A program made the position numbers and the translations under genes. A stretch of 64,000 bases of DNA, taken from NCBI RefSeq assembly GCF_001477625.1, contig NZ_CP013692.1:2170001-2234000 (forward strand), given 5' to 3'. The first letter of the stretch is position 1, and every line of letters starts with the position of its first letter. The notes under the pieces were generated by a model. It ran no database searches. It was not told the origin of the DNA and saw only the letters and a list, made by a program, of their open reading frames with translations. Source of the stretch: Paucibacter sp. KCTC 42545 (GTDB taxonomy: Bacteria > Pseudomonadota > Gammaproteobacteria > Burkholderiales > Burkholderiaceae_C). This document shows, one piece after another, positions 1 to 64,000 of this stretch.

Positions 1-154
1 TGCGATTGCCGACGTGGCAAGGGCTATCTCGGCCGCGCAGCCGAGAACTTTAGAAAAGAATTGCAAAAACCTGCCAATTCTTTTCCTCAGCGTGAAAAAC
101 GTCGTTTTTGCCTGCCTTCCCGGCCTGTGCTGCCGGGGCTAGGCTGCTGCGTGA
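1..154. other. Short intergenic stretch at the window edge
   Basis: I see no convincing gene here. Open frames in this stretch are low-complexity shadows of GC-rich DNA. A GC-rich inverted repeat around 132-140 might belong to the end of the flanking minus-strand gene, but there is no T-run to make it a clear terminator. Confidence 0.4.
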
Positions 155-1084
155 TCAGCCCGCCAGCTCTTCAAAGCCCCCGGCCGACACGAAGACGCGC
201 ACACTGTCGCCGCCGGCGGCCTTGGCCTCGGTACAGGCCAGCGCCGCGGCGCCCAACACGGCGTCAACGGTTTCCAGGCTGTTTTGCAACTGCACCACGC
301 CCAGGCAAGCCTTGACACGGGTGCGATGCAAGCCCCAGCGAAGGCGGTAGCTGGCCACGCCGGCACGGATTTTCTCCGCCACGATCTGCGCGTAATGCTG
401 GTCGCAATTGGGCAAGAGCACGGCGAAATGGTCATCTTCCAGCCGCGCCACGAAGTCGGATGCGCGGATTTTGCTCAGCAGGAGCTGACCCAGGCCGTAG
501 AGGAAATGGTCGCCCACCTCGGCGCCCATGCTGCCGACGATGTCGGTGAACTTATCGACATCGATCCACAAGACCGACACCGGCTGCTTGCGCACGCTGC
601 CGACATGCTCGCTGAGGCGGCGCTCGAATTCGCGGCGATTGGCCAGTTCGGTCAGGCTGTCGTGCTTGGCGGTCCAGGTCGGCTGCATGCGCAGGGCGCG
701 GGCGGCTGTGACGTCGTCCAGAATCCACAAGGCTTCGCCGCCGGGATGATCCCAAGCCAGCGGTGTGGCCTGCAAGCGGCCCCAGAAGCGGCTGCCGTCG
801 CGGCGAACATACTCAATCTCTTCGTCGAAGGGCCGCCCGCTGCCGAAGGCTGCGCCCAGGCGCTGCAGAATAGCCACATCCGCTGCGTCCGACACATGCA
901 CACTGCGCACGGCCTGGCCGCTCAGATCGGTGTCGTCGCCGTGACCGAACAAGTGGTTGAACTGTTCGCTGACCGCCTCGAAGTGGCCACTCTTGACGAA
1001 GCCCATGGCCAGTGGTGCACGCACCATCAAGGCCTGCATGCGCGCGGCAATCACGTCCGGGCCTGCATCTTGTTTCGTTGTCAT
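155..1084 (-). CDS. PAS-GGDEF domain protein with degenerate GGDEF signature
   Basis: The 309-residue protein has an N-terminal PAS-like domain (about 20-130, with the motif RRDGSRFWGRL) followed by a GGDEF-type domain (about 140-300). The GGDEF fold is marked by DSLTELANRREF and VLWIDVDKFTDI. The active-site loop reads EDDHF at residues 216-220 instead of GGDEF, so diguanylate cyclase activity is doubtful. It may be a sensor or a GTP- or c-di-GMP-binding protein. No transmembrane segment is visible, so it is probably cytoplasmic. I chose the ATG at 1084 because AAGGAG lies just upstream; an in-frame extension to 1150 has no comparable ribosome site. It is transcribed alone, away from the ligase gene. 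Confidence 0.85.
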   Translation of the reverse strand: MTTKQDAGPDVIAARMQALMVRAPLAMGFVKSGHFEAVSEQFNHLFGHGDDTDLSGQAVRSVHVSDAADVAILQRLGAAFGSGRPFDEEIEYVRRDGSRFWGRLQATPLAWDHPGGEALWILDDVTAARALRMQPTWTAKHDSLTELANRREFERRLSEHVGSVRKQPVSVLWIDVDKFTDIVGSMGAEVGDHFLYGLGQLLLSKIRASDFVARLEDDHFAVLLPNCDQHYAQIVAEKIRAGVASYRLRWGLHRTRVKACLGVVQLQNSLETVDAVLGAAALACTEAKAAGGDSVRVFVSAGGFEELAG

Positions 1085-1196
1085 CAAATCTCCTTGTCCG
1101 ATGGACGTCGGCACTAGCTTAGGTGTACCCCGAAACCGGGGAAAAGCCAAGCCAGAACAAATCCTTGAATCAGCACCAATTCACCCCGCCAGATGC

Positions 1197-2060
1197 TCAA
1201 AGTTCCGCCACGCGTACAAATGTTGCAAAGCGCGGCAAACCCTTGGCCGTCAAGCCCCGAAAGCGATAAACCACCGTCGCCCCCACTGCAGGCGGGTCAG
1301 CACGCTGCGCCTCGCTGAAGCCGCTGCCGAGCTTGAATTCCTGCCCTTCGCGGTTACGCACCAGCAAAGCACCCAGCAAACCCGCCAGGCGACCAGCACC
1401 CGGCAGTTGCGCCAACACCTCCGCTTCTTCGTCATCCTCGGGCTTGAGCTTGAGCAGGACTTCGCTGCGGCCGGTCGAATAAATAGCGTCGGCCCGGTGC
1501 AAGACCAGGCCTTCCCCGCCAAAACGCACCACCTGATCCAGGCGGGCGCGCAATTCCGCGGCGCTGCCGACCCGAATCTGCGCCACGGCTTGCAGATTGG
1601 CCCAGCGCTGCTCTGCCGCCAAGCTGGCCAAGCGAGCCGCCCTTTGCGCAAAGCTGCCGGGCGCGCCGGGCAGCTCAAACAGCATGAAGTTCAGGCGCTG
1701 CCATTCCTCGTCGATGGGCTGCTGGCGCCGTACCGTGGCCGAAGCAGCTTCAAACTGGCCGCGTGCCAGCCACAGCTCGCCGTCCAAGGGCGTGGCAGGC
1801 AGCTTGGCGGTGAACCAGGCCGGTGCGGCGATGCGCAGGCCTTTGCGGGTCAAGAGCGCCTGACCGGTCCAGAAGGCCCGCACGCCGTCCAGCTTCTCGC
1901 TGACCAGATAGTCGCCGAGCTGAAGGCGGTTCAAATTGCCGGGCGCGGACTTGGCCAGCAACAGGGCTGGCGCTTCGGCGGAAGCGCCGCCGCTCAGCGC
2001 CACCGCCTCGGGCCAGCAAGATGCCGCCAAGAGGGCTTGCACGAAGACACGTTTGCGCAT
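1197..2060 (-). CDS. ATP-dependent DNA ligase, small Lig E type, predicted exported
   Basis: A 287-residue minimal ATP-dependent DNA ligase. It shows the adenylation motif EKLDGVRAFW (nucleotidyl lysine in KLDG), motif III FMLFEL, motif IV GGEGLVLHR and motif V LLKLKP, followed by a compact OB-like domain. The N-terminus MRKRVFVQALLAASCW resembles a signal peptide, which fits the Lig E group, thought to act in the periplasm, possibly on incoming DNA. There is no extra DNA-binding domain and no LigD-type polymerase or nuclease. The neighbouring exonuclease I gene is also DNA-directed, but the two are separated by about 70 bp and need not be co-regulated. Family assignment is strong; the periplasmic location is inferred from the leader. 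Confidence 0.85.
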   Translation of the reverse strand: MRKRVFVQALLAASCWPEAVALSGGASAEAPALLLAKSAPGNLNRLQLGDYLVSEKLDGVRAFWTGQALLTRKGLRIAAPAWFTAKLPATPLDGELWLARGQFEAASATVRRQQPIDEEWQRLNFMLFELPGAPGSFAQRAARLASLAAEQRWANLQAVAQIRVGSAAELRARLDQVVRFGGEGLVLHRADAIYSTGRSEVLLKLKPEDDEEAEVLAQLPGAGRLAGLLGALLVRNREGQEFKLGSGFSEAQRADPPAVGATVVYRFRGLTAKGLPRFATFVRVAEL

Positions 2061-2130
2061 GTGGAGCTCCTGCTCACGACTGCCTGAGCAATCAGGGCTG
2101 ACTGGCGGCTAAAGCCCCGCGCACGAACGC

Positions 2131-3564
2131 TCAATCCAGCGGCGCGATCTGCTCCGCGTAGTCGTAAAGCGCGCCGAGGATGGCCTCGCCCCTATCATCC
2201 GCCTGCTCGCTGAGCTGATCAATATGCTCAAAAAAGCCGGCCAGGGTTTGCGAGCCGCCGGCGCCTTCCACCAGGCGCGCCGTGCGATGGGCCTGCCAGC
2301 GCTGTTGTTCGGACTCGCTCAGGCTGTCCGGGAAATTGCGGGCGCGGAAGCGGAACACCAACTCGGCCAGGCGTGCGTCGGCAAACGCCAACTTGCCTTC
2401 GGCCGCGCGTTGGGCCAGTTGCTCGGCGCTGAGGCCAAGCAGGCGCTGCAACGTGCGGCGGTCCTCATTGCCGACAAAGCCGCCGTACAGGTCTTCATCC
2501 ACATCGGCCGCGTCCTTGCCGGCCTCGCGCTTGAAGATCGCGCCCCACATCCCGTCCAGCAGATGGGCTTGGGCGCCTAACACTGCGGCGTTTTGCAGGC
2601 CCTGCGCCAGGTCCATGCCCCAGCGCTCGGCCATGGCCGGCGACAGGGTTTTCAAATTGCCGATGACGATGGGCGACTTGTTGATGTGAATCGTCTTGAT
2701 CGGCAGGCGCGTCAGGCCTTCCGGCAGGTCTTCTTGCTTCACGAACATGCGGGCGCGGATCTGCTCGGCATTGAGGGTCAGCAATTCGGCCGGATCCTGG
2801 GCCAGATCCCAGACGATCAGCTCATTCTTATTGGTCGGGTGCGGCGCCAGCGGCCAAACCAGAGCCAGGCAGCCACGTTCGACGCCGTACATGCCGGAGA
2901 TGTGCAGGAAAGGCTTGCCCACGCCAATCTCGGCCCACACCGCCTCCTTCTTGCGCAGGCGCAGGCAGAAGTCGAACAGCTTGGGCTGCGCATTTTTGAG
3001 CAAACGGGCCAAGGCGATGGTGGCGCGCACGTCGGACAAGGCATCGTGCGCGGCTTCGTGCGCCAGGCCGTTGGCGGCCGTGAGGTGCTCCAGCTTGAAG
3101 GACGGGCGGCCGTCCTCATGCTTGGGCCACTCGATGCCCTCGGGCCGCAGGGCGTAGGCGCAGCGCACCACGTCCAGCAAGTCCCAGCGGCCGCAGTCGT
3201 TCTGCCATTCGCGGGCATAGGGGTCGCGCAGATTGCGCCACAGCAGATGACGAGTGACCTCATCGTCAAAGCGGATGCTGTTGTAGCCCAGGCCAACGGT
3301 GCCGGGCTGAGCCAGTTCGGCCTCGATGGCGGCGGCAAATTCATGCTCGGGCACGCCTTGTTCCAAACAGGTTTGCGGCAGGATGCCGGTCAGCAGGCAA
3401 GCCTCGGGGTCGGGCAGAAAGTCCGGCGCGGGCTGGCAATAAACCATCAGCGGTTCGCCGATTTCGTTCAAGTCGGCATCGGTGCGCAAACCCGCAAACT
3501 GAGCGGGGCGGTCGCGCCGCGGCACACGGCCAAAGGTTTCGTAGTCGTGCCAGTAAAAAGTCAT
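2131..3564 (-). CDS. sbcB: Exodeoxyribonuclease I
   Basis: Exonuclease I degrades single-stranded DNA 3' to 5' and takes part in recombination and mismatch repair. The N-terminal DEDDh exonuclease fold starts with FYWHDYETFG, which carries the first catalytic Asp and Glu. GYNSIRFDDEVTRHLL and AHDALSDVRATIALA supply later acidic and His residues. The length, about 477 residues, matches the E. coli enzyme. Two in-frame ATGs (3573 and 3564) precede the conserved motif; I use the one nearest to it, and neither has a strong ribosome site. The reading frame remains open far upstream, but that portion overlaps the divergent PBP gene and is not conserved-looking. Confidence 0.92.
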   Translation of the reverse strand: MTFYWHDYETFGRVPRRDRPAQFAGLRTDADLNEIGEPLMVYCQPAPDFLPDPEACLLTGILPQTCLEQGVPEHEFAAAIEAELAQPGTVGLGYNSIRFDDEVTRHLLWRNLRDPYAREWQNDCGRWDLLDVVRCAYALRPEGIEWPKHEDGRPSFKLEHLTAANGLAHEAAHDALSDVRATIALARLLKNAQPKLFDFCLRLRKKEAVWAEIGVGKPFLHISGMYGVERGCLALVWPLAPHPTNKNELIVWDLAQDPAELLTLNAEQIRARMFVKQEDLPEGLTRLPIKTIHINKSPIVIGNLKTLSPAMAERWGMDLAQGLQNAAVLGAQAHLLDGMWGAIFKREAGKDAADVDEDLYGGFVGNEDRRTLQRLLGLSAEQLAQRAAEGKLAFADARLAELVFRFRARNFPDSLSESEQQRWQAHRTARLVEGAGGSQTLAGFFEHIDQLSEQADDRGEAILGALYDYAEQIAPLD

Positions 3565-3619
3565 CTCATGCATGGGCGGCACGATACCGCATCCGCGCGC
3601 CCCGCCATAGATCGGGATA

Positions 3620-6037
3620 ATGAAGTCTCCATTTACGGCCGAGCCCTTGATGATTCGAATCCCACTGCGGCAATTCTTGCCCCTGCAGCGCCAACATGGC
3701 CTGGTCTTGACGAGTGTGTTGTTGATGCTGGCCGGGCTGCTGGGCTTGCTGGTGCTCTTGCTGGCGATTGCCGCCGCCTTCACCTACGCGACCCTGCCCG
3801 ACCTGGACAACCTCAGCGACTACCAGCCCAAGCAGCCACTGCGCGTGTTCACCGCCGACGGCCAGCTGATGGGCGAGTACGGCGCCGAGCGGCGCCAGTA
3901 CCTGCCGCTGGCGCAAATCCCCAAGCGCATGCAAGACGCCTTGTTGGCAATTGAAGACACCCATTTCTACGAGCACAGCGGCGTTTACATGCCAGGCATT
4001 GCGCGCGCCGTGCTTGCCAATCTGACTGCCTCGCGCAGCCAGGGGGCGTCCACCATCACCCAGCAATTGGCGCGCGACCTCTACCTGACCAAGAAGAAGC
4101 TTTACAGCCGGAAATTCGTCGAAATCTTGCTGGCCTGGAAGATCGAGGGGCAGCTGAGCAAAGAGAAGATTCTGGAGGTCTATATGAACCAGATCTATCT
4201 CGGCCAGCGCGCCTACGGCTTCGAGGCGGCCGCCAGTGCCTACTTTGGCAAGCCGCTGCGCGAGCTCAGCATCGCCGAGTCGGCCATGCTGGCCGGCCTG
4301 CCGCAGAACCCGGCTTACGCCAACCCGATCAGCAACTTCCCGCGCGCCAAGCGGCGCCAGAACCTGGTGCTGGAGCGCATGGCCGATGTGGGCAGCATCA
4401 GCCCTTCCGAGTTGGCCGCTGCCAAGGCCGAGACCCTGCACATTCGCAGCCCGCAAGACAGCCGGCTGCATGCCGAATTCGCCGCCGAAATGGCTCGCCA
4501 GGTGGTGTTTGCGCAATATGGTGACGAGGCCTACACCCTGGGCCTGCGGGTGCAGACCAGCGTGATTGCCGAGCAGCAAACCGCGGCCTACAAAGGCCTG
4601 CGCCGCACCTTGCTGGACCTTGAGCGCCGCAAGCCCTATCGCGGCCCCGAGGGCTTTGTGGAATTACCCAAGAACGAGGCCGAGCAAGACAGTGCCATCG
4701 ACCAAGCGCTGGAACAGCACCCCGACAACGACGATCTGCGCGCCGCCGTGGTCTTGCAAGCCAGCCCTGCCAAGGTGGTGGCGGTGCTGCAAAGCGGCGA
4801 TGAACTGACCGTCAGCGGCGAGGGCCTGCGCTCGGTGCAGTTTGCGCTCTCGGGCAAGGCCAAGGCGGCCCAAGCCATTCGGCCCGGCGCCATCATCCGG
4901 GTGCTGCGCGGCACGCCGACCAAGGCCGAGCCGCAAGGGGCTTGGCTGATCGCCCAGGCCCCGGAAGCCGAAGGTGCGCTGGTGGCGGTAGAGCCCGAAA
5001 CCGGCATGGTGCGAGCCCTGGTGGGCGGCTTTGATTTCGGCCGCAACAAGTTCAACCATGTGACCCAGGCCTACCGTCAGCCAGGCTCCAGCTTCAAGCC
5101 CATCGTCTACTCCGCAGCGCTGGAGCAAGGCATTGGCCCCAGCACCGTGGTCGACGATGCGCCACTCAGCTTTGGCAGCTGGGAGCCCAAGAACTCGGAC
5201 GGCAAATTCGACGGCCCGATGACGGTGCGCCGCGCCCTGGCCATGTCCAAGAATATGGTCACCCTGCGCATCATGGAACAAGTGGGACCACCCAAGGCGC
5301 GCGCCTGGGCGGCGCGCTTTGGCCTGGACGCCGACAAGCAGCCCGACGACCTCACCCTGGCGCTGGGCTCGGGCGGCGCAACGCCCCTGCAAATGGCCAG
5401 CGCCTACGCGGTGTTCGCCAATGGCGGCTATCTGCTCAAACCCTTGCTGATCACCCGCATCACCGATGCCAAGGGCGCAGTCTTGTTTGAAGCGCAGCCA
5501 CCCGCGCTGAGCGAAGACCTGCGCGCCATCTCGGCCCGCAATGCTTTTGTGATGAGCAGCCTGCTGCAAGAGGTGACCCGCAGCGGCACGGCCTCACGCG
5601 CCTCCGGCGCCCTGCGCCGCGGCGATGTCTATGGCAAGACCGGCACCACCAACGACGCGGTGGACGCCTGGTTCGCCGGATTTCAAAAGAACTTGGCCGC
5701 CGTGGTGTGGGTGGGTTATGACAACCCGCGCTCGTTGGGCGACCGGGAGTTTGGCGGCGGCCTGGCCCTGCCGGCCTGGATCGACCTGATGAGCGTGGCT
5801 TTGAAGAATCAACCCATCAGCGAAATCAGCGCGCCGGAGCAAGGCCTCATGTATGAGGACGGCGACTGGACCTTCGAGGAGTACGCGGGCGGGGCCGGCG
5901 TGCGCTTCATTGGCAGCAGCGAGGCGGCAGCGGCGGCCGCTTCTGCCGCCTCGGCCGCGTCCGCCGCCGCAGCGGCGTCAGCCTTCTGGTCGAGCGTGGC
6001 GGCTTCTGCTGCCTTGCCGAGCCCGGGCTCGCGCTAG
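3620..6037 (+). CDS. mrcA: Penicillin-binding protein 1A, bifunctional transglycosylase/transpeptidase
   Basis: An 805-residue class A PBP that polymerises and cross-links peptidoglycan at the outer face of the inner membrane. A cytoplasmic N-terminus is followed by one membrane anchor (about 25-55). The glycosyltransferase 51 domain has catalytic Glu112 in IEDTHFYEH and the motif GASTITQQLARDLYL. The transpeptidase domain carries Ser490 in SSFK, SKN at 543-545 and KTGTT from 673. An OB-like insert lies between the two catalytic domains. The C-terminus ends in a low-complexity Ala/Ser tract of about 35 residues. Start 3620 is the longest frame; ATG 3650 is an alternative. It is divergent from sbcB, about 55 bp away. 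Confidence 0.93.
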   Translation: MKSPFTAEPLMIRIPLRQFLPLQRQHGLVLTSVLLMLAGLLGLLVLLLAIAAAFTYATLPDLDNLSDYQPKQPLRVFTADGQLMGEYGAERRQYLPLAQIPKRMQDALLAIEDTHFYEHSGVYMPGIARAVLANLTASRSQGASTITQQLARDLYLTKKKLYSRKFVEILLAWKIEGQLSKEKILEVYMNQIYLGQRAYGFEAAASAYFGKPLRELSIAESAMLAGLPQNPAYANPISNFPRAKRRQNLVLERMADVGSISPSELAAAKAETLHIRSPQDSRLHAEFAAEMARQVVFAQYGDEAYTLGLRVQTSVIAEQQTAAYKGLRRTLLDLERRKPYRGPEGFVELPKNEAEQDSAIDQALEQHPDNDDLRAAVVLQASPAKVVAVLQSGDELTVSGEGLRSVQFALSGKAKAAQAIRPGAIIRVLRGTPTKAEPQGAWLIAQAPEAEGALVAVEPETGMVRALVGGFDFGRNKFNHVTQAYRQPGSSFKPIVYSAALEQGIGPSTVVDDAPLSFGSWEPKNSDGKFDGPMTVRRALAMSKNMVTLRIMEQVGPPKARAWAARFGLDADKQPDDLTLALGSGGATPLQMASAYAVFANGGYLLKPLLITRITDAKGAVLFEAQPPALSEDLRAISARNAFVMSSLLQEVTRSGTASRASGALRRGDVYGKTGTTNDAVDAWFAGFQKNLAAVVWVGYDNPRSLGDREFGGGLALPAWIDLMSVALKNQPISEISAPEQGLMYEDGDWTFEEYAGGAGVRFIGSSEAAAAAASAASAASAAAAASAFWSSVAASAALPSPGSR

Positions 6038-6054
6038 GAGCCCGGTAGGTATGA

Positions 6055-7080
6055 CTAGCTGGCCGCGCCCGCCAAACCGGCAAGCAATTCACGCTCACGC
6101 TGCGGGCTCAGCCCGGCGCGGCTGAATTGCTGCTCGGCCTCAGGCAGCGACTGCCACCAGGCCAAGGTATCCGTCACCGTGTCGCGCAAGGGCCGCAAAC
6201 GCAGGCCCGCCTGCAGGGCGGCCGCATTGCTGCAATGCATGAAGCCTGCGTATTCGTGCTCGGGGGGCAACCAAAGCGGCAACTCGTTCCAGGGCTTGAC
6301 GCCTTGCGCCATCAAGGCGGCGCTGTCGGCCCACACCCAAGCCGGCGCTGCGGCCAAGCCGGCTGCTGCCACGCAGGCGTCAAGCAAATCCTGCCGCGTG
6401 ACATGTCCGCTCACATGCCCAGGCGTGCCCGCCACATTGAAGCGCCCCGTGAGGCCACGCGAGAGCGCCTGCAGGGCGAACTCGGCCAGATCACGCGCAT
6501 CGATGAACTGCAAAGGCTCTTGCGCAGGTGCCGGCACCAGCACCGGCTCGCCCGCTTGGGCGCTGGCAATGCGGGCTGGCCAATAGGTGAAGCGCTGAGT
6601 CGGATCAAAAGGCCCCACCACCAAGCTGGGCCGCAGAATCAGCGGCGACTTGAAGTGCGCGAGCAGCGCGGCTTCACAAGCTGCTTTGAGCGGGCCGTAG
6701 CTGGCGCCGTCGATCACCTCGGTATCGGGATCGCTGAGCTGACCCAGCGGCGAATCCTCCGCATTGGGCACCGCAAAACTGGCGTAGGCCGAGACGCTGG
6801 AGATGTAGAGGTACTGCCCCACCCTGCCCTTGAGCAGCTTGGCCGTGGCCGCCACCTCACGCGGCAGATAGCCGCAGCAGTCCAGCACGGCATCCCATTC
6901 ACCCTCAGCCAGGGCCGAGAGATCAGCGCGCCGATCACCCAGGCGGCGTGCAAGGCCGGGGAACAAAGTGGGCGCCGTTTGACCGCGATGGAAGAGCGTG
7001 ACTTCATGGCCCTGGGCCACGGCAGCCTCGACCAGGTGCCGGCCGACGAACTGCGTCCCACCGAGGATCAGCAGGCGCAT
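6055..7080 (-). CDS. NAD-dependent epimerase/dehydratase family protein
   Basis: An extended short-chain dehydrogenase/reductase of 341 residues. The N-terminal Rossmann motif is LILGGTQFVGRHL. The sheet strand with the catalytic Ser is YISSVSAYA, and the Tyr/Lys pair is in SYGPLKAACE. The substrate is not evident; similarity is to the nucleoside-diphosphate-sugar epimerase superfamily. The ATG at 7080 begins 4 bp after the TGA of the ketoacyl synthase upstream, and the AAGAAGAAG at that gene's end could serve as ribosome site. The two are therefore probably translationally coupled, suggesting a shared pathway, perhaps lipid or secondary metabolism. Confidence 0.82.
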   Translation of the reverse strand: MRLLILGGTQFVGRHLVEAAVAQGHEVTLFHRGQTAPTLFPGLARRLGDRRADLSALAEGEWDAVLDCCGYLPREVAATAKLLKGRVGQYLYISSVSAYASFAVPNAEDSPLGQLSDPDTEVIDGASYGPLKAACEAALLAHFKSPLILRPSLVVGPFDPTQRFTYWPARIASAQAGEPVLVPAPAQEPLQFIDARDLAEFALQALSRGLTGRFNVAGTPGHVSGHVTRQDLLDACVAAAGLAAAPAWVWADSAALMAQGVKPWNELPLWLPPEHEYAGFMHCSNAAALQAGLRLRPLRDTVTDTLAWWQSLPEAEQQFSRAGLSPQRERELLAGLAGAAS

Positions 7081-7084
7081 CAAA

Positions 7085-8206
7085 TCACTTCTTCTTGACG
7101 ATCACGCTGCCCACGGAATAACCCGCACCGAAGGAGCAGATCACACCCAGATCGCCCGAGACCAGATCCGCACGATGGCGGTGGAAAGCGATGATGGAAC
7201 CGGCCGAAGCGGTGTTGGCGAATTCGTCCAGGATCAGCGGGGCCACATCCGAGCCGGCCTCGCCAGCCACCAGCTTCTTGATGATCAACTGGTTCATGCC
7301 CAGATTGGCTTGGTGCAGCCAGAAGCGGCGCACGCCGGTGGGCTGCACATCCACGGTGGCCAGATGGCCTTCGATATGGGCGGCGGCGATGGGCACCACT
7401 TCCTTGAACACCTTGCGGCCTTCTTGGCGGAAGGTCTTGTCGCGGGCCAACGGGTCGCTGTCCTCGGCGCGATTCATGAAGCCGAAGTTGTTGCGGATAT
7501 TGTTGGAGAACTGGGTCACCAGCTTGGTGCCCACGATCTCCCACTGATCCTTGGCGGTAGCCAGATCAGCGCGCTCGATGATGACGGCGGTGCAGACATC
7601 ACCAAAGATGAAATGGCAGTCGCGGTCACGCCATTCCAGGTGGGCCGAGGTGATTTCGGGGTTGATCATCAGCACGCATTTGCTGGCGCCCGAGCGCACG
7701 GCATTAAAAGCTTGCTCCAGCGCGAAGGTGGCCGAGGAGCACGCCACATTCATATCGAATCCGTAGCCGCCCGCACCCAGCGCTTGCTGAATTTCCACGG
7801 CCATGGCCGGGTAGGCGCGCTGCATATTGGCGCTGGCGCAGAAGACGGCGTCGATGTCACTGGCTTGCTTGCCGGCTTGTGCCAGAGCTTGCTGGGCGGC
7901 CTGGACGGCGATCTCGGCCATCAGCGAGATTTGATCGTCGGGCCGCTCTTTGAAGCGCGGATACATGCGGGTGGGATCCAGCACGCCGTCTTTTTCCAGC
8001 ACATAGCGCTGCTTGATGCCGGAGGCCTTCTCGATGAACTCGACACTGGAGTGCACCAGGGGCTGGCGCTCGCCCGCCGCGATGGCCTCGGCGTGCTCGG
8101 CGTTTTGCAAGTCCACATAGGCGTTGAAGGCTTGCACCAGCTCGGCATTGCTGATGGTGTAAGGCGGCTGATAGAGGCCGGTGCCGCTGATGACGACTGA
8201 ATGCAT
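7085..8206 (-). CDS. Beta-ketoacyl-ACP synthase III family enzyme
   Basis: A 373-residue thiolase-fold enzyme of the FabH class, which condenses an acyl-CoA with malonyl-ACP. The catalytic triad is visible: Cys in NVACSSATFALEQAF, His in FWLHQANLGMN and Asn in DEFANTASAGS. It is longer than E. coli FabH and belongs to the group with a longer N-terminal half, so it may be an accessory synthase and not the main initiation enzyme. No fab or acpP genes lie nearby. Start 8206 is preceded by CAGGAAC; the upstream in-frame codon at 8248 has no better site. It appears to form a two-gene operon with the epimerase. Confidence 0.87.
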   Translation of the reverse strand: MHSVVISGTGLYQPPYTISNAELVQAFNAYVDLQNAEHAEAIAAGERQPLVHSSVEFIEKASGIKQRYVLEKDGVLDPTRMYPRFKERPDDQISLMAEIAVQAAQQALAQAGKQASDIDAVFCASANMQRAYPAMAVEIQQALGAGGYGFDMNVACSSATFALEQAFNAVRSGASKCVLMINPEITSAHLEWRDRDCHFIFGDVCTAVIIERADLATAKDQWEIVGTKLVTQFSNNIRNNFGFMNRAEDSDPLARDKTFRQEGRKVFKEVVPIAAAHIEGHLATVDVQPTGVRRFWLHQANLGMNQLIIKKLVAGEAGSDVAPLILDEFANTASAGSIIAFHRHRADLVSGDLGVICSFGAGYSVGSVIVKKK

Positions 8207-8448
8207 GGACGTTCCTGACGGGAAAAGAATTTGGGCAATAGCTCGCAAGTTTAGCGGCTGGGCTCATTGACACCCGGTCCGCCCTTCGCCCAGGCCACCT
8301 GCCTTCAAGACGGGCTTCGCGTAGAATCGGCTACCGGGCCCAAATATTGGTGTCCGGTTTTTTGTGGCCGGACCTCCAAGTCAAGCGCTCGCAGCCCAGG
8401 TGGTGCACTGCTTGCAACGCACCCCAATATGCGAACTTGGAAGCTTCC

Positions 8449-9426
8449 ATGGAAATCTTCGACTACGACAACATCCTCCTGCTGCCGCGCAAATGCCGCG
8501 TTGAAAGCCGCAGCGAGTGTGACACCTCAATGGCCTTCGGCCCACGCCGCTTCAAGCTGCCCGTGGTGCCCGCCAATATGAAAACGGTGGTGGATGTGCC
8601 CATCACCGAATGGTTGGCCGCCAACGGCTATTTCTACGTGATGCACCGCTTCGACCTGGACAATGTGGCTTACGCCAAGTCCATGCGCGACAAGGGGCTC
8701 TTCGTCTCGATCAGCTCCGGCGTCAAGGCCGAGGACTACGCCGTCATCGACCGCCTGGCCGCCGAGGGCGTGGGCGCCGACTACATCACCATCGACATCG
8801 CTCACGGCCATGCCGACAGCGTGCAGCGCATGATCGGCCATATCAAGCAGCGCCTGCCCGACACCTTCATCATCGCCGGCAATGTGGGCACGCCCGAAGG
8901 CGTGATCGACCTGGAGAACTGGGGCGCCGACGCCACCAAGGTCGGCATCGGCCCGGGCAAGGTCTGCATCACCCGCTTGAAGACGGGCTTTGGCACCGGC
9001 GGCTGGCAGCTCTCGGCGCTGAAGTGGTGCGCTCGCGTGGCCACCAAGCCCATCGTGGCCGACGGCGGCATTCGCCACCACGGCGACATTGCCAAGAGCG
9101 TGCGCTTTGGCGCCGCCATGGTCATGGTGGGCTCCTTGTTCGCCGGCCATGAAGAGTCGCCCGGCAACACAGTGGAAGTCGACGGCAAGCTCTTCAAGGA
9201 GTACTACGGCTCCGCCAGCGACTTCAACAAGGGCGAGTACAAGCATGTGGAAGGCAAGCGCATCCTGGAGCCGGTGAAGGGCAAGTTGGCCGACACCTTG
9301 CGCGAGATGCAAGAAGACGTGCAGAGCTCGGTCTCCTACTCCGGCGGCACCAGCTTGGCTGACCTGCGCAAGGTCAACTATGTGGTGCTGGGCGGTGAGA
9401 ACGCCGGGGAACACCTCTTTATGTAA
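8449..9426 (+). CDS. guaC: GMP reductase
   Basis: A 325-residue TIM-barrel enzyme converting GMP to IMP with NADPH (purine salvage, cytosol). The start [16 protein letters not shown] is typical of GuaC and there are no CBS domains, which separates it from IMP dehydrogenase. The catalytic Cys173 lies in [11 protein letters not shown], and the phosphate-binding loop is [11 protein letters not shown]. Start 8449 matches the family N-terminus; the open frame extends about 100 bp upstream without homology. The gene stands alone. The preceding 240 bp hold no recognisable riboswitch. Confidence 0.92.
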
Positions 9427-9445
9427 GAGAGCCGCCTCGCTGCCG

Positions 9446-9524
9446 GCGTTTCGGCTCAGCCCAAACGCTGGAGAGCATCAGTTTTTTTAGCGTAACTGCG
9501 TGGGTCCAGCGTTTCGGCTCAGCC
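9446..9524. repeat. Pair of 16-bp direct repeats
   Basis: GCGTTTCGGCTCAGCC occurs at 9446-9461 and again at 9509-9524, 63 bp apart, between guaC and the nemA-like gene. Part of the sequence between (9463-9471) is also complementary to 9507-9515 and could pair. No function is apparent. Confidence 0.6.
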
Positions 9525-9550
9525 AAAATGCCAGCCAGCATCACGCAGTA

Positions 9551-9585
9551 CAAAAAAAGGGGCGCCCCACAGCGCCCCTTTCGCT
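9551..9585 (-). terminator. Rho-independent terminator of the nemA-like gene
   Basis: Stem AGGGGCGC at 9558-9565 pairs with GCGCCCCT at 9572-9579. On the minus strand it is followed by seven T residues. It lies just downstream of the reductase gene and may also act weakly for guaC. Confidence 0.8.
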
Positions 9586-9606
9586 TTTCTCAAGCCACTG
9601 AACCGA

Positions 9607-10662
9607 TCACAGCGTCGGATAGTCTGTATAGCCCTTGGCGCCCGGCGTGTAGAAAGTGCTGGCGTCCGGCGCATTGAGCGCGGCACCGGCTTTAAAGCGG
9701 GCTGGCAGATCGGGGTTGGCCAAGAAGCCCGTGCCAAATGCAACTGCATCCAGTTGACCAGCGGCGAGCGCCTGCTGTGATTCCTCCAGACCGTAACCCA
9801 TATTGCCGACCAACAGTCCCTTGTAATGGGCTCGGGCGGGGCTCATCACATCACCCTTTTGCGCCTGGAAGAAGTCCGAGCGCATCACGTGCAGATAAGC
9901 CAGCTTGTAGCTGTTCAGGCGCTCAGCCAGGAAGCTGATCAAGGCGACCGGGTCGCTGTCAATCATGCTGTTGTAGCTATTCAGCGGCGACAAACGCAGG
10001 CCCACGCGGTCGGCGCCAATGGCGGCGGTGACGGCATCCAGCACCTCGAACAAGAAGCGGGCGCGGTTTTCCAAGGAGCCGCCGTAAGCGTCCGTGCGCT
10101 TGTTGGCGCCGTCGCGCAGGAACTGGTCGATCAAATAGCCGTTGGCGCCATGCACCTCCACGCCGTCAAAACCGGCTGCAATGGCATTGCGCGCCCCTTG
10201 GGCATAAGCCGCCACCAGGGCAGGAATCTCGTCCAAGCGCAACTCGCGGGGCAGCGCATTGGGCAGCTTGCCCTGGGGGGTGTGAACCTCGCCGTCGATG
10301 GAGATGGCGCTGGAAGAGACGTTTTCATGACCGTCATTCATGGCCGGATGCGCGGCGCGGCCGGCGTGCCAGATCTGCATGAAGATGCGGCCACCCTTGG
10401 CGTGCACGGCAGCCGTGACCTGCTTCCATGCCTCGATTTGCTCTTGCGAGTAGATGCCGGGTTCGGCATTGAAGGCCGAGGTGCCGGGGGCGACCATGGT
10501 GCATTCGGTGATGACGAGGCCGGCGCTGGCACGCTGGGCGTAGTACTCCGCCATCAAGGCATTGGGCATGTGGCCGGCATCGGCGCGGGTGCGCGTCAGC
10601 GGCGCCATCAACATGCGATTGGGCAAAGTCAAGGCACCGGCTTGCAAGGAACTGAACAACAT
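9607..10662 (-). CDS. nemA: Alkene reductase, old yellow enzyme family
   Basis: A 351-residue FMN-dependent TIM barrel of the N-ethylmaleimide reductase/OYE family, which reduces activated C=C bonds and often nitro compounds with NADPH. Diagnostic segments are PLTRTRAD near the N-terminus, QIWHAGRAAHP, and EVHGANGYLIDQFLRDGANK, followed by RTDAYGGSLENR. The His/Asn pair of the substrate site is seen in the VHGAN motif. The start is the ATG at 10662, opening MLFSSLQAGALTLPNR. It has its own downstream terminator and no obvious partner gene; no adjacent TetR or LysR repressor is seen. Confidence 0.88.
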   Translation of the reverse strand: MLFSSLQAGALTLPNRMLMAPLTRTRADAGHMPNALMAEYYAQRASAGLVITECTMVAPGTSAFNAEPGIYSQEQIEAWKQVTAAVHAKGGRIFMQIWHAGRAAHPAMNDGHENVSSSAISIDGEVHTPQGKLPNALPRELRLDEIPALVAAYAQGARNAIAAGFDGVEVHGANGYLIDQFLRDGANKRTDAYGGSLENRARFLFEVLDAVTAAIGADRVGLRLSPLNSYNSMIDSDPVALISFLAERLNSYKLAYLHVMRSDFFQAQKGDVMSPARAHYKGLLVGNMGYGLEESQQALAAGQLDAVAFGTGFLANPDLPARFKAGAALNAPDASTFYTPGAKGYTDYPTL

Positions 10663-11018
10663 GGTTGGACCCTATCGAAGAAATTTTGAATGGAAAAGAA
10701 TGGGCAAGGCTTTGCGTTTGCAAGCTTGCATGCCGCGGAAGGTAACACCCGCTGAAATGGCCCTCAAGGGCCACGGTTTCGAAAAAATGGCGTATGGCGT
10801 GGGAACTTAGCAAAGGCGTGCATGGATGACCACCGCCAGTTGCATGAAGTCACAACGCGGCATTTACGGAACAAGCAGTTCAAAATCCGCTTCGCAATCG
10901 AGCGCCAGACCCAATGCACGGCCTGCCCCAGCCTCAGGCGCCGCAGCGCCCACCTACAATCCGGCGCTATCTATCCTCAAGCAACATCCGACGCGGTCCA
11001 CGCCGCTGCAGACCCCCT
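10663..11018. other. Intergenic region between divergent nemA and valS
   Basis: About 356 bp without a convincing gene. Two open frames here overlap each other, lack ribosome sites and have atypical composition. The region should hold the promoters of nemA and valS, but no canonical -35/-10 pair stands out and I see no T-box-like element. Confidence 0.5.
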
Positions 11019-13880
11019 ATGACCGAACTCGCCAAATCGTTTGAGCCCGCCGCCCTTGAAGCCCATTGGGGCCCGCTGTGGGAGGCCAAAGGCCTCTACA
11101 AGCCCACGCTGGACGTCACGCGCGAGTCCTTCAGCATCCAGCTGCCGCCGCCCAATGTGACCGGCACGCTGCACATGGGCCACGCCTTCAACCAGACCAT
11201 CATGGACTCGTTGACGCGCTACCACCGCATGCTGGGCCACAACACCCTGTGGGTGCCCGGCACCGACCACGCCGGCATCGCCACCCAAATCGTGGTGGAG
11301 CGGCAACTGGCCGACAAGGGCGCAGAAGGCGCTAGAACCCGCCACGAGCTGGGCCGCAAGAACTTTGTCGCCCGCATCTGGGAGTGGAAGGAAGAATCGG
11401 GCAACACCATCACCGGCCAGATGCGCCGCATGGGTGACTCGGTGTCATGGGAACACGAGTACTTCACCATGGACGAGAAGCTCTCGAGCGTGGTGACCGA
11501 GACCTTTGTGCAACTGTTTGACGAAGGCCTGATCTACCGCGGCAATCGCTTGGTCAATTGGGACCCGGTGCTCAAGTCCGCCGTTTCTGACCTGGAAGTC
11601 AATAGCGAAGAGGAAGACGGCTTCCTCTGGCATATCCGCTACCCAATAGCCGACGGCAGCGGCGATTTGGTGGTGGCCACCACCCGCCCCGAAACCATGC
11701 TGGGCGACGTGGCCGTGATGGTGCATCCGGAAGACGAGCGCTACACCGCCTTGATCGGCAAACAAGTCACCCTGCCCCTGTGCGACCGGACCATCCCGGT
11801 GATCGCCGACGACTATGTGGACCGGGCATTCGGCACCGGCGTGGTCAAGGTCACGCCCGCGCACGACACCAATGACTATGCGGTGGGCCAGCGCCATGAT
11901 CTGCCGATGATTGGTGTGCTGACCCTGGACGCCAAGATCAACGACAAGGCGCCCGAAGCCTATCGCGGTCTGGACCGTTTCGTCGCGCGCAAAAAGATCG
12001 TTGCCGACCTGGAAGCGCAAGGCTTTTTGGTGGAAGTCAAAAAGCACAAGCTGATGGTGCCGCGCTGTGAGCGCACCGGCCAGATCATCGAACCCATGCT
12101 GACCGATCAGTGGTTCATGGCCATGAACAAGCCCGGCAAGAATGGCAGCAGCATCGCCCAAGGCGCCATCGACGCGGTGGCCAGCGGCGATGTCAAATTC
12201 TTCCCCGAGCAGTGGATCAACACCTACAACCACTGGATGGGCAATATCCAGGACTGGTGCATCTCGCGTCAGCTCTGGTGGGGCCATCAGATCCCGGCTT
12301 GGTATGGCCAAGCCGGCGAGATGTTCGTGGCGCGCAACGAAGACGAAGCCAAAGCCAAGGCCGCAGCAGCTGGCTACACCGGCACGCTAACGCGCGACGA
12401 AGACGTGCTGGACACCTGGTACAGCTCCGCCCTGGTGCCCTTCTCCACCCTGGGCTGGCCGGCCAAGACGCTGGAACAGGACTTGTTCCTTCCCTCCACC
12501 GTGCTGGTCACGGGTTACGACATCATCTTCTTCTGGGTCGCCCGGATGATCATGATGACCAAGCACTTCACCGGCAAAGTGCCCTTCAAGCATGTCTACA
12601 TCCACGGCCTGGTGCGGGACTCGCAAGGCCAGAAGATGAGCAAATCGGAAGGCAATGTGCTGGATCCGGTGGACCTGATTGAAGGCGTGGATCTGGACCG
12701 CCTAGTGGCCAAATCCACCATGGGCCTGCGCCGCCCCGAAACAGCCCCCAAGGTGGCCGCCCGGGTGAAGAAGGAGTTCCCCGAGGGCATGCCCGCCTAC
12801 GGCGCGGACGCCCTGCGCTTCACCATGGCCAGCTACGCCTCGCTGGGCCGCAATATCAATTTCGACACCAAGCGCTGCGAGGGCTATCGCAACTTCTGCA
12901 ACAAGCTCTGGAACGCCACCCGCTTTGTGCTGATGAACTGCGAAGGCCAAGACTGCGGCCTGATGGAGCACAGCAAGGAGCAATGCGCGCCCGGCGGCCA
13001 AGCCCATGGCTACCTGAACTTCAGCCAGGCAGACCGCTGGATCAGCTCCGAACTGCAGCGCGTTGAAATGGCCGTGGCGCAGGGCTTTGCCGAGTACCGC
13101 CTGGACAATGTGGCCAATGCCGTCTACTCCTTCGTCTGGGACGAGTATTGCGACTGGTATCTGGAAATCGCCAAGGTGCAAATCGCCCAGGGCGACGAAG
13201 CCCAGCAGCGCGCCACCCGCCGCACCCTGATTCGCGTTCTGGAAACGGTGCTGCGCCTACTGCACCCCATCGCCCCCTTCATCACCGAAGAGCTGTGGCA
13301 GACCGTGGCGCCGGTGGCCGGCCGCAAGTCGGCTGAGGTGGAAAGCTACCTCGTCAACGCGGCCTACCCACAAGCCCAGCCCGAACGCATTGATGCGGTG
13401 GCCGATGCCTGGGTGGCCTCACTCAAGACCGTGGTGGGCACCTGCCGCAGCCTGCGCAGCGAGATGAACCTGCCGGCCTCGGACCGGGTGCCTCTGTTGG
13501 TGGGCGGCGACACCCGCTTCCTGCGCGAGGCCGCCCCCTTCCTGAAGGTGCTGGCCAAGCTCAGCGAGGTCAAGATCTTCGACGACGAGGCCGCCTTCTC
13601 GGCCGCCAGCGCCGCCGCGCCAGTGCTAGTGCATGGTGATGCCCGCCTGGCTTTGCATGTGGAGATCGATGTGGTCGCCGAAACCGCGCGCCTGACCAAG
13701 GAAGTGGCCCGACTGGAAGGCGAGGTCGTCAAGGCCGAAGCCAAGCTCGGCAATGAGAGCTTTGTGGCGCGCGCTCCGGCTGCCGTGGTGGCGCAGGAAC
13801 GTCAGCGCATCAGCGAGTTCAGCGCCACCGTCGTGCGCCTGAAAGCGCAGCTGGCTCAGTTGGCACTTCAAGCGAAGTAG
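11019..13880 (+). CDS. valS: Valyl-tRNA synthetase
   Basis: A 953-residue class I aminoacyl-tRNA synthetase charging tRNA-Val. The HIGH-type motif is HMGH at 52-55 within [15 protein letters not shown]; the KMSKS motif lies near residue 539 in [11 protein letters not shown]. The CP1 editing domain ([13 protein letters not shown]) and the C-terminal coiled-coil arm ([19 protein letters not shown]) are both present, so the gene is full length. Start ATG 11019 gives [17 protein letters not shown], the usual family opening; the frame runs further upstream without homology. Its 3' end overlaps the convergent dehydrogenase gene by about 60 bp. Confidence 0.96.
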
Positions 13881-14823
13881 GCGTCGTCAGGTCCCGGCTG
13901 CGGAACTCTGCAGCCGGCTCTGGCGCCGCGGCCAGCATCTCATCGATGCGCCGCGCCACGCCCCAGGCCGCGCGGGTTCGCGATTCACGCGTCGTGCCCG
14001 CCAGCCGCGGCGTCACCTGCAAGCTGGCCACCCCGTGCAGGGGTCGGCCGGGCTCTTGCAAACCAGGCTCCAGGCTATCCAGCCAAGCCGCCAAGATGCG
14101 GCCGCTGGCCATGGCGTCTGCCAAAGCCGCATCGTCAATCAAAGCAGAATGACCGATGCTCACCAGCACCTGATTGGCCTTGGCAAAGCTCAGCACCCGC
14201 TCGCCCAGCAAACCACGGTAGCGCGGGAAATAGGCCAACTGCACGCTGACGCCATCGCTCTGGCCCATCAAATCACGTAGCGGCAAGGACTCGATGCCCC
14301 ACTGCGCCCACAGCGGGTCGCTCTGATGCAAGCTGGGGTCATAACCCACCACACGGGTACCAAAGGCCGGCAGCAACTGCCCCAGCATGCGCGCCGCCGA
14401 GGTCATGCCAATCAAGCCAATCGTGGCGCAGCCCAGCTCGCGCCCGACCCACATGCCCTCGCTGGACTGCACCGGCACGCGCCGCAGCAGGCTCAACAAG
14501 GCCGCGATGATGAACTCAGCCTCGGCATTGCCGGTGGCCGTGGCACTGCGGATCACCTCCACGCGCGCGGCGCGGCAGGCTTCATGATCGATGTTCTCGC
14601 CGCCAGCACTCATTCGCCCCAAGACGCGCAGCCGCGGCGCGGCGCGCAGCAGACTCGCATCCACCGCCACGCTGGGCGGCAGAATCAAAGCCCGGGTGCT
14701 GTGCAAGGCCTCCCGCAGGGCCGCCGCCTGACCCACCAACTCAGGCGCAAACCGCACGTTCTGCCGCTCAGACAACCATTGCAGGACTTCGGTTTCCAGC
14801 GGCTCAAGAATCAGCAAACTCAT
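13819..14823 (-). CDS. D-2-hydroxyacid dehydrogenase homologue with altered catalytic residues
   Basis: A 334-residue protein with the layout of D-isomer-specific 2-hydroxyacid dehydrogenases such as SerA. Landmarks are [15 protein letters not shown], a nucleotide-binding segment [16 protein letters not shown] and a C-terminal segment [17 protein letters not shown]. In active enzymes the last segment reads PH with catalytic His; here it is PR. The usual Arg in VARG is also replaced, in [11 protein letters not shown]. The Rossmann glycine pattern is weakened. Catalysis of the standard reaction is therefore doubtful. Start ATG 14823 gives [15 protein letters not shown]. The convergent valS gene overlaps its 3' end. 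Confidence 0.75.
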
Positions 14824-14963
14824 GTCACGGCGCAATGTTGTAATGCCTGCGAACCCGAAAATCTGCATGCCACAATGCTCGCGTTGAATCCATGGATTCG
14901 GGCATCCGGCACTAAGCAGTCAGAAGTCAGCATCAATATTTGAGTGAAAGAAAGTACAGGGAT

Positions 14964-15863
14964 ATGGCAATCAGATCAGCAGCAAGTTCAGGTGTCACTA
15001 AAGCTATCTTTCCGGTTGCCGGCCTCGGCACCCGCTTCCTGCCGGCCACCAAGGCACAACCCAAAGAAATGCTGCCGGTGGTGGACAAGCCCTTGATCCA
15101 ATACGCCGTGGAAGAAGCCTATGCCGCTGGCGTGCGCGAGATGATTTTCGTCACCGGCCGCCACAAGCGGCCGATCGAAGACCACTTTGACATGACTTTC
15201 GAGTTGGAGGTAGCCCTCGAACAGGCGGGAAAGGCAGAATTGCTCGAAGTTGTCCGTTCCGTGAAGCCTGACGACATGGAATGTGTCTATGTGCGACAGG
15301 CGCAAGCGCTTGGATTGGGCCACGCCGTCTTGTGCGCGCAGCGTCTGGTCGGCAATGAGCCTTTCGCCGTACTGCTGGCCGACGACTTGATGGTGGGCCC
15401 GAGCAATGGCCGGCCGGTGCTGGCGCAGATGGTGGAACAGTTCATGGATTGGCGCGCCTCCATCATCGCGGTGCAGGAAGTGCCTGCCGAGCACACTCGG
15501 CGTTATGGCATCGTGGCCGGCACCCAAGTCAATGATCGGGTAATGGACGTCAGCCGCATCGTGGAGAAGCCCTCGCCGGAAGATGCCCCCTCACGCATGG
15601 CCGTGGCGGGTCGCTACATCCTCACGCCCGGCGTCTTCCACGAAATTGCCAATCAACCGCGCGGCGTGGGCGGCGAGATCCAGCTCACCGACGGCATTGC
15701 CGGCCTCTTGCGCCGCGAGAAGGTGTTTGCCTACGCCTACGAAGGCAAGCGCTATGACTGCGGCAGCAAGGAAGGTTTCTTGCAAGCCAATGTGGAACTG
15801 GCCCTGGCCCACCCGCAACTGGGCGCTGGCTTCCGCGACTTCTTGCGTGGCCTCGATATCTGA
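14964..15863 (+). CDS. galU: UTP-glucose-1-phosphate uridylyltransferase
   Basis: A 299-residue nucleotidyltransferase making UDP-glucose for polysaccharide and lipid sugar synthesis. It has the signature [16 protein letters not shown], the metal/sugar segment LADDLMVG, and later the conserved [15 protein letters not shown]. Length matches the family. The ATG at 14964 follows ACAGGG; an upstream TTG frame at 14940 lacks support. A strong terminator follows within 30 bp, so the gene is probably monocistronic. Confidence 0.94.
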
Positions 15864-15884
15864 TCAACTAGCGAGTTAGCCAAC

Positions 15885-15917
15885 AAAAAAGGGTCGTGAA
15901 TTCACGACCCTCTTTTT
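15885..15917. terminator. Bidirectional terminator between galU and tusA
   Basis: A perfect 20-bp palindrome GGGTCGTGAATTCACGACCC (15891-15910) is flanked by an A-run on the left and a T-run on the right. It can terminate galU (plus) and the tusA-like gene (minus). Confidence 0.88.
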
Positions 15918-15991
15918 ATGTTCCTGCACACTGCTAGCAGCCAAAGTCGGCAATCAGCGCCGAGCCTCGTTACCAGCTGCATCGCAGTTTT

Positions 15992-16219
15992 TTAGCGACG
16001 CTTGAGTACGTGAATGAACTCTGCCTCTTCGGTCGACTGATCGACCAGCTCATTGCCAGTCTGGCGCGCAAAAGCCTTGAAGTCGCGCAGCGAGCCGGGG
16101 TCGGTGGACACCACTTTCAGCAGTTGGCCGCTTTCCATCTCGGCCAAGGCTTTTTTGGCCTTCAAGATGGGCAAGGGGCAGTTGAGGCCCCGGGTGTCGA
16201 GTTCTTTGTGTACGTCCAT
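15992..16219 (-). CDS. tusA: TusA/SirA-family sulfur carrier protein
   Basis: A 75-residue small protein with the family hallmark LDTRGLNCPLPILKAKKAL near the N-terminus. The Cys of the CPxP motif carries persulfide sulfur in thiouridine synthesis or general sulfur trafficking. The remainder is a compact beta-alpha sandwich (VVSTDPGSLRDFKAFARQTG). It is a single gene, with cysM and a Nudix gene upstream on the same strand. Sulfur transfer is consistent with the nearby cysteine synthase, but co-transcription is not shown. Which TusA paralogue this is cannot be decided from the sequence. Confidence 0.88.
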   Translation of the reverse strand: MDVHKELDTRGLNCPLPILKAKKALAEMESGQLLKVVSTDPGSLRDFKAFARQTGNELVDQSTEEAEFIHVLKRR

Positions 16220-16287
16220 CGCTCTATTTTAGACATTGCGTGAGCAAGCGACGGCAGCTCAAATCAGAGCCGCTCCGCCAGCAAGAT

Positions 16288-16824
16288 TCAGGATTCCATC
16301 CACTGCGGCGTAATGCCCTTCGAGCGCAACCATGTCGCCAAGGCTTGGCCCGTGCCTTGCGGCCAGCAGCGCAGCTTCTCAGGCGCGATCAGCTTGTACT
16401 CAGCCAACTCGGGCGAGAGTGTGATCTCGCCGCGCGCCTGCGCATGGTAGGCCACGATGAGCTGGTTCTTGCGCTGGAAATCCCAGACGCCGAGCAGATT
16501 CAGGGCATCGACCTGCAGCGAGGTCTCCTCGGCAATCTCGCGCCGCAAGCCCTCTTCCGGCGTTTCACCCGCTTCCATGAAGCCGGTGATCAAGCCGAAG
16601 AAACGACCCGGCCAGGCCGCATTGCGCGCTAGCAAGACCTGACCCTCGCGGTCCACACACTCGATCACGGCCGCCAGCACCGGCGTGGGATTATTCCAAT
16701 GGGTGAACTCGCACTGCGGGCAGCGCAAGCGCGTTTTCGGCCCGCCGTCTTCCTCTCTGGCCAACCAGGCTAGTGAGGCAGCGCACTGCGGGCAATAACG
16801 ATAGCTTGCGTCTGGCGTATCCAT
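16288..16824 (-). CDS. Nudix hydrolase with N-terminal zinc ribbon
   Basis: A 178-residue protein. The N-terminus holds two CPQC knuckles (YRYCPQC and RLRCPQC), a zinc ribbon as in NudC-type enzymes. The Nudix box GFMEAGETPEEGLRREIAEE follows in the middle, with all metal-binding Glu residues. It probably hydrolyses NADH or a related dinucleotide, though the protein is shorter than NudC. The ATG is 2 bp beyond the cysM stop codon, so the two are very likely co-transcribed and translationally coupled. Confidence 0.87.
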   Translation of the reverse strand: MDTPDASYRYCPQCAASLAWLAREEDGGPKTRLRCPQCEFTHWNNPTPVLAAVIECVDREGQVLLARNAAWPGRFFGLITGFMEAGETPEEGLRREIAEETSLQVDALNLLGVWDFQRKNQLIVAYHAQARGEITLSPELAEYKLIAPEKLRCWPQGTGQALATWLRSKGITPQWMES

Positions 16825-16826
16825 GC

Positions 16827-17750
16827 TCAGGCCGGGAACACGCCGGTAGACAAGTAGCGATCACCGCGATCACAGACCACGAACACGATGGTGGCATTCT
16901 CGACCGAACGCGCCAATTGCAAAGCCACCCAGCACGCACCCGCCGCCGAGATGCCGGCAAACAAGCCTTCTTCGCGCGCCATTTGCCGAGCCATGTCCTC
17001 GGCATTCGCCTGACTAACCAGCACCAACTCATCCACCGACTGCGGCTGATAGATCTTGGGCAAATAGGCTTCGGGCCACTTGCGGATGCCAGGGATCCGC
17101 GAGCCCTCAGCCGGCTGCGCGCCAATGATGCGGATCTCAGCGCTTTGTTCCTTCAAATAGCGAGAAACGCCGGTGATCGTGCCGGTCGTGCCCATGGCGC
17201 TGACGAAGTGAGTGATGCGACCGCCGGTGTCGCGCCACAACTCAGGGCCGGTGGTCTCGTAATGAATGCGGGGGTTGTCCTCGTTCGCAAACTGATCGAG
17301 CACCCTGCCCTTGCCATCACGCTGCATTTGCTCAGCCAGATCGCGGGCATATTCCATGCCGCCGGAACGCGGGGTCAGAATCAGCTCCGCGCCGTAGGCC
17401 TTCATGGTTTGGGCGCGTTCGATGGAGAGGTCCTCCGGCATGATCAAAATCATGCGGTAGCCGCGAATCGCAGCAGCCATTGCTAGCGCAATCCCAGTGT
17501 TGCCCGAAGTCGCCTCGATCAAGGCATCACCGGGCTTGATCTCGCCACGCTCTTCGGCGCGCCGGATCATGCTGATGGCTGGGCGGTCTTTCACCGAGCC
17601 GGCGGGGTTGTTGCCTTCCAGCTTGGCCAGCACCACATTGCCGCGCGCGGCGATCTCGGGGCTGATCAGTCTTTGCAGCCTGATCAGGGGTGTGTTGCCA
17701 ATGACATCTTCCAGAGTCTGGTACTTGGGGGCGCTTGTGTTCTTGCTCAT
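16827..17750 (-). CDS. cysM: Cysteine synthase B (O-acetylserine sulfhydrylase)
   Basis: A 307-residue PLP enzyme forming cysteine from O-acetylserine and sulfide or thiosulfate. The PLP lysine is in NPAGSVKDRPA, the substrate loop is EATSGNTGIALA, and the phosphate-binding region is VSAMGTTGTITGVSR. The segment LEDVIGNTPLIRLQRL and the overall length fit CysM better than CysK. I use ATG 17750 (MSKNTSAPKYQTL); further ATG/TTG codons at 17759 and 17771 are in frame and equally without a strong ribosome site. It leads a two-gene operon with the Nudix gene. Confidence 0.92.
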   Translation of the reverse strand: MSKNTSAPKYQTLEDVIGNTPLIRLQRLISPEIAARGNVVLAKLEGNNPAGSVKDRPAISMIRRAEERGEIKPGDALIEATSGNTGIALAMAAAIRGYRMILIMPEDLSIERAQTMKAYGAELILTPRSGGMEYARDLAEQMQRDGKGRVLDQFANEDNPRIHYETTGPELWRDTGGRITHFVSAMGTTGTITGVSRYLKEQSAEIRIIGAQPAEGSRIPGIRKWPEAYLPKIYQPQSVDELVLVSQANAEDMARQMAREEGLFAGISAAGACWVALQLARSVENATIVFVVCDRGDRYLSTGVFPA

Positions 17751-17847
17751 GCCAAGCATTGTGTCAGTCAATTTAGAAATTTTCTTGAGAGTGCTTTAAA
17801 AGCATGGCATAATCATGTGCTTCAGCAGCAATGCTTCTGACCGGTCA

Positions 17848-17932
17848 GCCCCGATGGCGGAATCGGTAGACGCAGGGGACTCAAAATCCCCCGCCGCAAG
17901 GTGTGCCGGTTCGAGTCCGGCTTGGGGCACCA
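17848..17932 (+). tRNA. tRNA-Leu (anticodon CAA)
   Basis: An 85-nt cloverleaf. The acceptor stem GCCCCGA pairs with TTGGGGC (with a G-U pair), the D-arm holds GGCGGAATCGGTAGAC, the anticodon loop CTCAAAA gives CAA, a long variable arm follows, and the T-arm is GGTTCGAGTCC. CCA is encoded at 17930-17932. The long variable arm confirms a class II leucine tRNA. Confidence 0.96.
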
Positions 17933-17995
17933 AACGCAGTATTAAATTAATACTGAAGACCGTTGGAAGTCGCTGCGCTGAATCAAGGCAATAAG

Positions 17996-18026
17996 CCACC
18001 CTGGTTTTACCAGAGGTGGTTTTTTT
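17996..18026 (+). terminator. Terminator after tRNA-Leu
   Basis: CCACC at 17996-18000 and GGTGG at 18015-18019 close a hairpin with an inner CTGG/CCAG pair, followed by seven T residues. Confidence 0.82.
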
Positions 18027-18194
18027 GCGTCTGGAATTGGGCCCGAGCTAGGCTACCGTCACGCCCTGCGGCATACCCCGCACTTGCGCTAACGCAAGCC
18101 GCCCCGGCCATTTTCATGTTGCGCTTACACTCTGCGAATCGCAACGATGCTATGCCGGCTCACGCCAGCCGCAAGCAGCCAGAGAACAGACTTC

Positions 18195-18776
18195 ATGCCC
18201 CCGATCCCCTCGGTAACCAAAGCCTTTATGTTGGCCTGCGTCGGCCTCTACTGTGTGTTCTATCTGGTGCCCGGCCTACGCCCATGGTTTGAGCTCTGGC
18301 CCCTGATGTCGGGCAACTTCATGCCTTGGCAGGTTTTGAGCTATGCCTTCATGCACGGCAGCGAGTGGCATCTCTTCTTCAATATGCTGGGCCTGTGGAT
18401 GTTCGGCTCGGAGTTGGAGCGGGTCTGGGGCGCCAAGCGTTACACCCACATTCTGCTGGCCAGCACTTTGGCCGCTGCCCTGGTGCAGTTGCTGGTGACC
18501 TTTTTGATGGGCTCGATGGCACCCACGGTCGGTGCGTCCGGCGCTTTGTTCGGGCTGCTGCTGTCCTTCGGCATGCTGTTCCCGGACCGCATCATCGTCC
18601 CGCTGTTCCCGCCCATCCCCATGAAGGCCAAGTACTTTGTGGCCATCTTCGGCGCGCTGGAGTTGCTGCTGGGCGTTTTCAATAACGGCGGCGGCGTGGC
18701 TCACTTCGCCCACCTGGGCGGCATGCTGGGCGCTTGGCTCTTGATTCGTTACTGGCGCACGCCGCGTCGGCGTTAA
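18195..18776 (+). CDS. Rhomboid family intramembrane serine protease
   Basis: A 193-residue polytopic inner-membrane protease. The catalytic Ser115 lies in VGASGALFG and the catalytic His173 in HFAHLGGMLG, the two rhomboid signatures. HGSEWHLFFNMLGLWMFG in the first half is the conserved loop-1/TM2 segment. Six hydrophobic stretches are visible. The start ATG 18195 gives MPPIPSVTKAFML; an upstream in-frame codon at 18147 is not supported. No obvious substrate gene lies next to it. Confidence 0.9.
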   Translation: MPPIPSVTKAFMLACVGLYCVFYLVPGLRPWFELWPLMSGNFMPWQVLSYAFMHGSEWHLFFNMLGLWMFGSELERVWGAKRYTHILLASTLAAALVQLLVTFLMGSMAPTVGASGALFGLLLSFGMLFPDRIIVPLFPPIPMKAKYFVAIFGALELLLGVFNNGGGVAHFAHLGGMLGAWLLIRYWRTPRRR

Positions 18777-18814
18777 TGGGCTTTGACCGAAGCCATTCCA
18801 GGCCCGGTCAAGCT

Positions 18815-19747
18815 TTAAGCCAGCAAGCCGTCCTGCGGCAGCGGGTAGCGCAGGCGTAGCCCTAACTCCGATTTCAAGCGGTGGTTGATCAGGCGCCGCG
18901 ACTCGCTCAAAAAACTCATCTGCATCGGCGACAGCAACTCTTTGGCTTCGGCGCGGCTGATACGCGGTGGCTTGGCTAAGCCGCATAAGTCGGCCGCCAA
19001 GTCAAAGTAGTCACCCATCAAAAGCTCGCTGTCATCGCAGACATGCACCAAGCGCTGCGGCCGGCCCTGAAAGAGTGCCCGGACGCAAGCGCGCGCCAAA
19101 TCATCGGCATGGATGTGGTTGGTGTAGACATCATCCTCGCGTCGCAGCACCGGTGTACCGCGCTTCAGGCGGTCGCGCGGATGGCCGCCAACACGGTCAG
19201 ACGCATAAATGCCGGGCACCCGCAAGACCGTCACCGCCACGCCAAAGGCGCGCCCGAAGTCGCGCAATTGCCGTTCGGCATCAACCCGGCGCTGCGCGCG
19301 ATCACTGGCCGCTGCGGTCGGTCGAGTCTCATCAAAACGCTGCCCCTGGCAATCGCCGTAAACGCCACTCGTGCTGGCGTAAACCACGCGCGTCGGCAAA
19401 CTTCTGCGGGCGAGAGCCCGCAACAAATTGCGCGTGCGCAGGTCCCGGCTGCCGAGCGCAGCCGGCGGCGCCAGATGCAGCACGCGATCCGCCCAGCCGG
19501 CCAAACGGCGCAAGGTCTCCGGTTGATCCAGATTGCCAAGCACCGGAATGGCGCCGGCCGCCCGCAAGCTCGCCAGCCGATCCGGGCTGCTGCTCAAGGC
19601 CATCACCTGCCAATGCTGGGGGAGCAAGCGCAAGACCCGCAGACCGACATCACCGCAGCCGACGATCAAAAGCCGAGGTGCAGAAGCTCGCACAGGCTTG
19701 GCGCCTTGATCTCGGCTAAAAGATGAGGATTGGGTCTTGAAAGGCAT
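18815..19747 (-). CDS. NAD(P)-binding SDR/epimerase-like protein (YeeZ-like)
   Basis: A 310-residue extended SDR-fold protein. The N-terminal nucleotide-binding motif is LLIVGCGDVGLRVLRLL. A Ser/Tyr region is YASTSGVYGDCQGQ, and NHIHADDLARACVRAL is typical of the epimerase superfamily. The catalytic YxxxK pair is not clear, as in YeeZ-like proteins, so a classical epimerase reaction is uncertain. Two in-frame ATGs (19753, 19747) open the frame. It is convergent with the rhomboid gene and divergent from the ferredoxin-reductase gene. Confidence 0.75.
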   Translation of the reverse strand: MPFKTQSSSFSRDQGAKPVRASAPRLLIVGCGDVGLRVLRLLPQHWQVMALSSSPDRLASLRAAGAIPVLGNLDQPETLRRLAGWADRVLHLAPPAALGSRDLRTRNLLRALARRSLPTRVVYASTSGVYGDCQGQRFDETRPTAAASDRAQRRVDAERQLRDFGRAFGVAVTVLRVPGIYASDRVGGHPRDRLKRGTPVLRREDDVYTNHIHADDLARACVRALFQGRPQRLVHVCDDSELLMGDYFDLAADLCGLAKPPRISRAEAKELLSPMQMSFLSESRRLINHRLKSELGLRLRYPLPQDGLLA

Positions 19748-19853
19748 GCGCATCGCTCAGGCAAAATAGCGCACCAGTTTACGGTCCGGCTTGAGCGCAA
19801 GTCTCATGCCGGACCGCTTTCTTTGCTGCATTGCCTTCCCCAAGATCGACGCC

Positions 19854-20891
19854 ATGAATTTTCAAATCACTGTGCAACCCAGCGGCCGCGCCTTCGAAGT
19901 CGAACGCGATGAAACGATTTTGGGAGCCGCCATTCGCGGCGGCATCGGCCTACCCTACGGCTGCCGCGACGGCGCCTGTGGCTCCTGCAAGAGCCGCTTG
20001 CTGGAGGGCCGTGTCATTCACGGCGCCCATCAGCCCAAGACCCTGACCGAGGCCGAAGAGGCCGACGGCCTGATCCTGACCTGCTGCGCCACCCCGCAGA
20101 CCGACTGCGTGCTCGAAGCCCGCACGGTGCCCGGCGCAGGCGAATTCCCTGTGCTCAAGCTGCCCAGCCGGGTGTTGAGTATGAGCCGACCCAGCGGTGA
20201 CGTCGCCATCATCAAGCTGCAACTGCCCGCCACGCAGAACTTCCAGTTCCATGCTGGTCAGTATGTGGAATTCATCTTGCGCGACGGCGCGCGCCGCAGC
20301 TACAGCATGGCGAATGCGCCGCACAACTTGGGCACGCCGGCCGCCATCGAACTGCACATCCGCCACATGCCCGGCGGCAAGTTCACCGACCATGTGTTCG
20401 GCACCATGAAAGAGAAAGACATCCTGCGCATGGAGGGTCCCTTCGGCAGCTTCTTCCTGCGCGAGGACAGCGACAAGCCCATCGTCTTGCTGGCCAGCGG
20501 CACCGGCTTTGCGCCGATCAAGGCCATCATCGAACGCATGCAGCACCTGGGCCTGGCGCGCCCTACGACGCTCTACTGGGGCTGCCGCAGCAAGGCCGAT
20601 TTGTATCTGCACGACTGGGCTCTGCAGGCGGCGGCCGATATGCCTCACCTGACTTATGTGCCGGTGCTGTCTGACGCCAAGCCCGAGGACGACTGGCAAG
20701 GCCGCAGCGGCTTTGTGCATCAGGCGGTGATGAACGACCTGCCGGACCTGTCCGGCCACCAGGTCTATGCCTGCGGCGCCCCCATCGTGGTTGAGTCGGC
20801 TCAGCGCGACTTTGTGGCGCAGTGCGGCTTGCCAGCAGACGAGTTCTACGCCGACTCCTTCACCTCGGAAGCCGACAAGCACGCCGCTTGA
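19854..20891 (+). CDS. 2Fe-2S ferredoxin-NAD(P)H reductase fusion (CDP-6-deoxy-delta-3,4-glucoseen reductase-like)
   Basis: A 345-residue flavoprotein. An N-terminal plant-type [2Fe-2S] domain has Cys37, Cys42, Cys45 (GCRDGACGSC) and Cys77/78. It is followed by an FAD-binding barrel (RRSYSMANAP, with the RxYS flavin motif) and an NAD(P) domain (LLASGTGFAPIKAII). The architecture matches AscD/phenol hydroxylase reductase-type electron-transfer proteins. Burkholderiales carry it outside sugar clusters, so the true partner oxygenase is unknown here. The downstream dioxygenase gene begins 40 bp later and may be co-transcribed. Start ATG 19854 precedes MNFQITVQPSGRAFEV. Confidence 0.87.
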   Translation: MNFQITVQPSGRAFEVERDETILGAAIRGGIGLPYGCRDGACGSCKSRLLEGRVIHGAHQPKTLTEAEEADGLILTCCATPQTDCVLEARTVPGAGEFPVLKLPSRVLSMSRPSGDVAIIKLQLPATQNFQFHAGQYVEFILRDGARRSYSMANAPHNLGTPAAIELHIRHMPGGKFTDHVFGTMKEKDILRMEGPFGSFFLREDSDKPIVLLASGTGFAPIKAIIERMQHLGLARPTTLYWGCRSKADLYLHDWALQAAADMPHLTYVPVLSDAKPEDDWQGRSGFVHQAVMNDLPDLSGHQVYACGAPIVVESAQRDFVAQCGLPADEFYADSFTSEADKHAA

Positions 20892-20931
20892 GCGGCACCG
20901 CCTTTTTGATGTTCACCGGAAGTTGTCGTCC

Positions 20932-21669
20932 ATGATGTTTGAACCGCCCTACGCATCGGCTGAAGCGTTCTCAGAAGAGCTGCGCACCGATGGCCACACC
21001 GTGCTGGCTCCAGCGAGCCTGCCTGCGGCTGTCGGCCTGAGCAGCAGCGAGTTGGATCGCCTCAAGCCCTTCTGGCAAGACCTGCCTGCTGATGCCTATC
21101 TGCGCGACGGTGGCCGCTACCGCTTCCGCCGCCATGCCTGCTTTGAGGCCGAGGGTTCGCAGTTGACCCAAGCGCCCCATCGCGCTCATTGGCAGCCGCT
21201 GGACTACAACGCCTTGCACGGCGGCATCGATCGCTGGTTCGCACCGATGGAGCCGGCCATGTTGGCTGACCCCGCATGGTCGACCCTGCTGCTGAGCTTG
21301 GCCCGCATTACGTCGGCGCTGAAGGGCAAGCCGGCGGATCAGGCCTGGTTCATCGAAGCGCATCAATTCCGCATCGACACCACCGACGGCATTGGCCGCC
21401 CCACGCCCGAAGGCGCACACCGCGATGGCGTCGACCTGGTAGCCGTGATGCTGGTGGATCGCCAAGGCATCAAGGGCGGAGAGTCGCGCGTCTTCGAGGC
21501 CCAAGGGCCTCAGGGCCAGCGCTTCACCATGGGCGCGCCCTGGACCCTGCTGCTGCTGGACGATGAACGGGTGATTCACGAAACCACGCCGATTCAGCCC
21601 GTCGCCGAGCATGGCTGGCGCGACACCCTGGTCATCACCTTGCGCGCTGGCGGCTTCCAGTCCTCGTAA
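20932..21669 (+). CDS. 2-oxoglutarate/Fe(II)-dependent dioxygenase family protein
   Basis: A 245-residue protein similar to the 2OG-Fe oxygenase group that includes bacterial amino-acid hydroxylases (isoleucine dioxygenase type). The candidate iron ligands are His and Asp in PEGAHRDGVDLV and a distal His in ERVIHETTPI; RDTLVITLR near the C-terminus would bind 2-oxoglutarate through Arg. The start is the first of two adjacent ATGs at 20932. Its position after the reductase gene and before leucine dehydrogenase hints at a free amino acid substrate, but this is inference. Confidence 0.78.
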   Translation: MMFEPPYASAEAFSEELRTDGHTVLAPASLPAAVGLSSSELDRLKPFWQDLPADAYLRDGGRYRFRRHACFEAEGSQLTQAPHRAHWQPLDYNALHGGIDRWFAPMEPAMLADPAWSTLLLSLARITSALKGKPADQAWFIEAHQFRIDTTDGIGRPTPEGAHRDGVDLVAVMLVDRQGIKGGESRVFEAQGPQGQRFTMGAPWTLLLLDDERVIHETTPIQPVAEHGWRDTLVITLRAGGFQSS

Positions 21670-21780
21670 TCCAGCGCTCATAAATTACACTGCCGGCACC
21701 CACTCGCCACAAGCGAAGGGGCCGCAAGAGGCACTTTCGCCTCTTTTTGCATCCGCATCACAAGTGCCAACTCGACATTC

Positions 21781-22887
21781 ATGAACGCTCATACCGACCT
21801 TGCCCGCGCCATTGCCGCGGCGCCCGCTTCCTCCATCCCCTCCTCCTTGTTCGGCCTGCCCGGCCTTGCCCGGCATGAGCGCGTGCTGCTGGCCGCTGAC
21901 GAGCAGACCGGCCTGAAAGCCATCCTGGCCGTGCACAGCACCGCCCGTGGCCCCGCCTTCGGCGGCTGCCGTTTCTGGACTTATGACAACGAGCTGGCTG
22001 CGCTGAACGACGCCCTGCGCCTGTCGCAAGGCATGAGCCTGAAGAACGCCCTGGCTGACCTGCCCTTCGGCGGTGGCAAGGCCGTCATCATCAAGCCGGC
22101 GGGCAACTTTGACCGCCCTGCCCTGTTCGCCGCCTTTGGCCGCGCTGTCGAGTCCCTGCAAGGCGCGTACATCACCGCCGAAGACGTGGGCACCACCACG
22201 GCCGACATGCTGGGCATGCAAGCCCAAACGCAATATGTCAGCGGCATCCCGCGCGCCGGCGCCTTCGGCGGCGACCCCAGCCCCAAGACCGCCTGGGGCG
22301 TGTTTGTGAGCATCCAAGCGGGTGTGCGCCTGCACCTGGGCCGCGAGTCCCTGCAAGGCGTGCGCGTGGCCTTGCAAGGCCTGGGCGCCGTGGGTTGGCA
22401 CCTGGCCGAGTTCCTGCACAAGGCTGGCGCCAAGCTGGTGGTGGCCGATGTGGACGCCGCCAAAGTGGCGCGCGCGCAAGCTGAGCTGGGCGCTCAAGCC
22501 GTGGGCGTGCTGGAAATCCTCAGCGCCGATGTGGATGTGCTGGCCCCTTGCGCCTTGGGCGCTTCGCTGAATACGCAAACCGTGCCCACCATCCGCGCCA
22601 AGCTGATCGCCGGCGCCGCCAACAACCAGCTGGCCACCGTGGCCGATGGCGACGCCCTGCAACAGCGCGGCATCTGCTATTTGCCCGACTATCTGGTCAA
22701 TGCCGGCGGCATCATCAGCGTGGCACGCGAGTACCGCAACGAGGGCGAAGAGTCGGCAGTGATGGCCGAAGTCAGCCGCATCGGCGATCGCGTGGCCGAG
22801 TTGCTGGACCGCGTCAAGGCGGGCGGCTCCACCCCGGCTCGCGTGGCCGACGACTGGGCTCGCTCCAAGCTCGTCAAGCCCGTTTAA
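21781..22887 (+). CDS. Leucine dehydrogenase / Glu-Leu-Phe-Val dehydrogenase
   Basis: A 368-residue NAD-dependent amino acid dehydrogenase. The active-site segment is LADLPFGGGKAVIIKP with catalytic Lys, and a second segment is EDVGTTTADM. The Rossmann motif in the C-terminal half is ALQGLGAVGWHLAEFL. The short length and sequence fit the leucine/valine dehydrogenase branch and not glutamate dehydrogenase. It is convergent with the livHMGF transporter operon, so uptake and deamination of branched-chain amino acids are neighbours. Confidence 0.88.
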   Translation: MNAHTDLARAIAAAPASSIPSSLFGLPGLARHERVLLAADEQTGLKAILAVHSTARGPAFGGCRFWTYDNELAALNDALRLSQGMSLKNALADLPFGGGKAVIIKPAGNFDRPALFAAFGRAVESLQGAYITAEDVGTTTADMLGMQAQTQYVSGIPRAGAFGGDPSPKTAWGVFVSIQAGVRLHLGRESLQGVRVALQGLGAVGWHLAEFLHKAGAKLVVADVDAAKVARAQAELGAQAVGVLEILSADVDVLAPCALGASLNTQTVPTIRAKLIAGAANNQLATVADGDALQQRGICYLPDYLVNAGGIISVAREYRNEGEESAVMAEVSRIGDRVAELLDRVKAGGSTPARVADDWARSKLVKPV

Positions 22888-22905
22888 GTCTGATCACACT
22901 CAGGC

Positions 22906-22938
22906 ACAAAAAAAGGCAGCCTACGGGCTGCCTTTTTT
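22906..22938. terminator. Bidirectional terminator between leucine dehydrogenase and livF
   Basis: AGGCAGC (22914-22920) pairs with GCTGCCT (22927-22933), with an A-run on the left and a T-run on the right. It serves both convergent genes. Confidence 0.88.
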
Positions 22939-22977
22939 CTTGGGCCTGAAGGGCATCAAGCCCCTCACCCATCAGCT

Positions 22978-23700
22978 TTACTCGCCCAGATAAGCCGCCC
23001 TTACCTTCGGATCATTGAGCAAGCTCATGCCCTCCCCGCTCATGGTGACCTCGCCGGACTCCATCACATAGCCGCGGTTGGCAATGGCCAGCGCGCGGCT
23101 GGCGTTTTGCTCCACCAGCAGGATGGTCACGCCTTGCTTGTGGATGTCGCTCACCACTTCGAAGATCTTGTCCACCATGATGGGGCTCAAACCCATGCTG
23201 GGCTCGTCCAGCAGCAAGACTTTGGGCTGGGCCATCAGCGCGCGGCCCATGGCCAGCATCTGCTGCTCACCGCCGCTCATGGTGCCGGCGAGTTGGTCTT
23301 TGCGCTCTTTGAGGCGCGGGAAGATGGTGAAGACTTTGTCGATGTCGACCAGGATTTGCGCCTTGTCGCTGCGGATGTAGGCGCCCATCTGCAGGTTCTC
23401 GGTGATGGTCATGCGGGTGAAGGTGCCTCGGCCTTCGGGCACCATCACCAGGCCTTGCTTGACGAGGTCCCAGCTGCCCTGGCCTTTGATGGCTTTGCCC
23501 ATGTACTCGACGCTGCCGTCGGCGATGGGTTGCAGGCCGGTGATGGCTTTGAGGGTGGTGGTCTTGCCCGCGCCGTTGGCGCCGATCAGGCTGACCAGCT
23601 CGCCTTGGCGCACTTCGAAGCTCGCCCCTTTGACGGCCTGAATGCCGCCGTAGGCCACCTTCAGGTCGCTGACCTTGAGCAATACATTGTTGTTCGACAT
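22978..23700 (-). CDS. livF: Branched-chain amino acid ABC transporter ATP-binding protein LivF
   Basis: A 240-residue ABC ATPase. Walker A is GANGAGKTT, the signature is TMSGGEQQMLAMGRAL and Walker B is VLLLDEPSMGLSP, the latter typical of LivF. The C-terminal LVEQNASRALAIANRGYVM is the H-loop region. It is the last gene of the livHMGF order. The second ATG (23700) gives MSNNNVLLKVSDL and is used here. Confidence 0.95.
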   Translation of the reverse strand: MSNNNVLLKVSDLKVAYGGIQAVKGASFEVRQGELVSLIGANGAGKTTTLKAITGLQPIADGSVEYMGKAIKGQGSWDLVKQGLVMVPEGRGTFTRMTITENLQMGAYIRSDKAQILVDIDKVFTIFPRLKERKDQLAGTMSGGEQQMLAMGRALMAQPKVLLLDEPSMGLSPIMVDKIFEVVSDIHKQGVTILLVEQNASRALAIANRGYVMESGEVTMSGEGMSLLNDPKVRAAYLGE

Positions 23701-23714
23701 GGTCACTGCTTCTT

Positions 23715-24494
23715 TTAATGGTTGGTGTGGCCCGCGCCCAGATAGGCTTCGATGACCTTCTCATTGCGCTGCACGTCGTAGGGCGTGCCTTCGGCGATTT
23801 GCTTGCCGTAGTCCAGCACCGTGACGCGGTCGCACAAGCCCATCACCAGCTTCACATCGTGTTCGATCAAGAGGATGGTGCGGCCGTCTTTGCGGATGCG
23901 GTCGATCAGCTCGCGCAGCACCACTTTCTCGGTGGCGTTCATGCCCGCGGCCGGCTCGTCCAGGGCGATCAGCTTGGGGTCGGTGGCCAGGGCGCGTGCG
24001 ATCTCCAGGCGGCGCTGGTCGCCGTAGCTCAGGGTGCGGGCTTTGAAGTCGGCGTACTTGCCGATGCCCACATAGTCGAGCAGCTCTTGCGCGCGCTTGG
24101 CAATGGCCGCTTCTTCCGCCTTGAAGCTGGGGGTGCGCAGCACCGCGCCCAGCAGGCCCGAGCCCGAGCGCACGTGGCGGCCCACCATCACGTTCTCCAG
24201 CGCCGTCATTTCAGCGAAGAGGCGGATGTTCTGGAAGGTGCGCGCAATGCCGGCCTTGGCCACTTGGTGCACGGCCTGCGGGGTATAGGGCGCGCCGCCG
24301 AGCTCGAACGTGCCAGCGTCCGGCGTGTAGAGCCCGGTGATGACGTTGAAGAAGGTGGTCTTGCCCGCACCGTTGGGGCCGATCAGGCCGTAGACCTGGC
24401 CCTTCATGATTTTGATGCCCACGTCGCTGAGGGCTTGCAAGCCGCCGAAGCGCTTGGACACGCCGCTGACGTGCAGAACGATTTGATCTGTCAT
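23715..24494 (-). CDS. livG: Branched-chain amino acid ABC transporter ATP-binding protein LivG
   Basis: A 259-residue ABC ATPase with Walker A GPNGAGKTTFFNVITG, signature TLSYGDQRRLEIARAL and Walker B LIALDEPAAGMN, all as in LivG. The ATG at 24494 is preceded by GAGGAGAAC, so I prefer it to the upstream in-frame start at 24512. It overlaps or abuts livM within a few bases, an operon arrangement. Confidence 0.95.
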   Translation of the reverse strand: MTDQIVLHVSGVSKRFGGLQALSDVGIKIMKGQVYGLIGPNGAGKTTFFNVITGLYTPDAGTFELGGAPYTPQAVHQVAKAGIARTFQNIRLFAEMTALENVMVGRHVRSGSGLLGAVLRTPSFKAEEAAIAKRAQELLDYVGIGKYADFKARTLSYGDQRRLEIARALATDPKLIALDEPAAGMNATEKVVLRELIDRIRKDGRTILLIEHDVKLVMGLCDRVTVLDYGKQIAEGTPYDVQRNEKVIEAYLGAGHTNH

Positions 24495-24508
24495 GTTGTT
24501 CTCCTCGC

Positions 24509-25594
24509 TCATTTCTTCGTCGGCACAGGGGCGGCCTTGCCATGCTCAGGGGCGGGCCACAGGCCACGCGGGCGGATCAGCATGATGCTGATCATGGCCA
24601 GGGCCACCAGCAGCTGGCGCAGGATGGCGGCGTCCAAGCGACCGCCGGTCATTTCTTGCAGCGGGCCGGCGGCGTAGCGCAGCACTTCGGGCAGGGCCGA
24701 CAGCAGCAGCGCGCCCAGGATCACGCCAGGGATGTGGCCGATACCGCCCAACACCACCATGGCCACGATCATCACGCTCTCTTGCAGGCTGAAGGACTCC
24801 GGGCTCACAAAGCCCTGGAAGCTGGCGAACATGGAGCCAGCCACGCCGCCGAAGGTCGCACCCATGCCGAAGGCCAGCAGCTTGAGGTTGCGGGTGTTGA
24901 TGCCCATGGCCTTGGCGGCGATCTCGTCTTCACGGATGGCCATCCAGGCGCGGCCGATGCGGCTGTTCTCCAGCCGGTAACAGATCAGCACGCTGAACAC
25001 CACCAGGGTCAGGAAGAGGTAGTAGTACAGGGTCACCGAGGGCAGCGTGGTGCCGAAGATTTCCAGGCCCTTGCCCAGGTCAACGCCGAAGAAGTGAATG
25101 GCGTCGATTTGGCCGATGCCGCGCGGGCCGTTGGTGATGTTGGCCGGGTGCTCCAGATTGTTCAGGAAGACGCGGATGATTTCACCAAAGCCAAGCGTCA
25201 CGATGGCCAGATAGTCGCCGCGCAGCTTCAGCGTGGGCGCGCCCAGCATGACGCCGAAGAAGGCCGCCAGGCCCGCGCCCAGCGGCACCACGATCCACAA
25301 GGGCGAGTGCAAGCCATCGGGGAAGGCGGCGCGGAAGGCTTCGAAGTTCTCGCTCAGGTGCGGGCTGCTCAGCAGCGCGAACATATAGGCGCCGACGGCG
25401 TAGAAGGCCACATAGCCCAGGTCCAGCAAGCCGGCGTAGCCGACCACGATGTTCAGGCCCAGGGCCAGCATCACGTAGAGCAAGGCCAGGTCGATGATGC
25501 GCACCGGGCCGTTGCCCAGCTGCTGCGCGAACAGCGGCAGCACCAGCAAGCCGATGGCCGCCAGGCCGAAGACGAAGAGTTTGTTCTTTTGCAT
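24509..25594 (-). CDS. livM: Branched-chain amino acid ABC transporter permease LivM
   Basis: A 361-residue inner-membrane permease with about nine to ten hydrophobic segments. The permease signature GEIIRVFLNNLEHPANITNGPRG is broken here into the conserved TLGFGEIIRVFLNN and NGPRGI pieces. AWMAIREDEIAAKAMGIN is the EAA-like loop that contacts the ATPase. The start at 25594 (MQKNKLFVFGL) follows AAGGAGAAC. Confidence 0.94.
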   Translation of the reverse strand: MQKNKLFVFGLAAIGLLVLPLFAQQLGNGPVRIIDLALLYVMLALGLNIVVGYAGLLDLGYVAFYAVGAYMFALLSSPHLSENFEAFRAAFPDGLHSPLWIVVPLGAGLAAFFGVMLGAPTLKLRGDYLAIVTLGFGEIIRVFLNNLEHPANITNGPRGIGQIDAIHFFGVDLGKGLEIFGTTLPSVTLYYYLFLTLVVFSVLICYRLENSRIGRAWMAIREDEIAAKAMGINTRNLKLLAFGMGATFGGVAGSMFASFQGFVSPESFSLQESVMIVAMVVLGGIGHIPGVILGALLLSALPEVLRYAAGPLQEMTGGRLDAAILRQLLVALAMISIMLIRPRGLWPAPEHGKAAPVPTKK

Positions 25595-25617
25595 GTTGGG
25601 TTCTCCTTCAGCCACGC

Positions 25618-26541
25618 TCAGGCACGGTCGGCCACACGCTCACCCAGCAGGCCCGAGGGTCGCAGGGTCAGCACCAGGATCAGCGCCACGAAGGCGAAGA
25701 TGTCGGCGTAATGGCTGCCCAGCACGCCGCCGGTCAGGTCACCCAGATAGCCCGCACCGATGGCTTCGATCAGGCCCAGCAGAACGCCGCCCACCATCGC
25801 ACCGGCCAAGTTACCCACACCGCCCAGCACCGCGGCCGTGAAGGCCTTCAGGCCCGGCATGAAGCCCATGGTGTGTTGCACCGTGCCGTAGTTGGCCGCC
25901 CACATCAGGCCGGCCACCGCAGCCAGAGCCGCACCGATCACAAAGGTGGTGGAGATGATGAAGTCGGGCTTCACGCCCATCAGGCCGGCCACCTTGGGGT
26001 TCTCCGCCGTGGCGCGCATCGCGCGGCCCAGCTTGGTGTGATTGACCAGCCACATCAGCGCGGCCAGGATCACCACCGTCACGCCCAGAATCAGGCACTG
26101 CGTCACCGAGATCACCGGGCCACCGAGGTCGATGGGAGTGGTGGGCAGCAGCAGCGGGAAGGGCTTGGGGCTCGGCTTCCAGATGATCATGGCCAGCGTC
26201 TGCAGCAGCAGCGACATGCCCATGGCCGTGATCAGGGGGGCCAGGCGCGGCGCATTGCGCAAGGGCCGGTAGGCCACCTTCTCGACCACAAAGTTCAGCG
26301 TCACGCAGGTCACCACCGCGCAGCCCAGCGCGATCAGCATCAGCGCCCAGCCCGGCAGGCCCGAGTCCGCCAGCGCCGTCACCACCGTCCAGCTCACCAT
26401 GCCGCCCACCATCAAGATCTCGCCATGCGCGAAATTGATCAAGTTGACGATGCCGTACACCATCGTGTACCCCAGGGCCACCAGGGCATACATGCTGCCC
26501 AGCACCAGCCCGTTAATCAATTGCTGGAAAAATGTTTCCAT
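25618..26541 (-). CDS. livH: Branched-chain amino acid ABC transporter permease LivH
   Basis: A 307-residue permease, first gene of the operon. It opens METFFQQLINGLVLGSMYAL, typical of LivH, and contains VEKVAYRPLRNAPRLAPLIT and the EAA-like loop RAMRATAENPKVAGLMGV. Start 26541 has CGGAG at a normal distance; an ATG 6 bp upstream is too near it. No livK/livJ substrate-binding protein gene is found in the window, so the binding protein must be encoded elsewhere. Confidence 0.94.
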   Translation of the reverse strand: METFFQQLINGLVLGSMYALVALGYTMVYGIVNLINFAHGEILMVGGMVSWTVVTALADSGLPGWALMLIALGCAVVTCVTLNFVVEKVAYRPLRNAPRLAPLITAMGMSLLLQTLAMIIWKPSPKPFPLLLPTTPIDLGGPVISVTQCLILGVTVVILAALMWLVNHTKLGRAMRATAENPKVAGLMGVKPDFIISTTFVIGAALAAVAGLMWAANYGTVQHTMGFMPGLKAFTAAVLGGVGNLAGAMVGGVLLGLIEAIGAGYLGDLTGGVLGSHYADIFAFVALILVLTLRPSGLLGERVADRA

Positions 26542-26602
26542 ATGCATCTCCGGTTTGGCTTGGGTGCCGGTTGGCCCCTTGCCCATTCAATGTTCGATGA
26601 GC

Positions 26603-26632
26603 AAAAAAAAACCCGCCGCAAAGTCGGCGGGC
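26603..26632 (-). terminator. Terminator downstream of host rarA
   Basis: CCCGCCG (26612-26618) pairs with CGGCGGG (26625-26631). On the minus strand the hairpin is followed by nine T residues. It separates the old rarA transcription unit from livH. Confidence 0.85.
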
Positions 26633-26813
26633 CTTGTTGGCCATCAAATCCTGCAGGCTCGCCGCAGATTGTAGGAGTCAGCCATGGCACGTTTCCGATA
26701 GTAAATACCCGTATCGACGCCCATGCAAACCCGGCACCTTGCACTTGAATTTCGGACCCGCTGCGCATGTCATAACGTGCCATTCAAGTAGTCTCCGCGC
26801 TGCCCGCCAATCG

Positions 26814-27771
26814 CTATTCCGCGCCAGCATCCAGCTCACGCAAAAAGGCCATTTTCTGGGCAATCTTGGCCTCCAGGCCGCGCGGCACCGGCTCGTACCA
26901 CTACGGCTCCGCCATGCCCTCGGGCAAATAACTTTCACCCGCCGCATAAGCGTGCGGCTCGTCGTGAGCATAGCGATAAGCGTGGCCGTGACCCAGCTCT
27001 TTCATCAGCTTGGTTGGCGCATTACGCAAATGCACCGGCACCTCGCGCGACTTGTCTTGCTTCACAAAGGCACGCGCCGCGTTATAGGCCTTGTAGCCTG
27101 CGTTGCTCTTGGCCGCGACGGCCAGATAAATCACCGCCTGCCCCAGCGCCAACTCGCCCTCGGGTGCACCCAAGCGCTCAAAAGTGCTGGCCGCGTCATT
27201 GGCGATTTGCATGGCACGCGGGTCGGCCAGGCCGATGTCTTCCCAGGCCATGCGCACGATGCGGCGCGACAAATAGCGGGCATCCGCGCCACCGTCCAGC
27301 ATGCGGCACAACCAGTACAGCGCGGCATCGGGGTTGGACCCGCGAACCGACTTATGCAAGGCCGAAATCTGGTCGTAGAAGTTATCACCACCCTTGTCAA
27401 AGCGGCGCGAGTTCAGGGTCAGGGCATTCTGGATGAACTCGGCATCAATCGTCTGCGTGCCGGCGGCTCCGGCGGCCGTGCTGGTTTGCTCCAGCAGATT
27501 GAGCAGGCGGCGCGCATCACCGTCGGCATAGCCCACCAAGGTGTCCAGCGCCACCGCGTCAAACTGCAGATGGGCGAGTTGCTTGCCCTGGGCCAGCGCC
27601 ACCAATTGCTTAAGCTCGTCCTCGCTGAGTGACTTCAGCACATAGACCTGGGCACGCGACAGCAGCGCGGAATTGACCTCGAAGCTGGGGTTCTCCGTGG
27701 TGGCGCCGATGAAGGTCACCAAGCCCGATTCGGCATAAGGCAGCAAGGCATCCTGCTGCGATTTATTGAAG
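26814..27771 (-). pseudogene. rarA: 3' fragment of host rarA, cut off by integration and carrying an in-frame stop
   Basis: This is the C-terminal two thirds of the host replication-associated recombination protein A (MgsA/RarA), an AAA+ clamp-loader-like ATPase acting at stalled forks. It starts at the attachment core with [17 protein letters not shown] and continues through [37 protein letters not shown] and AWEDIGLADPRAM. A TAG at 26901-26903 replaces the Gly codon expected in EPGWYEPVPRG; the homologous frame goes on to a second TAG at 26814. The start and Walker A lie 23.6 kb away at 51354-51701. Without a promoter or start codon of its own, and with the nonsense codon, it is a decaying remnant. 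GC-rich codon use matches the host and not the element. Confidence 0.93.
27762..27771. repeat. attL core repeat
   Basis: TTTATTGAAG, identical to 51354-51363. On the minus strand it is CTTCAATAAA, the rarA codons for Phe-Asn-Lys. Host rarA reading frame lies on its left and element DNA on its right. Confidence 0.88.
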
Positions 27772-27835
27772 ACAGGTAAGATCCTTTGCACTCGTTTTAA
27801 ATCAACGACTTGGAGTGCATATGAGTGGTGTAATC

Positions 27836-27918
27836 GCACAATACACCTCTTTTGATGCACAATTTTTCGCACCACAGATTTTGATTGTGCAAATTTGGGA
27901 ATGACCCGGCTTGCACAA
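27836..27918. repeat. Cluster of GCACAA(T) motifs, candidate integrase arm sites
   Basis: GCACAAT occurs at 27836-27842 and 27857-27863, inverted as ATTGTGC at 27884-27890, and as GCACAA at 27913-27918. All lie between the attL core and the integrase start. Spacing and orientation are those expected of arm-type binding sites or an autoregulatory operator. This is inferred from position. Confidence 0.5.
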
Positions 27919-28001
27919 CCCCTCAAGGGCCTCAAAAGGGATGGAAAACCACCCCGCTTGAACCGCCCCTCTAGGGACTCAAAGAACAGGAAGGATTCAC
28001 A

Positions 28002-29282
28002 GTGTCGGTCTACGCATTCAAGTACAAAGTTCTGAACAGAGAAACAGGCCGCAAGGTATCTGTCACCCGTTGGCGCGTCCAAATCCGCAAAGGTGGCGAG
28101 AACGTCAACAAGGTGTTTGACGATGAGGCTCTTGCCAGGTCATGGGAAGACCAAGAGCTTCATAGGATCAACACCGGGGTTCCCCAGAACCTCATTTTTG
28201 ACATGAAGTACCAACTTGAGATGCCTAATGTGAAGGCACTTCTCCGCGAATACTTCGACCAGTACATGAGCAAGCAGGCTGCTAGTTCGCTTAAGACGAA
28301 CCAGAATCGCTGCCTTCGTGCCATCCCCTCAATCCCTATCTATCTCAAAGACTTAGGTTCTAAGATTGACAACTACCGCTATCAAAGCACGGTAGTTGAT
28401 GCCATGTTGGGCAGGACCTACAACAAAGATTACATTGAATTCGGCCAGTTCAAAATTGACACTGTAGATTTCTGGCTCTTGATTGCATACATGGATTCAA
28501 GAAGGAGAACAGGCATCAAGAACAACACCATTCTTCGTGAAATCTCAACTATCAGTTCAGCTTTTGAAAAAGTCTACAAGCTCTATCCTGAGAAGTTCCC
28601 TAAAGGCATCATGAATCCAGTGAAGATGCTTCCACGTGGAGAAAAGCCAAAAGCTTATCTCGGACGTAAGCGGGTTCTTTCTGAAGATGAAGCTGTTCAG
28701 ATTGCAGAGTGGATGAAGCTCAAAGCCAATCAAGAACCTTACTATTTGTTTGTCACCTGCCTTGAATCTGGAGCGCGAAAAAGTGAAGTGCTAGGCGCTC
28801 AATGGGAGAACGTGAATCTTCAGCTTTGGTCCATTCACATTCCAAAAACCAAGAATGGCAAGCCAAGGGACATCATGATCCCTGAAGATGAAGATTTTCG
28901 GGAATGGCTCAAAGCAAACCGTTTGGCAAAAGGCCCTATCTTCAAGCTGACAGCTTGGAACTTTAGGCAATACTGGGTTGATGCATTGAAGGCACTTGGA
29001 CTCTATGACGACCCAGATACGCGGCTTCACTTCCATGACACCCGCCGCACTGCACTGACAAAGTTGATTCGTCAAAAGAAGTCCAATAACTTCCAGATCG
29101 CAAAGGAGATGGGTGTTTCACCTCAAACCGTTGAACAGACCATTCAGAACATGCCTGATCGTTTGTCAGAGGTGTTTGCCAAGCTCCGTTCAGGTCAATC
29201 CTTGAATGAGGAAGAGATCATGCTTCTTGCTGGTCATGGTTCCTCTTCAATGACGAATGCCTACTATGCCGACAGAAACTAA
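28002..29282 (+). CDS. Tyrosine recombinase (site-specific integrase) of the element
   Basis: A 426-residue integrase. The catalytic residues are visible: Arg259 in ESGARKSEVLGA, His345 and Arg348 in HDTRRTALT, His412 in LLAGHGSSS and nucleophile Tyr421 or Tyr422 in TNAYYADRN, nine or ten residues beyond His412. The N-terminal third is an arm-binding/SAM-like region (YKVLNRETGRKVSVTRWRVQ). The start is a GTG at 28002 with AGGAAGGA upstream. It points into the element from its left end. It presumably performs integration at the rarA core. Directionality (excisionase) genes are not recognised, although small genes downstream could act that way. Confidence 0.93.
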   Translation: MSVYAFKYKVLNRETGRKVSVTRWRVQIRKGGENVNKVFDDEALARSWEDQELHRINTGVPQNLIFDMKYQLEMPNVKALLREYFDQYMSKQAASSLKTNQNRCLRAIPSIPIYLKDLGSKIDNYRYQSTVVDAMLGRTYNKDYIEFGQFKIDTVDFWLLIAYMDSRRRTGIKNNTILREISTISSAFEKVYKLYPEKFPKGIMNPVKMLPRGEKPKAYLGRKRVLSEDEAVQIAEWMKLKANQEPYYLFVTCLESGARKSEVLGAQWENVNLQLWSIHIPKTKNGKPRDIMIPEDEDFREWLKANRLAKGPIFKLTAWNFRQYWVDALKALGLYDDPDTRLHFHDTRRTALTKLIRQKKSNNFQIAKEMGVSPQTVEQTIQNMPDRLSEVFAKLRSGQSLNEEEIMLLAGHGSSSMTNAYYADRN

Positions 29283-29330
29283 GCACGCTAAAGTTATGTC
29301 AAAAATTTATTTAAACAAGACGCAATCTAG

Positions 29331-29359
29331 TTGACGATCCTTGCTCTTAATCATAAAGT
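29331..29359 (+). promoter_or_regulatory. Candidate sigma-70 promoter of the H-NS-like gene
   Basis: TTGACG (29331-29336) and TAAAGT (29354-29359) are separated by 17 bp, about 90 bp upstream of the start codon. It is a plausible strong promoter in AT-rich DNA. Confidence 0.5.
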
Positions 29360-29445
29360 ACATTTATCAACAAGCAAAATCACTGTAGTCGCTTGTTGAA
29401 CACCTCAAGCAACTACAGTTTTACATTCACTACTGGAGAATTTAC

Positions 29446-29922
29446 ATGGCAGAAGCCAAGAAACTGACACTCGCTGATATCCTCGCCAAGCGCCAAGAAT
29501 TTGAAGATATGTTGGCCGCACAGTTGAAGGCAGAACGCCCTGCTGCACTAGCTGGTGTGTTGGAACAAATCAAGATGTTCAACTTCACACCAGAAGAACT
29601 GGAAATCAAGATTCGTTCTAAAGGCAAGGCTGCTGCTGGAAAGAACGCTTCTGCTGGTGGCACTCGCACCATGAGCAAGCCACTGAAGTCCACCAAGGGT
29701 GCTGAAACTGGTGTGTGGCTGGCCCACCCTCCTAAGTTCTTGGAGGCAGAAGGCGCTTTCACAACCTACAAGACAGGTAAGTCGGTTGATGCATGGTTGG
29801 TCACTCCCTCAGAGAAGAAAGCCAAGAACAACTTCTTGAAGAAGCTCTCTAGCCGCGAAGGAAAGAAGCCAACTAAGGAACAGTTGGGAGATATTACTGA
29901 AGCTGAATTTCAAGCAGCGTAA
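29446..29922 (+). CDS. Putative H-NS-like nucleoid-associated protein
   Basis: A 158-residue protein, Lys/Ala rich. The N-terminal half (LAKRQEFEDMLAAQLK, then VLEQIKMFNFTPEEL) resembles the oligomerisation helices of H-NS-family proteins of betaproteobacteria. The linker is basic and glycine/serine rich. The C-terminal half (GVWLAHPPKFLEAEGAF) does not show the usual H-NS DNA-binding motif, so DNA binding by that part is uncertain. Elements of this kind often encode xenogeneic silencers that damp expression of their cargo. Its own promoter and terminator make it an independent unit. The assignment is tentative. Confidence 0.5.
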   Translation: MAEAKKLTLADILAKRQEFEDMLAAQLKAERPAALAGVLEQIKMFNFTPEELEIKIRSKGKAAAGKNASAGGTRTMSKPLKSTKGAETGVWLAHPPKFLEAEGAFTTYKTGKSVDAWLVTPSEKKAKNNFLKKLSSREGKKPTKEQLGDITEAEFQAA

Positions 29923-29943
29923 GCTTGACTTCATCCCAGCAGA

Positions 29944-29966
29944 AGCACCCTTCGGGGTGCTTTTTC
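29944..29966 (+). terminator. Terminator after the H-NS-like gene
   Basis: AGCACCC, loop TTCG, GGGTGCT, then a T-run. It belongs to a family of near-identical AGCACC/GGTGCT terminators seen across the element. Confidence 0.85.
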
Positions 29967-30037
29967 CATATCGGCCTCAGGCCGACCATGGGAAAGCCAA
30001 TTAAAACTATCTTGAGCACTTAAAAAGGAGCCAACAC

Positions 30038-30322
30038 ATGGCGCGACATCCAGTCAAATCGTTCAGGGTAGACATTGACCCTTCTAATAAATTTATAGAC
30101 GTTGAGATAGAAACCGATCTCAAAAAACCATACCGATTTCACCTCAATACGGATGCCAACTATCCGACTCTACAGGGCATCCGCGACCAGCTCAACGAAG
30201 CGTTAACACACTGCACCACAAATTATGAGAAGGTGGACGTTAGCATATTTGAAGATCGCTTCTACGTAAACATCAATGTGACGGACTTCATTAATACCCG
30301 ATTCACGGGGAGAAAAGCGTAA
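30038..30322 (+). CDS. Hypothetical protein, 94 residues
   Basis: Not recognised. The start ATG 30038 follows AAAAAGGAGCC, a good ribosome site. The protein is mixed alpha/beta without signal peptide or membrane segment (FRVDIDPSNKFIDVEIETDL, then FHLNTDANYPTLQGIRDQL). Segments such as KVDVSIFEDRFYVNINV suggest a small beta-rich fold. It lies between the H-NS-like gene and rep, with a terminator downstream at 30416-30445. Confidence 0.65.
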   Translation: MARHPVKSFRVDIDPSNKFIDVEIETDLKKPYRFHLNTDANYPTLQGIRDQLNEALTHCTTNYEKVDVSIFEDRFYVNINVTDFINTRFTGRKA

Positions 30323-30415
30323 GCCAAAAATAACGACACACCTACGGCTGCCAAAAACAAACGACTGCATTAGCCATTGACAATAAATCCAGCTTCAGAT
30401 AACCATTTCCAAAAC

Positions 30416-30445
30416 AAAAAGCATCCAATCGGGTGCTTTTTTATT
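30416..30445 (+). terminator. Terminator downstream of the 94-residue ORF
   Basis: AGCATCC and GGGTGCT form a hairpin with loop AATC (one G-T pair), followed by six T residues. It also clears transcription ahead of rep. Confidence 0.75.
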
Positions 30446-30652
30446 ATCAATTTGACTTTCAACAATAAATTTCGTAAAACAAGTTATGAAATGAAAAATG
30501 CCCAAGCAGTTAACTTGAGCATTTTAGAAATTCAGGAACTTGAAGAAGCTTGGCGGCTTGACCTGATGTAAATATTAAAACGCATTAAAAATCAAATGTC
30601 AATATCCAACTAGAAAACACTCCTGAATTTCACAAGAAATAAAGGAATTTAT

Positions 30653-31672
30653 ATGTTTGAAAGTTTTATTGAGGCATTGCCTGACAAAGTAAGAAGCACA
30701 GATGATTTTGGAGAATATGGAACAAGGTTCAGAAAGAAGAATAATGCTCTTCAATATCGTTATGTTGAACTTAATCAACTATACAAGAAATTCATAGTTC
30801 TAGATTTAGATGAGCCAAAATCAGAAAGACTAACTTTTTACAAGTTGGGCTCGGCCTTTCTTTGGGAAGAAAAAGGACTGCCACCACCCACCTATGTAGT
30901 CATCAATCCTGAAAATGCACACTGCCACTATCTCTATGAACTGAGGGTTCCTGTCTACTACACAGAACATGCCCACAGAGCACCCCAGAAGTTCTATGAG
31001 AATACCGATCTAGCTTTAACCAATGTTCTAGGGGCTGATTTAGCCTATGTTGGCAAGTTCACCAAGAACCCACTTCACCCTAGTTGGCGCACGATAAGAC
31101 ACGGGGCCTTGTATGACCTTGAGGACTTCGCTGAATACCATCTTGACCTTCATAGCCACAAACAGAAGCAAAAGCTTGCTGATTCCCTTGGTGGAAGAAA
31201 CACCACCTTGTTTGACACCCTCAGAGTCTGGGCATACCAGGAAGTCAAACAACACGGCTCTTATGCTGTATTCCAACAGCTTGTAGACAACAAGGCACTG
31301 TCTATCAATAAGCTATTCCTAGACAATTTAAATGGCATTCTTCCAGCAAAAGAAGTTCTTTCAACATCTACTTCAGTTGGCAAATGGACTTGGAAGCACA
31401 GAAACAGCATTGGTAGTGGAAATAAGAACCGAGGTGTTCTAGAGCTTCCAGATGATATGCCCATCAAGGAGAAACAGGCCCAAGGTGCAGCCTATACCAA
31501 TGTGATTAGAACTGAGTCTGTAGACGACACTATTAAGCTTGCAATCCACGCATGCGAGCAACGAGGTTTCACTTTAACATCTGGAAATTTGGAGAAATGT
31601 GGACTTGCAAGAAGTACCTTCTCCAAACACAAAGAAGCAGTTCAAAATTGGATGAGAATCCTAACTACATAA
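30653..31672 (+). CDS. Plasmid-type replication initiation protein (Replicase/PriCT family)
   Basis: A 339-residue protein. The region TYVVINPENAHCHYLYELRVP, here spanning about residues 82-102, and GADLAYVGKFTKNPLH are hallmarks of the replicase family used by ColE2-type plasmids. FDTLRVWAYQEVKQHG fits a PriCT helical domain. A helix-turn-helix appears at the C-terminus (SGNLEKCGLARSTFSKH) for origin binding. Such Rep proteins act as both initiator and primase. Presence in an integrated element points to descent from, or alternation with, a replicating plasmid. The start ATG 30653 follows AAAGGAATTT. An origin-like hairpin lies just downstream. Confidence 0.8.
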   Translation: MFESFIEALPDKVRSTDDFGEYGTRFRKKNNALQYRYVELNQLYKKFIVLDLDEPKSERLTFYKLGSAFLWEEKGLPPPTYVVINPENAHCHYLYELRVPVYYTEHAHRAPQKFYENTDLALTNVLGADLAYVGKFTKNPLHPSWRTIRHGALYDLEDFAEYHLDLHSHKQKQKLADSLGGRNTTLFDTLRVWAYQEVKQHGSYAVFQQLVDNKALSINKLFLDNLNGILPAKEVLSTSTSVGKWTWKHRNSIGSGNKNRGVLELPDDMPIKEKQAQGAAYTNVIRTESVDDTIKLAIHACEQRGFTLTSGNLEKCGLARSTFSKHKEAVQNWMRILTT

Positions 31673-31697
31673 CTAGTCATATGGGTTCACTACGGTG

Positions 31698-31732
31698 TAT
31701 ATCAGATAGTTACCCCATCTATTGGGGTGATG
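31698..31732 (+). other. Candidate replication origin next to rep
   Basis: Directly after rep, TATCAGATA is followed by a hairpin with stem ACCCCA (31712-31717) and TGGGGT (31723-31728). ColE2-type plasmids have short origins of this layout just downstream of rep. The match is by eye and no iterons are present. Confidence 0.4.
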
Positions 31733-31845
31733 GGCAGCAAGAATTACGAAGGACTTTATCAATAAATCATGGTCCCGATAGGGTTTCTACATTCAAATTA
31801 AATGTCCGAAGGACAAACTTTAATAGAAGCAAGAAAAATTGGCCG

Positions 31846-31870
31846 AAAAAAAGCACCCGAAGGCGCTCTT
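31846..31870 (-). terminator. Terminator of the zinc-ribbon/lipoprotein gene pair
   Basis: On the minus strand AGCGCC, loop TTC, GGGTGCT is followed by seven T residues, a few bases after the stop of the 145-residue membrane protein gene. Confidence 0.7.
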
Positions 31871-31876
31871 TTCAAT

Positions 31877-32314
31877 TCACACCACAAATGTGTTTCCACA
31901 CTTGTGACAAAAGAAACCACTGTCATACAAAACTTTCCATTTTGGATAGTAGGCCTTATATGCAGCGGACTTCTTCTTGTAGCCCCAAAACGAATAGGCA
32001 AAGAACGCCCAAACTGCAAGACTCGCATAGCGGAAACCAGCATCAGGTCCATGCGCTGCCAACCAAGGTGAAGTTGCCAGTGCAATGATCCCAATAGCGA
32101 TCTCAGCCCACAGGGCCGGCTTCTTTGGAGCAGAGAACCTTGCGGCCAACGTCGTTTGACTTGTTCCGCTACTAGTGCCTACAAATGTTCCTGCACCATC
32201 TGTACCGACTCCCAAGCCAGTCATTGTGCCGCTGCTGTATGAGGTTCCTGATTGCAGAATTACTTTGACAGCTTGAACGTGTTCGCCGCCACACTTTGGA
32301 CATTGGATTGCCAT
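31877..32314 (-). CDS. Small membrane protein with split zinc ribbon
   Basis: A 145-residue protein of unknown function. CPKCGGEH at residues 5-12 and CHKCGNTF at the C-terminus could together bind zinc. Between them are a Gly/Ser/Thr-rich linker (TMTGLGVGTDGAGTFVGT) and two hydrophobic segments (IAIGIIALATSPWLAAH and YASLAVWAFFAYSFWGY). Both zinc knuckles would sit on the same, cytoplasmic, side. It follows the lipoprotein gene by 10 bp on the same strand, so the two probably form an operon. Confidence 0.75.
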   Translation of the reverse strand: MAIQCPKCGGEHVQAVKVILQSGTSYSSGTMTGLGVGTDGAGTFVGTSSGTSQTTLAARFSAPKKPALWAEIAIGIIALATSPWLAAHGPDAGFRYASLAVWAFFAYSFWGYKKKSAAYKAYYPKWKVLYDSGFFCHKCGNTFVV

Positions 32315-32324
32315 GTTGTTCCCC

Positions 32325-32657
32325 TCACATGGTCAAAGGTTCACCGGGCTTCACACACTTGGGCACAGAAGCACCAGCAAATGAACTCAGCATCCCGCAA
32401 CGGAAGGGTTTCCCTTGAACCGACGCCGCATAGAAGATTTGCGTACCGTTAAAGCCATCGTCCTTCTTAACGTCTGAAACCTTCACCGACGTGGCAGGCA
32501 CACCAAATACTTTGGCGGTTGCTTGAAGAATGTCATCCTCACTGGCAGTGCCAATTCCCATCTTTTGAGCGACGACCGGGGCAAAGGAGCAAGCTCCCAA
32601 AGTAAGAGCAAGGGAGGTAGCTACTGCCACTTTCAATGTGCTGCGCATGCTGTGCAT
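32325..32657 (-). CDS. Small predicted lipoprotein
   Basis: A 110-residue protein with a signal peptide and lipobox LTLGAC; Cys23 would be lipidated. The mature part (ASEDDILQATAKVFGVPATS) is not recognised beyond small lipoproteins of plasmids. I start at 32657, where AAAGG lies just upstream; ATG 32648 is an alternative. It is divergent from the XRE regulator gene, and the palindrome at 32682-32703 lies in its promoter region, so that regulator may control it. Confidence 0.8.
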   Translation of the reverse strand: MHSMRSTLKVAVATSLALTLGACSFAPVVAQKMGIGTASEDDILQATAKVFGVPATSVKVSDVKKDDGFNGTQIFYAASVQGKPFRCGMLSSFAGASVPKCVKPGEPLTM

Positions 32658-32681
32658 AACCTTTCAATGGTTTGTTGAACA

Positions 32682-32748
32682 TCAACCCAACTTTTTGGGT
32701 TGATACACGACTTTAACGCACGTTCACCTTTGTGGGTTGACATACGAC
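32682..32748. promoter_or_regulatory. Operator-like palindrome and direct repeats between lipoprotein and XRE genes
   Basis: TCAACCCAAC at 32682-32691 pairs with GGGTTGA at 32697-32703 (core TCAACCC/GGGTTGA). GGGTTGATACACGAC (32697-32711) is repeated as GGGTTGACATACGAC (32734-32748). The sites sit between two divergent genes, one encoding an XRE repressor, so autoregulation is likely. Confidence 0.55.
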
Positions 32749-32777
32749 CATTGGAGTTGGCAAAGGAGTGTCAAAAA

Positions 32778-33143
32778 ATGACAACGTCAACAAAGAACAG
32801 CAACCAGCATGAAGAGCTATTCAAGACCATTGGGAAGGCTTTGGCCAAGAAGCGAGAGTCATGCAATCTGACCCAAGAACAAGTTTCGAGCACCCTTCAA
32901 ATTGGTGTCGAGGCGGTCAGCCGATTAGAGCGCGGGATCACCATGCCCACCGTTCAGCGATTAGCAGAACTGGCAGAGATATATGGTTGTGGCATTGAAG
33001 AGTTGCTAATAGCCAGCAGCACCCGCACCAGTGACCAGGCCGAGCTGATCTCACAGATTCTGCAAACTCTGCCAGAGGCGGATCGCGCCATGATTGTTGA
33101 AGTCGTACAGAAGATTGCAGCCCGATTGAAAGATCGGCTTTAA
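32778..33143 (+). CDS. XRE-family transcriptional regulator
   Basis: A 121-residue DNA-binding protein. The helix-turn-helix is NLTQEQVSSTLQIGVEAVSR, followed by LERGITMPTVQRLAELAEIY, the usual XRE pattern. The C-terminal helix pair (AELISQILQTLPEADRAMIV) is shared with the second regulator at 36275-36637, so the two are paralogues. I start at ATG 32778 with AAAGGAGTG upstream; the frame extends to 32700 but that would overlap the operator repeats. Likely a repressor of its own promoter and the divergent lipoprotein gene. Confidence 0.85.
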   Translation: MTTSTKNSNQHEELFKTIGKALAKKRESCNLTQEQVSSTLQIGVEAVSRLERGITMPTVQRLAELAEIYGCGIEELLIASSTRTSDQAELISQILQTLPEADRAMIVEVVQKIAARLKDRL

Positions 33144-33304
33144 GGCAGAAGAAGACTATGGATTTATGGACGATATGCTTTGCATAGCGGCATGCTTACC
33201 GTGGACAACTCTGCGAGTTCCCCACCGCGCACACCTTCGCCCACAAGCTCCACAGCCACGCACTACATTTATTTAATGACTAACAGGGAGAGAGAATTCG
33301 AAGC

Positions 33305-33883
33305 TTAAAACTTCGGCTTCATCTTTGTTCCTTGGGATGTGTCACTATCGTCAATATACTTCTTCCTCATAGCCAATATCCTGTTCTCTACAACCACTAT
33401 CGGTCTATCGTAGATACTTCTCATCTCTGTAATCTTGTTCTTGTTAAAGACCTGCGGAGTCGGTTTCTTCATGGGAATGTTCTTCCCATAGTGGTACCAC
33501 TCTCTAGTGCCATCAGCACCTTCAATGGCGGGTTCACCATCGCGGTGCAACTGTCCTTCATACCACCATTGCTTCGCGCCACTGGCTGCTTCGACAGCAG
33601 GCCCATCGATACGGTGCTTATCGCCGTTTAGATACCAAGAGTAGCTACCGTCTGCATTGTCTACAGCAGGACCGTCTTCACGGTGTCTCGCTCCATTTAG
33701 ATACCACTCCTGACCGCCATCACCCCATTCAACAGCAGGGCCATCCTCTCTGTGTAGCTGCCCCATTCGGTACCAAGACTGCGTTCCGTCAGGCTCAATA
33801 CAAGCGGGACCGTCTTCACGGTGTAGCTGATCGTTGTAGTACCAAAATACTATTCCATCTTCATTGTGGCATCCATTTTTCAT
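33305..33883 (-). CDS. HREDGPA tandem-repeat protein (MORN-variant-like)
   Basis: A 192-residue protein whose first 125 residues consist of about five 23-residue repeats of the form WYxxGxxHREDGPAVxxxDG, for example WYRMGQLHREDGPAVE and WYLNGARHREDGPAVD. Such repeats resemble the MORN variants found in phage and plasmid proteins; the function is unknown. The last 65 residues are basic and non-repeated. The start ATG 33883 is preceded by GGAGGGATTT. A second, single-repeat protein lies at 35916-36164. No partner toxin is recognised next to it. Confidence 0.75.
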   Translation of the reverse strand: MKNGCHNEDGIVFWYYNDQLHREDGPACIEPDGTQSWYRMGQLHREDGPAVEWGDGGQEWYLNGARHREDGPAVDNADGSYSWYLNGDKHRIDGPAVEAASGAKQWWYEGQLHRDGEPAIEGADGTREWYHYGKNIPMKKPTPQVFNKNKITEMRSIYDRPIVVVENRILAMRKKYIDDSDTSQGTKMKPKF

Positions 33884-34132
33884 AAATCCCTCCTACTTTT
33901 CTTGCTATCAATCTAGCAAGATCAAACAGAAAAACAAGTGGACTCGGTTATCGGATCTTAAGCACCAATAGGTGCTTTTTTTACGACCCTACGTTTTCCT
34001 TGGTGTCACCAAGAACCAGTTCATAGATCTTTTTACTTGAGAAGCGTACAGTTCGTTTTATTGATTGGCGACATTAAGTAGTCAATCAAAAAAAGCGATC
34101 AAATACTTATTCAGTGACTAACTGTAGTGACT
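33884..34132. other. Intergenic region with a terminator
   Basis: No gene seen. AAGCACC/GGTGCTT followed by a T-run at about 33960-33979 is a terminator of the element's common type. The rest is AT-rich and may hold the promoter of the downstream leader. Confidence 0.5.
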
Positions 34133-34210
34133 TCCCACTTAACACCTACCAGTGAAATGGTTCACTTGGAAAGGAGGGTCTAAATATGAATTAAATTAAA
34201 GGAAAATATC
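34133..34210 (+). promoter_or_regulatory. Structured leader with two-codon mini-ORF, copy 1
   Basis: CCCACTTAACACCTACCA is followed by a hairpin: CCA (34149-34151) and GTGAA (34152-34156) pair with TTCAC (34161-34165) and TGG (34167-34169), one T bulged. Right after comes AAGGAGGG (34171-34178), a perfect Shine-Dalgarno, 7 nt before ATG-AAT-TAA (34186-34194), a two-codon ORF. The downstream gene begins at 34211 with its own AAAGGA. The same arrangement recurs at 34589-34680. Confidence 0.6.
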
Positions 34211-34546
34211 ATGAACCAACTTAATCTTATCGCGGTCCCTAACGGCTTTTATTCTCTTGAAGAAGCTCTTCAAGAGCCAACAATCCAACAATCTGCTCAA
34301 ATGCTTAAACCCCTTGAAGGCACTACAACATCAAAAATCAAGGCTTTTCTCACCGTTTATCAAATGATTGATGCTTTGGACCAAATGCGCCAACAAGGCA
34401 TGGATTTGAACCAATTGAACCGCGAAGTTTTTAAGGATTCAATGACAGCGACTGTTCATCTTAGCTATGACTTAATCATGAAGTCTTTCACCAACCACGA
34501 ACGCAAAATGCTTCAAGAGTTGGTTACGAAAGCTCCTGCACACTAA
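34211..34546 (+). CDS. Hypothetical protein, 111 residues
   Basis: Not recognised. The protein is predicted to be helical and soluble (SKIKAFLTVYQMIDALDQMR, then DSMTATVHLSYDLIMKSF). It has no signal peptide or membrane segment. It is expressed from a leader nearly identical in layout to that of the following methyltransferase gene, so the two probably respond to the same control. A terminator at 34561-34580 separates them. Confidence 0.7.
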   Translation: MNQLNLIAVPNGFYSLEEALQEPTIQQSAQMLKPLEGTTTSKIKAFLTVYQMIDALDQMRQQGMDLNQLNREVFKDSMTATVHLSYDLIMKSFTNHERKMLQELVTKAPAH

Positions 34547-34560
34547 GCCAAATTAAACCA

Positions 34561-34580
34561 AACACCTACGGGTGTTTTTA
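34561..34580 (+). terminator. Short terminator between leader-controlled genes
   Basis: ACACC, loop TACG, GGTGT, then five T residues. It insulates the 111-residue gene from the second leader. Confidence 0.65.
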
Positions 34581-34588
34581 CAGCGACT

Positions 34589-34680
34589 ACCCACTTCATA
34601 CCTACCATGTGGTTTCCAAATGGCAAGGAGGGTTCTAAATATGACTTAAATAAAAACCAACTTAAAGAAAGGGTTCCATC
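34589..34680 (+). promoter_or_regulatory. Structured leader with two-codon mini-ORF, copy 2
   Basis: CCCACTTCATACCTACCA is followed by a hairpin: CCAT (34605-34608) and TGG (34610-34612) pair with CCA (34616-34618) and ATGG (34620-34623). Then AAGGAGGG (34625-34632) and ATG-ACT-TAA (34641-34649). Stem bases differ from copy 1 yet still pair. The methyltransferase ATG lies 31 nt beyond the mini-ORF stop, preceded by AAAGAAAGGG. Confidence 0.6.
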
Positions 34681-35520
34681 ATGAACCACGCAGAACAAAA
34701 AAACTTCGGAATCAATTCCCTTCACAACCTTGATGGTCAAGCCGGTCTTGCCACAGTTCCAAGCAACTTCGTTGACTTGGTATTGACTGACCCACCTTAT
34801 GGCATTGCCGACAATTCCAAGCTCACCAAGAAGGGCAGCAAAATTGTCACCACTAGCCAGGCATGGGGTTCTGACTTCCAGGATCAGTGGACAACCATTG
34901 ACGACTACTACCAATGGCTAAAACCGTTCATTGCGCAGTTCGTTCGTGTGATGAAGGACAACGGTTCAATGATTTTGTTTCTTGATCGCAAGTACACCGG
35001 TTTGATTGTTCATTACCTTGAGCAAGACTTTGACTTGAATTTTAAGAACAAGATTTACTTCAAGAAGAAGAACCCTGTCCCTAGCATTCGCAAAATCAAC
35101 TACCGATCTACGATGGAAGAGTGTGTGTGGTTCACCAAGGGCAAGCAGTACACCTTCAACTTCGGTGCTCAGTCAGAGATGTTGCAGGTCTACGAGGGTC
35201 CCATTGGAAGGAAGAAGACAGCCCACCCAACCGAAAAATACGGCTGGATGATTGAGCCACTTATCAGGAACCACACCAAGCCAGGTGGCATCGTTCTCGA
35301 TGCATTCGCCGGCTCTGCTACCACCCTAGTAGTGGCGAAGCAGCACGATCGTCATGCCATTGGCTTTGAGAAGAGTCCTGCCATGTATGAGATGGCCAAG
35401 GCCAGGATCGAGGCAGAGCAACTTGCCTTTGACTTCTACGCACCAGATGACGAACCTGCCATCGTGCGCGAGTTGGACAGGATCATGGATACCGAGTTGG
35501 CAGACTTGGTAGCAGCATAA
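34681..35520 (+). CDS. Orphan DNA methyltransferase (beta class, DPPY type)
   Basis: A 279-residue site-specific DNA methyltransferase. Catalytic motif IV DPPY lies at residues 37-40 (LVLTDPPYGIAD), and the SAM-binding motif I is at the C-terminal end (VLDAFAGSATTLVVAKQH). That IV-before-I order is the beta class of N6-adenine or N4-cytosine enzymes. HPTEKYGWMIEPLIRNHTKP is the typical linker. No restriction gene is adjacent, so it is an orphan, perhaps protecting the element against host restriction or marking it. It is preceded by a structured leader and followed 11 bp later by a small unknown gene. Confidence 0.88.
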   Translation: MNHAEQKNFGINSLHNLDGQAGLATVPSNFVDLVLTDPPYGIADNSKLTKKGSKIVTTSQAWGSDFQDQWTTIDDYYQWLKPFIAQFVRVMKDNGSMILFLDRKYTGLIVHYLEQDFDLNFKNKIYFKKKNPVPSIRKINYRSTMEECVWFTKGKQYTFNFGAQSEMLQVYEGPIGRKKTAHPTEKYGWMIEPLIRNHTKPGGIVLDAFAGSATTLVVAKQHDRHAIGFEKSPAMYEMAKARIEAEQLAFDFYAPDDEPAIVRELDRIMDTELADLVAA

Positions 35521-35531
35521 GGAGAGCAGCC

Positions 35532-35888
35532 ATGAAAAACACTACATGCCTCCAATACTGCATCAATGGAATGAATGACAAGCTTTTCAACTTTGCCAAG
35601 ACTCACGATGGAAAGGTGTTGATCGAAATCTTCAAGAAATGGGGATCAACTAACGACGAGCGAATTAAGGAACTTTTGATTGGCTACAACAGCTATTTCA
35701 TGGTTCAAGCAGGAATGCAACTTAAAGGCATGCCGAATCATCCACGATCATTGATTGAATTCATGAGTTCTGAAGACTTCACTGCATTACATGATGAACT
35801 AACAAATACAGTTAAAGATAATTACCCTGTATTAATGTCTTGCTTAGATCGGAAACAAAAGCGAAAACTTGAAGCCCTATTCGCATAA
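35532..35888 (+). CDS. Hypothetical protein, 118 residues
   Basis: Not recognised. It begins 11 bp after the methyltransferase stop with AAGGAGAG as ribosome site, so it is probably co-transcribed. The sequence is mostly helical (FNFAKTHDGKVLIEIFKKWG, and a basic end RKQKRKLEALFA). No signal or membrane region. It may be an accessory to the methyltransferase, but nothing in the sequence shows this. Confidence 0.65.
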   Translation: MKNTTCLQYCINGMNDKLFNFAKTHDGKVLIEIFKKWGSTNDERIKELLIGYNSYFMVQAGMQLKGMPNHPRSLIEFMSSEDFTALHDELTNTVKDNYPVLMSCLDRKQKRKLEALFA

Positions 35889-35891
35889 AAC

Positions 35892-35918
35892 AAAAGCACC
35901 CATTTGGGTGCTTTTTTA
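35892..35918. terminator. Bidirectional terminator
   Basis: AAAAGCACCCA pairs with TGGGTGCTTTT, followed by T residues. It lies between the convergent 118-residue gene and the small repeat-protein gene. Confidence 0.85.
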
Positions 35919-36164
35919 TTTGAACCTCATTGAATCAAGGTGAACTACCTTTCTTTTATTCAATATTTCGTCAATCTCAGGCGTAAGGGTTTTGTGAAGC
36001 TCTAGCATGGCAGCATTCACTAAACATCCTTCAAACCAGTATTCTTCAATTCGATTCTCAGCACTACCTTTGATGACAGCAGGCCCATCCTCACGGTGAA
36101 GCAGTCCGCTCTTCCTCCAGGTCTTCACAGTGTTGTCGACCACACACTTCAATTCTGGCTTCAT
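35916..36164 (-). CDS. Small HREDGPA-repeat protein
   Basis: An 82-residue protein with one unit of the repeat seen at 33305-33883 (SGLLHREDGPAVIKG, then EYWFEGCLVN), followed by a helical tail (LHKTLTPEIDEILNKRK). Function unknown. The start ATG 36164 has GGGAG upstream. The two copies in one element suggest a conserved role, or that one derives from the other. Confidence 0.65.
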   Translation of the reverse strand: MKPELKCVVDNTVKTWRKSGLLHREDGPAVIKGSAENRIEEYWFEGCLVNAAMLELHKTLTPEIDEILNKRKVVHLDSMRFK

Positions 36165-36274
36165 TCCAAGACTCCCAAAAACAGGATGTGGTTCAGTCTA
36201 GCGTGTTCTTTCAAGGTTGATCTGTTTGCCTTGGTCTGTCAAAATCATATGAATTTAACTAGACAAGGCACAAC

Positions 36275-36637
36275 GTGAGCAGACAGCTTCAACTTAGGCA
36301 CATCGTAGGTCAGCGGATCAAGCAGAAGCGTATGGAGGCAAAGCTTGTGCAACGGACCGTTGCGGAAGAGCTAAATATGTCCACTGAAGGCTATGCCAGA
36401 TATGAACGTGGTGATAGCTCGCCAGATGTGGAGTTGCTAGGCATGCTTGCCAAGATTTTTGGCTGCTCTGTTGCAGAACTTGTGACTGAAACCAGCACAG
36501 CCTTGAATGCTCAGGCCCAGCACATTGCCAACCTCATGGATGGTCTAGGCAGTAGCGACAGGGATGAAGTAGTGAAGATCGTTGAAGGTGTGTGCGCCAT
36601 TGCTCATAAAAAGTACAAGAAGGTGCCACCAAAATAG
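36275..36637 (+). CDS. XRE-family transcriptional regulator, second copy
   Basis: A 120-residue regulator with an XRE helix-turn-helix (LVQRTVAEELNMSTEGYARY followed by ERGDSSPDVELLGML). Its C-terminal part (AQHIANLMDGLGSSDRDEVV) parallels that of the regulator at 32778-33143. The start is a GTG at 36275 with AAGG upstream. It precedes the convergent GHKL/nuclease gene; whether it controls that gene or the mobilization region is unknown. Confidence 0.82.
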   Translation: MSRQLQLRHIVGQRIKQKRMEAKLVQRTVAEELNMSTEGYARYERGDSSPDVELLGMLAKIFGCSVAELVTETSTALNAQAQHIANLMDGLGSSDRDEVVKIVEGVCAIAHKKYKKVPPK

Positions 36638-36716
36638 TTCTCTGCCGAGGGCTCCTACTTCATTTCCAAGCCTAGATCAGACCAGGAAATAAAGCAGGTC
36701 GATGAAAAACAAAGCA

Positions 36717-38552
36717 CTACTTGCCTACATCGAACTGTAAGACTTCTTCAAAAACTCTGTTGCGGGCCTTCGCATCCTTGATCAACGCAGAGGCGGGCAT
36801 AACATATAGATGAAGGGGAATTTCATTGTTGCTTCCAATGAGGTAATCATTGTAGACAACCCTTTGATTCAAGGAAAATACATCCTTGAAGCCTGTTTGC
36901 TTCATGTCTCTATAGAAGGCATCATCGATTTCTACTACTGAGAAGGCAAATACTTCCAACACAGTAGGGATTCGTTCTGCAAGCTCACTGGCATAGAGCC
37001 TGCATTGCATGAGAGCCTTATTGTTTTCAAAAATGTCAGCACCCGGCTTTTTGAACTCAATGATTACTAATTTATTGGGATGATTTTCATCATCCTTTGA
37101 GAAGAAAGCGGCAACATCAGGACGACGCTGTTGCTTGACCTCCATAACATTTCCGACCTCTTGAATAATCGTTGCCAAGGTCTGGTCACTGTAGATGTTG
37201 GAATAAGACAAAAACTTGTCGTCAACCAGCCAAACATTGTTTTCTCTGATTTCACTGCCATCGCTACGCTTGGGAAGAATCGCATTGTGCAAGGCATCTT
37301 CTGCACTACTGGGAGGCATCTTGGCAAGTGAATCAATCACCAAAGCACGGTGAACAATGAAACGAGCCAAGTCTTCACTCGCCAGGTGCGAGACGTCATC
37401 CCAAGAAACAGGCCGACCGCTATCAAGTGCATCGACAAGCTGATCTTCATTTTTAGCTTGTTGGGCTCTATAGGTCTTAACAACCTCATCCGCATCCAAC
37501 AGAGCGGCATTGCCACCCAAAGAATCGAGCTTGATGAATGGGTAGTACTTCTTCAGCTTTTCAATATTTTGACTCTTAAACTGATCAACATCGCCTTCCG
37601 CAGCTTCGTCAATCATCTTCATGCATTCCTCATGAATGCGAGGGGTCAGTTTTTCCCGACTGATAGGTGAAACCATATCAACGTCTTCATCCGTCTTCGG
37701 AAGTTCTAGGCGTTGACGTTCAATGTTGGACCGCTTGTTAAAGTATTCCGATGTTACAAATATCAAATGGCGACAAATGTCGAATCGCCTGCTGATAACG
37801 TATTCTTCAATACATAGCTCATCAGCACAAAGCATTGCTACAATGCCTTTTCGGGGCGGCTCATCTCGGAATAAGTAGCAGTTAAATTTCTCACCCAGAA
37901 ATTCAAACTCTCGCGTCAATTCAGCCTTGATTGAATCACCTGAAACAGTGTAATTCTCATCAAAAGGTTGCCGCGAATTGTGGGTGAACTTCAGAGTAAT
38001 GCTATGACCAGCCTGATGCTTGAGAAAAAGAAGAAGACGGAGATCATCACAAATGGCATTCACCAACTTTGTGACTTGGGTGTTGATCTTCTCTTTTAGC
38101 TCCATGAGCGTAATGCTTGTACTTACGCTGCCATCAACGGCTGACTTCTTAACGTCGTCTAACTTGAACTCAGGTGTGTAGTCAAACTCCACTAGCTCAC
38201 TAGAAAGTTGGCTCCTAATCTTGACAGATTTTGCATATTTAAGAAATGCCAACCGTCCAACCCCTTTGCCCCCAATGCTGTCTTTGTGACCAGTACAGAC
38301 TTCATCAAAGAAGTTCAGATTTTCAGAGGTAAAGCCTTCACCATCATCAACAATAGTGATTGTTTCAAGAACCCTTCGCTCTTCACTGCCAGGATTTATT
38401 TCTTGTTGCCTCTCCGAGAAATAAAGGTCAACGGAAATATTCTTACTTCCAGCATGAATCGAATTTGTTAATGCTTCTCGAATTACATCACGAGCACTAA
38501 CACCACCTTTATAGTGTTCTGCGATGAACTTTCTTAGATTGATTCTTGCCAT
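36717..38552 (-). CDS. GHKL ATPase fused to a PD-(D/E)XK-like nuclease domain, candidate defence protein
   Basis: A 611-residue soluble protein. The N-terminal third is a GHKL (gyrase/Hsp90/MutL) ATPase: Glu26 and Asn30 in REALTNSIHAG, D69-D70-G-E-G-F, and the lid glycines 94-99 in SIGGKGVGRLAFLKY. The C-terminal part holds RRPDVAAFF and, about 17 residues later, LVIIEFKKPGADI near residue 500, which matches the Asp and Glu-x-Lys of PD-(D/E)XK nucleases. A middle region (REKLTPRIHEECMKMID) is helical. Prokaryotic GHKL ATPases of MORC type are known in restriction neighbourhoods. Start 38552 follows GTGGAG. I infer an antiphage or anti-plasmid role; no experimental homologue is identified. Confidence 0.7.
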   Translation of the reverse strand: MARINLRKFIAEHYKGGVSARDVIREALTNSIHAGSKNISVDLYFSERQQEINPGSEERRVLETITIVDDGEGFTSENLNFFDEVCTGHKDSIGGKGVGRLAFLKYAKSVKIRSQLSSELVEFDYTPEFKLDDVKKSAVDGSVSTSITLMELKEKINTQVTKLVNAICDDLRLLLFLKHQAGHSITLKFTHNSRQPFDENYTVSGDSIKAELTREFEFLGEKFNCYLFRDEPPRKGIVAMLCADELCIEEYVISRRFDICRHLIFVTSEYFNKRSNIERQRLELPKTDEDVDMVSPISREKLTPRIHEECMKMIDEAAEGDVDQFKSQNIEKLKKYYPFIKLDSLGGNAALLDADEVVKTYRAQQAKNEDQLVDALDSGRPVSWDDVSHLASEDLARFIVHRALVIDSLAKMPPSSAEDALHNAILPKRSDGSEIRENNVWLVDDKFLSYSNIYSDQTLATIIQEVGNVMEVKQQRRPDVAAFFSKDDENHPNKLVIIEFKKPGADIFENNKALMQCRLYASELAERIPTVLEVFAFSVVEIDDAFYRDMKQTGFKDVFSLNQRVVYNDYLIGSNNEIPLHLYVMPASALIKDAKARNRVFEEVLQFDVGK

Positions 38553-38926
38553 CGACGCTCCACTTAATAAAAGGTAGATAGCCAAATCAAGGCCATCAAT
38601 CATCTTTCAAATTGTACCTTGCAAGCGTCGCTCTAGGCAATGTTTCTACTGCATAGCCACGCCAGTGAGAACGCTTCGCCGTTCCTTAACTACGTGAGGC
38701 CGGGGCCGCCACAAGGCGTGTGCGATACAGGTTGATCACCCAACACTCAAGGCACCTGCTTTCAGCCCATTCTTTCACACGATAGATTCAAGCACCACTT
38801 GAAGCTCTTTGAGCCTTTGGGCATCGTTTGGAATAGTGAAAGCTTGAATCACATCCCTTAAGTCAGCTACAGACACCTGCAAATCGGATTGAGTGGTCAG
38901 AATGTTCTTATCGTAGTGAAAGTTCA
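38553..38926. other. Intergenic region upstream of the GHKL/nuclease gene
   Basis: About 370 bp. No supported gene. On the minus strand a 35-codon frame ending at 38775 looks protein-like but has no in-frame start, so it may be a decayed small gene. Local GC is higher at 38640-38720. Confidence 0.45.
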
Positions 38927-39241
38927 TCATTCACCTCCACCTTCATTTAGATTGTTTAAATCAAAGTCACTCCTATCACTATGCGACTGAAATTCTTCTG
39001 CATCACTGACTGTTTTCTTAAGTTTTTCAAAATGCTGCCCCTCTTTTCCAGATATTGCATTGGTGAACCACCTCTGCTTCATCTGATAGTCAAGGTCTTT
39101 CTCCACCAACTCTTCAAGTTGATCTTCAAAGTTGACACCTTTAACACCATAAACATACTTCGCGAGTTGATAGAGACCTCTAGACATTCGAGGCCCAATC
39201 CTTACTGTTGTTCTTTCATTTTTTATGCTTTTTTTAGTCAT
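38927..39241 (-). CDS. Hypothetical protein, possibly ribbon-helix-helix
   Basis: A 104-residue charged protein. The N-terminal stretch ERTTVRIGPRMSRGLYQLAK could form the strand and helices of a ribbon-helix-helix DNA-binding domain; the C-terminal half is acidic (DRSDFDLNNLNEGGGE). It lies directly upstream of the iteron/oriT-like region in divergent orientation to mobC, a position used by accessory DNA-binding proteins of relaxosomes. The role is inference. Confidence 0.55.
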   Translation of the reverse strand: MTKKSIKNERTTVRIGPRMSRGLYQLAKYVYGVKGVNFEDQLEELVEKDLDYQMKQRWFTNAISGKEGQHFEKLKKTVSDAEEFQSHSDRSDFDLNNLNEGGGE

Positions 39242-39711
39242 TACGAAAATTTCCCAATATCGTTCATGACTTATTGAAACGTATTTTTTTATGAAGTCAA
39301 CAATAATGACAAATTGAGTTCATGTCACATGGCTACATATATGATGAATTTGCCTTATGTCGCATGAACACATATATGATGAATCTGCCCTATGTATCAT
39401 GGCGACGTCGTCTTCTATTGATTTTATTGGATATGACACAGTCCGTTTTTTATTCATACAAATTTTCAGCCATAAATCATCTGCTCATACCACTTATGAT
39501 CGTTGACTTCGATTTTGATCTTGCTAAAGTATTAGTAAGCACCGTTACTCTAACCCCCTAAAAATCCAAAAAAAAGGGGAAATGGAGTTTAAGCAAGGTC
39601 AATCAATCCTACGTTAACCCTTTCGGGCTAACTTTAGGTTGAATATCGTGGGCTTCACCCACACCCGCTGCTGCGCGAGGCTCGATAAAAACAAGAATAA
39701 GGAGGCTTCCA
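39242..39711. other. Non-coding region with iterons and hairpins, candidate oriT
   Basis: About 470 bp between the small charged protein and mobC. It holds 35-bp tandem repeats at 39322-39406 and two hairpins at 39614-39631 and 39648-39662. Immediate location upstream of mobC and the relaxase gene is where an origin of transfer is normally found. The nic site itself is not identified. Confidence 0.5.
39322..39406 (+). repeat. 35-bp tandem repeats (2.4 copies)
   Basis: Units begin at 39322, 39357 and 39392 (the last partial), each starting ATGT(C/A) and containing ACATATATGATGAAT then CTGCCCT or TTGCCTT. The 35-bp period is not a multiple of three, so they act at DNA level, not in a protein. 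Confidence 0.8.
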
Positions 39712-40128
39712 TTGGAAACCAATAGAAAAGAAAAAGACCCGACACTCAAAAAAAGATCGGGCCAAGCAGGTGTAGAAGCCAATAGAAAAATTCGCAACAA
39801 GCGTTTTGAAATCAGGTTCACGCCTGAAGAATGGATCGCTCTTCAAGAAAGAGCCGCTGAAGCTGGTGCAGCTTCCACCGCAATCTTTGCACGTGCTGTT
39901 CTTCTTCCAGCACACGATCAATCCAACCACGAAACTAAAGCAGAACACAAATTGCGTGTTCAGCTTCTTGCCTCTCTTGGAAAAATCGGTTCAAACATAA
40001 ATCAAATCGCGCGATCCCTCAACCGTTTGCAAGTTTGGAATGACACAACTGAGGGAATGTTCCAGGAACTCACCAAGATTCAGGAAGGAGTGAGCACTAT
40101 TTCGGATCTATTCAAGGGGAAAAAATGA
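39712..40128 (+). CDS. mobC: Mobilization accessory protein MobC
   Basis: A 138-residue basic protein of the MobC family. The diagnostic segment is SLGKIGSNINQIARSLNRL; an N-terminal DNA-binding region (RNKRFEIRFTPEEWIALQER) precedes it. MobC binds oriT and helps strand opening for the relaxase. The start is a TTG at 39712 with AAGGAGG at ideal distance. Its stop overlaps the relaxase ATG (ATGA), a typical mobC-mobA arrangement. Confidence 0.87.
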   Translation: METNRKEKDPTLKKRSGQAGVEANRKIRNKRFEIRFTPEEWIALQERAAEAGAASTAIFARAVLLPAHDQSNHETKAEHKLRVQLLASLGKIGSNINQIARSLNRLQVWNDTTEGMFQELTKIQEGVSTISDLFKGKK

Positions 40129-40778
40129 ATGTCACCATTTTTCCTACTGGCAAAGGAGGTGCTGAGTCAGCCGTCAAATATTTACTCAGTGATACCGACC
40201 ATGAGAACAAAAAGCGATCTGTCTCACCCGAAATTCTGTTCGGCGATCCAAACACTTTCACTGAAATAGCCAATGCCACCAAGAGGCTGCATAAGTACAC
40301 CTCTGGTGTTATCGCTTTTCGTGATGGTCTTGAATCTCAATCCGTTACTCCAGAGCAAATCACCACTCTGATTGAAACCTTCCGCTCAACATTCCTGCCA
40401 GGTCTGAAGGTTGATGAAAACTTCGCTGACTTCTGGGTCATGCACTGCGAAAAAGGAAATGTTGAACTGCATTTCCTATTTGCAAATACTGAGTTGGTCA
40501 GCAATTCTCAACTTGTCATTCATCCGCCCGGTGAAAAGAACATTCAGTTCTTCAATGCCTTCTCAGCAGTGATGAATGACAACTTTGGTTTTGCGCAAGT
40601 TGTGCCCGATCCCCTCAAAATTGCCTTGAAGCCGTTTGAAGCCAAGTCACCCAATGGGAAGAAGGATAAGAAAGCCAAAGATGACTTTGCCAAGGTGCTT
40701 CACAGCGAGATCGTCAATGGCACCATCGGCAATCGCAATCAGTTGATTGGCTACATGAAACGCCATGGCCTTGACTGA
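40125..40778 (+). pseudogene. Relaxase gene truncated by IS insertion (MOB-P, ColE1 MbeA-like)
   Basis: The remaining 217 residues correspond to the N-terminal nuclease half of MbeA-like relaxases, which are usually around twice this length. Signatures are IFPTGKGGAESAVKYLL and HKYTSGVIAFRDG. The metal motif reads His107, Glu114, His116 (HCEKGNVELHF), where ColE1 relaxases have His-Glu-Asn. The stop codon is supplied by the IS3 terminal TGA at 40776, so the C-terminus is lost. DNA nicking might persist in vitro, but complete mobilization is doubtful. Confidence 0.85.
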
Positions 40779-41327
40779 CCTGCCCCCTCCCGCCGTACCA
40801 GCCATGCGGAAGTCCGGGTTGAAGGTTACTTGATCTCGTTGCGTGTAGCCGGTGGCGCCTGGTTCTTGGTGCGGTGGCGCTGCGCGAACTCGGCCGGCGG
40901 TATCCGACCCAGGCTGCTGTGCGGCCTCACCTCGTTGTAGTCCTGCCGCCAGATGGCGATCTCCGAGCGCGCCTGCGGCAGCGTCTGGAACCAGTGCTCG
41001 TTCAAGCACTCGTCGCGGAACTTGCCGTTGAAGCTCTCGATGTAGCCGTTCTGCATGGGCCGCCCTGGCTGGATGAGGATGTGCCGCACGTCGTGAGCTT
41101 GCGCCCAAGCGATGAAGGCCCGGCAGGTGAACTCCGGCCCGTTGTCGGTTCTCACCGCCGCAGGGTAGCCCCTGAAGATCGCGGCCCGGTCCAGCAACCG
41201 CGTCACGTACTGGCCCGAGATGCCGTAGTCCACGGCGATGTCCACACACTCGTGCGTGAAGTCGTCGGCCACAGTCAGGCACTTGATACGCCGGCCATTG
41301 GCCAGGCTGTCGGAAACGAAGTCCATG

Positions 41328-41333
41328 CTCCAC
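41328..41333. repeat. IS21 target duplication (left copy)
   Basis: CTCCAC, identical to 43993-43998 on the other side of IS21. On the minus strand it is part of the Trp-Ser codons of orfB. Confidence 0.75.
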
Positions 41334-41508
41334 TGCGTATTTCAGCCCATCCCGGCCACCCATTTCAGCGGAACGCGGACAGCGTTTCAGACGAAGGCGG
41401 ACACCATTTCAGGCTGATCGCGGACAGCGTTTCAAACTGATCCCGGACACCCCTGGCGCGCGCAAGTGACCTGAGCCGTAGGCATGCTGACCGATTTTTC
41501 GGTCCGTC

Positions 41509-43059
41509 ATGCCCACTCCCAGGATTCACATGCGCCAACTTCGACAAACCCTTCGACTTCACCTTGAATCTGGCCTGAGCATGCGCGAGTGTTCGCGCGT
41601 GCTTGGCATCGCCAAGTCGACCGTCAATAGCGTCGTTATGAAGGCCCGCGCCGCCGGTGTGGACTGGGCCGCCGCCCAGACGCTGGACGATGCCGCCTTG
41701 GAGGCTCGCTTGTACGGCCCCGCTGTGCCTCGGTCCAGCACCCAGCTTGAGCCCGACTTCGCCCTCGTCCACCAGGAACTCAAGCGCCCCGGCGTCACCT
41801 TGCAATTGCTCTGGGAGGAGTACCAGCGCGGTCTGACCGACGCCGGCTCGCAAGCCTACAAGTACACCAGCTTCTGCGTGAAGTACCGCGCCTGGGTCAC
41901 CGGCCTCAAGCGCTCGATGCGCCAGGTCCACCCGGCCGGCGAGCGCCTGTTCATTGACTACGCCGGCCAGACTGTGCCCTTGGTGGACGCTGCCACCGGC
42001 GAGATCCGGCAAGCGCAGATCTTCGTGGCCGTCCTCGGCGCCTCGAACTACACCTTCGCCTGCGCCACGCCGACACAGACAGCAGCCGACTGGGTCGGCG
42101 CCATCATGGATGCGCTGGAGTTCATGGGTGGCGTGCCCCGGCTGATCGTGCCGGATCAGGCGCGCGCCCTGATCGCCCGGCCCGACCGCTACGAGGCCAC
42201 GCCTAGCCGTCTGGTCGAAGAGTTCTGCGACCACTACGACGTGGCGATGCTGCCCGCGCGTCCTGCTCATCCCCGCGACAAGCCCAAGGTGGAGGTCGGC
42301 GTGCAAATCGTCGAGCGTTGGATTCTGGCGCGGCTGCGGCACCGGCGCTTCTTCACCCTGGCTGAGCTCAACGCCGCTGTCCGGGAGTTGCTGGTGGACC
42401 TGAACGCTCGGCCGTTCAAGAAGCTACCCGGCTGTCGGGCCAGCGCCTTCGCGGCCTTGGATCGGCCGCTGCTCAAACCCCTGCCGGCAGCGCGCATGCC
42501 CATCGCCCGCTTCAAGCGCGCCCGGGTCAATATTGACTATCACGTTGAACTCGATGGCCATTACTACAGCGTGCCGCACCGGCTGGTGCGCGAGCAGGTC
42601 GAGTTGCGCATCACTTCGACCACGGTGGAGATTCTGGCGGGCCAGCAACGCGTGGCCGTGCACGCCTACAGCGTCCGGCGCGGGGCGCACACGACGGCGC
42701 CCGAGCACATGCCGGCCTCCCACCGGGCGCACCGAGAGTGGACCCCAGCCAAGCTCATCGCTTGGGGTGAGCACATCGGCGTGGCCACAGCCGCCGTGGT
42801 GCGCTGGCAGATGGAACACCGGCCGCACCCCGAGCAAGGCTACCGCTCCTGCCTCGGCCTGCAAAGCCTGGCGCGCCAGTTCGGCCACGAGCGGCTGGAA
42901 GCGGCCTGCGTTCGCGCCATGTCGATTCGCTCGCCGACCTACCAAAGCGTCAAGTCGATCCTGGCCACCGGCTTGGACCGGCAAGCCGCGCCGGCCCAAG
43001 CCACGCAGGCCGCACTCCCGCTGCATGACAACGTGCGCGGCCCCGATTACTACCACTGA
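41509..43059 (+). CDS. istA: IS21-family transposase IstA
   Basis: A 516-residue DDE transposase. The N-terminal helix-turn-helix is [20 protein letters not shown]. Catalytic residues are Asp150 in [11 protein letters not shown], Asp216 in [10 protein letters not shown] and Glu262 in [12 protein letters not shown]. The C-terminal region includes [18 protein letters not shown], typical of IstA. Intact; it is followed by istB after 23 bp. Confidence 0.93.
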
Positions 43060-43082
43060 CCCCACTGAAGAAGGAGAAGCTC

Positions 43083-43820
43083 TTGCTCAACGAACACACC
43101 CTGGATCAACTGCGCAGCCTGCGCCTAGACGGCATGGTGCAGGCGCTTACCGATGGCGCCACCCGCACGGCAGCGGCCGAGCTGTCCTTCGAGGAGCGGC
43201 TGGCCATGCTGGTGCAACGCGAGGTCGATTGGCGCGACGGCAAACGCCTGGCCCGGCTGCTCAAGGCGGCCAAGCTCAAGGTCAGCAGCGCCTGCATCGA
43301 GGACATCAACTGGCGAGGCTCGCGCGGGCTGGATCGCAGCCTCATCACCCAACTGGCGGGCTGCGACTGGCTGCGCCACGGCCACAACGTGTTGCTCACC
43401 GGGGCCACGGGTTGCGGCAAGACCTGGCTCGCATGCGCGCTGGCCCAGCAGGCGGCACGCCAGGGATTCGCGGTGTTGTACACGCGGGCGCCGAGGCTGC
43501 TGGAAGAGCTGCGGGTGGCCCACGGCGACGGCTCCTTCGGCCGGCGCCTGGCACAACTGGCGCGCATTGACCTGCTGGTCATCGATGACTTTGCGATTGC
43601 ACCGGTCACGGCGGCCGACCGTAACGACCTGCTGGAGTTGCTCGACGACCGGGTCGGCAGCCGCTCGACGCTCATCACCAGTCAGCTACCCGTCTCAAAC
43701 TGGCACCAATGGTTGGATGACCCGACATTGGCCGATGCCATCTTGGACCGGATCGTCCATTCGGCACAAAAGATCGCGCTCAAGGGCGAGTCGCTGCGCA
43801 AGAAACAGGACTCGGTATGA
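43083..43820 (+). CDS. istB: IS21-family transposition helper ATPase IstB
   Basis: A 245-residue AAA+ ATPase that selects targets for IstA. Walker A is [17 protein letters not shown] and Walker B is [15 protein letters not shown]. The start is TTG 43083 with GAAGGAG upstream. Intact. Confidence 0.93.
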
Positions 43821-44350
43821 GCACCAAACCAACCACCGCAGAACCGTCCGGGCCAGCCCAATTCAGGCTGATCGCGGACACCTGAGCTACCATCAACCCA
43901 GGCACTTGCGCGCACCCAAACTGTCCGCGATCAGTTTGAAACGCTGTCCGCCATCACGCTGAAATGACTGTCCGGGATCGCTGAAATCCGCACTCCACAC
44001 CTCATTGACTCGGGTCGGCACGGTGAGCGGCACGCGCTCGCTGGCTGCCCGTCTGATCTTCTTGCGCTTGCGCACCGCCAACTGCGCCTGGCTGTACAAC
44101 CGATAGACGCGCTTGTGATTGACGCCTGGGAACTGTGGGCGCAGCACGTCATGGATGCGGCGATAGCCGAAGCGGCGCCGCACCTGTGCGATCTCGACGA
44201 TCTTGGCGCTGAGTTGCTGCGTGGCCTCATCGACCACGGGCGGGTTGCGATAGCTGTCTCTGGAGAGCCCCACCAGGCGGCACGCGCGGCGTTCGGACAG
44301 ATGGTGCTGGGCAATCATCTGGGTCGCCGCGTCGCGCCTGACCTGCGGGG

Positions 44351-44617
44351 CTAGGGCTTTACGCCGAAGACGTCCTTGAGCGCGTGGATGTCCAGGTGGG
44401 CCTCTGCCAGCAGGCGCTTGAGCTTGGCGTTCTCGCCTTCGAGCTCGCGCAGTCGCTTGGCATCCGTGGCCTGCATGCCGCCGTACTTGGCCCGCCACTT
44501 GTAGAACGTGGCGTCGCTGAAGCCGCCTTGCCGGCACAGCTCCTTGATCGGCATGCCGGCCTCGGCCTGCTTCAGGAACCCAATGATTTGTTCCTCAGTA
44601 AATCTGCTCTTCTTCAT
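44351..44617 (-). CDS. IS3-family transposase OrfA
   Basis: An 88-residue helix-turn-helix protein (MKKSRFTEEQIIGFLKQAEA, then GFSDATFYKWRAKYGGM) with a leucine-zipper-like helix at the C-terminus. It is intact, but its partner orfB is broken. In-frame ATGs at 44623 and 44626 are also possible. Confidence 0.88.
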   Translation of the reverse strand: MKKSRFTEEQIIGFLKQAEAGMPIKELCRQGGFSDATFYKWRAKYGGMQATDAKRLRELEGENAKLKRLLAEAHLDIHALKDVFGVKP

Positions 44618-44685
44618 GTCCATCATTCTCCTGGTTGATGGACTTCCTCTCCATTACGCTGGTACGGCTGGGAGGGTGCAGGTCA

Positions 44686-45310
44686 CCGCGTCAAAATTCT
44701 TGAGTGTGACAAGGCGATCAGCATCTAACGAAGTCCGGGCAGTCCTAGAAGCTGTCGCTAGAAGTTCGTTCAAGCTCTGCGCTTCGGTCAGCTTGGCTAA
44801 TGCTGTTCCAGCGGCCCAAGATAACTGCTTTTCACTGAACGCACCAATTAAGCCAACACTTACCTTGGCTCTGTCAGCTTGCTTGAATTGCACACCTTCA
44901 GGCGTCCGATCAGTAACGACGATCCACTTGGGCTCCAATTCCTTGCCGACAGTTAGGCGAACCGTCAGGACAGATTCAAGGTGGTCATCTGATTCATCAG
45001 TGAGCTTCTGGGTGGTTTTATCCCAGCCACGTTGATGATGGCCATACTTTTGATCGGAACAAAACTCAGGAGTCAAATCACCAAGGGTGACTTCGATGAC
45101 TATGCCGTTATCCACCTTACACTGATAAAAATCAGCATCAGTAAATATTGGGTTCCACTGAGGATAGAAGGCATAGCGAAGCGCCTCCAAAATTGTGGAT
45201 TTGGACGAATCACCTTTTCCAATTAGGCAGAAAATTTCGGCTGCTGGCAAACTCCAATCAAGCTCTTTAATACCCCGAAAATTTTTGATAGAAATTTTTC
45301 TAATTTTCAT
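44686..45310 (-). pseudogene. OLD/AAA-family ATPase gene, truncated by the IS3 element
   Basis: The first 208 residues of an SMC-like ATPase survive. KIRKISIKNFRGIKELDWSL opens the protein and GKGDSSKSTILEALRYAF is the P-loop of the OLD/RecF type (the final Gly of the loop is Ser, as in several such proteins). The 3' part, which in OLD-family nucleases carries the Toprim domain, is missing. The frame runs 31 bp into the IS. It is probably a broken defence or repair gene. Confidence 0.8.
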
Positions 45311-45505
45311 TTGTAAAAATCCCTGGAATTAAGTTGCTTGATATGGAGTTAGAGACTCAATCTTTTGGTTTCAATGCCTCGCCAAAAAAAACAATAGTGA
45401 GTGGCAGGTCGGCTAAAAGCAGCAACTTTTCCATACTCATTTATTGCCTTTCTCGCTTATCAATGGCCAAGGTAACAAAGCATCAATAATGGTGCTTTCT
45501 TCACT
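45311..45505. other. Intergenic region after res
   Basis: About 195 bp between the truncated AAA gene and the res stop. A weak AAAGCATCA/TGGTGCTTT hairpin at about 45478-45497 resembles the element's terminators. Nothing else stands out. Confidence 0.4.
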
Positions 45506-48217
45506 TTACAATGCCTCAATCAGCTTCAGCACATCACCAGTGGTATGAGCCCCGTCAATCGGGTTGCTCTCAAAAACCATCATGTAGTGATAGCGGTAGC
45601 CTGTTTCATGCGCAATTTGGTTAGCTTGGGACTCCCAAATCTTGCCAAGCTTCAGCTTGTCCTTGGAGTCAGAGTTATCCCTATCATCACCCTTGGTTTC
45701 CACCACAATGATGTTCTTGCTCTCAGTGAGAACAATGAAGTCAGGGTAGTGATTAAGGAAACCATTCAGCAAGAACCCCTTGCCCCGTTCAAGGTTTCTG
45801 TGCCACCAGACAATGTTTTCCAGTTCTGCAACACCACGGATAACCTTGCTCTCCAAGTTATTCACACTACCTTCAGTGACATAAAGGCTCTTGCTGATAG
45901 CAGGAGCATTTTCACTTGGAGCAATCCAAGCAGGCAACGAGAATGACGGACGAAGTTTGATTTTCTGAGTGGTCAGCCAGTTGCCAAATTCCTTAGCAGC
46001 ATACTCATTGGCAAGGCTCTGTATCTTGTCCTTAATGAGCTTGACATACGCATAATCACGCTCAAGGCAATCAGCACGTAGATCAGCATTCATGGCCTCA
46101 ACAATTCGTTTGAGGTAGTGCTTAACATCGTTGTCTTCAATTGGGTAGAAACTGTTCTTACCAATTAGGCTGAAGAGCCGACCAACGATAGAGGTGATTT
46201 GACCTGAAGTCGGTTGACTCTTGATGATGCTGTTCAGCTTTTCCTTTTCTGCCTTCTTCACTACAGTGAAAGATGGAGCACTTTCACCATTACCAATTTC
46301 TTCTGCATCTACCTTATAGACATCCGATTCAATGGCTGTGAAATTGATAGTGGCATCGAGGTTTGCCAACACAAAGTTGGACAGCAAGTTTTCTTTAGCC
46401 AACTTGTGCCACTCATCACCACTGTCAAAGAACCCACCATCAGAGGGCAACTTGATGAAGAACTGGGGTAGCTGAATTGCCTTTGCAGACTCTTCAAACT
46501 TCTGCTTCATCTTATGCTCGTTCATATGGGCCTTCAGTTCTTCAGGAACAGATTCACCACTCGTAGCATTGGCCTGTTCTTCAAATTCTTTAGCTTGTTC
46601 AGCAGCCTGATTCTTGATTGCTTCAACACCTGTTGCATCACTGCCAGTTGAGGCAGGCTGATCGCCATTTGGGGCTATAGCAGCTTGCTCCACAGCTTGT
46701 TGTTCCCAGTCAGGATTGAGCTTGCTCTTCTCAATTTCAAGATCCTGGCCATCACCAGTTTCAGCAGGCTTTTCCTCACCCGTTTGAGCAGCAAGGTTCA
46801 GCTCTTCTTGAGCAGGTGTTGGAGTTGGTTTTTGTTCCTGCTCAATCGCAGACAGATCAAATTCTCTGTAGTCGCGCTTTGAGAAACCAGCCTTGTTCAA
46901 ACCCGCAACCACCTGACTCAAAGTGTTTTGGAAGTGGCTGGACGAGGTAAACACATAGCTCAAGTTGAGTAGCTCAATGCTGTGCTTTCTGGTGTAAGGC
47001 ATACGCAGCACACGACCCAAAATTTGAGTCACATCCACCACAGAAGACTTGTTTGCCAGTGTCGCAAGCACATAGGCAAAAGGACAGTCCCAACCCTCTT
47101 TCAGCGCATTGACTGTGATGATGTATCGCACTGAGCAATCACGACTCATCAAATCAACATTCTTCAACTCGTTGATGTTGGCAGTCTTGATGGCAATGTG
47201 TTCTTTGGGAATGTTCAGATCCAACAGAATTTCACGCACCTTCTCAAATGTGGTGGTGTCATCCTTGTTCTTCGGTTCAGCCTGGAACAGCACGATGGGG
47301 CGAATGTAGCCACCACCCTTCTCTTCGGCTTTTTTAGCAAACTCTTCCAACTGACGCCGCATATTCAGGGCCGCCATGATCACATCTTCTTGGCTTCGTT
47401 GATTGGCAACAATCACAGGAAGCTTGACCATGTTTTGCTTCTTGAGTCGCAGGGCATCAACATAGCTGATGATGTTGCTGTTATCTCGTGGTGTAGCAGT
47501 CAGGTCAAATATGAAACTTGGGTTGAGGTTGCGAAGCATGTCCACTGACAACGTGCTTTCTGCATTGTGGCTTTCATCCACAACCACAATCGGCTTGAGA
47601 GTCCGCATGACATTGATGAGCGCAGAGGGATCGGTTCCTTCCAATGGCTCAACAACTTCACCGTCATCATTCAAAAACGAAGCAAGGTAGCCGTTTTCTT
47701 GAAACGCTTTGCGGTTCTCTTTGTTGGTGGCCTTGAGTGAGTCAAACGACATCACCACCACTGAAAGTTGCTCCTTCACAGTGTCCGCATTGAACCCTGC
47801 ACCCTGAAGGACATCAGCCTTCTCGTAAATCTGCACACGACCATTGAACAGGTCATTCAATCGCTGACGATATGGGTGATCGATGTTGGACAGGTTCTTT
47901 ACTGTCTGTTCAAGGATGGTCAGTGAAGGAACCAGCCACACCACGAACTTAGGACGTGTGGGGTTGTATTCAGCAAAGGCAGAAAAAATTCTGTCCAAGG
48001 CATTCACTGCAATGAAGGTTTTTCCGCCAGCAGTGGGAACCTTCACACATACATGAGGCACCTCCTTGATGTTGTTCTTGTATGCCTGATTGAGAACACC
48101 ACGATCTTTCCAATACTTGATAAAAGCATTGGGAAGATGACCCTTGCATTCAAGCAGGGTTTCCAGATATGTACTGAGGTCAGTCAGGACATCAGCTTGA
48201 TAGTCTTTGAGTTCCAT
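45506..48217 (-). CDS. res: Type III restriction enzyme, Res subunit
   Basis: A 903-residue superfamily 2 helicase-nuclease. Walker A is VPTAGGKTF (61-68), the DEAH-type box is VVVDESHNAE, motif III is FDLTATPRD and motif VI is TQILGRVLRMPYTR. A Glu/Ala/Gln-rich stretch at about 470-600 is a flexible insertion. The endonuclease domain at the C-terminus has Asp826 in YPDFIVL and Glu840-x-Lys842 in VVETKGDD. Res cuts DNA after ATP-driven translocation when two sites are unmodified, and needs Mod. It starts 9 bp after the mod stop. Confidence 0.93.
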   Translation of the reverse strand: MELKDYQADVLTDLSTYLETLLECKGHLPNAFIKYWKDRGVLNQAYKNNIKEVPHVCVKVPTAGGKTFIAVNALDRIFSAFAEYNPTRPKFVVWLVPSLTILEQTVKNLSNIDHPYRQRLNDLFNGRVQIYEKADVLQGAGFNADTVKEQLSVVVMSFDSLKATNKENRKAFQENGYLASFLNDDGEVVEPLEGTDPSALINVMRTLKPIVVVDESHNAESTLSVDMLRNLNPSFIFDLTATPRDNSNIISYVDALRLKKQNMVKLPVIVANQRSQEDVIMAALNMRRQLEEFAKKAEEKGGGYIRPIVLFQAEPKNKDDTTTFEKVREILLDLNIPKEHIAIKTANINELKNVDLMSRDCSVRYIITVNALKEGWDCPFAYVLATLANKSSVVDVTQILGRVLRMPYTRKHSIELLNLSYVFTSSSHFQNTLSQVVAGLNKAGFSKRDYREFDLSAIEQEQKPTPTPAQEELNLAAQTGEEKPAETGDGQDLEIEKSKLNPDWEQQAVEQAAIAPNGDQPASTGSDATGVEAIKNQAAEQAKEFEEQANATSGESVPEELKAHMNEHKMKQKFEESAKAIQLPQFFIKLPSDGGFFDSGDEWHKLAKENLLSNFVLANLDATINFTAIESDVYKVDAEEIGNGESAPSFTVVKKAEKEKLNSIIKSQPTSGQITSIVGRLFSLIGKNSFYPIEDNDVKHYLKRIVEAMNADLRADCLERDYAYVKLIKDKIQSLANEYAAKEFGNWLTTQKIKLRPSFSLPAWIAPSENAPAISKSLYVTEGSVNNLESKVIRGVAELENIVWWHRNLERGKGFLLNGFLNHYPDFIVLTESKNIIVVETKGDDRDNSDSKDKLKLGKIWESQANQIAHETGYRYHYMMVFESNPIDGAHTTGDVLKLIEAL

Positions 48218-48226
48218 TTTTTCTTC

Positions 48227-49897
48227 TTAGAATCGTGTGATGTCACGTGGAATGCGCTTGAATGTGATGCCGTGCTTGTAAAGGAAATCCTTATCCAAAG
48301 CACACTTGTCGGCGTAAATCACAAACTGTTCAGGCCTGGACGGTAGATCCTTGATTTTCAGTTGTCCGAGAAAATCAATGTCAAGCGTCGTCACGCGATC
48401 CTTCTCATAGAAGAAGACACATAGCGCCGTTTCTGTTGCACCTAAAGCATAGGGACTCACAGGATTATCTGAAGTGAGCCGCTTCTCCTTCGGAATGTTT
48501 TCTGTGTAAGCCACATAGTCTCTAATGGCTTCTGCACCAACTTCTTCATTGAGGTTCTTGTCCTCTTTAAACAGAGTCGGTCCAAGGTCATAGAAGTCAA
48601 ATCCGCCACCAGTACCAGCAACAAACTTCGTATCCTGCCCATACCCATTGATGACACGGCGAACGCGTTCAGCAGTGACCTCTTCGGCGTAATCCATCAT
48701 TTCGCACAGAATGAATTGGCGGCGGCCACCATCCTGTGAATTCAATTTAAGAACTGCTTGTGCAGTGGTTCCGCTACCACCAAAAGAATCAAGAACTATG
48801 GCTTCGTCGTTGTCACAAAGTTCTAAGCAATCAACAATCAAATCTACAGGCTTAGGGAATTCAAACTGAGACGCAAGACCAAGACGGCCAAGTTCAGTTG
48901 TGCCTTGCTCACTGATGTATTTGGTTTCTGTCCAGATGGACTTAGCTTTGACCGTTTCTTTTCTGTACTTCTCAAAAACACGCCAAGCTCCTTCACGAGT
49001 TTGACGCGCATACAAAAATTCTGTAGTCGCAGCCTTGGTCTTAAGGGTGAACTTTTCTTTCCCCCACCGCCAACAACTCTCTACACCCTCACTATTGAAC
49101 GGCTCGATCTTGAAGGAGTCAGGGTGCTCTTCTAATGAAACAATGTAGTTTCCGCTTTCGTCAACTATGCCAGGGCGGGCATAGATCGGATAGAAGAGAT
49201 TTGGACGATTAAAGCGACCAAATTTGGGATTACGGTTACGAAGCTCTCTTGAAGAGAAAGAACCAAATTTATCTTTTTCTGGAAGATTAGTCCCTTCTGT
49301 AGATAACTCTCCAAGTTCAGACAAAGAACTCTTACCAAAGCAAAGAAGGTATTCGTGAGTCTTGGCAATTTGCTTGTATGTCTGTCCGCGTTTGTTTGAC
49401 TGAACAATGATTTGAGCCAAGAAGTTTGACTCTCCAAATATTTCATTCATCAACAGGCGAAAATGAAATATTTCGTTATCGTCAAGACTAACGAAAATTA
49501 CGCCATCTGAAGCCAGGAGGCGATGCAAAAGCTTCAACCTTGGGTACATCATGCAAAGCCACTTGTCATGACGACTCAGATCCTCCCCTTCCTTCTTAAC
49601 GACTTCACCAAGCCATTTTTTGATCTTTGGGTGATTCACTGCATCGTTATAGGCCCAACCTTCATTACCAGTGTTGTATGGCGGATCAATGTAGATGCAG
49701 TTGACCTTCCCCTCGAATTCTGGCAACAAGCTTTTTAGGACTTCAAGATTGTCGCCGTGAATAATTCGATTGTTTTCTGTATTCTCTTGTCCTTCAACAG
49801 TTGCAGTGAAGCTATATTTCTTATTCAGCAAACGAAAGGGAACGTCATAGTGGTGGTTAACCACTGCGCTCTTTCCTACCCAGTGCAGTGTTGGCAT
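48227..49897 (-). CDS. mod: Type III DNA methyltransferase, Mod subunit
   Basis: A 556-residue adenine-N6 methyltransferase. Motif IV DPPY is at 71-74 (CIYIDPPYNTGNEGWAYND) and the SAM motif is VLDSFGGSGTTAQAVLKLN. The large middle region between them is the target-recognition domain. Mod recognises the site for both methylation and restriction. It is the first gene of the mod-res operon, about 70 bp downstream of the element's rarA on the same strand. Confidence 0.93.
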   Translation of the reverse strand: MPTLHWVGKSAVVNHHYDVPFRLLNKKYSFTATVEGQENTENNRIIHGDNLEVLKSLLPEFEGKVNCIYIDPPYNTGNEGWAYNDAVNHPKIKKWLGEVVKKEGEDLSRHDKWLCMMYPRLKLLHRLLASDGVIFVSLDDNEIFHFRLLMNEIFGESNFLAQIIVQSNKRGQTYKQIAKTHEYLLCFGKSSLSELGELSTEGTNLPEKDKFGSFSSRELRNRNPKFGRFNRPNLFYPIYARPGIVDESGNYIVSLEEHPDSFKIEPFNSEGVESCWRWGKEKFTLKTKAATTEFLYARQTREGAWRVFEKYRKETVKAKSIWTETKYISEQGTTELGRLGLASQFEFPKPVDLIVDCLELCDNDEAIVLDSFGGSGTTAQAVLKLNSQDGGRRQFILCEMMDYAEEVTAERVRRVINGYGQDTKFVAGTGGGFDFYDLGPTLFKEDKNLNEEVGAEAIRDYVAYTENIPKEKRLTSDNPVSPYALGATETALCVFFYEKDRVTTLDIDFLGQLKIKDLPSRPEQFVIYADKCALDKDFLYKHGITFKRIPRDITRF

Positions 49898-49966
49898 AAA
49901 TCTATCTTTTTATAAGTCACTGGCAAGTTTGCACCAGTGAATGTTTATCGGAATTCGTTTGAATTT

Positions 49967-51268
49967 TTATTCCCCGGCTTCCTCATCCCACTTCCGCAGG
50001 AGAGCAAGCTTTTCAGCAATCTTAACTTCAAGCCCTCTGGGCACTGGCTGATACCAACCCGGTTCTTCTATGCCTTCAGGAAGATAGGTTTCACCAGCAG
50101 CATAGGCATTGGGTTCGTCATGAGCATATCGGTAGTCATGCCCATAACCCAGTTCCTTCATGAGCTTCGTTGGAGCATTGCGAAGATGAACAGGAACCTC
50201 CCGGCTCTTGTCTTGCTTCACAAAGGCTTTAGCTTGGTTGTAGGCGTTGTAGCCAGCATTGCTTTTGGCAGCTATAGCCAAATAGATGACAGCTTGCCCC
50301 AAGGCTAATTCACCTTCAGGACTACCCAACCGTTCATAGGTCAATGCAGCATCATTAGCTATCTGCATAGCCCTTGGATCAGCAAGTCCGATGTCTTCCC
50401 ATGCCATGCGAACAATGCGCCGTGCCAGATACCTTGCATCAGCACCACCGTCCAACATTCTTGTCAGCCAATAAAGGGCAGCATCAGGATGGGAGCCACG
50501 CACCGACTTGTGCAAGGCTGAAATCTGGTCATAAAAGTTGTCCCCACCCTTGTCAAAGCGACGACTGTTCAGGGTCAAAGCATTCTGCAAGAAGTCAGCA
50601 TTAATTGCCGTGATTCCAGAGGCTTCGGCTGCTGTACTGGTCTGCTCCAACAGGTTCAAGAACCTTCTGGCGTCCCCATCTGCATAGCCAATTATCGTGT
50701 CTCTAGCCAGGTCATCAAACTGAAGATGGCCAATGGCAAGTTCTTGAGCGCGAACAAGCAGCAGCTTCAGTTCTTCGTCAGTCAGCGATTTCAAGACATA
50801 GACCTGAGCCCGCGACAACAAAGCCGAATTCACTTCAAAAGAAGGGTTCTCAGTAGTAGCACCAATGAAGGTGACTAGCCCACTTTCGGCATAGGGAAGA
50901 AGTGCATCTTGTTGGGACTTATTGAACCTGTGAATTTCGTCTACGAACAAGATCGTGTGCTTGCCCATAGAAAGGTTCTGTTGTGCCTGCTCCATAGCAC
51001 CACGGATGTCTTTGACACCAGAGAACACCGCAGACAAGGCAATGAACTCGCACTTGAAGGCTGTAGCTGTGAGGCGTGCCAAAGTGGTTTTACCAACACC
51101 CGGCGGCCCCCAGAAGATCATGGAATGGGGTTTGCCTGACTGGAAGGCAAGTCTCAAAGGCTTACCTTCACCCAGCAAGTGCGACTGCCCGACCACCTCG
51201 TCCAAGGTCTTTGGACGAAGTGCTTCAGCCAGTGGTGCGGAGGGCTCTTGTGCGAACAAATCAGCCAT
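49967..51268 (-). CDS. rarA: Complete replacement RarA carried by the element
   Basis: A 433-residue full-length AAA+ ATPase of the RarA/MgsA family, which works at stalled replication forks with SSB and the clamp loader. Walker A is GPPGVGKTT (from 54), Walker B is ILFVDEIH, and the attachment-equivalent site FNKSQQDALL follows at 115. The C-terminus is intact (EEPGWYQPVPRGLEVKIAEK). The protein is very like the host RarA, but codon use is AT-richer, so DNA identity is lower. The start ATG 51266-51268 overlaps the stop of the host-element fusion ORF (GGCTGA), and GGGGGTGA lies upstream. It should therefore be translated by coupling from the host transcript. Confidence 0.95.
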   Translation of the reverse strand: MADLFAQEPSAPLAEALRPKTLDEVVGQSHLLGEGKPLRLAFQSGKPHSMIFWGPPGVGKTTLARLTATAFKCEFIALSAVFSGVKDIRGAMEQAQQNLSMGKHTILFVDEIHRFNKSQQDALLPYAESGLVTFIGATTENPSFEVNSALLSRAQVYVLKSLTDEELKLLLVRAQELAIGHLQFDDLARDTIIGYADGDARRFLNLLEQTSTAAEASGITAINADFLQNALTLNSRRFDKGGDNFYDQISALHKSVRGSHPDAALYWLTRMLDGGADARYLARRIVRMAWEDIGLADPRAMQIANDAALTYERLGSPEGELALGQAVIYLAIAAKSNAGYNAYNQAKAFVKQDKSREVPVHLRNAPTKLMKELGYGHDYRYAHDEPNAYAAGETYLPEGIEEPGWYQPVPRGLEVKIAEKLALLRKWDEEAGE

Positions 51269-51353
51269 GCTTCACCCCCATTGAACAATGGGGAAGCACA
51301 AGTAATTGCACAAACGCCTTCCTAAGTTGTTGATTTATATATGACTTGACAGC

Positions 51354-51363
51354 TTTATTGAAG
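51354..51363. repeat. attR core repeat
   Basis: TTTATTGAAG, identical to 27762-27771. Host rarA 5' sequence continues on its right, element sequence on its left. Confidence 0.88.
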
Positions 51364-51701
51364 CGGTGGATTTCGTCAACAAACAAAATCGTGCGCTTGC
51401 CCAGGGCCAGGTATTGCTGGGCCTGCTCCATCGCGGCGCGGATGTCTTTCACGCCGGAGAACACGGCCGACAAGGCAATGAACTCGCATTTGAAGGCCGT
51501 GGCCGTCAGCCGCGCCAGCGTTGTTTTGCCCACCCCAGGCGGGCCCCAAAGAATCATCGAGTGCGGCGTACCCGACTCAAAGGCAAGGCGCAGCGGCTTG
51601 CCCGGCCCCAACAAGTGCGACTGACCGACGACCTCGTCCAGGGTGCGCGGGCGCAGCGCCTCGGCCAAGGGCGGCGTGGGTTGGGCGGCGAAAAGATCCA
51701 T
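51354..51701 (-). pseudogene. rarA: 5' fragment of host rarA (N-terminal 116 residues) fused to 30 element codons
   Basis: This retains the host start, the Walker A motif ILWGPPGVGKTTLAR and Walker B RTILFVDEIHRFNK, where the integration core cuts the gene. The frame then continues 30 codons into element DNA (AVKSYINQQLRKAFVQLLVL and onward) and stops at 51261, overlapping the start of the replacement rarA. The truncated 146-residue product lacks the sensor, lid and tetramerisation regions. It likely serves mainly to carry ribosomes to the intact copy. It lies 18 bp after lolA. Confidence 0.93.
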
Positions 51702-51719
51702 GTGGCTTGAGCTGCTAAC

Positions 51720-52349
51720 TCACTGCTCGATCAGATCGGCTCCGGCAGGCAAGACAAAGCGAAATCGCTCGGCCGCCACGCTGGCATTGGCATTGACTGC
51801 CGAGAAGTCCAAGCGCGAGCGCTGGCCGAAACCGTCAACGATCTCCAGCGCCGCCAGCACCGAGCCCTTGAAGCCGATCTTCAAAGACTGAAAGCCACCG
51901 TCCGCCAGTTTGGGCTCGGCCTGCACCCAGTCCAAGCCCTCTTCGGAGGCCAAGGCTTTGAGTTTGAAATCGCGCTCCAGATTGCCGCCTGCCAACAGGG
52001 CCGCAGGCGTGGCGCCCAAGGCCTGATTCATGCGGCGGGAGCTGGCTTGCTTGAGATCGGGGTCAAAGATCCAGACCTTCTGACCATCCGCCACGATCAA
52101 TTGCTCAAACGGCTTGGTGTAGGCAAAACGGAATTGATTGGGGCGCTGAAACTCAAAAGTGCCCGAAGACATCTTTTTGCGCACACCATCGGGCGAGCTG
52201 ACGGTCTGCGTGAATTCGGCGCGCCCGCTTTTGACCTCGCGCACAAAGTCTTTCAGGGCAGAAACGCCATCGGCCTGGGCCGCGCCAGCCAGCATCAGCA
52301 ACCCGGCCAGGCCCAGCGACTTGATTCGATTCAACAACTTCATCTTCAT
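51720..52349 (-). CDS. lolA: Outer-membrane lipoprotein carrier protein
   Basis: A 209-residue periplasmic chaperone shuttling lipoproteins from the inner membrane to LolB. The signal peptide is MKLLNRIKSLGLAGLLMLAG, cut after an AQA-like site. Mature motifs are GRAEFTQTV, SSGTFEFQRPNQFRFAYTKP and VADGQKVWIFDPDLKQAS. It sits between ftsK and rarA, the order known from E. coli and many proteobacteria. An ATG at 52343 is an alternative start. Confidence 0.93.
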   Translation of the reverse strand: MKMKLLNRIKSLGLAGLLMLAGAAQADGVSALKDFVREVKSGRAEFTQTVSSPDGVRKKMSSGTFEFQRPNQFRFAYTKPFEQLIVADGQKVWIFDPDLKQASSRRMNQALGATPAALLAGGNLERDFKLKALASEEGLDWVQAEPKLADGGFQSLKIGFKGSVLAALEIVDGFGQRSRLDFSAVNANASVAAERFRFVLPAGADLIEQ

Positions 52350-52362
52350 GGATTGACCTGCT

Positions 52363-54726
52363 TTACTCGTCGCGCTTCGGAATGATCAGATCACGGTTGC
52401 CATTGGTGCCCATGCTGGACACCAAGCCCGACTTCTCCATCTGCTCCAGCAAGCGCGCCGCCCGGTTATAGCCAATGCGCAGATGGCGCTGCACCAGCGA
52501 AATGGAAGCCCGACGATGCTGCAGAACAATGGCCACCGCCTGGTCGTACATGGGGTCGGCCTCACCCTCAGCGCCTGCGCCACCGCCGCCAGCTTCACCG
52601 CCCTCACCTTCCAGCACGCCGCCTTCCAGAATGCCTTCGATGTAATTGGGCTCGCCCTGCGACTTCAGATACTCCACCACGCGGTGAACTTCCTCGTCGC
52701 TGACAAAAGCGCCGTGCACGCGAATCGGCAATCCGGTGCCTGAGGGCATGTAAAGCATGTCACCCATGCCCAACAAGGCCTCGGCGCCCATCTGGTCGAG
52801 GATGGTGCGGCTGTCGATCTTGCTGCTGACCTGGAAGGAAAGCCGGGTCGGAATATTGGCCTTGATCAGGCCGGTGATCACATCCACCGAGGGGCGCTGG
52901 GTGGCCAGAATCAAGTGAATACCGGCGGCACGGGCCTTCTGCGCCAAGCGCGCGATCAGCTCTTCAATCTTCTTGCCCACCACCATCATCAGGTCGGCCA
53001 ACTCGTCGATGACGACGACGATGAAGGGCAGGCGCTCCAACGGTTCGGGCATCTCCGGGGTCAGGCTGAAGGGGTTGGGAATGAGTTCGCCGCGCTCGCT
53101 GGCTTCATCGATTTTCTTGTTGTAGCCGGCCAGATTGCGCACGCCTAGCTTGCTCATCAGCTTATAGCGCCGCTCCATCTCGCCCACGCACCAGTTGAGC
53201 GCGTTTGAGGCCTGCTTCATATCCGTCACGACGGGGGCCAGCAAATGCGGGATGCCCTCGTAGACGCTCATTTCAAGCATCTTGGGGTCGATCAAAATCA
53301 GGCGCACATCGCGCGCTTCGGCCTTGTAGAGCAGGCTCAAAATCATCGCGTTGATACCCACCGACTTACCGGAACCGGTGGTACCAGCCACCAGGCAGTG
53401 CGGCATCTTGGCCAGGTCAGCCACCACGGGCAGGCCAACAATGTCCTTGCCAAGGCCCATGGTCAGTTGCGAGGACGCATCGGCATAAACCTGCGAGCCG
53501 AGAATTTCTGACAGACGGATGGTTTGGCGCCGCGCATTGGGCAGCTCCAAAGCCATGAAGTTCTTGCCGGGAATGGTCTCAACCACCCGGATCGACACCA
53601 GGCTCAAGCTGCGCGACAAATCCTTGGCCAAGCCGACGATTTGCGAGCCCTTCACGCCCGTGGCGGGCTCGATCTCGTAGCGGGTGATCACCGGGCCGGG
53701 CGAGGCGGCCACGACTCGCACCTCGACGCCAAAGTCGCGCAGCTTCTTCTCGATCATGCGCGAGGTCATCTCGAGAGATTCGGGCGTGACGGATTCGACC
53801 CGCAGCGGCGCGGTGTCCAGCAGATCCACCTGCGGCAGCTTGGTATCGCTGGCGTCCACGAACAAGGTCTTCTGACGCTCCTTGGCCACGCGGGTGGACT
53901 TGGGCACTTCGACCACGGGCGCCTCGATCACGATGGGCACATGGTGTTCTTCCACCACCTGGCGCTCAACCTCCACCACATGCTCGCGCTCTTGCGCGGC
54001 CTGTTCGCCGACGCGTTGATCTTCGGCCTGCTCGCGACGTTCTTGTTGGCGCTCACGCAACTCGTCAAGGCGGGTGCCCAGGGTCTCGGCGAGGCGCAAC
54101 CACGAGAAGCGCAGTGCGAGACCTGCGCCCAACAAGAGCAAGGCAATCCACACCACACCCGAACCCGCAAAGCCCAGGGCGCGCATGCTCCAGGGGCCCA
54201 GCGCATAACCCAGCACGCCACCGGCATGTCCTGGCAGGCGCGCTTCCCAGGAATAAAGGCGGGTCCACTCGAGCGCGCAGCTGGCGCTCATCAAGAGCAA
54301 CAGGCCCAAGGCCCAGAGCGCGAAATAGCGCCCGGCCGAGCGCTCAGGCGCTGGTGCTTCGGCACGCAGCAAACCGGCCAGGCCGCTGAGCCACTGGCGC
54401 AAACTCACCAGCAACAGCCACCAGGCCGAATAGCCAAAGCTGAACAAAAGCAGATCGGAAATCCAGGAACCCAGGGCGCCGACGCGATTGCCGTAGAGCG
54501 AATGCGTGCCTGAACTCGAAAAAGCGGCATCGGCCGGGTCATGAGTCAGCATCGCCAACAAGACCAGACACCACAGCAAACCACCCAGCAGCAGCCAGAC
54601 CGGCGTGCGCAGGGGATTGTGGCGAGGGGCAGGCGCGCTGGCGCCCTTCTTGCCTTGCCGTTTGTAGACTTTGTCGTTTGCGCCGAGCTCGTCGTCGCGC
54701 AGCAGGGAACCCAGGGGAAAACTCAT
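52363..54726 (-). CDS. ftsK: DNA translocase FtsK
   Basis: A 787-residue septal DNA pump. Four membrane helices occupy about residues 43-215. A Glu/Arg-rich linker ([20 protein letters not shown]) follows. The motor domain has Walker [20 protein letters not shown] and Walker [16 protein letters not shown]. The C-terminal gamma domain ([20 protein letters not shown]) reads KOPS sequences and activates XerCD. A glycine-rich run ([17 protein letters not shown]) joins motor and gamma. It is the head of ftsK-lolA-rarA, with a 13-bp gap to lolA. Confidence 0.95.
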
Positions 54727-54818
54727 GCCAGCATTGTGGCGCAGGTTTCAGGCGACCTGCGCAAACGAGTCACTGCAGCACAAGGTCCCTGCCGAACGCA
54801 AAGCCTTCAAGCGATCAA

Positions 54819-55484
54819 TCAATCAGGGAAGCGTTCCTTGATGACCACCGAGCCATTTTCCAAAGTCTCGATCACGCCGCGCTCTTCCAAGTCCTTCATC
54901 ACTCGGCTGACCATCTCGCGGGAGGCACCCACGACCTTGGCCATATCCTGACGCGACACCTTGCCGCGGATGATCTTCAGGCCCTTTTCCTCTTCCGACA
55001 TATCCAGCAGCGTGCGTGCCACGCGACCGTAGACATCGAGCAGCGCCAAAGATTCAATCTGTCGATCCGCATTGCGCAAGCGCGCCACCAGGCCACGCAA
55101 AATGGCGTAGGACAGACTGCTGGTGTCCGGCAGGCAGCGCGCAAACTCCAAGCGCCCCAGCACCAACATATCGGTTTGCACCTCGGCACGCACCGTCGCG
55201 GAATGCGGTTCGTGGTCGATCAAACTCATCTCGCCCACATAGTCGCCCGGTTGCAGCACCGCCAGAATCACCTCACGACCACGGGTATCCGCCGTCAGCA
55301 CACGGGCTCGGCCATTCAGCAAAATGAACAAGGCATTCGATTTGGTGCCTTGCTCAACGATCAACTCGCCGCGCTTGAAGCGCCGCTTGACCACACTGTC
55401 CGCAATGGACTGCGCCTGATCGGTCGTCAGCAGTGAAAACAAAGGCACCCTGCGGATCAGGTCCAGATTGGACAACATTGCCAT
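54819..55484 (-). CDS. Crp/Fnr-family transcriptional regulator
   Basis: A 221-residue regulator. The cyclic-nucleotide-like domain shows VLQPGDYVGEMSLIDHEPHS, and the winged helix-turn-helix is SRQDMAKVVGASREMVSRVM. There are no N-terminal Fe-S cysteines, so it is closer to Crp than Fnr; the cAMP ligand is not proved. Start 55484 is preceded by AAAGGAGG. It is transcribed in the same direction as ftsK but separated by about 90 bp. Confidence 0.88.
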   Translation of the reverse strand: MAMLSNLDLIRRVPLFSLLTTDQAQSIADSVVKRRFKRGELIVEQGTKSNALFILLNGRARVLTADTRGREVILAVLQPGDYVGEMSLIDHEPHSATVRAEVQTDMLVLGRLEFARCLPDTSSLSYAILRGLVARLRNADRQIESLALLDVYGRVARTLLDMSEEEKGLKIIRGKVSRQDMAKVVGASREMVSRVMKDLEERGVIETLENGSVVIKERFPD

Positions 55485-55487
55485 TAA

Positions 55488-56618
<1,131 letters not shown>

Positions 56619-56631
56619 TGGACTGACAAAC

Positions 56632-56663
56632 AGTGGCCTGCACTCTTGGCGGTGCAGGCCACT
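56632..56663 (+). terminator. Long perfect hairpin after trxB
   Basis: AGTGGCCTGCAC (56632-56643) pairs with GTGCAGGCCACT (56652-56663) around an 8-nt loop. There is no following T-run, so it may be a transcript-stabilising hairpin or a factor-assisted terminator and not an intrinsic one. Confidence 0.6.
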
Positions 56664-56911
56664 GCGTCAAGGCTATCGCCCGTATCGCCACGAATGCGTG
56701 CAAGGTCTGGTGCTGTGCTGGGCTGACCTGAAAGCCCCCACTGGCGAATGCCGGGGCACTTGGCCTACGAGCTACCCCGCCCCACTCCCACACGACTTCC
56801 CGTCGGACCCGTGCACCCGAAGGACGGCTTCACCAGCCTTGCCCTTCACCTGTCAAGATCGCCTCCGCGGCCAGCTGATTGGCGCCGCGGCCTAGCAGCC
56901 CTGGCGCATCA

Positions 56912-56940
56912 CCCACTTTTGCGCTATACTCGCGGGCTTG
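56912..56940 (+). promoter_or_regulatory. Candidate promoter of rpmB-rpmG
   Basis: TATACT (56935-56940) has a good -10 sequence; TGGCGC at 56912-56917 is a weak -35 at 17-bp spacing. The start codon lies 130 bp downstream. Confidence 0.45.
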
Positions 56941-57070
56941 CTTGCTGGATGGACCACGCTCGATGAGTCAAATCAAAGGGTTTAGCAGGTAATAAGTGGT
57001 CATGTGGTCAATGCCGGTTTGCAAAGCAAGCTGGGTTGGCTGGTCAATATTTCGATACAGGAGAAGCGTC

Positions 57071-57304
57071 ATGGCACGCGTCTGTCAAGTCACGGGCAAG
57101 AAGCCCATGGTGGGAAACAATGTTTCCCACGCCAATAACAAAACCAAGCGTCGCTTTCTGCCTAATCTGCAGTACCGCCGCTTTTTCCTGGAGACCGAGA
57201 ACCGCTGGGTTCGTCTGCGCATCAGCAATGCTGCCCTGCGTTTGATCGACAAAGTCGGCATCGAAAAAGTCGTGGCCGATCTGCGCGCCAAGGGCGAGCT
57301 GTAA
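57071..57304 (+). CDS. rpmB: Large-subunit ribosomal protein L28
   Basis: 77 residues, opening [20 protein letters not shown] with basic [12 protein letters not shown], as in L28. No zinc-binding Cys pairs are present, so it is the Cys-minus form. A ribosome site GGAGAAGCG lies just upstream. It is the first gene of the rpmB-rpmG pair. Confidence 0.96.
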
Positions 57305-57345
57305 GCCAAGCCCTGATCTAGAACTGATATAGCAAGGACAAAATC

Positions 57346-57513
57346 ATGGCAAAAGGCGCACGCGAAAAGATCAAGTTGGAGTCGACCGCAGGTACGGGTC
57401 ACTTCTACACGACCGACAAGAACAAGAAGACCACGACCGGCAAGCTCGAATTCATGAAATTCGACCCCAAGGCTCGTAAGCATGTTCTGTACAAGGAAAT
57501 CAAGCTGAAGTAA
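57346..57513 (+). CDS. rpmG: Large-subunit ribosomal protein L33
   Basis: 55 residues, [20 protein letters not shown] and the conserved [19 protein letters not shown] end. No CxxC pairs, so the zinc-free form, matching the L28 form. AAGGAC precedes the ATG. It follows rpmB by 41 bp in the classical order and is closed by a terminator. Confidence 0.96.
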
Positions 57514-57551
57514 TTCAGCCTTGACTCCCGAGGCTGCCTCGCCAGCCTCAC

Positions 57552-57588
57552 AAAAAAGCCCCGCAGCGCAAGCTGGCGGGGTTTTTTC
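57552..57588 (+). terminator. Terminator after rpmG
   Basis: GCCCCGC (57558-57564) pairs with GCGGGG (57576-57581), followed by a run of six T residues. Confidence 0.88.
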
Positions 57589-57618
57589 ATTGGGCAAGTG
57601 AGCTGCCCTAGCGGCAAA

Positions 57619-58131
57619 TTACTTCACCTGTTTGCCCGCCGCAATTTCGGCTGCAAACTCTTTGGCAAACCAGTCGTCCATCATCTTCTTCTCGAAACGC
57701 AGCGAGTCATTGGCATCCACACGATTGAAGCTACCCAGGTAGCTCATATCCTGCAAGCGCGCCTTGGCTGACCGCACTTCCTTGCCGCCTTCGCTGAGCG
57801 TGTAGCGCAGCTCCATCGACGGGATGGTCACATTGCGCATCACCCGCAGCATCTCCATCGAACGGCCATGCGGCTCAAGCTCGCCGGCCAGATTCACATC
57901 GCTCACATCGATCACCAGATCACGCCCCGGCAGCAAGCGGTCACCCAAGGAGCGCAGATGCGCTTGCAGCTCTTGCAGCACGCGCTCCCGATCCACCGTC
58001 GACTGACCCACATCGGAAAACTTTTGCGGCTCAAGGAAGCGCACTTCCACATGCGCGTGCGCGGCACCAACCAACAGCAGAGCGCTACTCAACACCACCA
58101 TGGGCATTGCCTGTCTAGTTTTGAGCTTCAT
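57619..58131 (-). CDS. DUF3016 family exported protein
   Basis: A 170-residue protein with a signal peptide (MVVLSSALLLVGAAHAHVEV). The mature part contains EVRFLEPQKFSDVG, DLVIDVSDVNLAGELEPHG and RVDANDSLRFEKKMMDDWF, which correspond to DUF3016. Periplasmic; function unknown. The start ATG 58131 follows AGGAGA. It is transcribed toward the rpmG terminator. Confidence 0.8.
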   Translation of the reverse strand: MKLKTRQAMPMVVLSSALLLVGAAHAHVEVRFLEPQKFSDVGQSTVDRERVLQELQAHLRSLGDRLLPGRDLVIDVSDVNLAGELEPHGRSMEMLRVMRNVTIPSMELRYTLSEGGKEVRSAKARLQDMSYLGSFNRVDANDSLRFEKKMMDDWFAKEFAAEIAAGKQVK

Positions 58132-58186
58132 CGATCGATCTCCTCTTTGAAACAAGTCACGCCCAAGTCTAGGCGTCAGCCATGAA

Positions 58187-58212
58187 AAAGGGCACCCACT
58201 TGGGTGCCCTTT
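58187..58212 (-). terminator. Terminator of the desaturase gene
   Basis: AAGGGCACCCA pairs with TGGGTGCCCTT; on the minus strand it is followed by five T residues. It sits between the desaturase and DUF3016 genes. Confidence 0.85.
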
Positions 58213-58295
58213 CTGTGCCGGCTTTGTGAACTTACTTTGCTCGTCAACTCAAGCAGACCAAGCAGACTAAGCCAGCTGGAGTCTCAAGACACAAC

Positions 58296-59522
58296 TCAGG
58301 CCGCCATGCGCGCCTGGCGCAAGCTCATCGAGAAAGCACGCAACTCCGCAATGCCACTCTCTTCCGCGCGCCGACACCAAGCCTGCAAGTCGCTGACCAA
58401 CTGCTCGGCCGAGACATTGGTGCGGGTCCAGAGTTGACGCAACTCTTCACGCATCGTCATCAGCTTGTCCAGGGCCGGGCTTGCCGCACGGGCACCTGCC
58501 AGCTGGGGCAGCAAGTCGGCGGGGATACGGTCCTCATCACGATGCAGCCAACGCTTAGCGGCCTTGAACTGGGCCCACTGCGCGCTGTGCTCCTCGCCCT
58601 GCGCCTTCAGCTTGGCCAACTCGGCCGCACAAGCCGCCTTGAGGCCGCGGCGATAGCTGGCCATGACTTCATAGCGATTGGCGATGATGGCCTCAAGCGT
58701 CTGCTTGTCGGCTGGCTTGATGGCGCCCGTCAGCAGCTTGGGCGCCGTCTTGCGCACCTTGGCCCAACCCAGCATTTCAAAGGCACGGATATAGCCCCAG
58801 CCGATGTCAAACTCAAAAGGCTTGACCGAGAATTTGGCCGAGGTCGGATAGGTGTGATGGTTGTTATGCAACTCCTCACCGCCGATCAAGATGCCCCAAG
58901 GTGAGACATTGGTCGAGGCATCGGGCGCTTCGAAATTGCGGTAGCCCCAGAAGTGGCCAATGCCGTTGATCACGCCCGTCGCCCAAACCGGAATCCAGGC
59001 CATTTGGATCGCCCAGATCGTGGCACCAATCGCGCCAAACAGAGCCAGATTGATGATTAACATCAGGCCAACACCTTGCCAGGAATAGCGGGTGTAGAGG
59101 TTGCGCTCGATCCAGTCGTTAGGTGTGCCAAGGCCATACTTGGTCACGGTCTCCGGATTCTTCGCTTCGGCGCGATACAACTCCACGCCGGTCAAGAGCA
59201 AGGCCTTCAGGCCGCGGGTTTGCGGGCTGTGCGGATCTTCTTCGGTCTCGCACTTGGCGTGGTGCTTGCGGTGAACGGCGACGAATTCCTTGGTCACCAT
59301 GCCGGTGGTCAGCCACAGCCAGAAGCGGAAGAAGTGCGCCGGAATGGGGCCCAAATCCAAGGCACGGTGCGCCTGCGCACGGTGCAAGAAAATGGTCACA
59401 CCCAGAATCGTGAAGTGGGTCACGACCAAGGTGTAGATAACTATTTGCCAAGCGCTGGCATCCAGCAAGCCGTTGCTGAGCCAAGCCACAAGGCCGTCAT
59501 GTATCGTCGTCAAGAGGTTCAT
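58296..59522 (-). CDS. Acyl-CoA/fatty acid desaturase with C-terminal extension
   Basis: A 408-residue membrane di-iron desaturase that puts double bonds into membrane acyl chains. The three His boxes are HRAQAH at 47-52, HRKHH at 84-88 and HNNHH at 219-223, with hydrophobic segments before and between. The last 150 residues (REELRQLWTRTNVSAEQL) form a soluble helical extension not seen in minimal family members. The C-terminal extension has no known role. Expression is likely monocistronic, with a terminator immediately downstream. Confidence 0.9.
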   Translation of the reverse strand: MNLLTTIHDGLVAWLSNGLLDASAWQIVIYTLVVTHFTILGVTIFLHRAQAHRALDLGPIPAHFFRFWLWLTTGMVTKEFVAVHRKHHAKCETEEDPHSPQTRGLKALLLTGVELYRAEAKNPETVTKYGLGTPNDWIERNLYTRYSWQGVGLMLIINLALFGAIGATIWAIQMAWIPVWATGVINGIGHFWGYRNFEAPDASTNVSPWGILIGGEELHNNHHTYPTSAKFSVKPFEFDIGWGYIRAFEMLGWAKVRKTAPKLLTGAIKPADKQTLEAIIANRYEVMASYRRGLKAACAAELAKLKAQGEEHSAQWAQFKAAKRWLHRDEDRIPADLLPQLAGARAASPALDKLMTMREELRQLWTRTNVSAEQLVSDLQAWCRRAEESGIAELRAFSMSLRQARMAA

Positions 59523-59730
59523 TCGATCCTTAAACTGGTAGCCGGCGCTTCATTCTGAGATCGAATTCACCGGATGCTCCCTCGGGGCGGACATGTCGCT
59601 TTTACGGGACGACCGTACACACCTTGCTTGGAAAATTTGTCCAACGATTGTAGAGGACATGACCCAAATCTCCCAGCCCTTCCGTCGGCCGGAGGGCTGA
59701 GCCAAATCAAGCCATGTCGATCGCGCGCGC

Positions 59731-60990
59731 TTAGTTTTTCTGCCAGACAGCCGCAAAGAAGCCGTCGGTCTGATGGCGATGGGGCCACAGGCGCAGATAG
59801 CCGTTTTCCACCAACTCATCAGCGCGATTGACATGCGCTTTGCTCAAGACTTCACCGGCCGGCAATTTGGTGAATTGCGGATGGGCGGCCTCGAACTGCT
59901 GCGCGATCACCTCATTCTCGGCATCCAGCAAGCTGCAAGTGGCATAGACCAAGCGTCCACCGGATTGCAGCAAGCGCGCGGCGCTGGCCAAAATCGCTGC
60001 TTGTTTGACCTGCAACTCGGCCACCGCCTGCGGCGTTTGGCGCCACTTGAGGTCGGGATTACGGCGCAGCGTGCCCAGGCCCGAGCAAGGTGCATCAACC
60101 AGCACCCGATCGATCTTGCCGGCCAGGCGCTTGATACGCTCGTCACGCTCATGCGCGATTTGAGTCGGATAGACATTGGACAAGCCACTGCGCGCCAGGC
60201 GCGGCTTGAGCGATGCCAAGCGATGGCCCGACACATCAAAGGCATACAGGCGGCCGGTGTTGCGCATGGCATCACCCAAGGCCAAGGTCTTGCCGCCCGC
60301 GCCGGCGCAGAAGTCCACCACCATTTCGCTACGCTTGGCATCCAGCATCAAGGCCAGCAACTGGCTGCCTTCATCCTGCACCTCAACGCCGCCGCCGGTG
60401 AACAGTTCCAGCTTGTTCAAAGCTGGTTTGCCGGGAATGCGCAAACCCAGTGGCGAGAACGGCGTGGGCTCGACCTGGATATTGGCGGCAGCCAGCACGG
60501 CTTGCGCCTCTTCGCGCTTGTTCTTGAGCGTATTGACGCGCAGATCCAGCGGCGCGGGCTCGTTCATCGCATTGGCCAGGGCCCAGAACTGCTCTTCACC
60601 CAAGCGTTCCAGCAAGGGCGCTGCCAACCATTCGGGCAAGTTGTGCTGCAGCTTAGCCGGCAGGCTGCTTTGATCGATGGCTTGAACCTGCTGCAACCAT
60701 TCCTGTTCTTGCGGCGTCAGGGCACCGCGCAAAAAGGTGTCGTTGCCTTGCCAGGCCAGAATCGCCAGGCGGCGCTCGGTCGGGCCGCGGCCCGACTGCG
60801 CCAGATGCTGCCAGAGCGGGCGGCGGCGCAGAACGGCGTAAGTTGTCTCGGCCAAAGCGTGGCGCTCACGCTGGCCAAGGCCTTTGTGTTGACGGAAAAA
60901 GGCGGACACCACGGTGTCTGCAGGCGCGTCGAGTTTGAGAACTTCACGCAGAAGTTCGCTGCTCATTTCAAGGAGGGCATTAGGATGCAT
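59731..60990 (-). CDS. RsmB/NOP-type RNA (cytosine-5) methyltransferase
   Basis: A 419-residue SAM-dependent methyltransferase. The SAM motif is VVDFCAGAGGKTLALGDAM. Catalytic cysteines are in DAPCSGLGTLRRNP and YATCSLLDAENE, as in RsmB (16S rRNA m5C967). The N-terminal half lacks a clear full NusB-like domain but is helical (VVSAFFRQHKGLGQRERHAL). Start ATG 60990; the frame upstream would overlap the divergent DUF1653 gene. It may be rsmB or a paralogue; no fmt or def gene is adjacent. Confidence 0.87.
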   Translation of the reverse strand: MHPNALLEMSSELLREVLKLDAPADTVVSAFFRQHKGLGQRERHALAETTYAVLRRRPLWQHLAQSGRGPTERRLAILAWQGNDTFLRGALTPQEQEWLQQVQAIDQSSLPAKLQHNLPEWLAAPLLERLGEEQFWALANAMNEPAPLDLRVNTLKNKREEAQAVLAAANIQVEPTPFSPLGLRIPGKPALNKLELFTGGGVEVQDEGSQLLALMLDAKRSEMVVDFCAGAGGKTLALGDAMRNTGRLYAFDVSGHRLASLKPRLARSGLSNVYPTQIAHERDERIKRLAGKIDRVLVDAPCSGLGTLRRNPDLKWRQTPQAVAELQVKQAAILASAARLLQSGGRLVYATCSLLDAENEVIAQQFEAAHPQFTKLPAGEVLSKAHVNRADELVENGYLRLWPHRHQTDGFFAAVWQKN

Positions 60991-61024
60991 GCCCCGATTA
61001 TCCCAGCACCTGAGCACAAGCCCA

Positions 61025-61261
61025 ATGAATGATGACGACTTGCCCGCATTGCCCGCCACAAAGCTGGGCCGCTACCGCCACTACAAGGGCGGCGAATACG
61101 AGGTGATCGGCGTGGCCCGTCACAGTGAAACGCTGGAGCCCTTGGTGGTTTACCGGCCGATCTACAACGCCACCGGCCTGTGGGTGCGGCCGCACGCCAT
61201 GTTTTTTGGCACGCTGGAGGTGGCGGGTCAGACCGTGCAGCGCTTCCAGCCTATTGACTGA
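61025..61261 (+). CDS. DUF1653 domain protein
   Basis: A 78-residue protein opening with LGRYRHYKGGEYEVIGVARH and containing ETLEPLVVYRPIY and LWVRPHAMF, diagnostic for DUF1653. Function unknown; similar small proteins occur widely in proteobacteria. It lies divergent to the RNA methyltransferase gene, with only 34 bp between the two start codons, so their promoters overlap or lie inside the genes. Confidence 0.85.
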   Translation: MNDDDLPALPATKLGRYRHYKGGEYEVIGVARHSETLEPLVVYRPIYNATGLWVRPHAMFFGTLEVAGQTVQRFQPID

Positions 61262-61286
61262 GATTCAGTTGGATTTCAGCTAAAAC

Positions 61287-61922
61287 TCAGCTGAAGGCCT
61301 GGGCCTCACCCGCCAACTGGCGCACTTGGCCGTTTTCCAACGCCAACTGGCCCTGCACAAACCAGCGTACTGCCGCCGGATACATGCGGTGTTCCAGCTT
61401 GAGCACCCGGGCTGACAAGCTGTCTTCATCATCACCCGCCAACACCGGCACAACGGCCTGCGCCACGATGGCGCCGTGGTCCAACTCGGCGGTGACGAAA
61501 TGCACAGTTGCACCGACGAATTTGCAGCCCATCTCCAGCGCACGCGCATGGGTGTGCAAGCCAGTGAAGGCCGGCAGCAAGGACGGGTGGATATTGAGCA
61601 TGCGCTCGGCATAGTGCGCGGTGAAGCCGGGCGTGAGGATGCGCATAAAGCCTGCCAGCACCACCAAATCAGGCGCGAAGCCGTCGATCACGCGCTGCAG
61701 CTCCGCATCGAATTCCTCGCGCTTTTGCGCGCCACTGAAGGCCTTGTGATCGACCACCGCCGTGGCGATGCCATGCGCTTGCGCAAAGGCCAAGCCCGCC
61801 GCATCGGGCCGATTGCTGATCACGGCGGCAATGCGCGCCGGCCAGGCCTCAGACGCGCAAGCGCGCACGATGGCCTCCATATTTGAGCCGCGGCCGGAGA
61901 TCAGAATCACGATGTTTTTCAT
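61287..61922 (-). CDS. purN: Phosphoribosylglycinamide formyltransferase
   Basis: A 211-residue purine biosynthesis enzyme using 10-formyl-THF. The N-terminal phosphate-binding segment is ILISGRGSNMEAIV and the catalytic region is NIHPSLLPAFTGLHTH with the conserved His and nearby Asp in ELDHGAIVAQ. Start ATG 61922; the longer frame to 62045 runs into the divergent trpS gene and is not supported. Confidence 0.94.
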   Translation of the reverse strand: MKNIVILISGRGSNMEAIVRACASEAWPARIAAVISNRPDAAGLAFAQAHGIATAVVDHKAFSGAQKREEFDAELQRVIDGFAPDLVVLAGFMRILTPGFTAHYAERMLNIHPSLLPAFTGLHTHARALEMGCKFVGATVHFVTAELDHGAIVAQAVVPVLAGDDEDSLSARVLKLEHRMYPAAVRWFVQGQLALENGQVRQLAGEAQAFS

Positions 61923-61980
61923 GGGGCCGAAGTGTAGGCCAAGGGCGCCCGACCACAACACCTCCCTACAATGCCAACCC

Positions 61981-63009
61981 ATGTCAGAAGCCCCCACCGA
62001 TACCCTGAGCAGCCGCCCGCGCGTGCTCTCCGGCATGCGCCCCACCGGCGCACTGCACCTTGGCCATTACCACGGCGCCCTGAAGAACTGGGTCAAGCTG
62101 CAGGCCACGCACGACTGCTTTTTCTTCGTGGCCGACTGGCATGCGCTGACCACCCATTACCAAGACCGCGGCACGATTGAGCGCAATGTCTACGACATGG
62201 TCGTGGACTGGCTGGCCGCCGGCATCGACCCCGAGCAAGCCACCCTCTTCATTCAAAGCCGCATGCCCGAGCATGCCGAGCTGTTCACGCTGCTGGCGAT
62301 GAGCACGCCCACCGCCTGGCTGGAGCGCATCCCCAGCTACAAAGACCAGCTCGAGAAGAACCGGCCCAACGGCGAAGGCGCCACCTACGGCTTCCTTGGC
62401 TACCCGCTGCTGCAAGCGGCGGACATCTTGATCTACAAGGCCGCCTGCGTGCCGGTGGGTGAAGACCAGACGGCGCATGTGGAAGTGACCCGCGAAGTGG
62501 CGCGCCGCTTCAACCGCATTTACTCGCCCGAGCGCGCCATCCTGCCCGAGCCGCAAGAGCTGCTGACGGCCACACCTCGCCTGCCCGGCCTGGACGGCCA
62601 GAAGATGAGCAAGAGCGCCGGCAATGCCATCGCCATGCGCGACAGCCCCGAAGTGGTGGACGAGAAAGTGCGCACCATGCCCACCGACCCACAGCGCGTG
62701 CGCCGCAGCGACCCCGGTGAGCCCAGCCGCTGCCCGGTCTGGCCCTTGCATCAGCTCTACAGCGACGCCAGCACACAGGCCTGGGCCAGCGAAGGCTGCC
62801 GCAAGGCCAGCATCGGTTGCCTGGACTGCAAAAAGCCCTTGATCGAAGCGATTCAGGCCGAGCAAAAGCCCTGGCGCGAGCGCGCCGAGGCCTTTTTGGC
62901 CAACCCCAAGCAAGTGCAGTGGATTGTGGAAGTGGGCACCGAGCGCGCCCGCGCCGTGGCCCGCAAAACCCTGCGTGAGGTGCGCACGGCCATGGGTTTG
63001 GCGTACTGA
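61981..63009 (+). CDS. trpS: Tryptophanyl-tRNA synthetase
   Basis: A 342-residue class I synthetase. The HIGH-type motif is HLGH in MRPTGALHLGHYHGALKNW and the KMSKS motif is LDGQKMSKSAGNAI. It is intact and of normal size. Start ATG 61981 lies 58 bp from the divergent purN start. A small DUF3717 gene follows directly. Confidence 0.95.
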   Translation: MSEAPTDTLSSRPRVLSGMRPTGALHLGHYHGALKNWVKLQATHDCFFFVADWHALTTHYQDRGTIERNVYDMVVDWLAAGIDPEQATLFIQSRMPEHAELFTLLAMSTPTAWLERIPSYKDQLEKNRPNGEGATYGFLGYPLLQAADILIYKAACVPVGEDQTAHVEVTREVARRFNRIYSPERAILPEPQELLTATPRLPGLDGQKMSKSAGNAIAMRDSPEVVDEKVRTMPTDPQRVRRSDPGEPSRCPVWPLHQLYSDASTQAWASEGCRKASIGCLDCKKPLIEAIQAEQKPWRERAEAFLANPKQVQWIVEVGTERARAVARKTLREVRTAMGLAY

Positions 63010-63039
63010 ATGCGGCCGCAGAACTCCCCCGAAGCAAGC

Positions 63040-63507
63040 ATGGCCGGCATCCACATCACCGACATCGAGTCCGCCATCAACTGGTGGCGGGAGCGCCAGC
63101 CCTCCGCCGATGGCCTGCAGGCCTGCGCCGAGGTCTGCGCCCTGGCCGAGGTCTACGGTCAACTGGTTTACTACCGCGAGACCGAATGCGACGACGCCAG
63201 CATGCCCGCCGCCGCACTCGAAGCCTGGATGCAGTGGTACGACAGCACGCCCGACGCCCCCTGCATCGCCATTTGCTCCACCAGCCAGGGCGACGAGCTG
63301 TGCAAGGGCTGCGGCCGCACGTTTGACGAAGTGCAGAACTGGCCGGTGATGACGCCCGCAGAAAAGCGCGTCACCTGGCGCCGCATTTCCATTGAGGCCA
63401 CCGCCTGGCGCTTCAACCGCTATGCGGAGCGCGCACGCGAGTTCACCGGCGTCGATCATCCCCAAGCACCATCACCCTCCCCATCGCAGCCCGGGGTCAA
63501 GTCTTGA
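63040..63507 (+). CDS. DUF3717-DUF1289 fusion protein
   Basis: A 155-residue protein. The first half, IHITDIESAINWWRERQPSA, is a DUF3717 signature. The second half, PCIAICSTSQGDELCKGCGR followed by TFDEVQNW, is DUF1289 with four Cys residues that may bind a metal. I start at ATG 63040, where homology begins; an ATG at 63010, abutting the trpS stop, is in frame. It overlaps the following MATE gene by TTGA and is probably co-transcribed with trpS. Confidence 0.82.
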   Translation: MAGIHITDIESAINWWRERQPSADGLQACAEVCALAEVYGQLVYYRETECDDASMPAAALEAWMQWYDSTPDAPCIAICSTSQGDELCKGCGRTFDEVQNWPVMTPAEKRVTWRRISIEATAWRFNRYAERAREFTGVDHPQAPSPSPSQPGVKS

Positions 63508-64000
63508 CCGGCACGACGGCACCCGCCGCGCCCGGCCATCTGGATACCTTGCGCCGCCTGGCGCCCTTGGCTTGGCCGGTGTTCATCGGTCAGGTCGCTG
63601 TGCTGGCCTTCAGCACGGTGGACACCGTGCTGGTGGCGCGTTACTCCGCCACCGATTTGGCGGCGCTGGCCGTCGGCGCGGCCATTTACATCACTGTGTT
63701 CGTGGGTCTGATGGGCGTGGTGCTGGCCATCTCACCGATTGCCGGGCAGCTGTTTGGCGCCCGCAAGCTGAATGAAGCCGGCGAGCAACTGCATCAGACG
63801 GTGTGGCTGGCTTTGGGCTTGTCGGTGCTGGGCTGCCTGGTGCTCCTGTTTCCCGAACCTTTTCTGGCCAGCTCACATGCCAGCCGTGAGGTCGCCGCCA
63901 AGGTGCGCGGCTATTTGCAGGCCCTGGCCCTGAGCCTGCCCGCTGCCCTGCTCTTCACCGCATTTCGCGGATTCAACACAGCGGTGTCCCGGCCCAAGGC
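63504..64000 (+). CDS. MATE family multidrug efflux transporter, 5' part only
   Basis: The first 165 residues, cut by the window end. LAWPVFIGQVAVLAFSTVDT is the first MATE helix, and the next helices (LAALAVGAAIYITVFVGLMG and ISPIAGQLFGARKLNEAG) fit NorM-like antiporters. The predicted start is TTG 63504, which overlaps the upstream stop codon (TTGA), suggesting translational coupling. Substrate not determinable. Confidence 0.8.
   Translation, partial: MTGTTAPAAPGHLDTLRRLAPLAWPVFIGQVAVLAFSTVDTVLVARYSATDLAALAVGAAIYITVFVGLMGVVLAISPIAGQLFGARKLNEAGEQLHQTVWLALGLSVLGCLVLLFPEPFLASSHASREVAAKVRGYLQALALSLPAALLFTAFRGFNTAVSRPK

Follow-up and report, generated by a model that had tools for sequence, protein, structure and literature searches.

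An integrative element that splits rarA and brings its own complete copy of the gene

The split host rarA and the contents of the element

The analysed stretch of DNA (64,000 nt, hereafter the window) contains a 23.6-kb tyrosine-recombinase element at 27762-51363, which lies inside the host rarA, a conserved DNA-maintenance gene, and splits it within the AAA+ domain. In the host gene the break comes after HRFNK and just beyond Walker B, so that the N-terminal half (51354..51701, minus strand) retains only Walker A and Walker B, and the C-terminal half (26814..27771, minus strand) runs from about residue 119 on. Directly upstream of rarA lies the host lolA (51720..52349, minus strand; PF03548, E 8e-46), which precedes the rarA N-terminal half in 8 of 10 relatives as well, and upstream of lolA lies the host ftsK (52363..54726, minus strand), with FtsK domains in Pfam. 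The core sequence TTTATTGAAG was found twice in the window, exactly at 27762..27771 (attL) and 51354..51363 (attR), with 0.05 occurrences expected from shuffling, which confirmed the original prediction that rarA is cut at a repeated 10-bp core just after Walker B. The attL core occupies the same codon position in ten related genomes. Comparison of the attL and attR junctions indicated that the 10-bp length holds in this window but not across the relatives, which share a core of about 8 bp (TTCAAnAA); the bases outside it vary, and single-base departures from it occur in G105, G949 and G187. Near attL lies an arm-type repeat, AAGTCGTTGATTT (27799..27811, minus strand), and near attR its inverted partner, AAGTTGTTGATTT (51324..51336, plus strand), both assigned a putative role as arm sites; the pattern, picked after the ends had been inspected, has two matches in the window versus 0.13 expected.

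The joined host halves encode a RarA with 97.4% identity over 426 residues to the intact rarA product of a same-genus genome. The halves had been expected to rejoin once the element is removed, and this was borne out for the reading frame but not for the product, because an in-frame stop at 26901-26903 in the C-terminal half means that simple excision would not yield full-length host RarA. The genome is a single 5.17-Mb contig, in which two further rarA matches, both weak and short (E 3e-10 and 1e-4), were found beyond the three pieces described here.

A complete rarA of 433 codons is carried at the attR end of the element (49967..51268, minus strand), in the same direction as the host gene. 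Over residues 5-430 its product aligns with the solved RarA chain 3pvs (E 9.8e-141); it has full-length AAA+ and C-terminal domains like the solved RarA, which places it in the RarA (MgsA) family, and keeps the Walker A, Walker B and GATTENPS motifs. Compared with the joined host gene, it showed 85.0% protein identity and 71.5% DNA identity, and its GC3 was 0.51 versus 0.79. The original prediction of a full-length RarA in the same orientation, close to the host protein and recoded towards AT-richer codons, was therefore correct. In 10 of 11 pairs the attB codons diverge more than the gene does on average, but the margins are small and only 6-8 codons are involved, so recoding of the attB site itself for immunity is at most a possible reading. 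With dN/dS of 0.018-0.085, nine pairs of element rarA genes were shown, on the basis of codon substitutions, to be under strong purifying selection.

At the attL end, the element encodes a 426-aa tyrosine recombinase of a compact family (28002..29282, plus strand, GTG start; PF00589, E 5e-13). Between the two ends lie genes for a Replicase-family replication initiator (30653..31672, plus strand; PF03090, E 1e-33, with a PriCT_1 match below cut-off), an N6/N4-type DNA methyltransferase (34681..35520, plus strand; PF01555, E 7e-41) and a MobC/NikA-like mobilisation protein (39712..40128, plus strand; PF21983 and PF05713), followed by a 217-aa N-terminal fragment of a relaxase (40125..40778, plus strand; NF047848 MbeA relaxase match, well below cut-off), which is cut short and followed by insertion sequences. 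On the minus strand, a type III methyltransferase gene (48227..49897; PADLOC MTase_III, E 7e-166) stands directly downstream of the element rarA, next to that of a type III restriction enzyme subunit (45506..48217; PADLOC REase_III, E 4e-73). Homologues of MobC and the relaxase were found in 6 of 11 compared relatives, and a TrwC relaxase with a coupling protein in G1159. The element is an integrative island, and its intact relatives are probably mobilisable.

Recurrence of the integrase and its rarA in related genomes

Integrases of this family, with 41-97% identity to that of the window, were found in 13 genomes. The host rarA C-terminal half adjoins the integrase in all 13, and a full-length rarA stands beside the host N-terminal half on the same strand in all 11 genomes with both ends readable, so the proposed association of the integrase family with rarA held elsewhere; among the genomes with a family integrase, none was found at a target other than rarA. 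No complete element rarA was found in the other two, G102 (a MAG) and G106 (which has a decayed copy). When 21 genes of the window were compared, the integrase and rarA alone had matches in all ten two-ended relatives. The element RarA of the window has 84.9-98.8% identity to the other ten, and all eleven have 64.3-90.3% identity to the joined halves of their own hosts. Element RarAs are thus closer to that of the window (85-99%) than to the host halves (64-90%), which shows that rarA mostly moves together with its element, also from one genus to another. EL_G949 and EL_G187 were placed near host-type RarAs in the tree, indicating that element rarA has at times been exchanged. A supposed decay of the C-terminal half in G949, raised by a reported TGA, was dropped, as the joined G949 sequence has no internal stop.

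At E<=1e-20, a class-wide sample gave an integrase match in 2 of 340 genomes, namely the present one and a distant catalytic-domain match whose 1.5-kb flanks contain no rarA. At E<=0.001, weak matches to other tyrosine recombinases were common, occurring in 29 of 99 relatives, with only three of them, including the window's own, better than 1e-12. Viral contigs gave no relatives with either the integrase query or the 13-row alignment, and no integrase of at least 60% identity was found among 72,556 plasmid records, 2265 of which had a match, all below 60%.

An intact rarA in a genome of the same genus (G010) proved to be a mosaic with a host start and an element body, which suggests that elements may leave their allele behind. 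Controls for the host/element switch were run on 43 intact rarA rows, three of which were, respectively, host-like throughout, switching the opposite way and mixed. The broader idea that all intact rarAs of 90-93% identity are element remnants was dropped, since the clear host-to-element mosaic occurs in G010 only; the intact rarAs of G199, G243 and G143 may simply be related to the source of the element gene in the ordinary way.

The reading frame across attR and expression of the element rarA

The most informative feature, absent from the original prediction, is a conserved frame that passes through attR into the start of the element rarA. The host RarA N-terminal half continues in frame via attR into the element as a 146-aa leader cistron (51261..51701, minus strand), which ends in an 8-nt stop/start overlap, ATGGCTGA (51261..51268, minus strand). 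In 12 of 13 attR junctions the offset is the same, the leader TGA and the start codon of the element rarA overlapping by 8 nt, and in the 13th the leader stop lies 11 nt upstream of the ATG. In the window, the spacer between the 8-bp core and the element rarA start is 86 nt (51269..51354, minus strand) and open in the host frame. Spacers of 86 nt (nine junctions), 98 nt (two) and 110 nt (two) were recorded, all 2 mod 3, and the two non-host frames were interrupted by stops in all 26 cases. Since the junctions are related to one another, they do not count as 13 independent tests, the chance that both differences between three spacer lengths are multiples of three is about 1 in 9, and the spacer, which holds integrase arm-like repeats, is constrained for other reasons too. 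On balance, it is probable that the target gene is replaced as a whole, with the replacement coupled translationally to the host promoter and the truncated leader cistron, rather than repaired at one end or disrupted in a regulated way.

The same junctions bear on a less likely explanation, in which whole-gene replacement is right but rarA relies on a promoter and a ribosome-binding site of its own, and the open frame is a by-product of common ancestry and arm-site constraints. The SD-like GGGGGTG ahead of the ATG, of a kind seen in many copies, means that the element rarA might be translated on its own, and nine of the 13 spacers are of one length and alike in much of their sequence. However, the frame survives changes in spacer length of 12 and 24 nt, the host frame is stop-free in 12 of 13 junctions and in the remaining one stays open until 11 nt before the ATG, stops are always present in the other two frames, and a scan of 51240-52400 gave no sigma-70-like promoter match, although this counts for little with 0.3 expected by chance. 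It is more doubtful still that rarA is cargo in its own right, serving element replication or working with restriction systems, with the site in the host rarA being secondary. This would suit its presence in all 11 two-ended members, the restriction-modification genes directly after it in four of them (that of the window, G034, G100 and G105) and the RarA-like proteins of phages (155 of 50,697 records, all below 60% identity to element RarA), but the integrase alone shares its constancy among the 21 genes, the target is always rarA, and the copy always lies at attR in the host-gene direction. An assembly artefact at the junctions, or an accidental one-off insertion beside a rarA duplicate, can be dismissed, since the genome is one contig and recurrence of the arrangement in 11 genomes already refutes it.

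In the reading of coupled whole-gene replacement, the integrase recombines a core of 8-10 bp with the conserved HRFNK codons midway along the chromosomal rarA. The host gene is broken by integration, but the element supplies a complete rarA at its attR end, oriented like the host gene, which makes the break harmless. Transcription of the host ftsK-lolA-rarA region would run through the truncated rarA leader, and ribosomes would translate the 146-aa fusion to the TGA overlapping the element ATG and then re-start, so that leader and element rarA would be translationally coupled and RarA would be produced at roughly the level normal for the host, whichever species the element enters. The host halves would then be free to decay, tying the host to the element copy. 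The stop in the C-terminal half of the window's own host rarA suggests such decay, but the dN/dS of the host halves is still low, indicating that entrenchment by decay is at most beginning.

As a tentative extension, which we consider possible rather than probable, this may represent a third integration strategy, namely whole-gene substitution with an in-frame translational relay. Here the conserved middle of an AAA+ gene would serve as the target, the captured host promoter and leader would set the dose of an element-borne core gene, the host's own copy would decay, and after recombination or partial loss the element allele would be the only rarA left. If so, elements of this kind would carry rarA alleles from one species to another and become entrenched. 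The rarA element offers a mechanism for core-gene allele replacement across species without selection on rarA, its rarA is a possible anchor making the element hard to lose, and a rarA annotated as duplicated or split in a Burkholderiales genome may be the sign of such an island.

Comparison with known integrating elements

What the data show is an island with its own integrase that inserts into the middle of rarA and supplies the gene anew as a whole. In the literature search, neither rarA as an integration target nor replacement of a target gene by a whole element-borne copy was reported among the matches listed. Strand-biased circularizing integrative elements, as far as the available part of their description goes, are likewise integrative and use site-specific recombinases. 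Theirs form a multi-gene module, whereas the rarA element has one integrase at its end. Like integrative and mobilisable elements (IMEs), it has its own site-specific recombinase and att sites, a replication gene, defence cargo and, in several members, MobC and a relaxase. In the part of the IME review at hand (PMC5704250), target ends are kept or dispensable genes are disrupted and no whole-gene substitute is described, whereas the rarA element brings one.

Elements that regulate gene integrity, described in general in the accessible text of PMC10111431 and exemplified by the gerE case (PMC5595907), interrupt a target that can rejoin in frame, as here, and excision undoes the interruption. 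While they are integrated there is no working copy; in contrast, all 11 two-ended members of the rarA element carry a complete rarA in the integrated state, and RarA is therefore not expected to be switched on and off. Islands and prophages that restore the target end, such as the dusA islands and those at tRNA and icd sites (PMC4482086 and PMC10111431, in the portions available), resemble the rarA element in having a single tyrosine integrase, a site in a conserved gene and a target function that is kept. Such islands supply an end that is fused to the surviving host part, as when an attP fragment completes dusA, whereas the rarA element cuts in mid-gene, abandons both halves and supplies a separate complete gene after a fusion ORF of 146 aa. 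What is new here is the frame preserved across the attR junction into the start codon of the substitute rarA. The known integrating elements in the literature examined restore the target end or disrupt the target, and a whole substitute is a different solution.

The interrupted host gene and the rarA carried by the element

The host rarA, on the minus strand, is broken between two copies of the core TTTATTGAAG, at 27762–27771 and 51354–51363, after HRFNK just past Walker B, and no third copy of this core occurs in the window (0.05 expected). A complete rarA encoding 433 aa lies within the element at 49967–51268, on the minus strand as is the host gene; the original prediction of a core repeated at both element ends and of a full-length RarA in host-gene orientation thus held. 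In the window's own genome, a single 5.17-Mb contig, the rarA matches comprised the two host halves, the element gene and two weak short ones (E 3e-10 and 1e-4); 15 of 17 other genomes in a genus sample carried a single near-full-query rarA match at E≤1e-60 and two carried none. The protein joined from the host N-half (51354–51701) and C-half (26814–27771) was 97.4% identical to an intact RarA from another genome of the genus, and the low dN/dS of the two halves against an intact relative (0.01 and 0.03) indicated that the insertion is recent on that scale. The C-half contains an in-frame stop at 26901–26903, a position that holds an amino acid in every other ungapped aligned rarA row, intact rows included. 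Near the element ends, an inverted pair of AAGTYGTTGATTT was found at 27799–27811 and 51324–51336 (2 found, 0.13 expected, for a pattern picked after viewing the ends), which we infer to be arm sites.

Element copies from other genomes were also compared. The RarAs of the ten other elements with both ends readable were 84.9–98.8% identical to that of the window element, and all eleven were 64.3–90.3% identical to the joined halves of their own hosts. The closest copies (98.4–98.8%) were those of G100, G099 and G103, at loci named Comamonas suwonensis, Limnohabitans lacus and Limnohabitans sp., whose host rarAs differ by about a third from their element copies. Judged by sequence, the rarA gene mostly travels with the element. 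The predicted AT-richer codon use was borne out across genomes, with a GC3 of 0.32–0.63 in 13 element copies versus 0.71–0.95 in 11 joined hosts (N-halves alone, G288 0.87 and G187 0.61). The dN/dS of 0.018–0.085 across nine element rarA pairs indicated that the element copy is kept functional. At the attB codons, compared with regard to immunity recoding, element and host were more divergent than the gene mean in 10/11 pairs, by small margins. In a 67-row rarA tree the element copies did not group together as a single clade: 8 changes account for the label, versus a mean of 12.2 for shuffles, EL_G949 and EL_G187 (the element rows of G949 and G187) fall among host-type genes, and some intact genes are nested among element copies. 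Burkholderia lata (G101) has a second full-length rarA, 67% identical and on a different contig (L144 3087–4367), whose branch in this tree is very long.

The integrase family and its rarA junction

Relatives of the integrase (28002–29282, plus strand) were sought in several samples. One scan of genome contigs yielded eight relatives among 20 pattern matches. In a sample of 98 relatives plus the own genome, 29/99 matched at E≤0.001, with strong matches in G034 and G039, and those beyond these two and the own genome were weaker than 1e-11. At E≤1e-40, the order sample (399 genomes) returned the own genome only, the family sample (399 genomes) the own genome, G034, G039 and G796, and a sample of G105's family (392 genomes) G105, G104, G949 and G1159. 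G796 and G102, whose rarA contig place is identical and which are by inference the same genome, were counted once, giving 13 distinct genomes, own included. In a 5.8-billion-protein database, 55 proteins matched at E≤0.001 among 7997 scored candidates, namely those sharing most words with the integrase; the family is compact, since 51 of the 55 matched at E≤1e-71 and the remaining four at E≥1e-15.

The original prediction had asked whether similar integrases sit beside a duplicated rarA. This was found: the host C-half adjoins the integrase in 13/13 genomes, including beside integrases just 41–46% identical to that of the window (G039 and G1159), and a full-length rarA adjoins the host N-half on the same strand in all 11 genomes whose second end is readable. 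The remaining two genomes are G102, a MAG in which the C-half only was found, and G106, Candidatus Burkholderia pumila, in which rarA (C-half included) and integrase are both in decayed pieces.

Thirteen attR junctions were compared, namely the 11 two-ended ones and those of G288 and G187, found via rarA. The spacer between the TTCAAnAA-type core and the ATG measures 86 nt (n=9), 98 nt (n=2) or 110 nt (n=2), all 2 modulo 3. In 12/13 junctions the spacer holds no stop in the host N-terminal frame, which runs on to a TGA that overlaps the start codon (ATGnnTGA); in G187 this frame ends 11 nt 5′ of the ATG. Stops are present in both remaining frames of every junction (26/26 cases). Mononucleotide shuffles of single spacers, which are related sequences, left the host frame open in 7–21% of trials. 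We read this pattern as selection for translation that runs along the truncated host gene as far as the new gene's start codon. The TGA lies within codons 2–3 of the element rarA (Met-Ala-Asp in most), so selection would act to keep the spacer in frame and free of stops. A scan of 51240–52400 for sigma-70-like promoters found none (0.3 expected). The N-half lies downstream of lolA and ftsK in the window, and lolA is upstream of it in 8/10 two-ended relatives, with none in the fetched stretches of G100 and G039; this position would fit transcription of the N-half from upstream.

Cargo of the elements

When 21 window genes were compared with 11 relatives, the integrase and rarA alone matched in all ten two-ended ones. 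The window cargo includes a type III restriction-modification pair adjoining rarA, a replication gene, a methyltransferase and MobC. Among selected proteins of the relatives' elements were Eco29kI-type genes (G105), Eco57I/NgoFVII-type genes (G101), a type III enzyme (G039), and MmeI, a coupling protein, a TrwC relaxase and an ArdC-like protein (G1159). From its gene content, the group resembles defence islands that may be mobilisable.

The window relaxase fragment ends beside insertion sequences (40779–44653), where IS21 istA and istB (41509–43820) scored above the model cut-off, flanked by transposase-domain pieces, an rve-domain piece at 40826–41326 and an HTH_Tnp_1 piece at 44351–44626, which we take to be IS3-like. 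An ARAGORN tRNA-Ala (agc) at 42796–42877, within istA, is probably a false call. These insertion sequences separate the relaxase fragment from a 218-aa fragment at 44654–45310, probably a truncated defence gene since it matches GajA of Gabija over that protein's first 209 residues (E 3e-79); a G100 region is 98% identical to it over 208 residues. A 628-aa HATPase-domain protein (36717–38603) has a relative of 87% identity in G034 and gave no match in the defence library. Two proteins (33305–33883 and 35916–36164) carry HREDGPA-type stretches; the longer, 33305–33883, has matches in 8/11 elements compared and no Pfam match.

Possible remnants and relation to known integrative elements

In G187 (L133 1703–3476) and G288 (L134 1539–3288) an N-half, spacer and element-type rarA were found and no C-half at E≤1e-20, with the contigs ending <4 kb from rarA on that side; the two sites may be what is left once the remainder of an element has been lost, or the assembly may simply be broken there. 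By their handle numbers both belong to the order sample, which names matched genomes only and held no family integrase outside the own genome at E≤1e-40. Furthermore, the native locus of the same-genus genome G010 holds a single intact rarA (L135 2782–4077) that looks mosaic, beginning like the host gene and continuing like the element gene. It was scored at sites where the host and element rarA of the window differ. Its first 200 alignment bases match the host (29:11), positions 300–1300 the element (180:67), and the last 60 bases lean to the host again (11:6). The contrast, +0.45, is the highest of 43 intact rows, with the runner-up at +0.16, and is likely to reflect an element allele left behind by recombination. 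Recombination of the ordinary kind among relatives could give a similar picture. Contrasts in the opposite direction reach −0.34; other kinds of mosaic or chance pattern are therefore present among the same rows.

Excerpts from the literature describe gene-targeting elements whose attP brings a substitute for part of the gene, or whose interruption of it is regulated (PMC10111431), dusA islands that replace the 5′ end of their target (PMC4482086), and IMEs that retain target ends or disrupt dispensable genes (PMC5704250). rarA is not mentioned in PMC12884075, and among the open-access entries listed, titles, abstract starts and term counts report neither rarA as a target nor any whole-gene substitute. 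As the elements in these excerpts act otherwise and no listed report describes this one, the rarA-replacing element is classed with the integrative islands, as a variant whose strategy could warrant a separate name.
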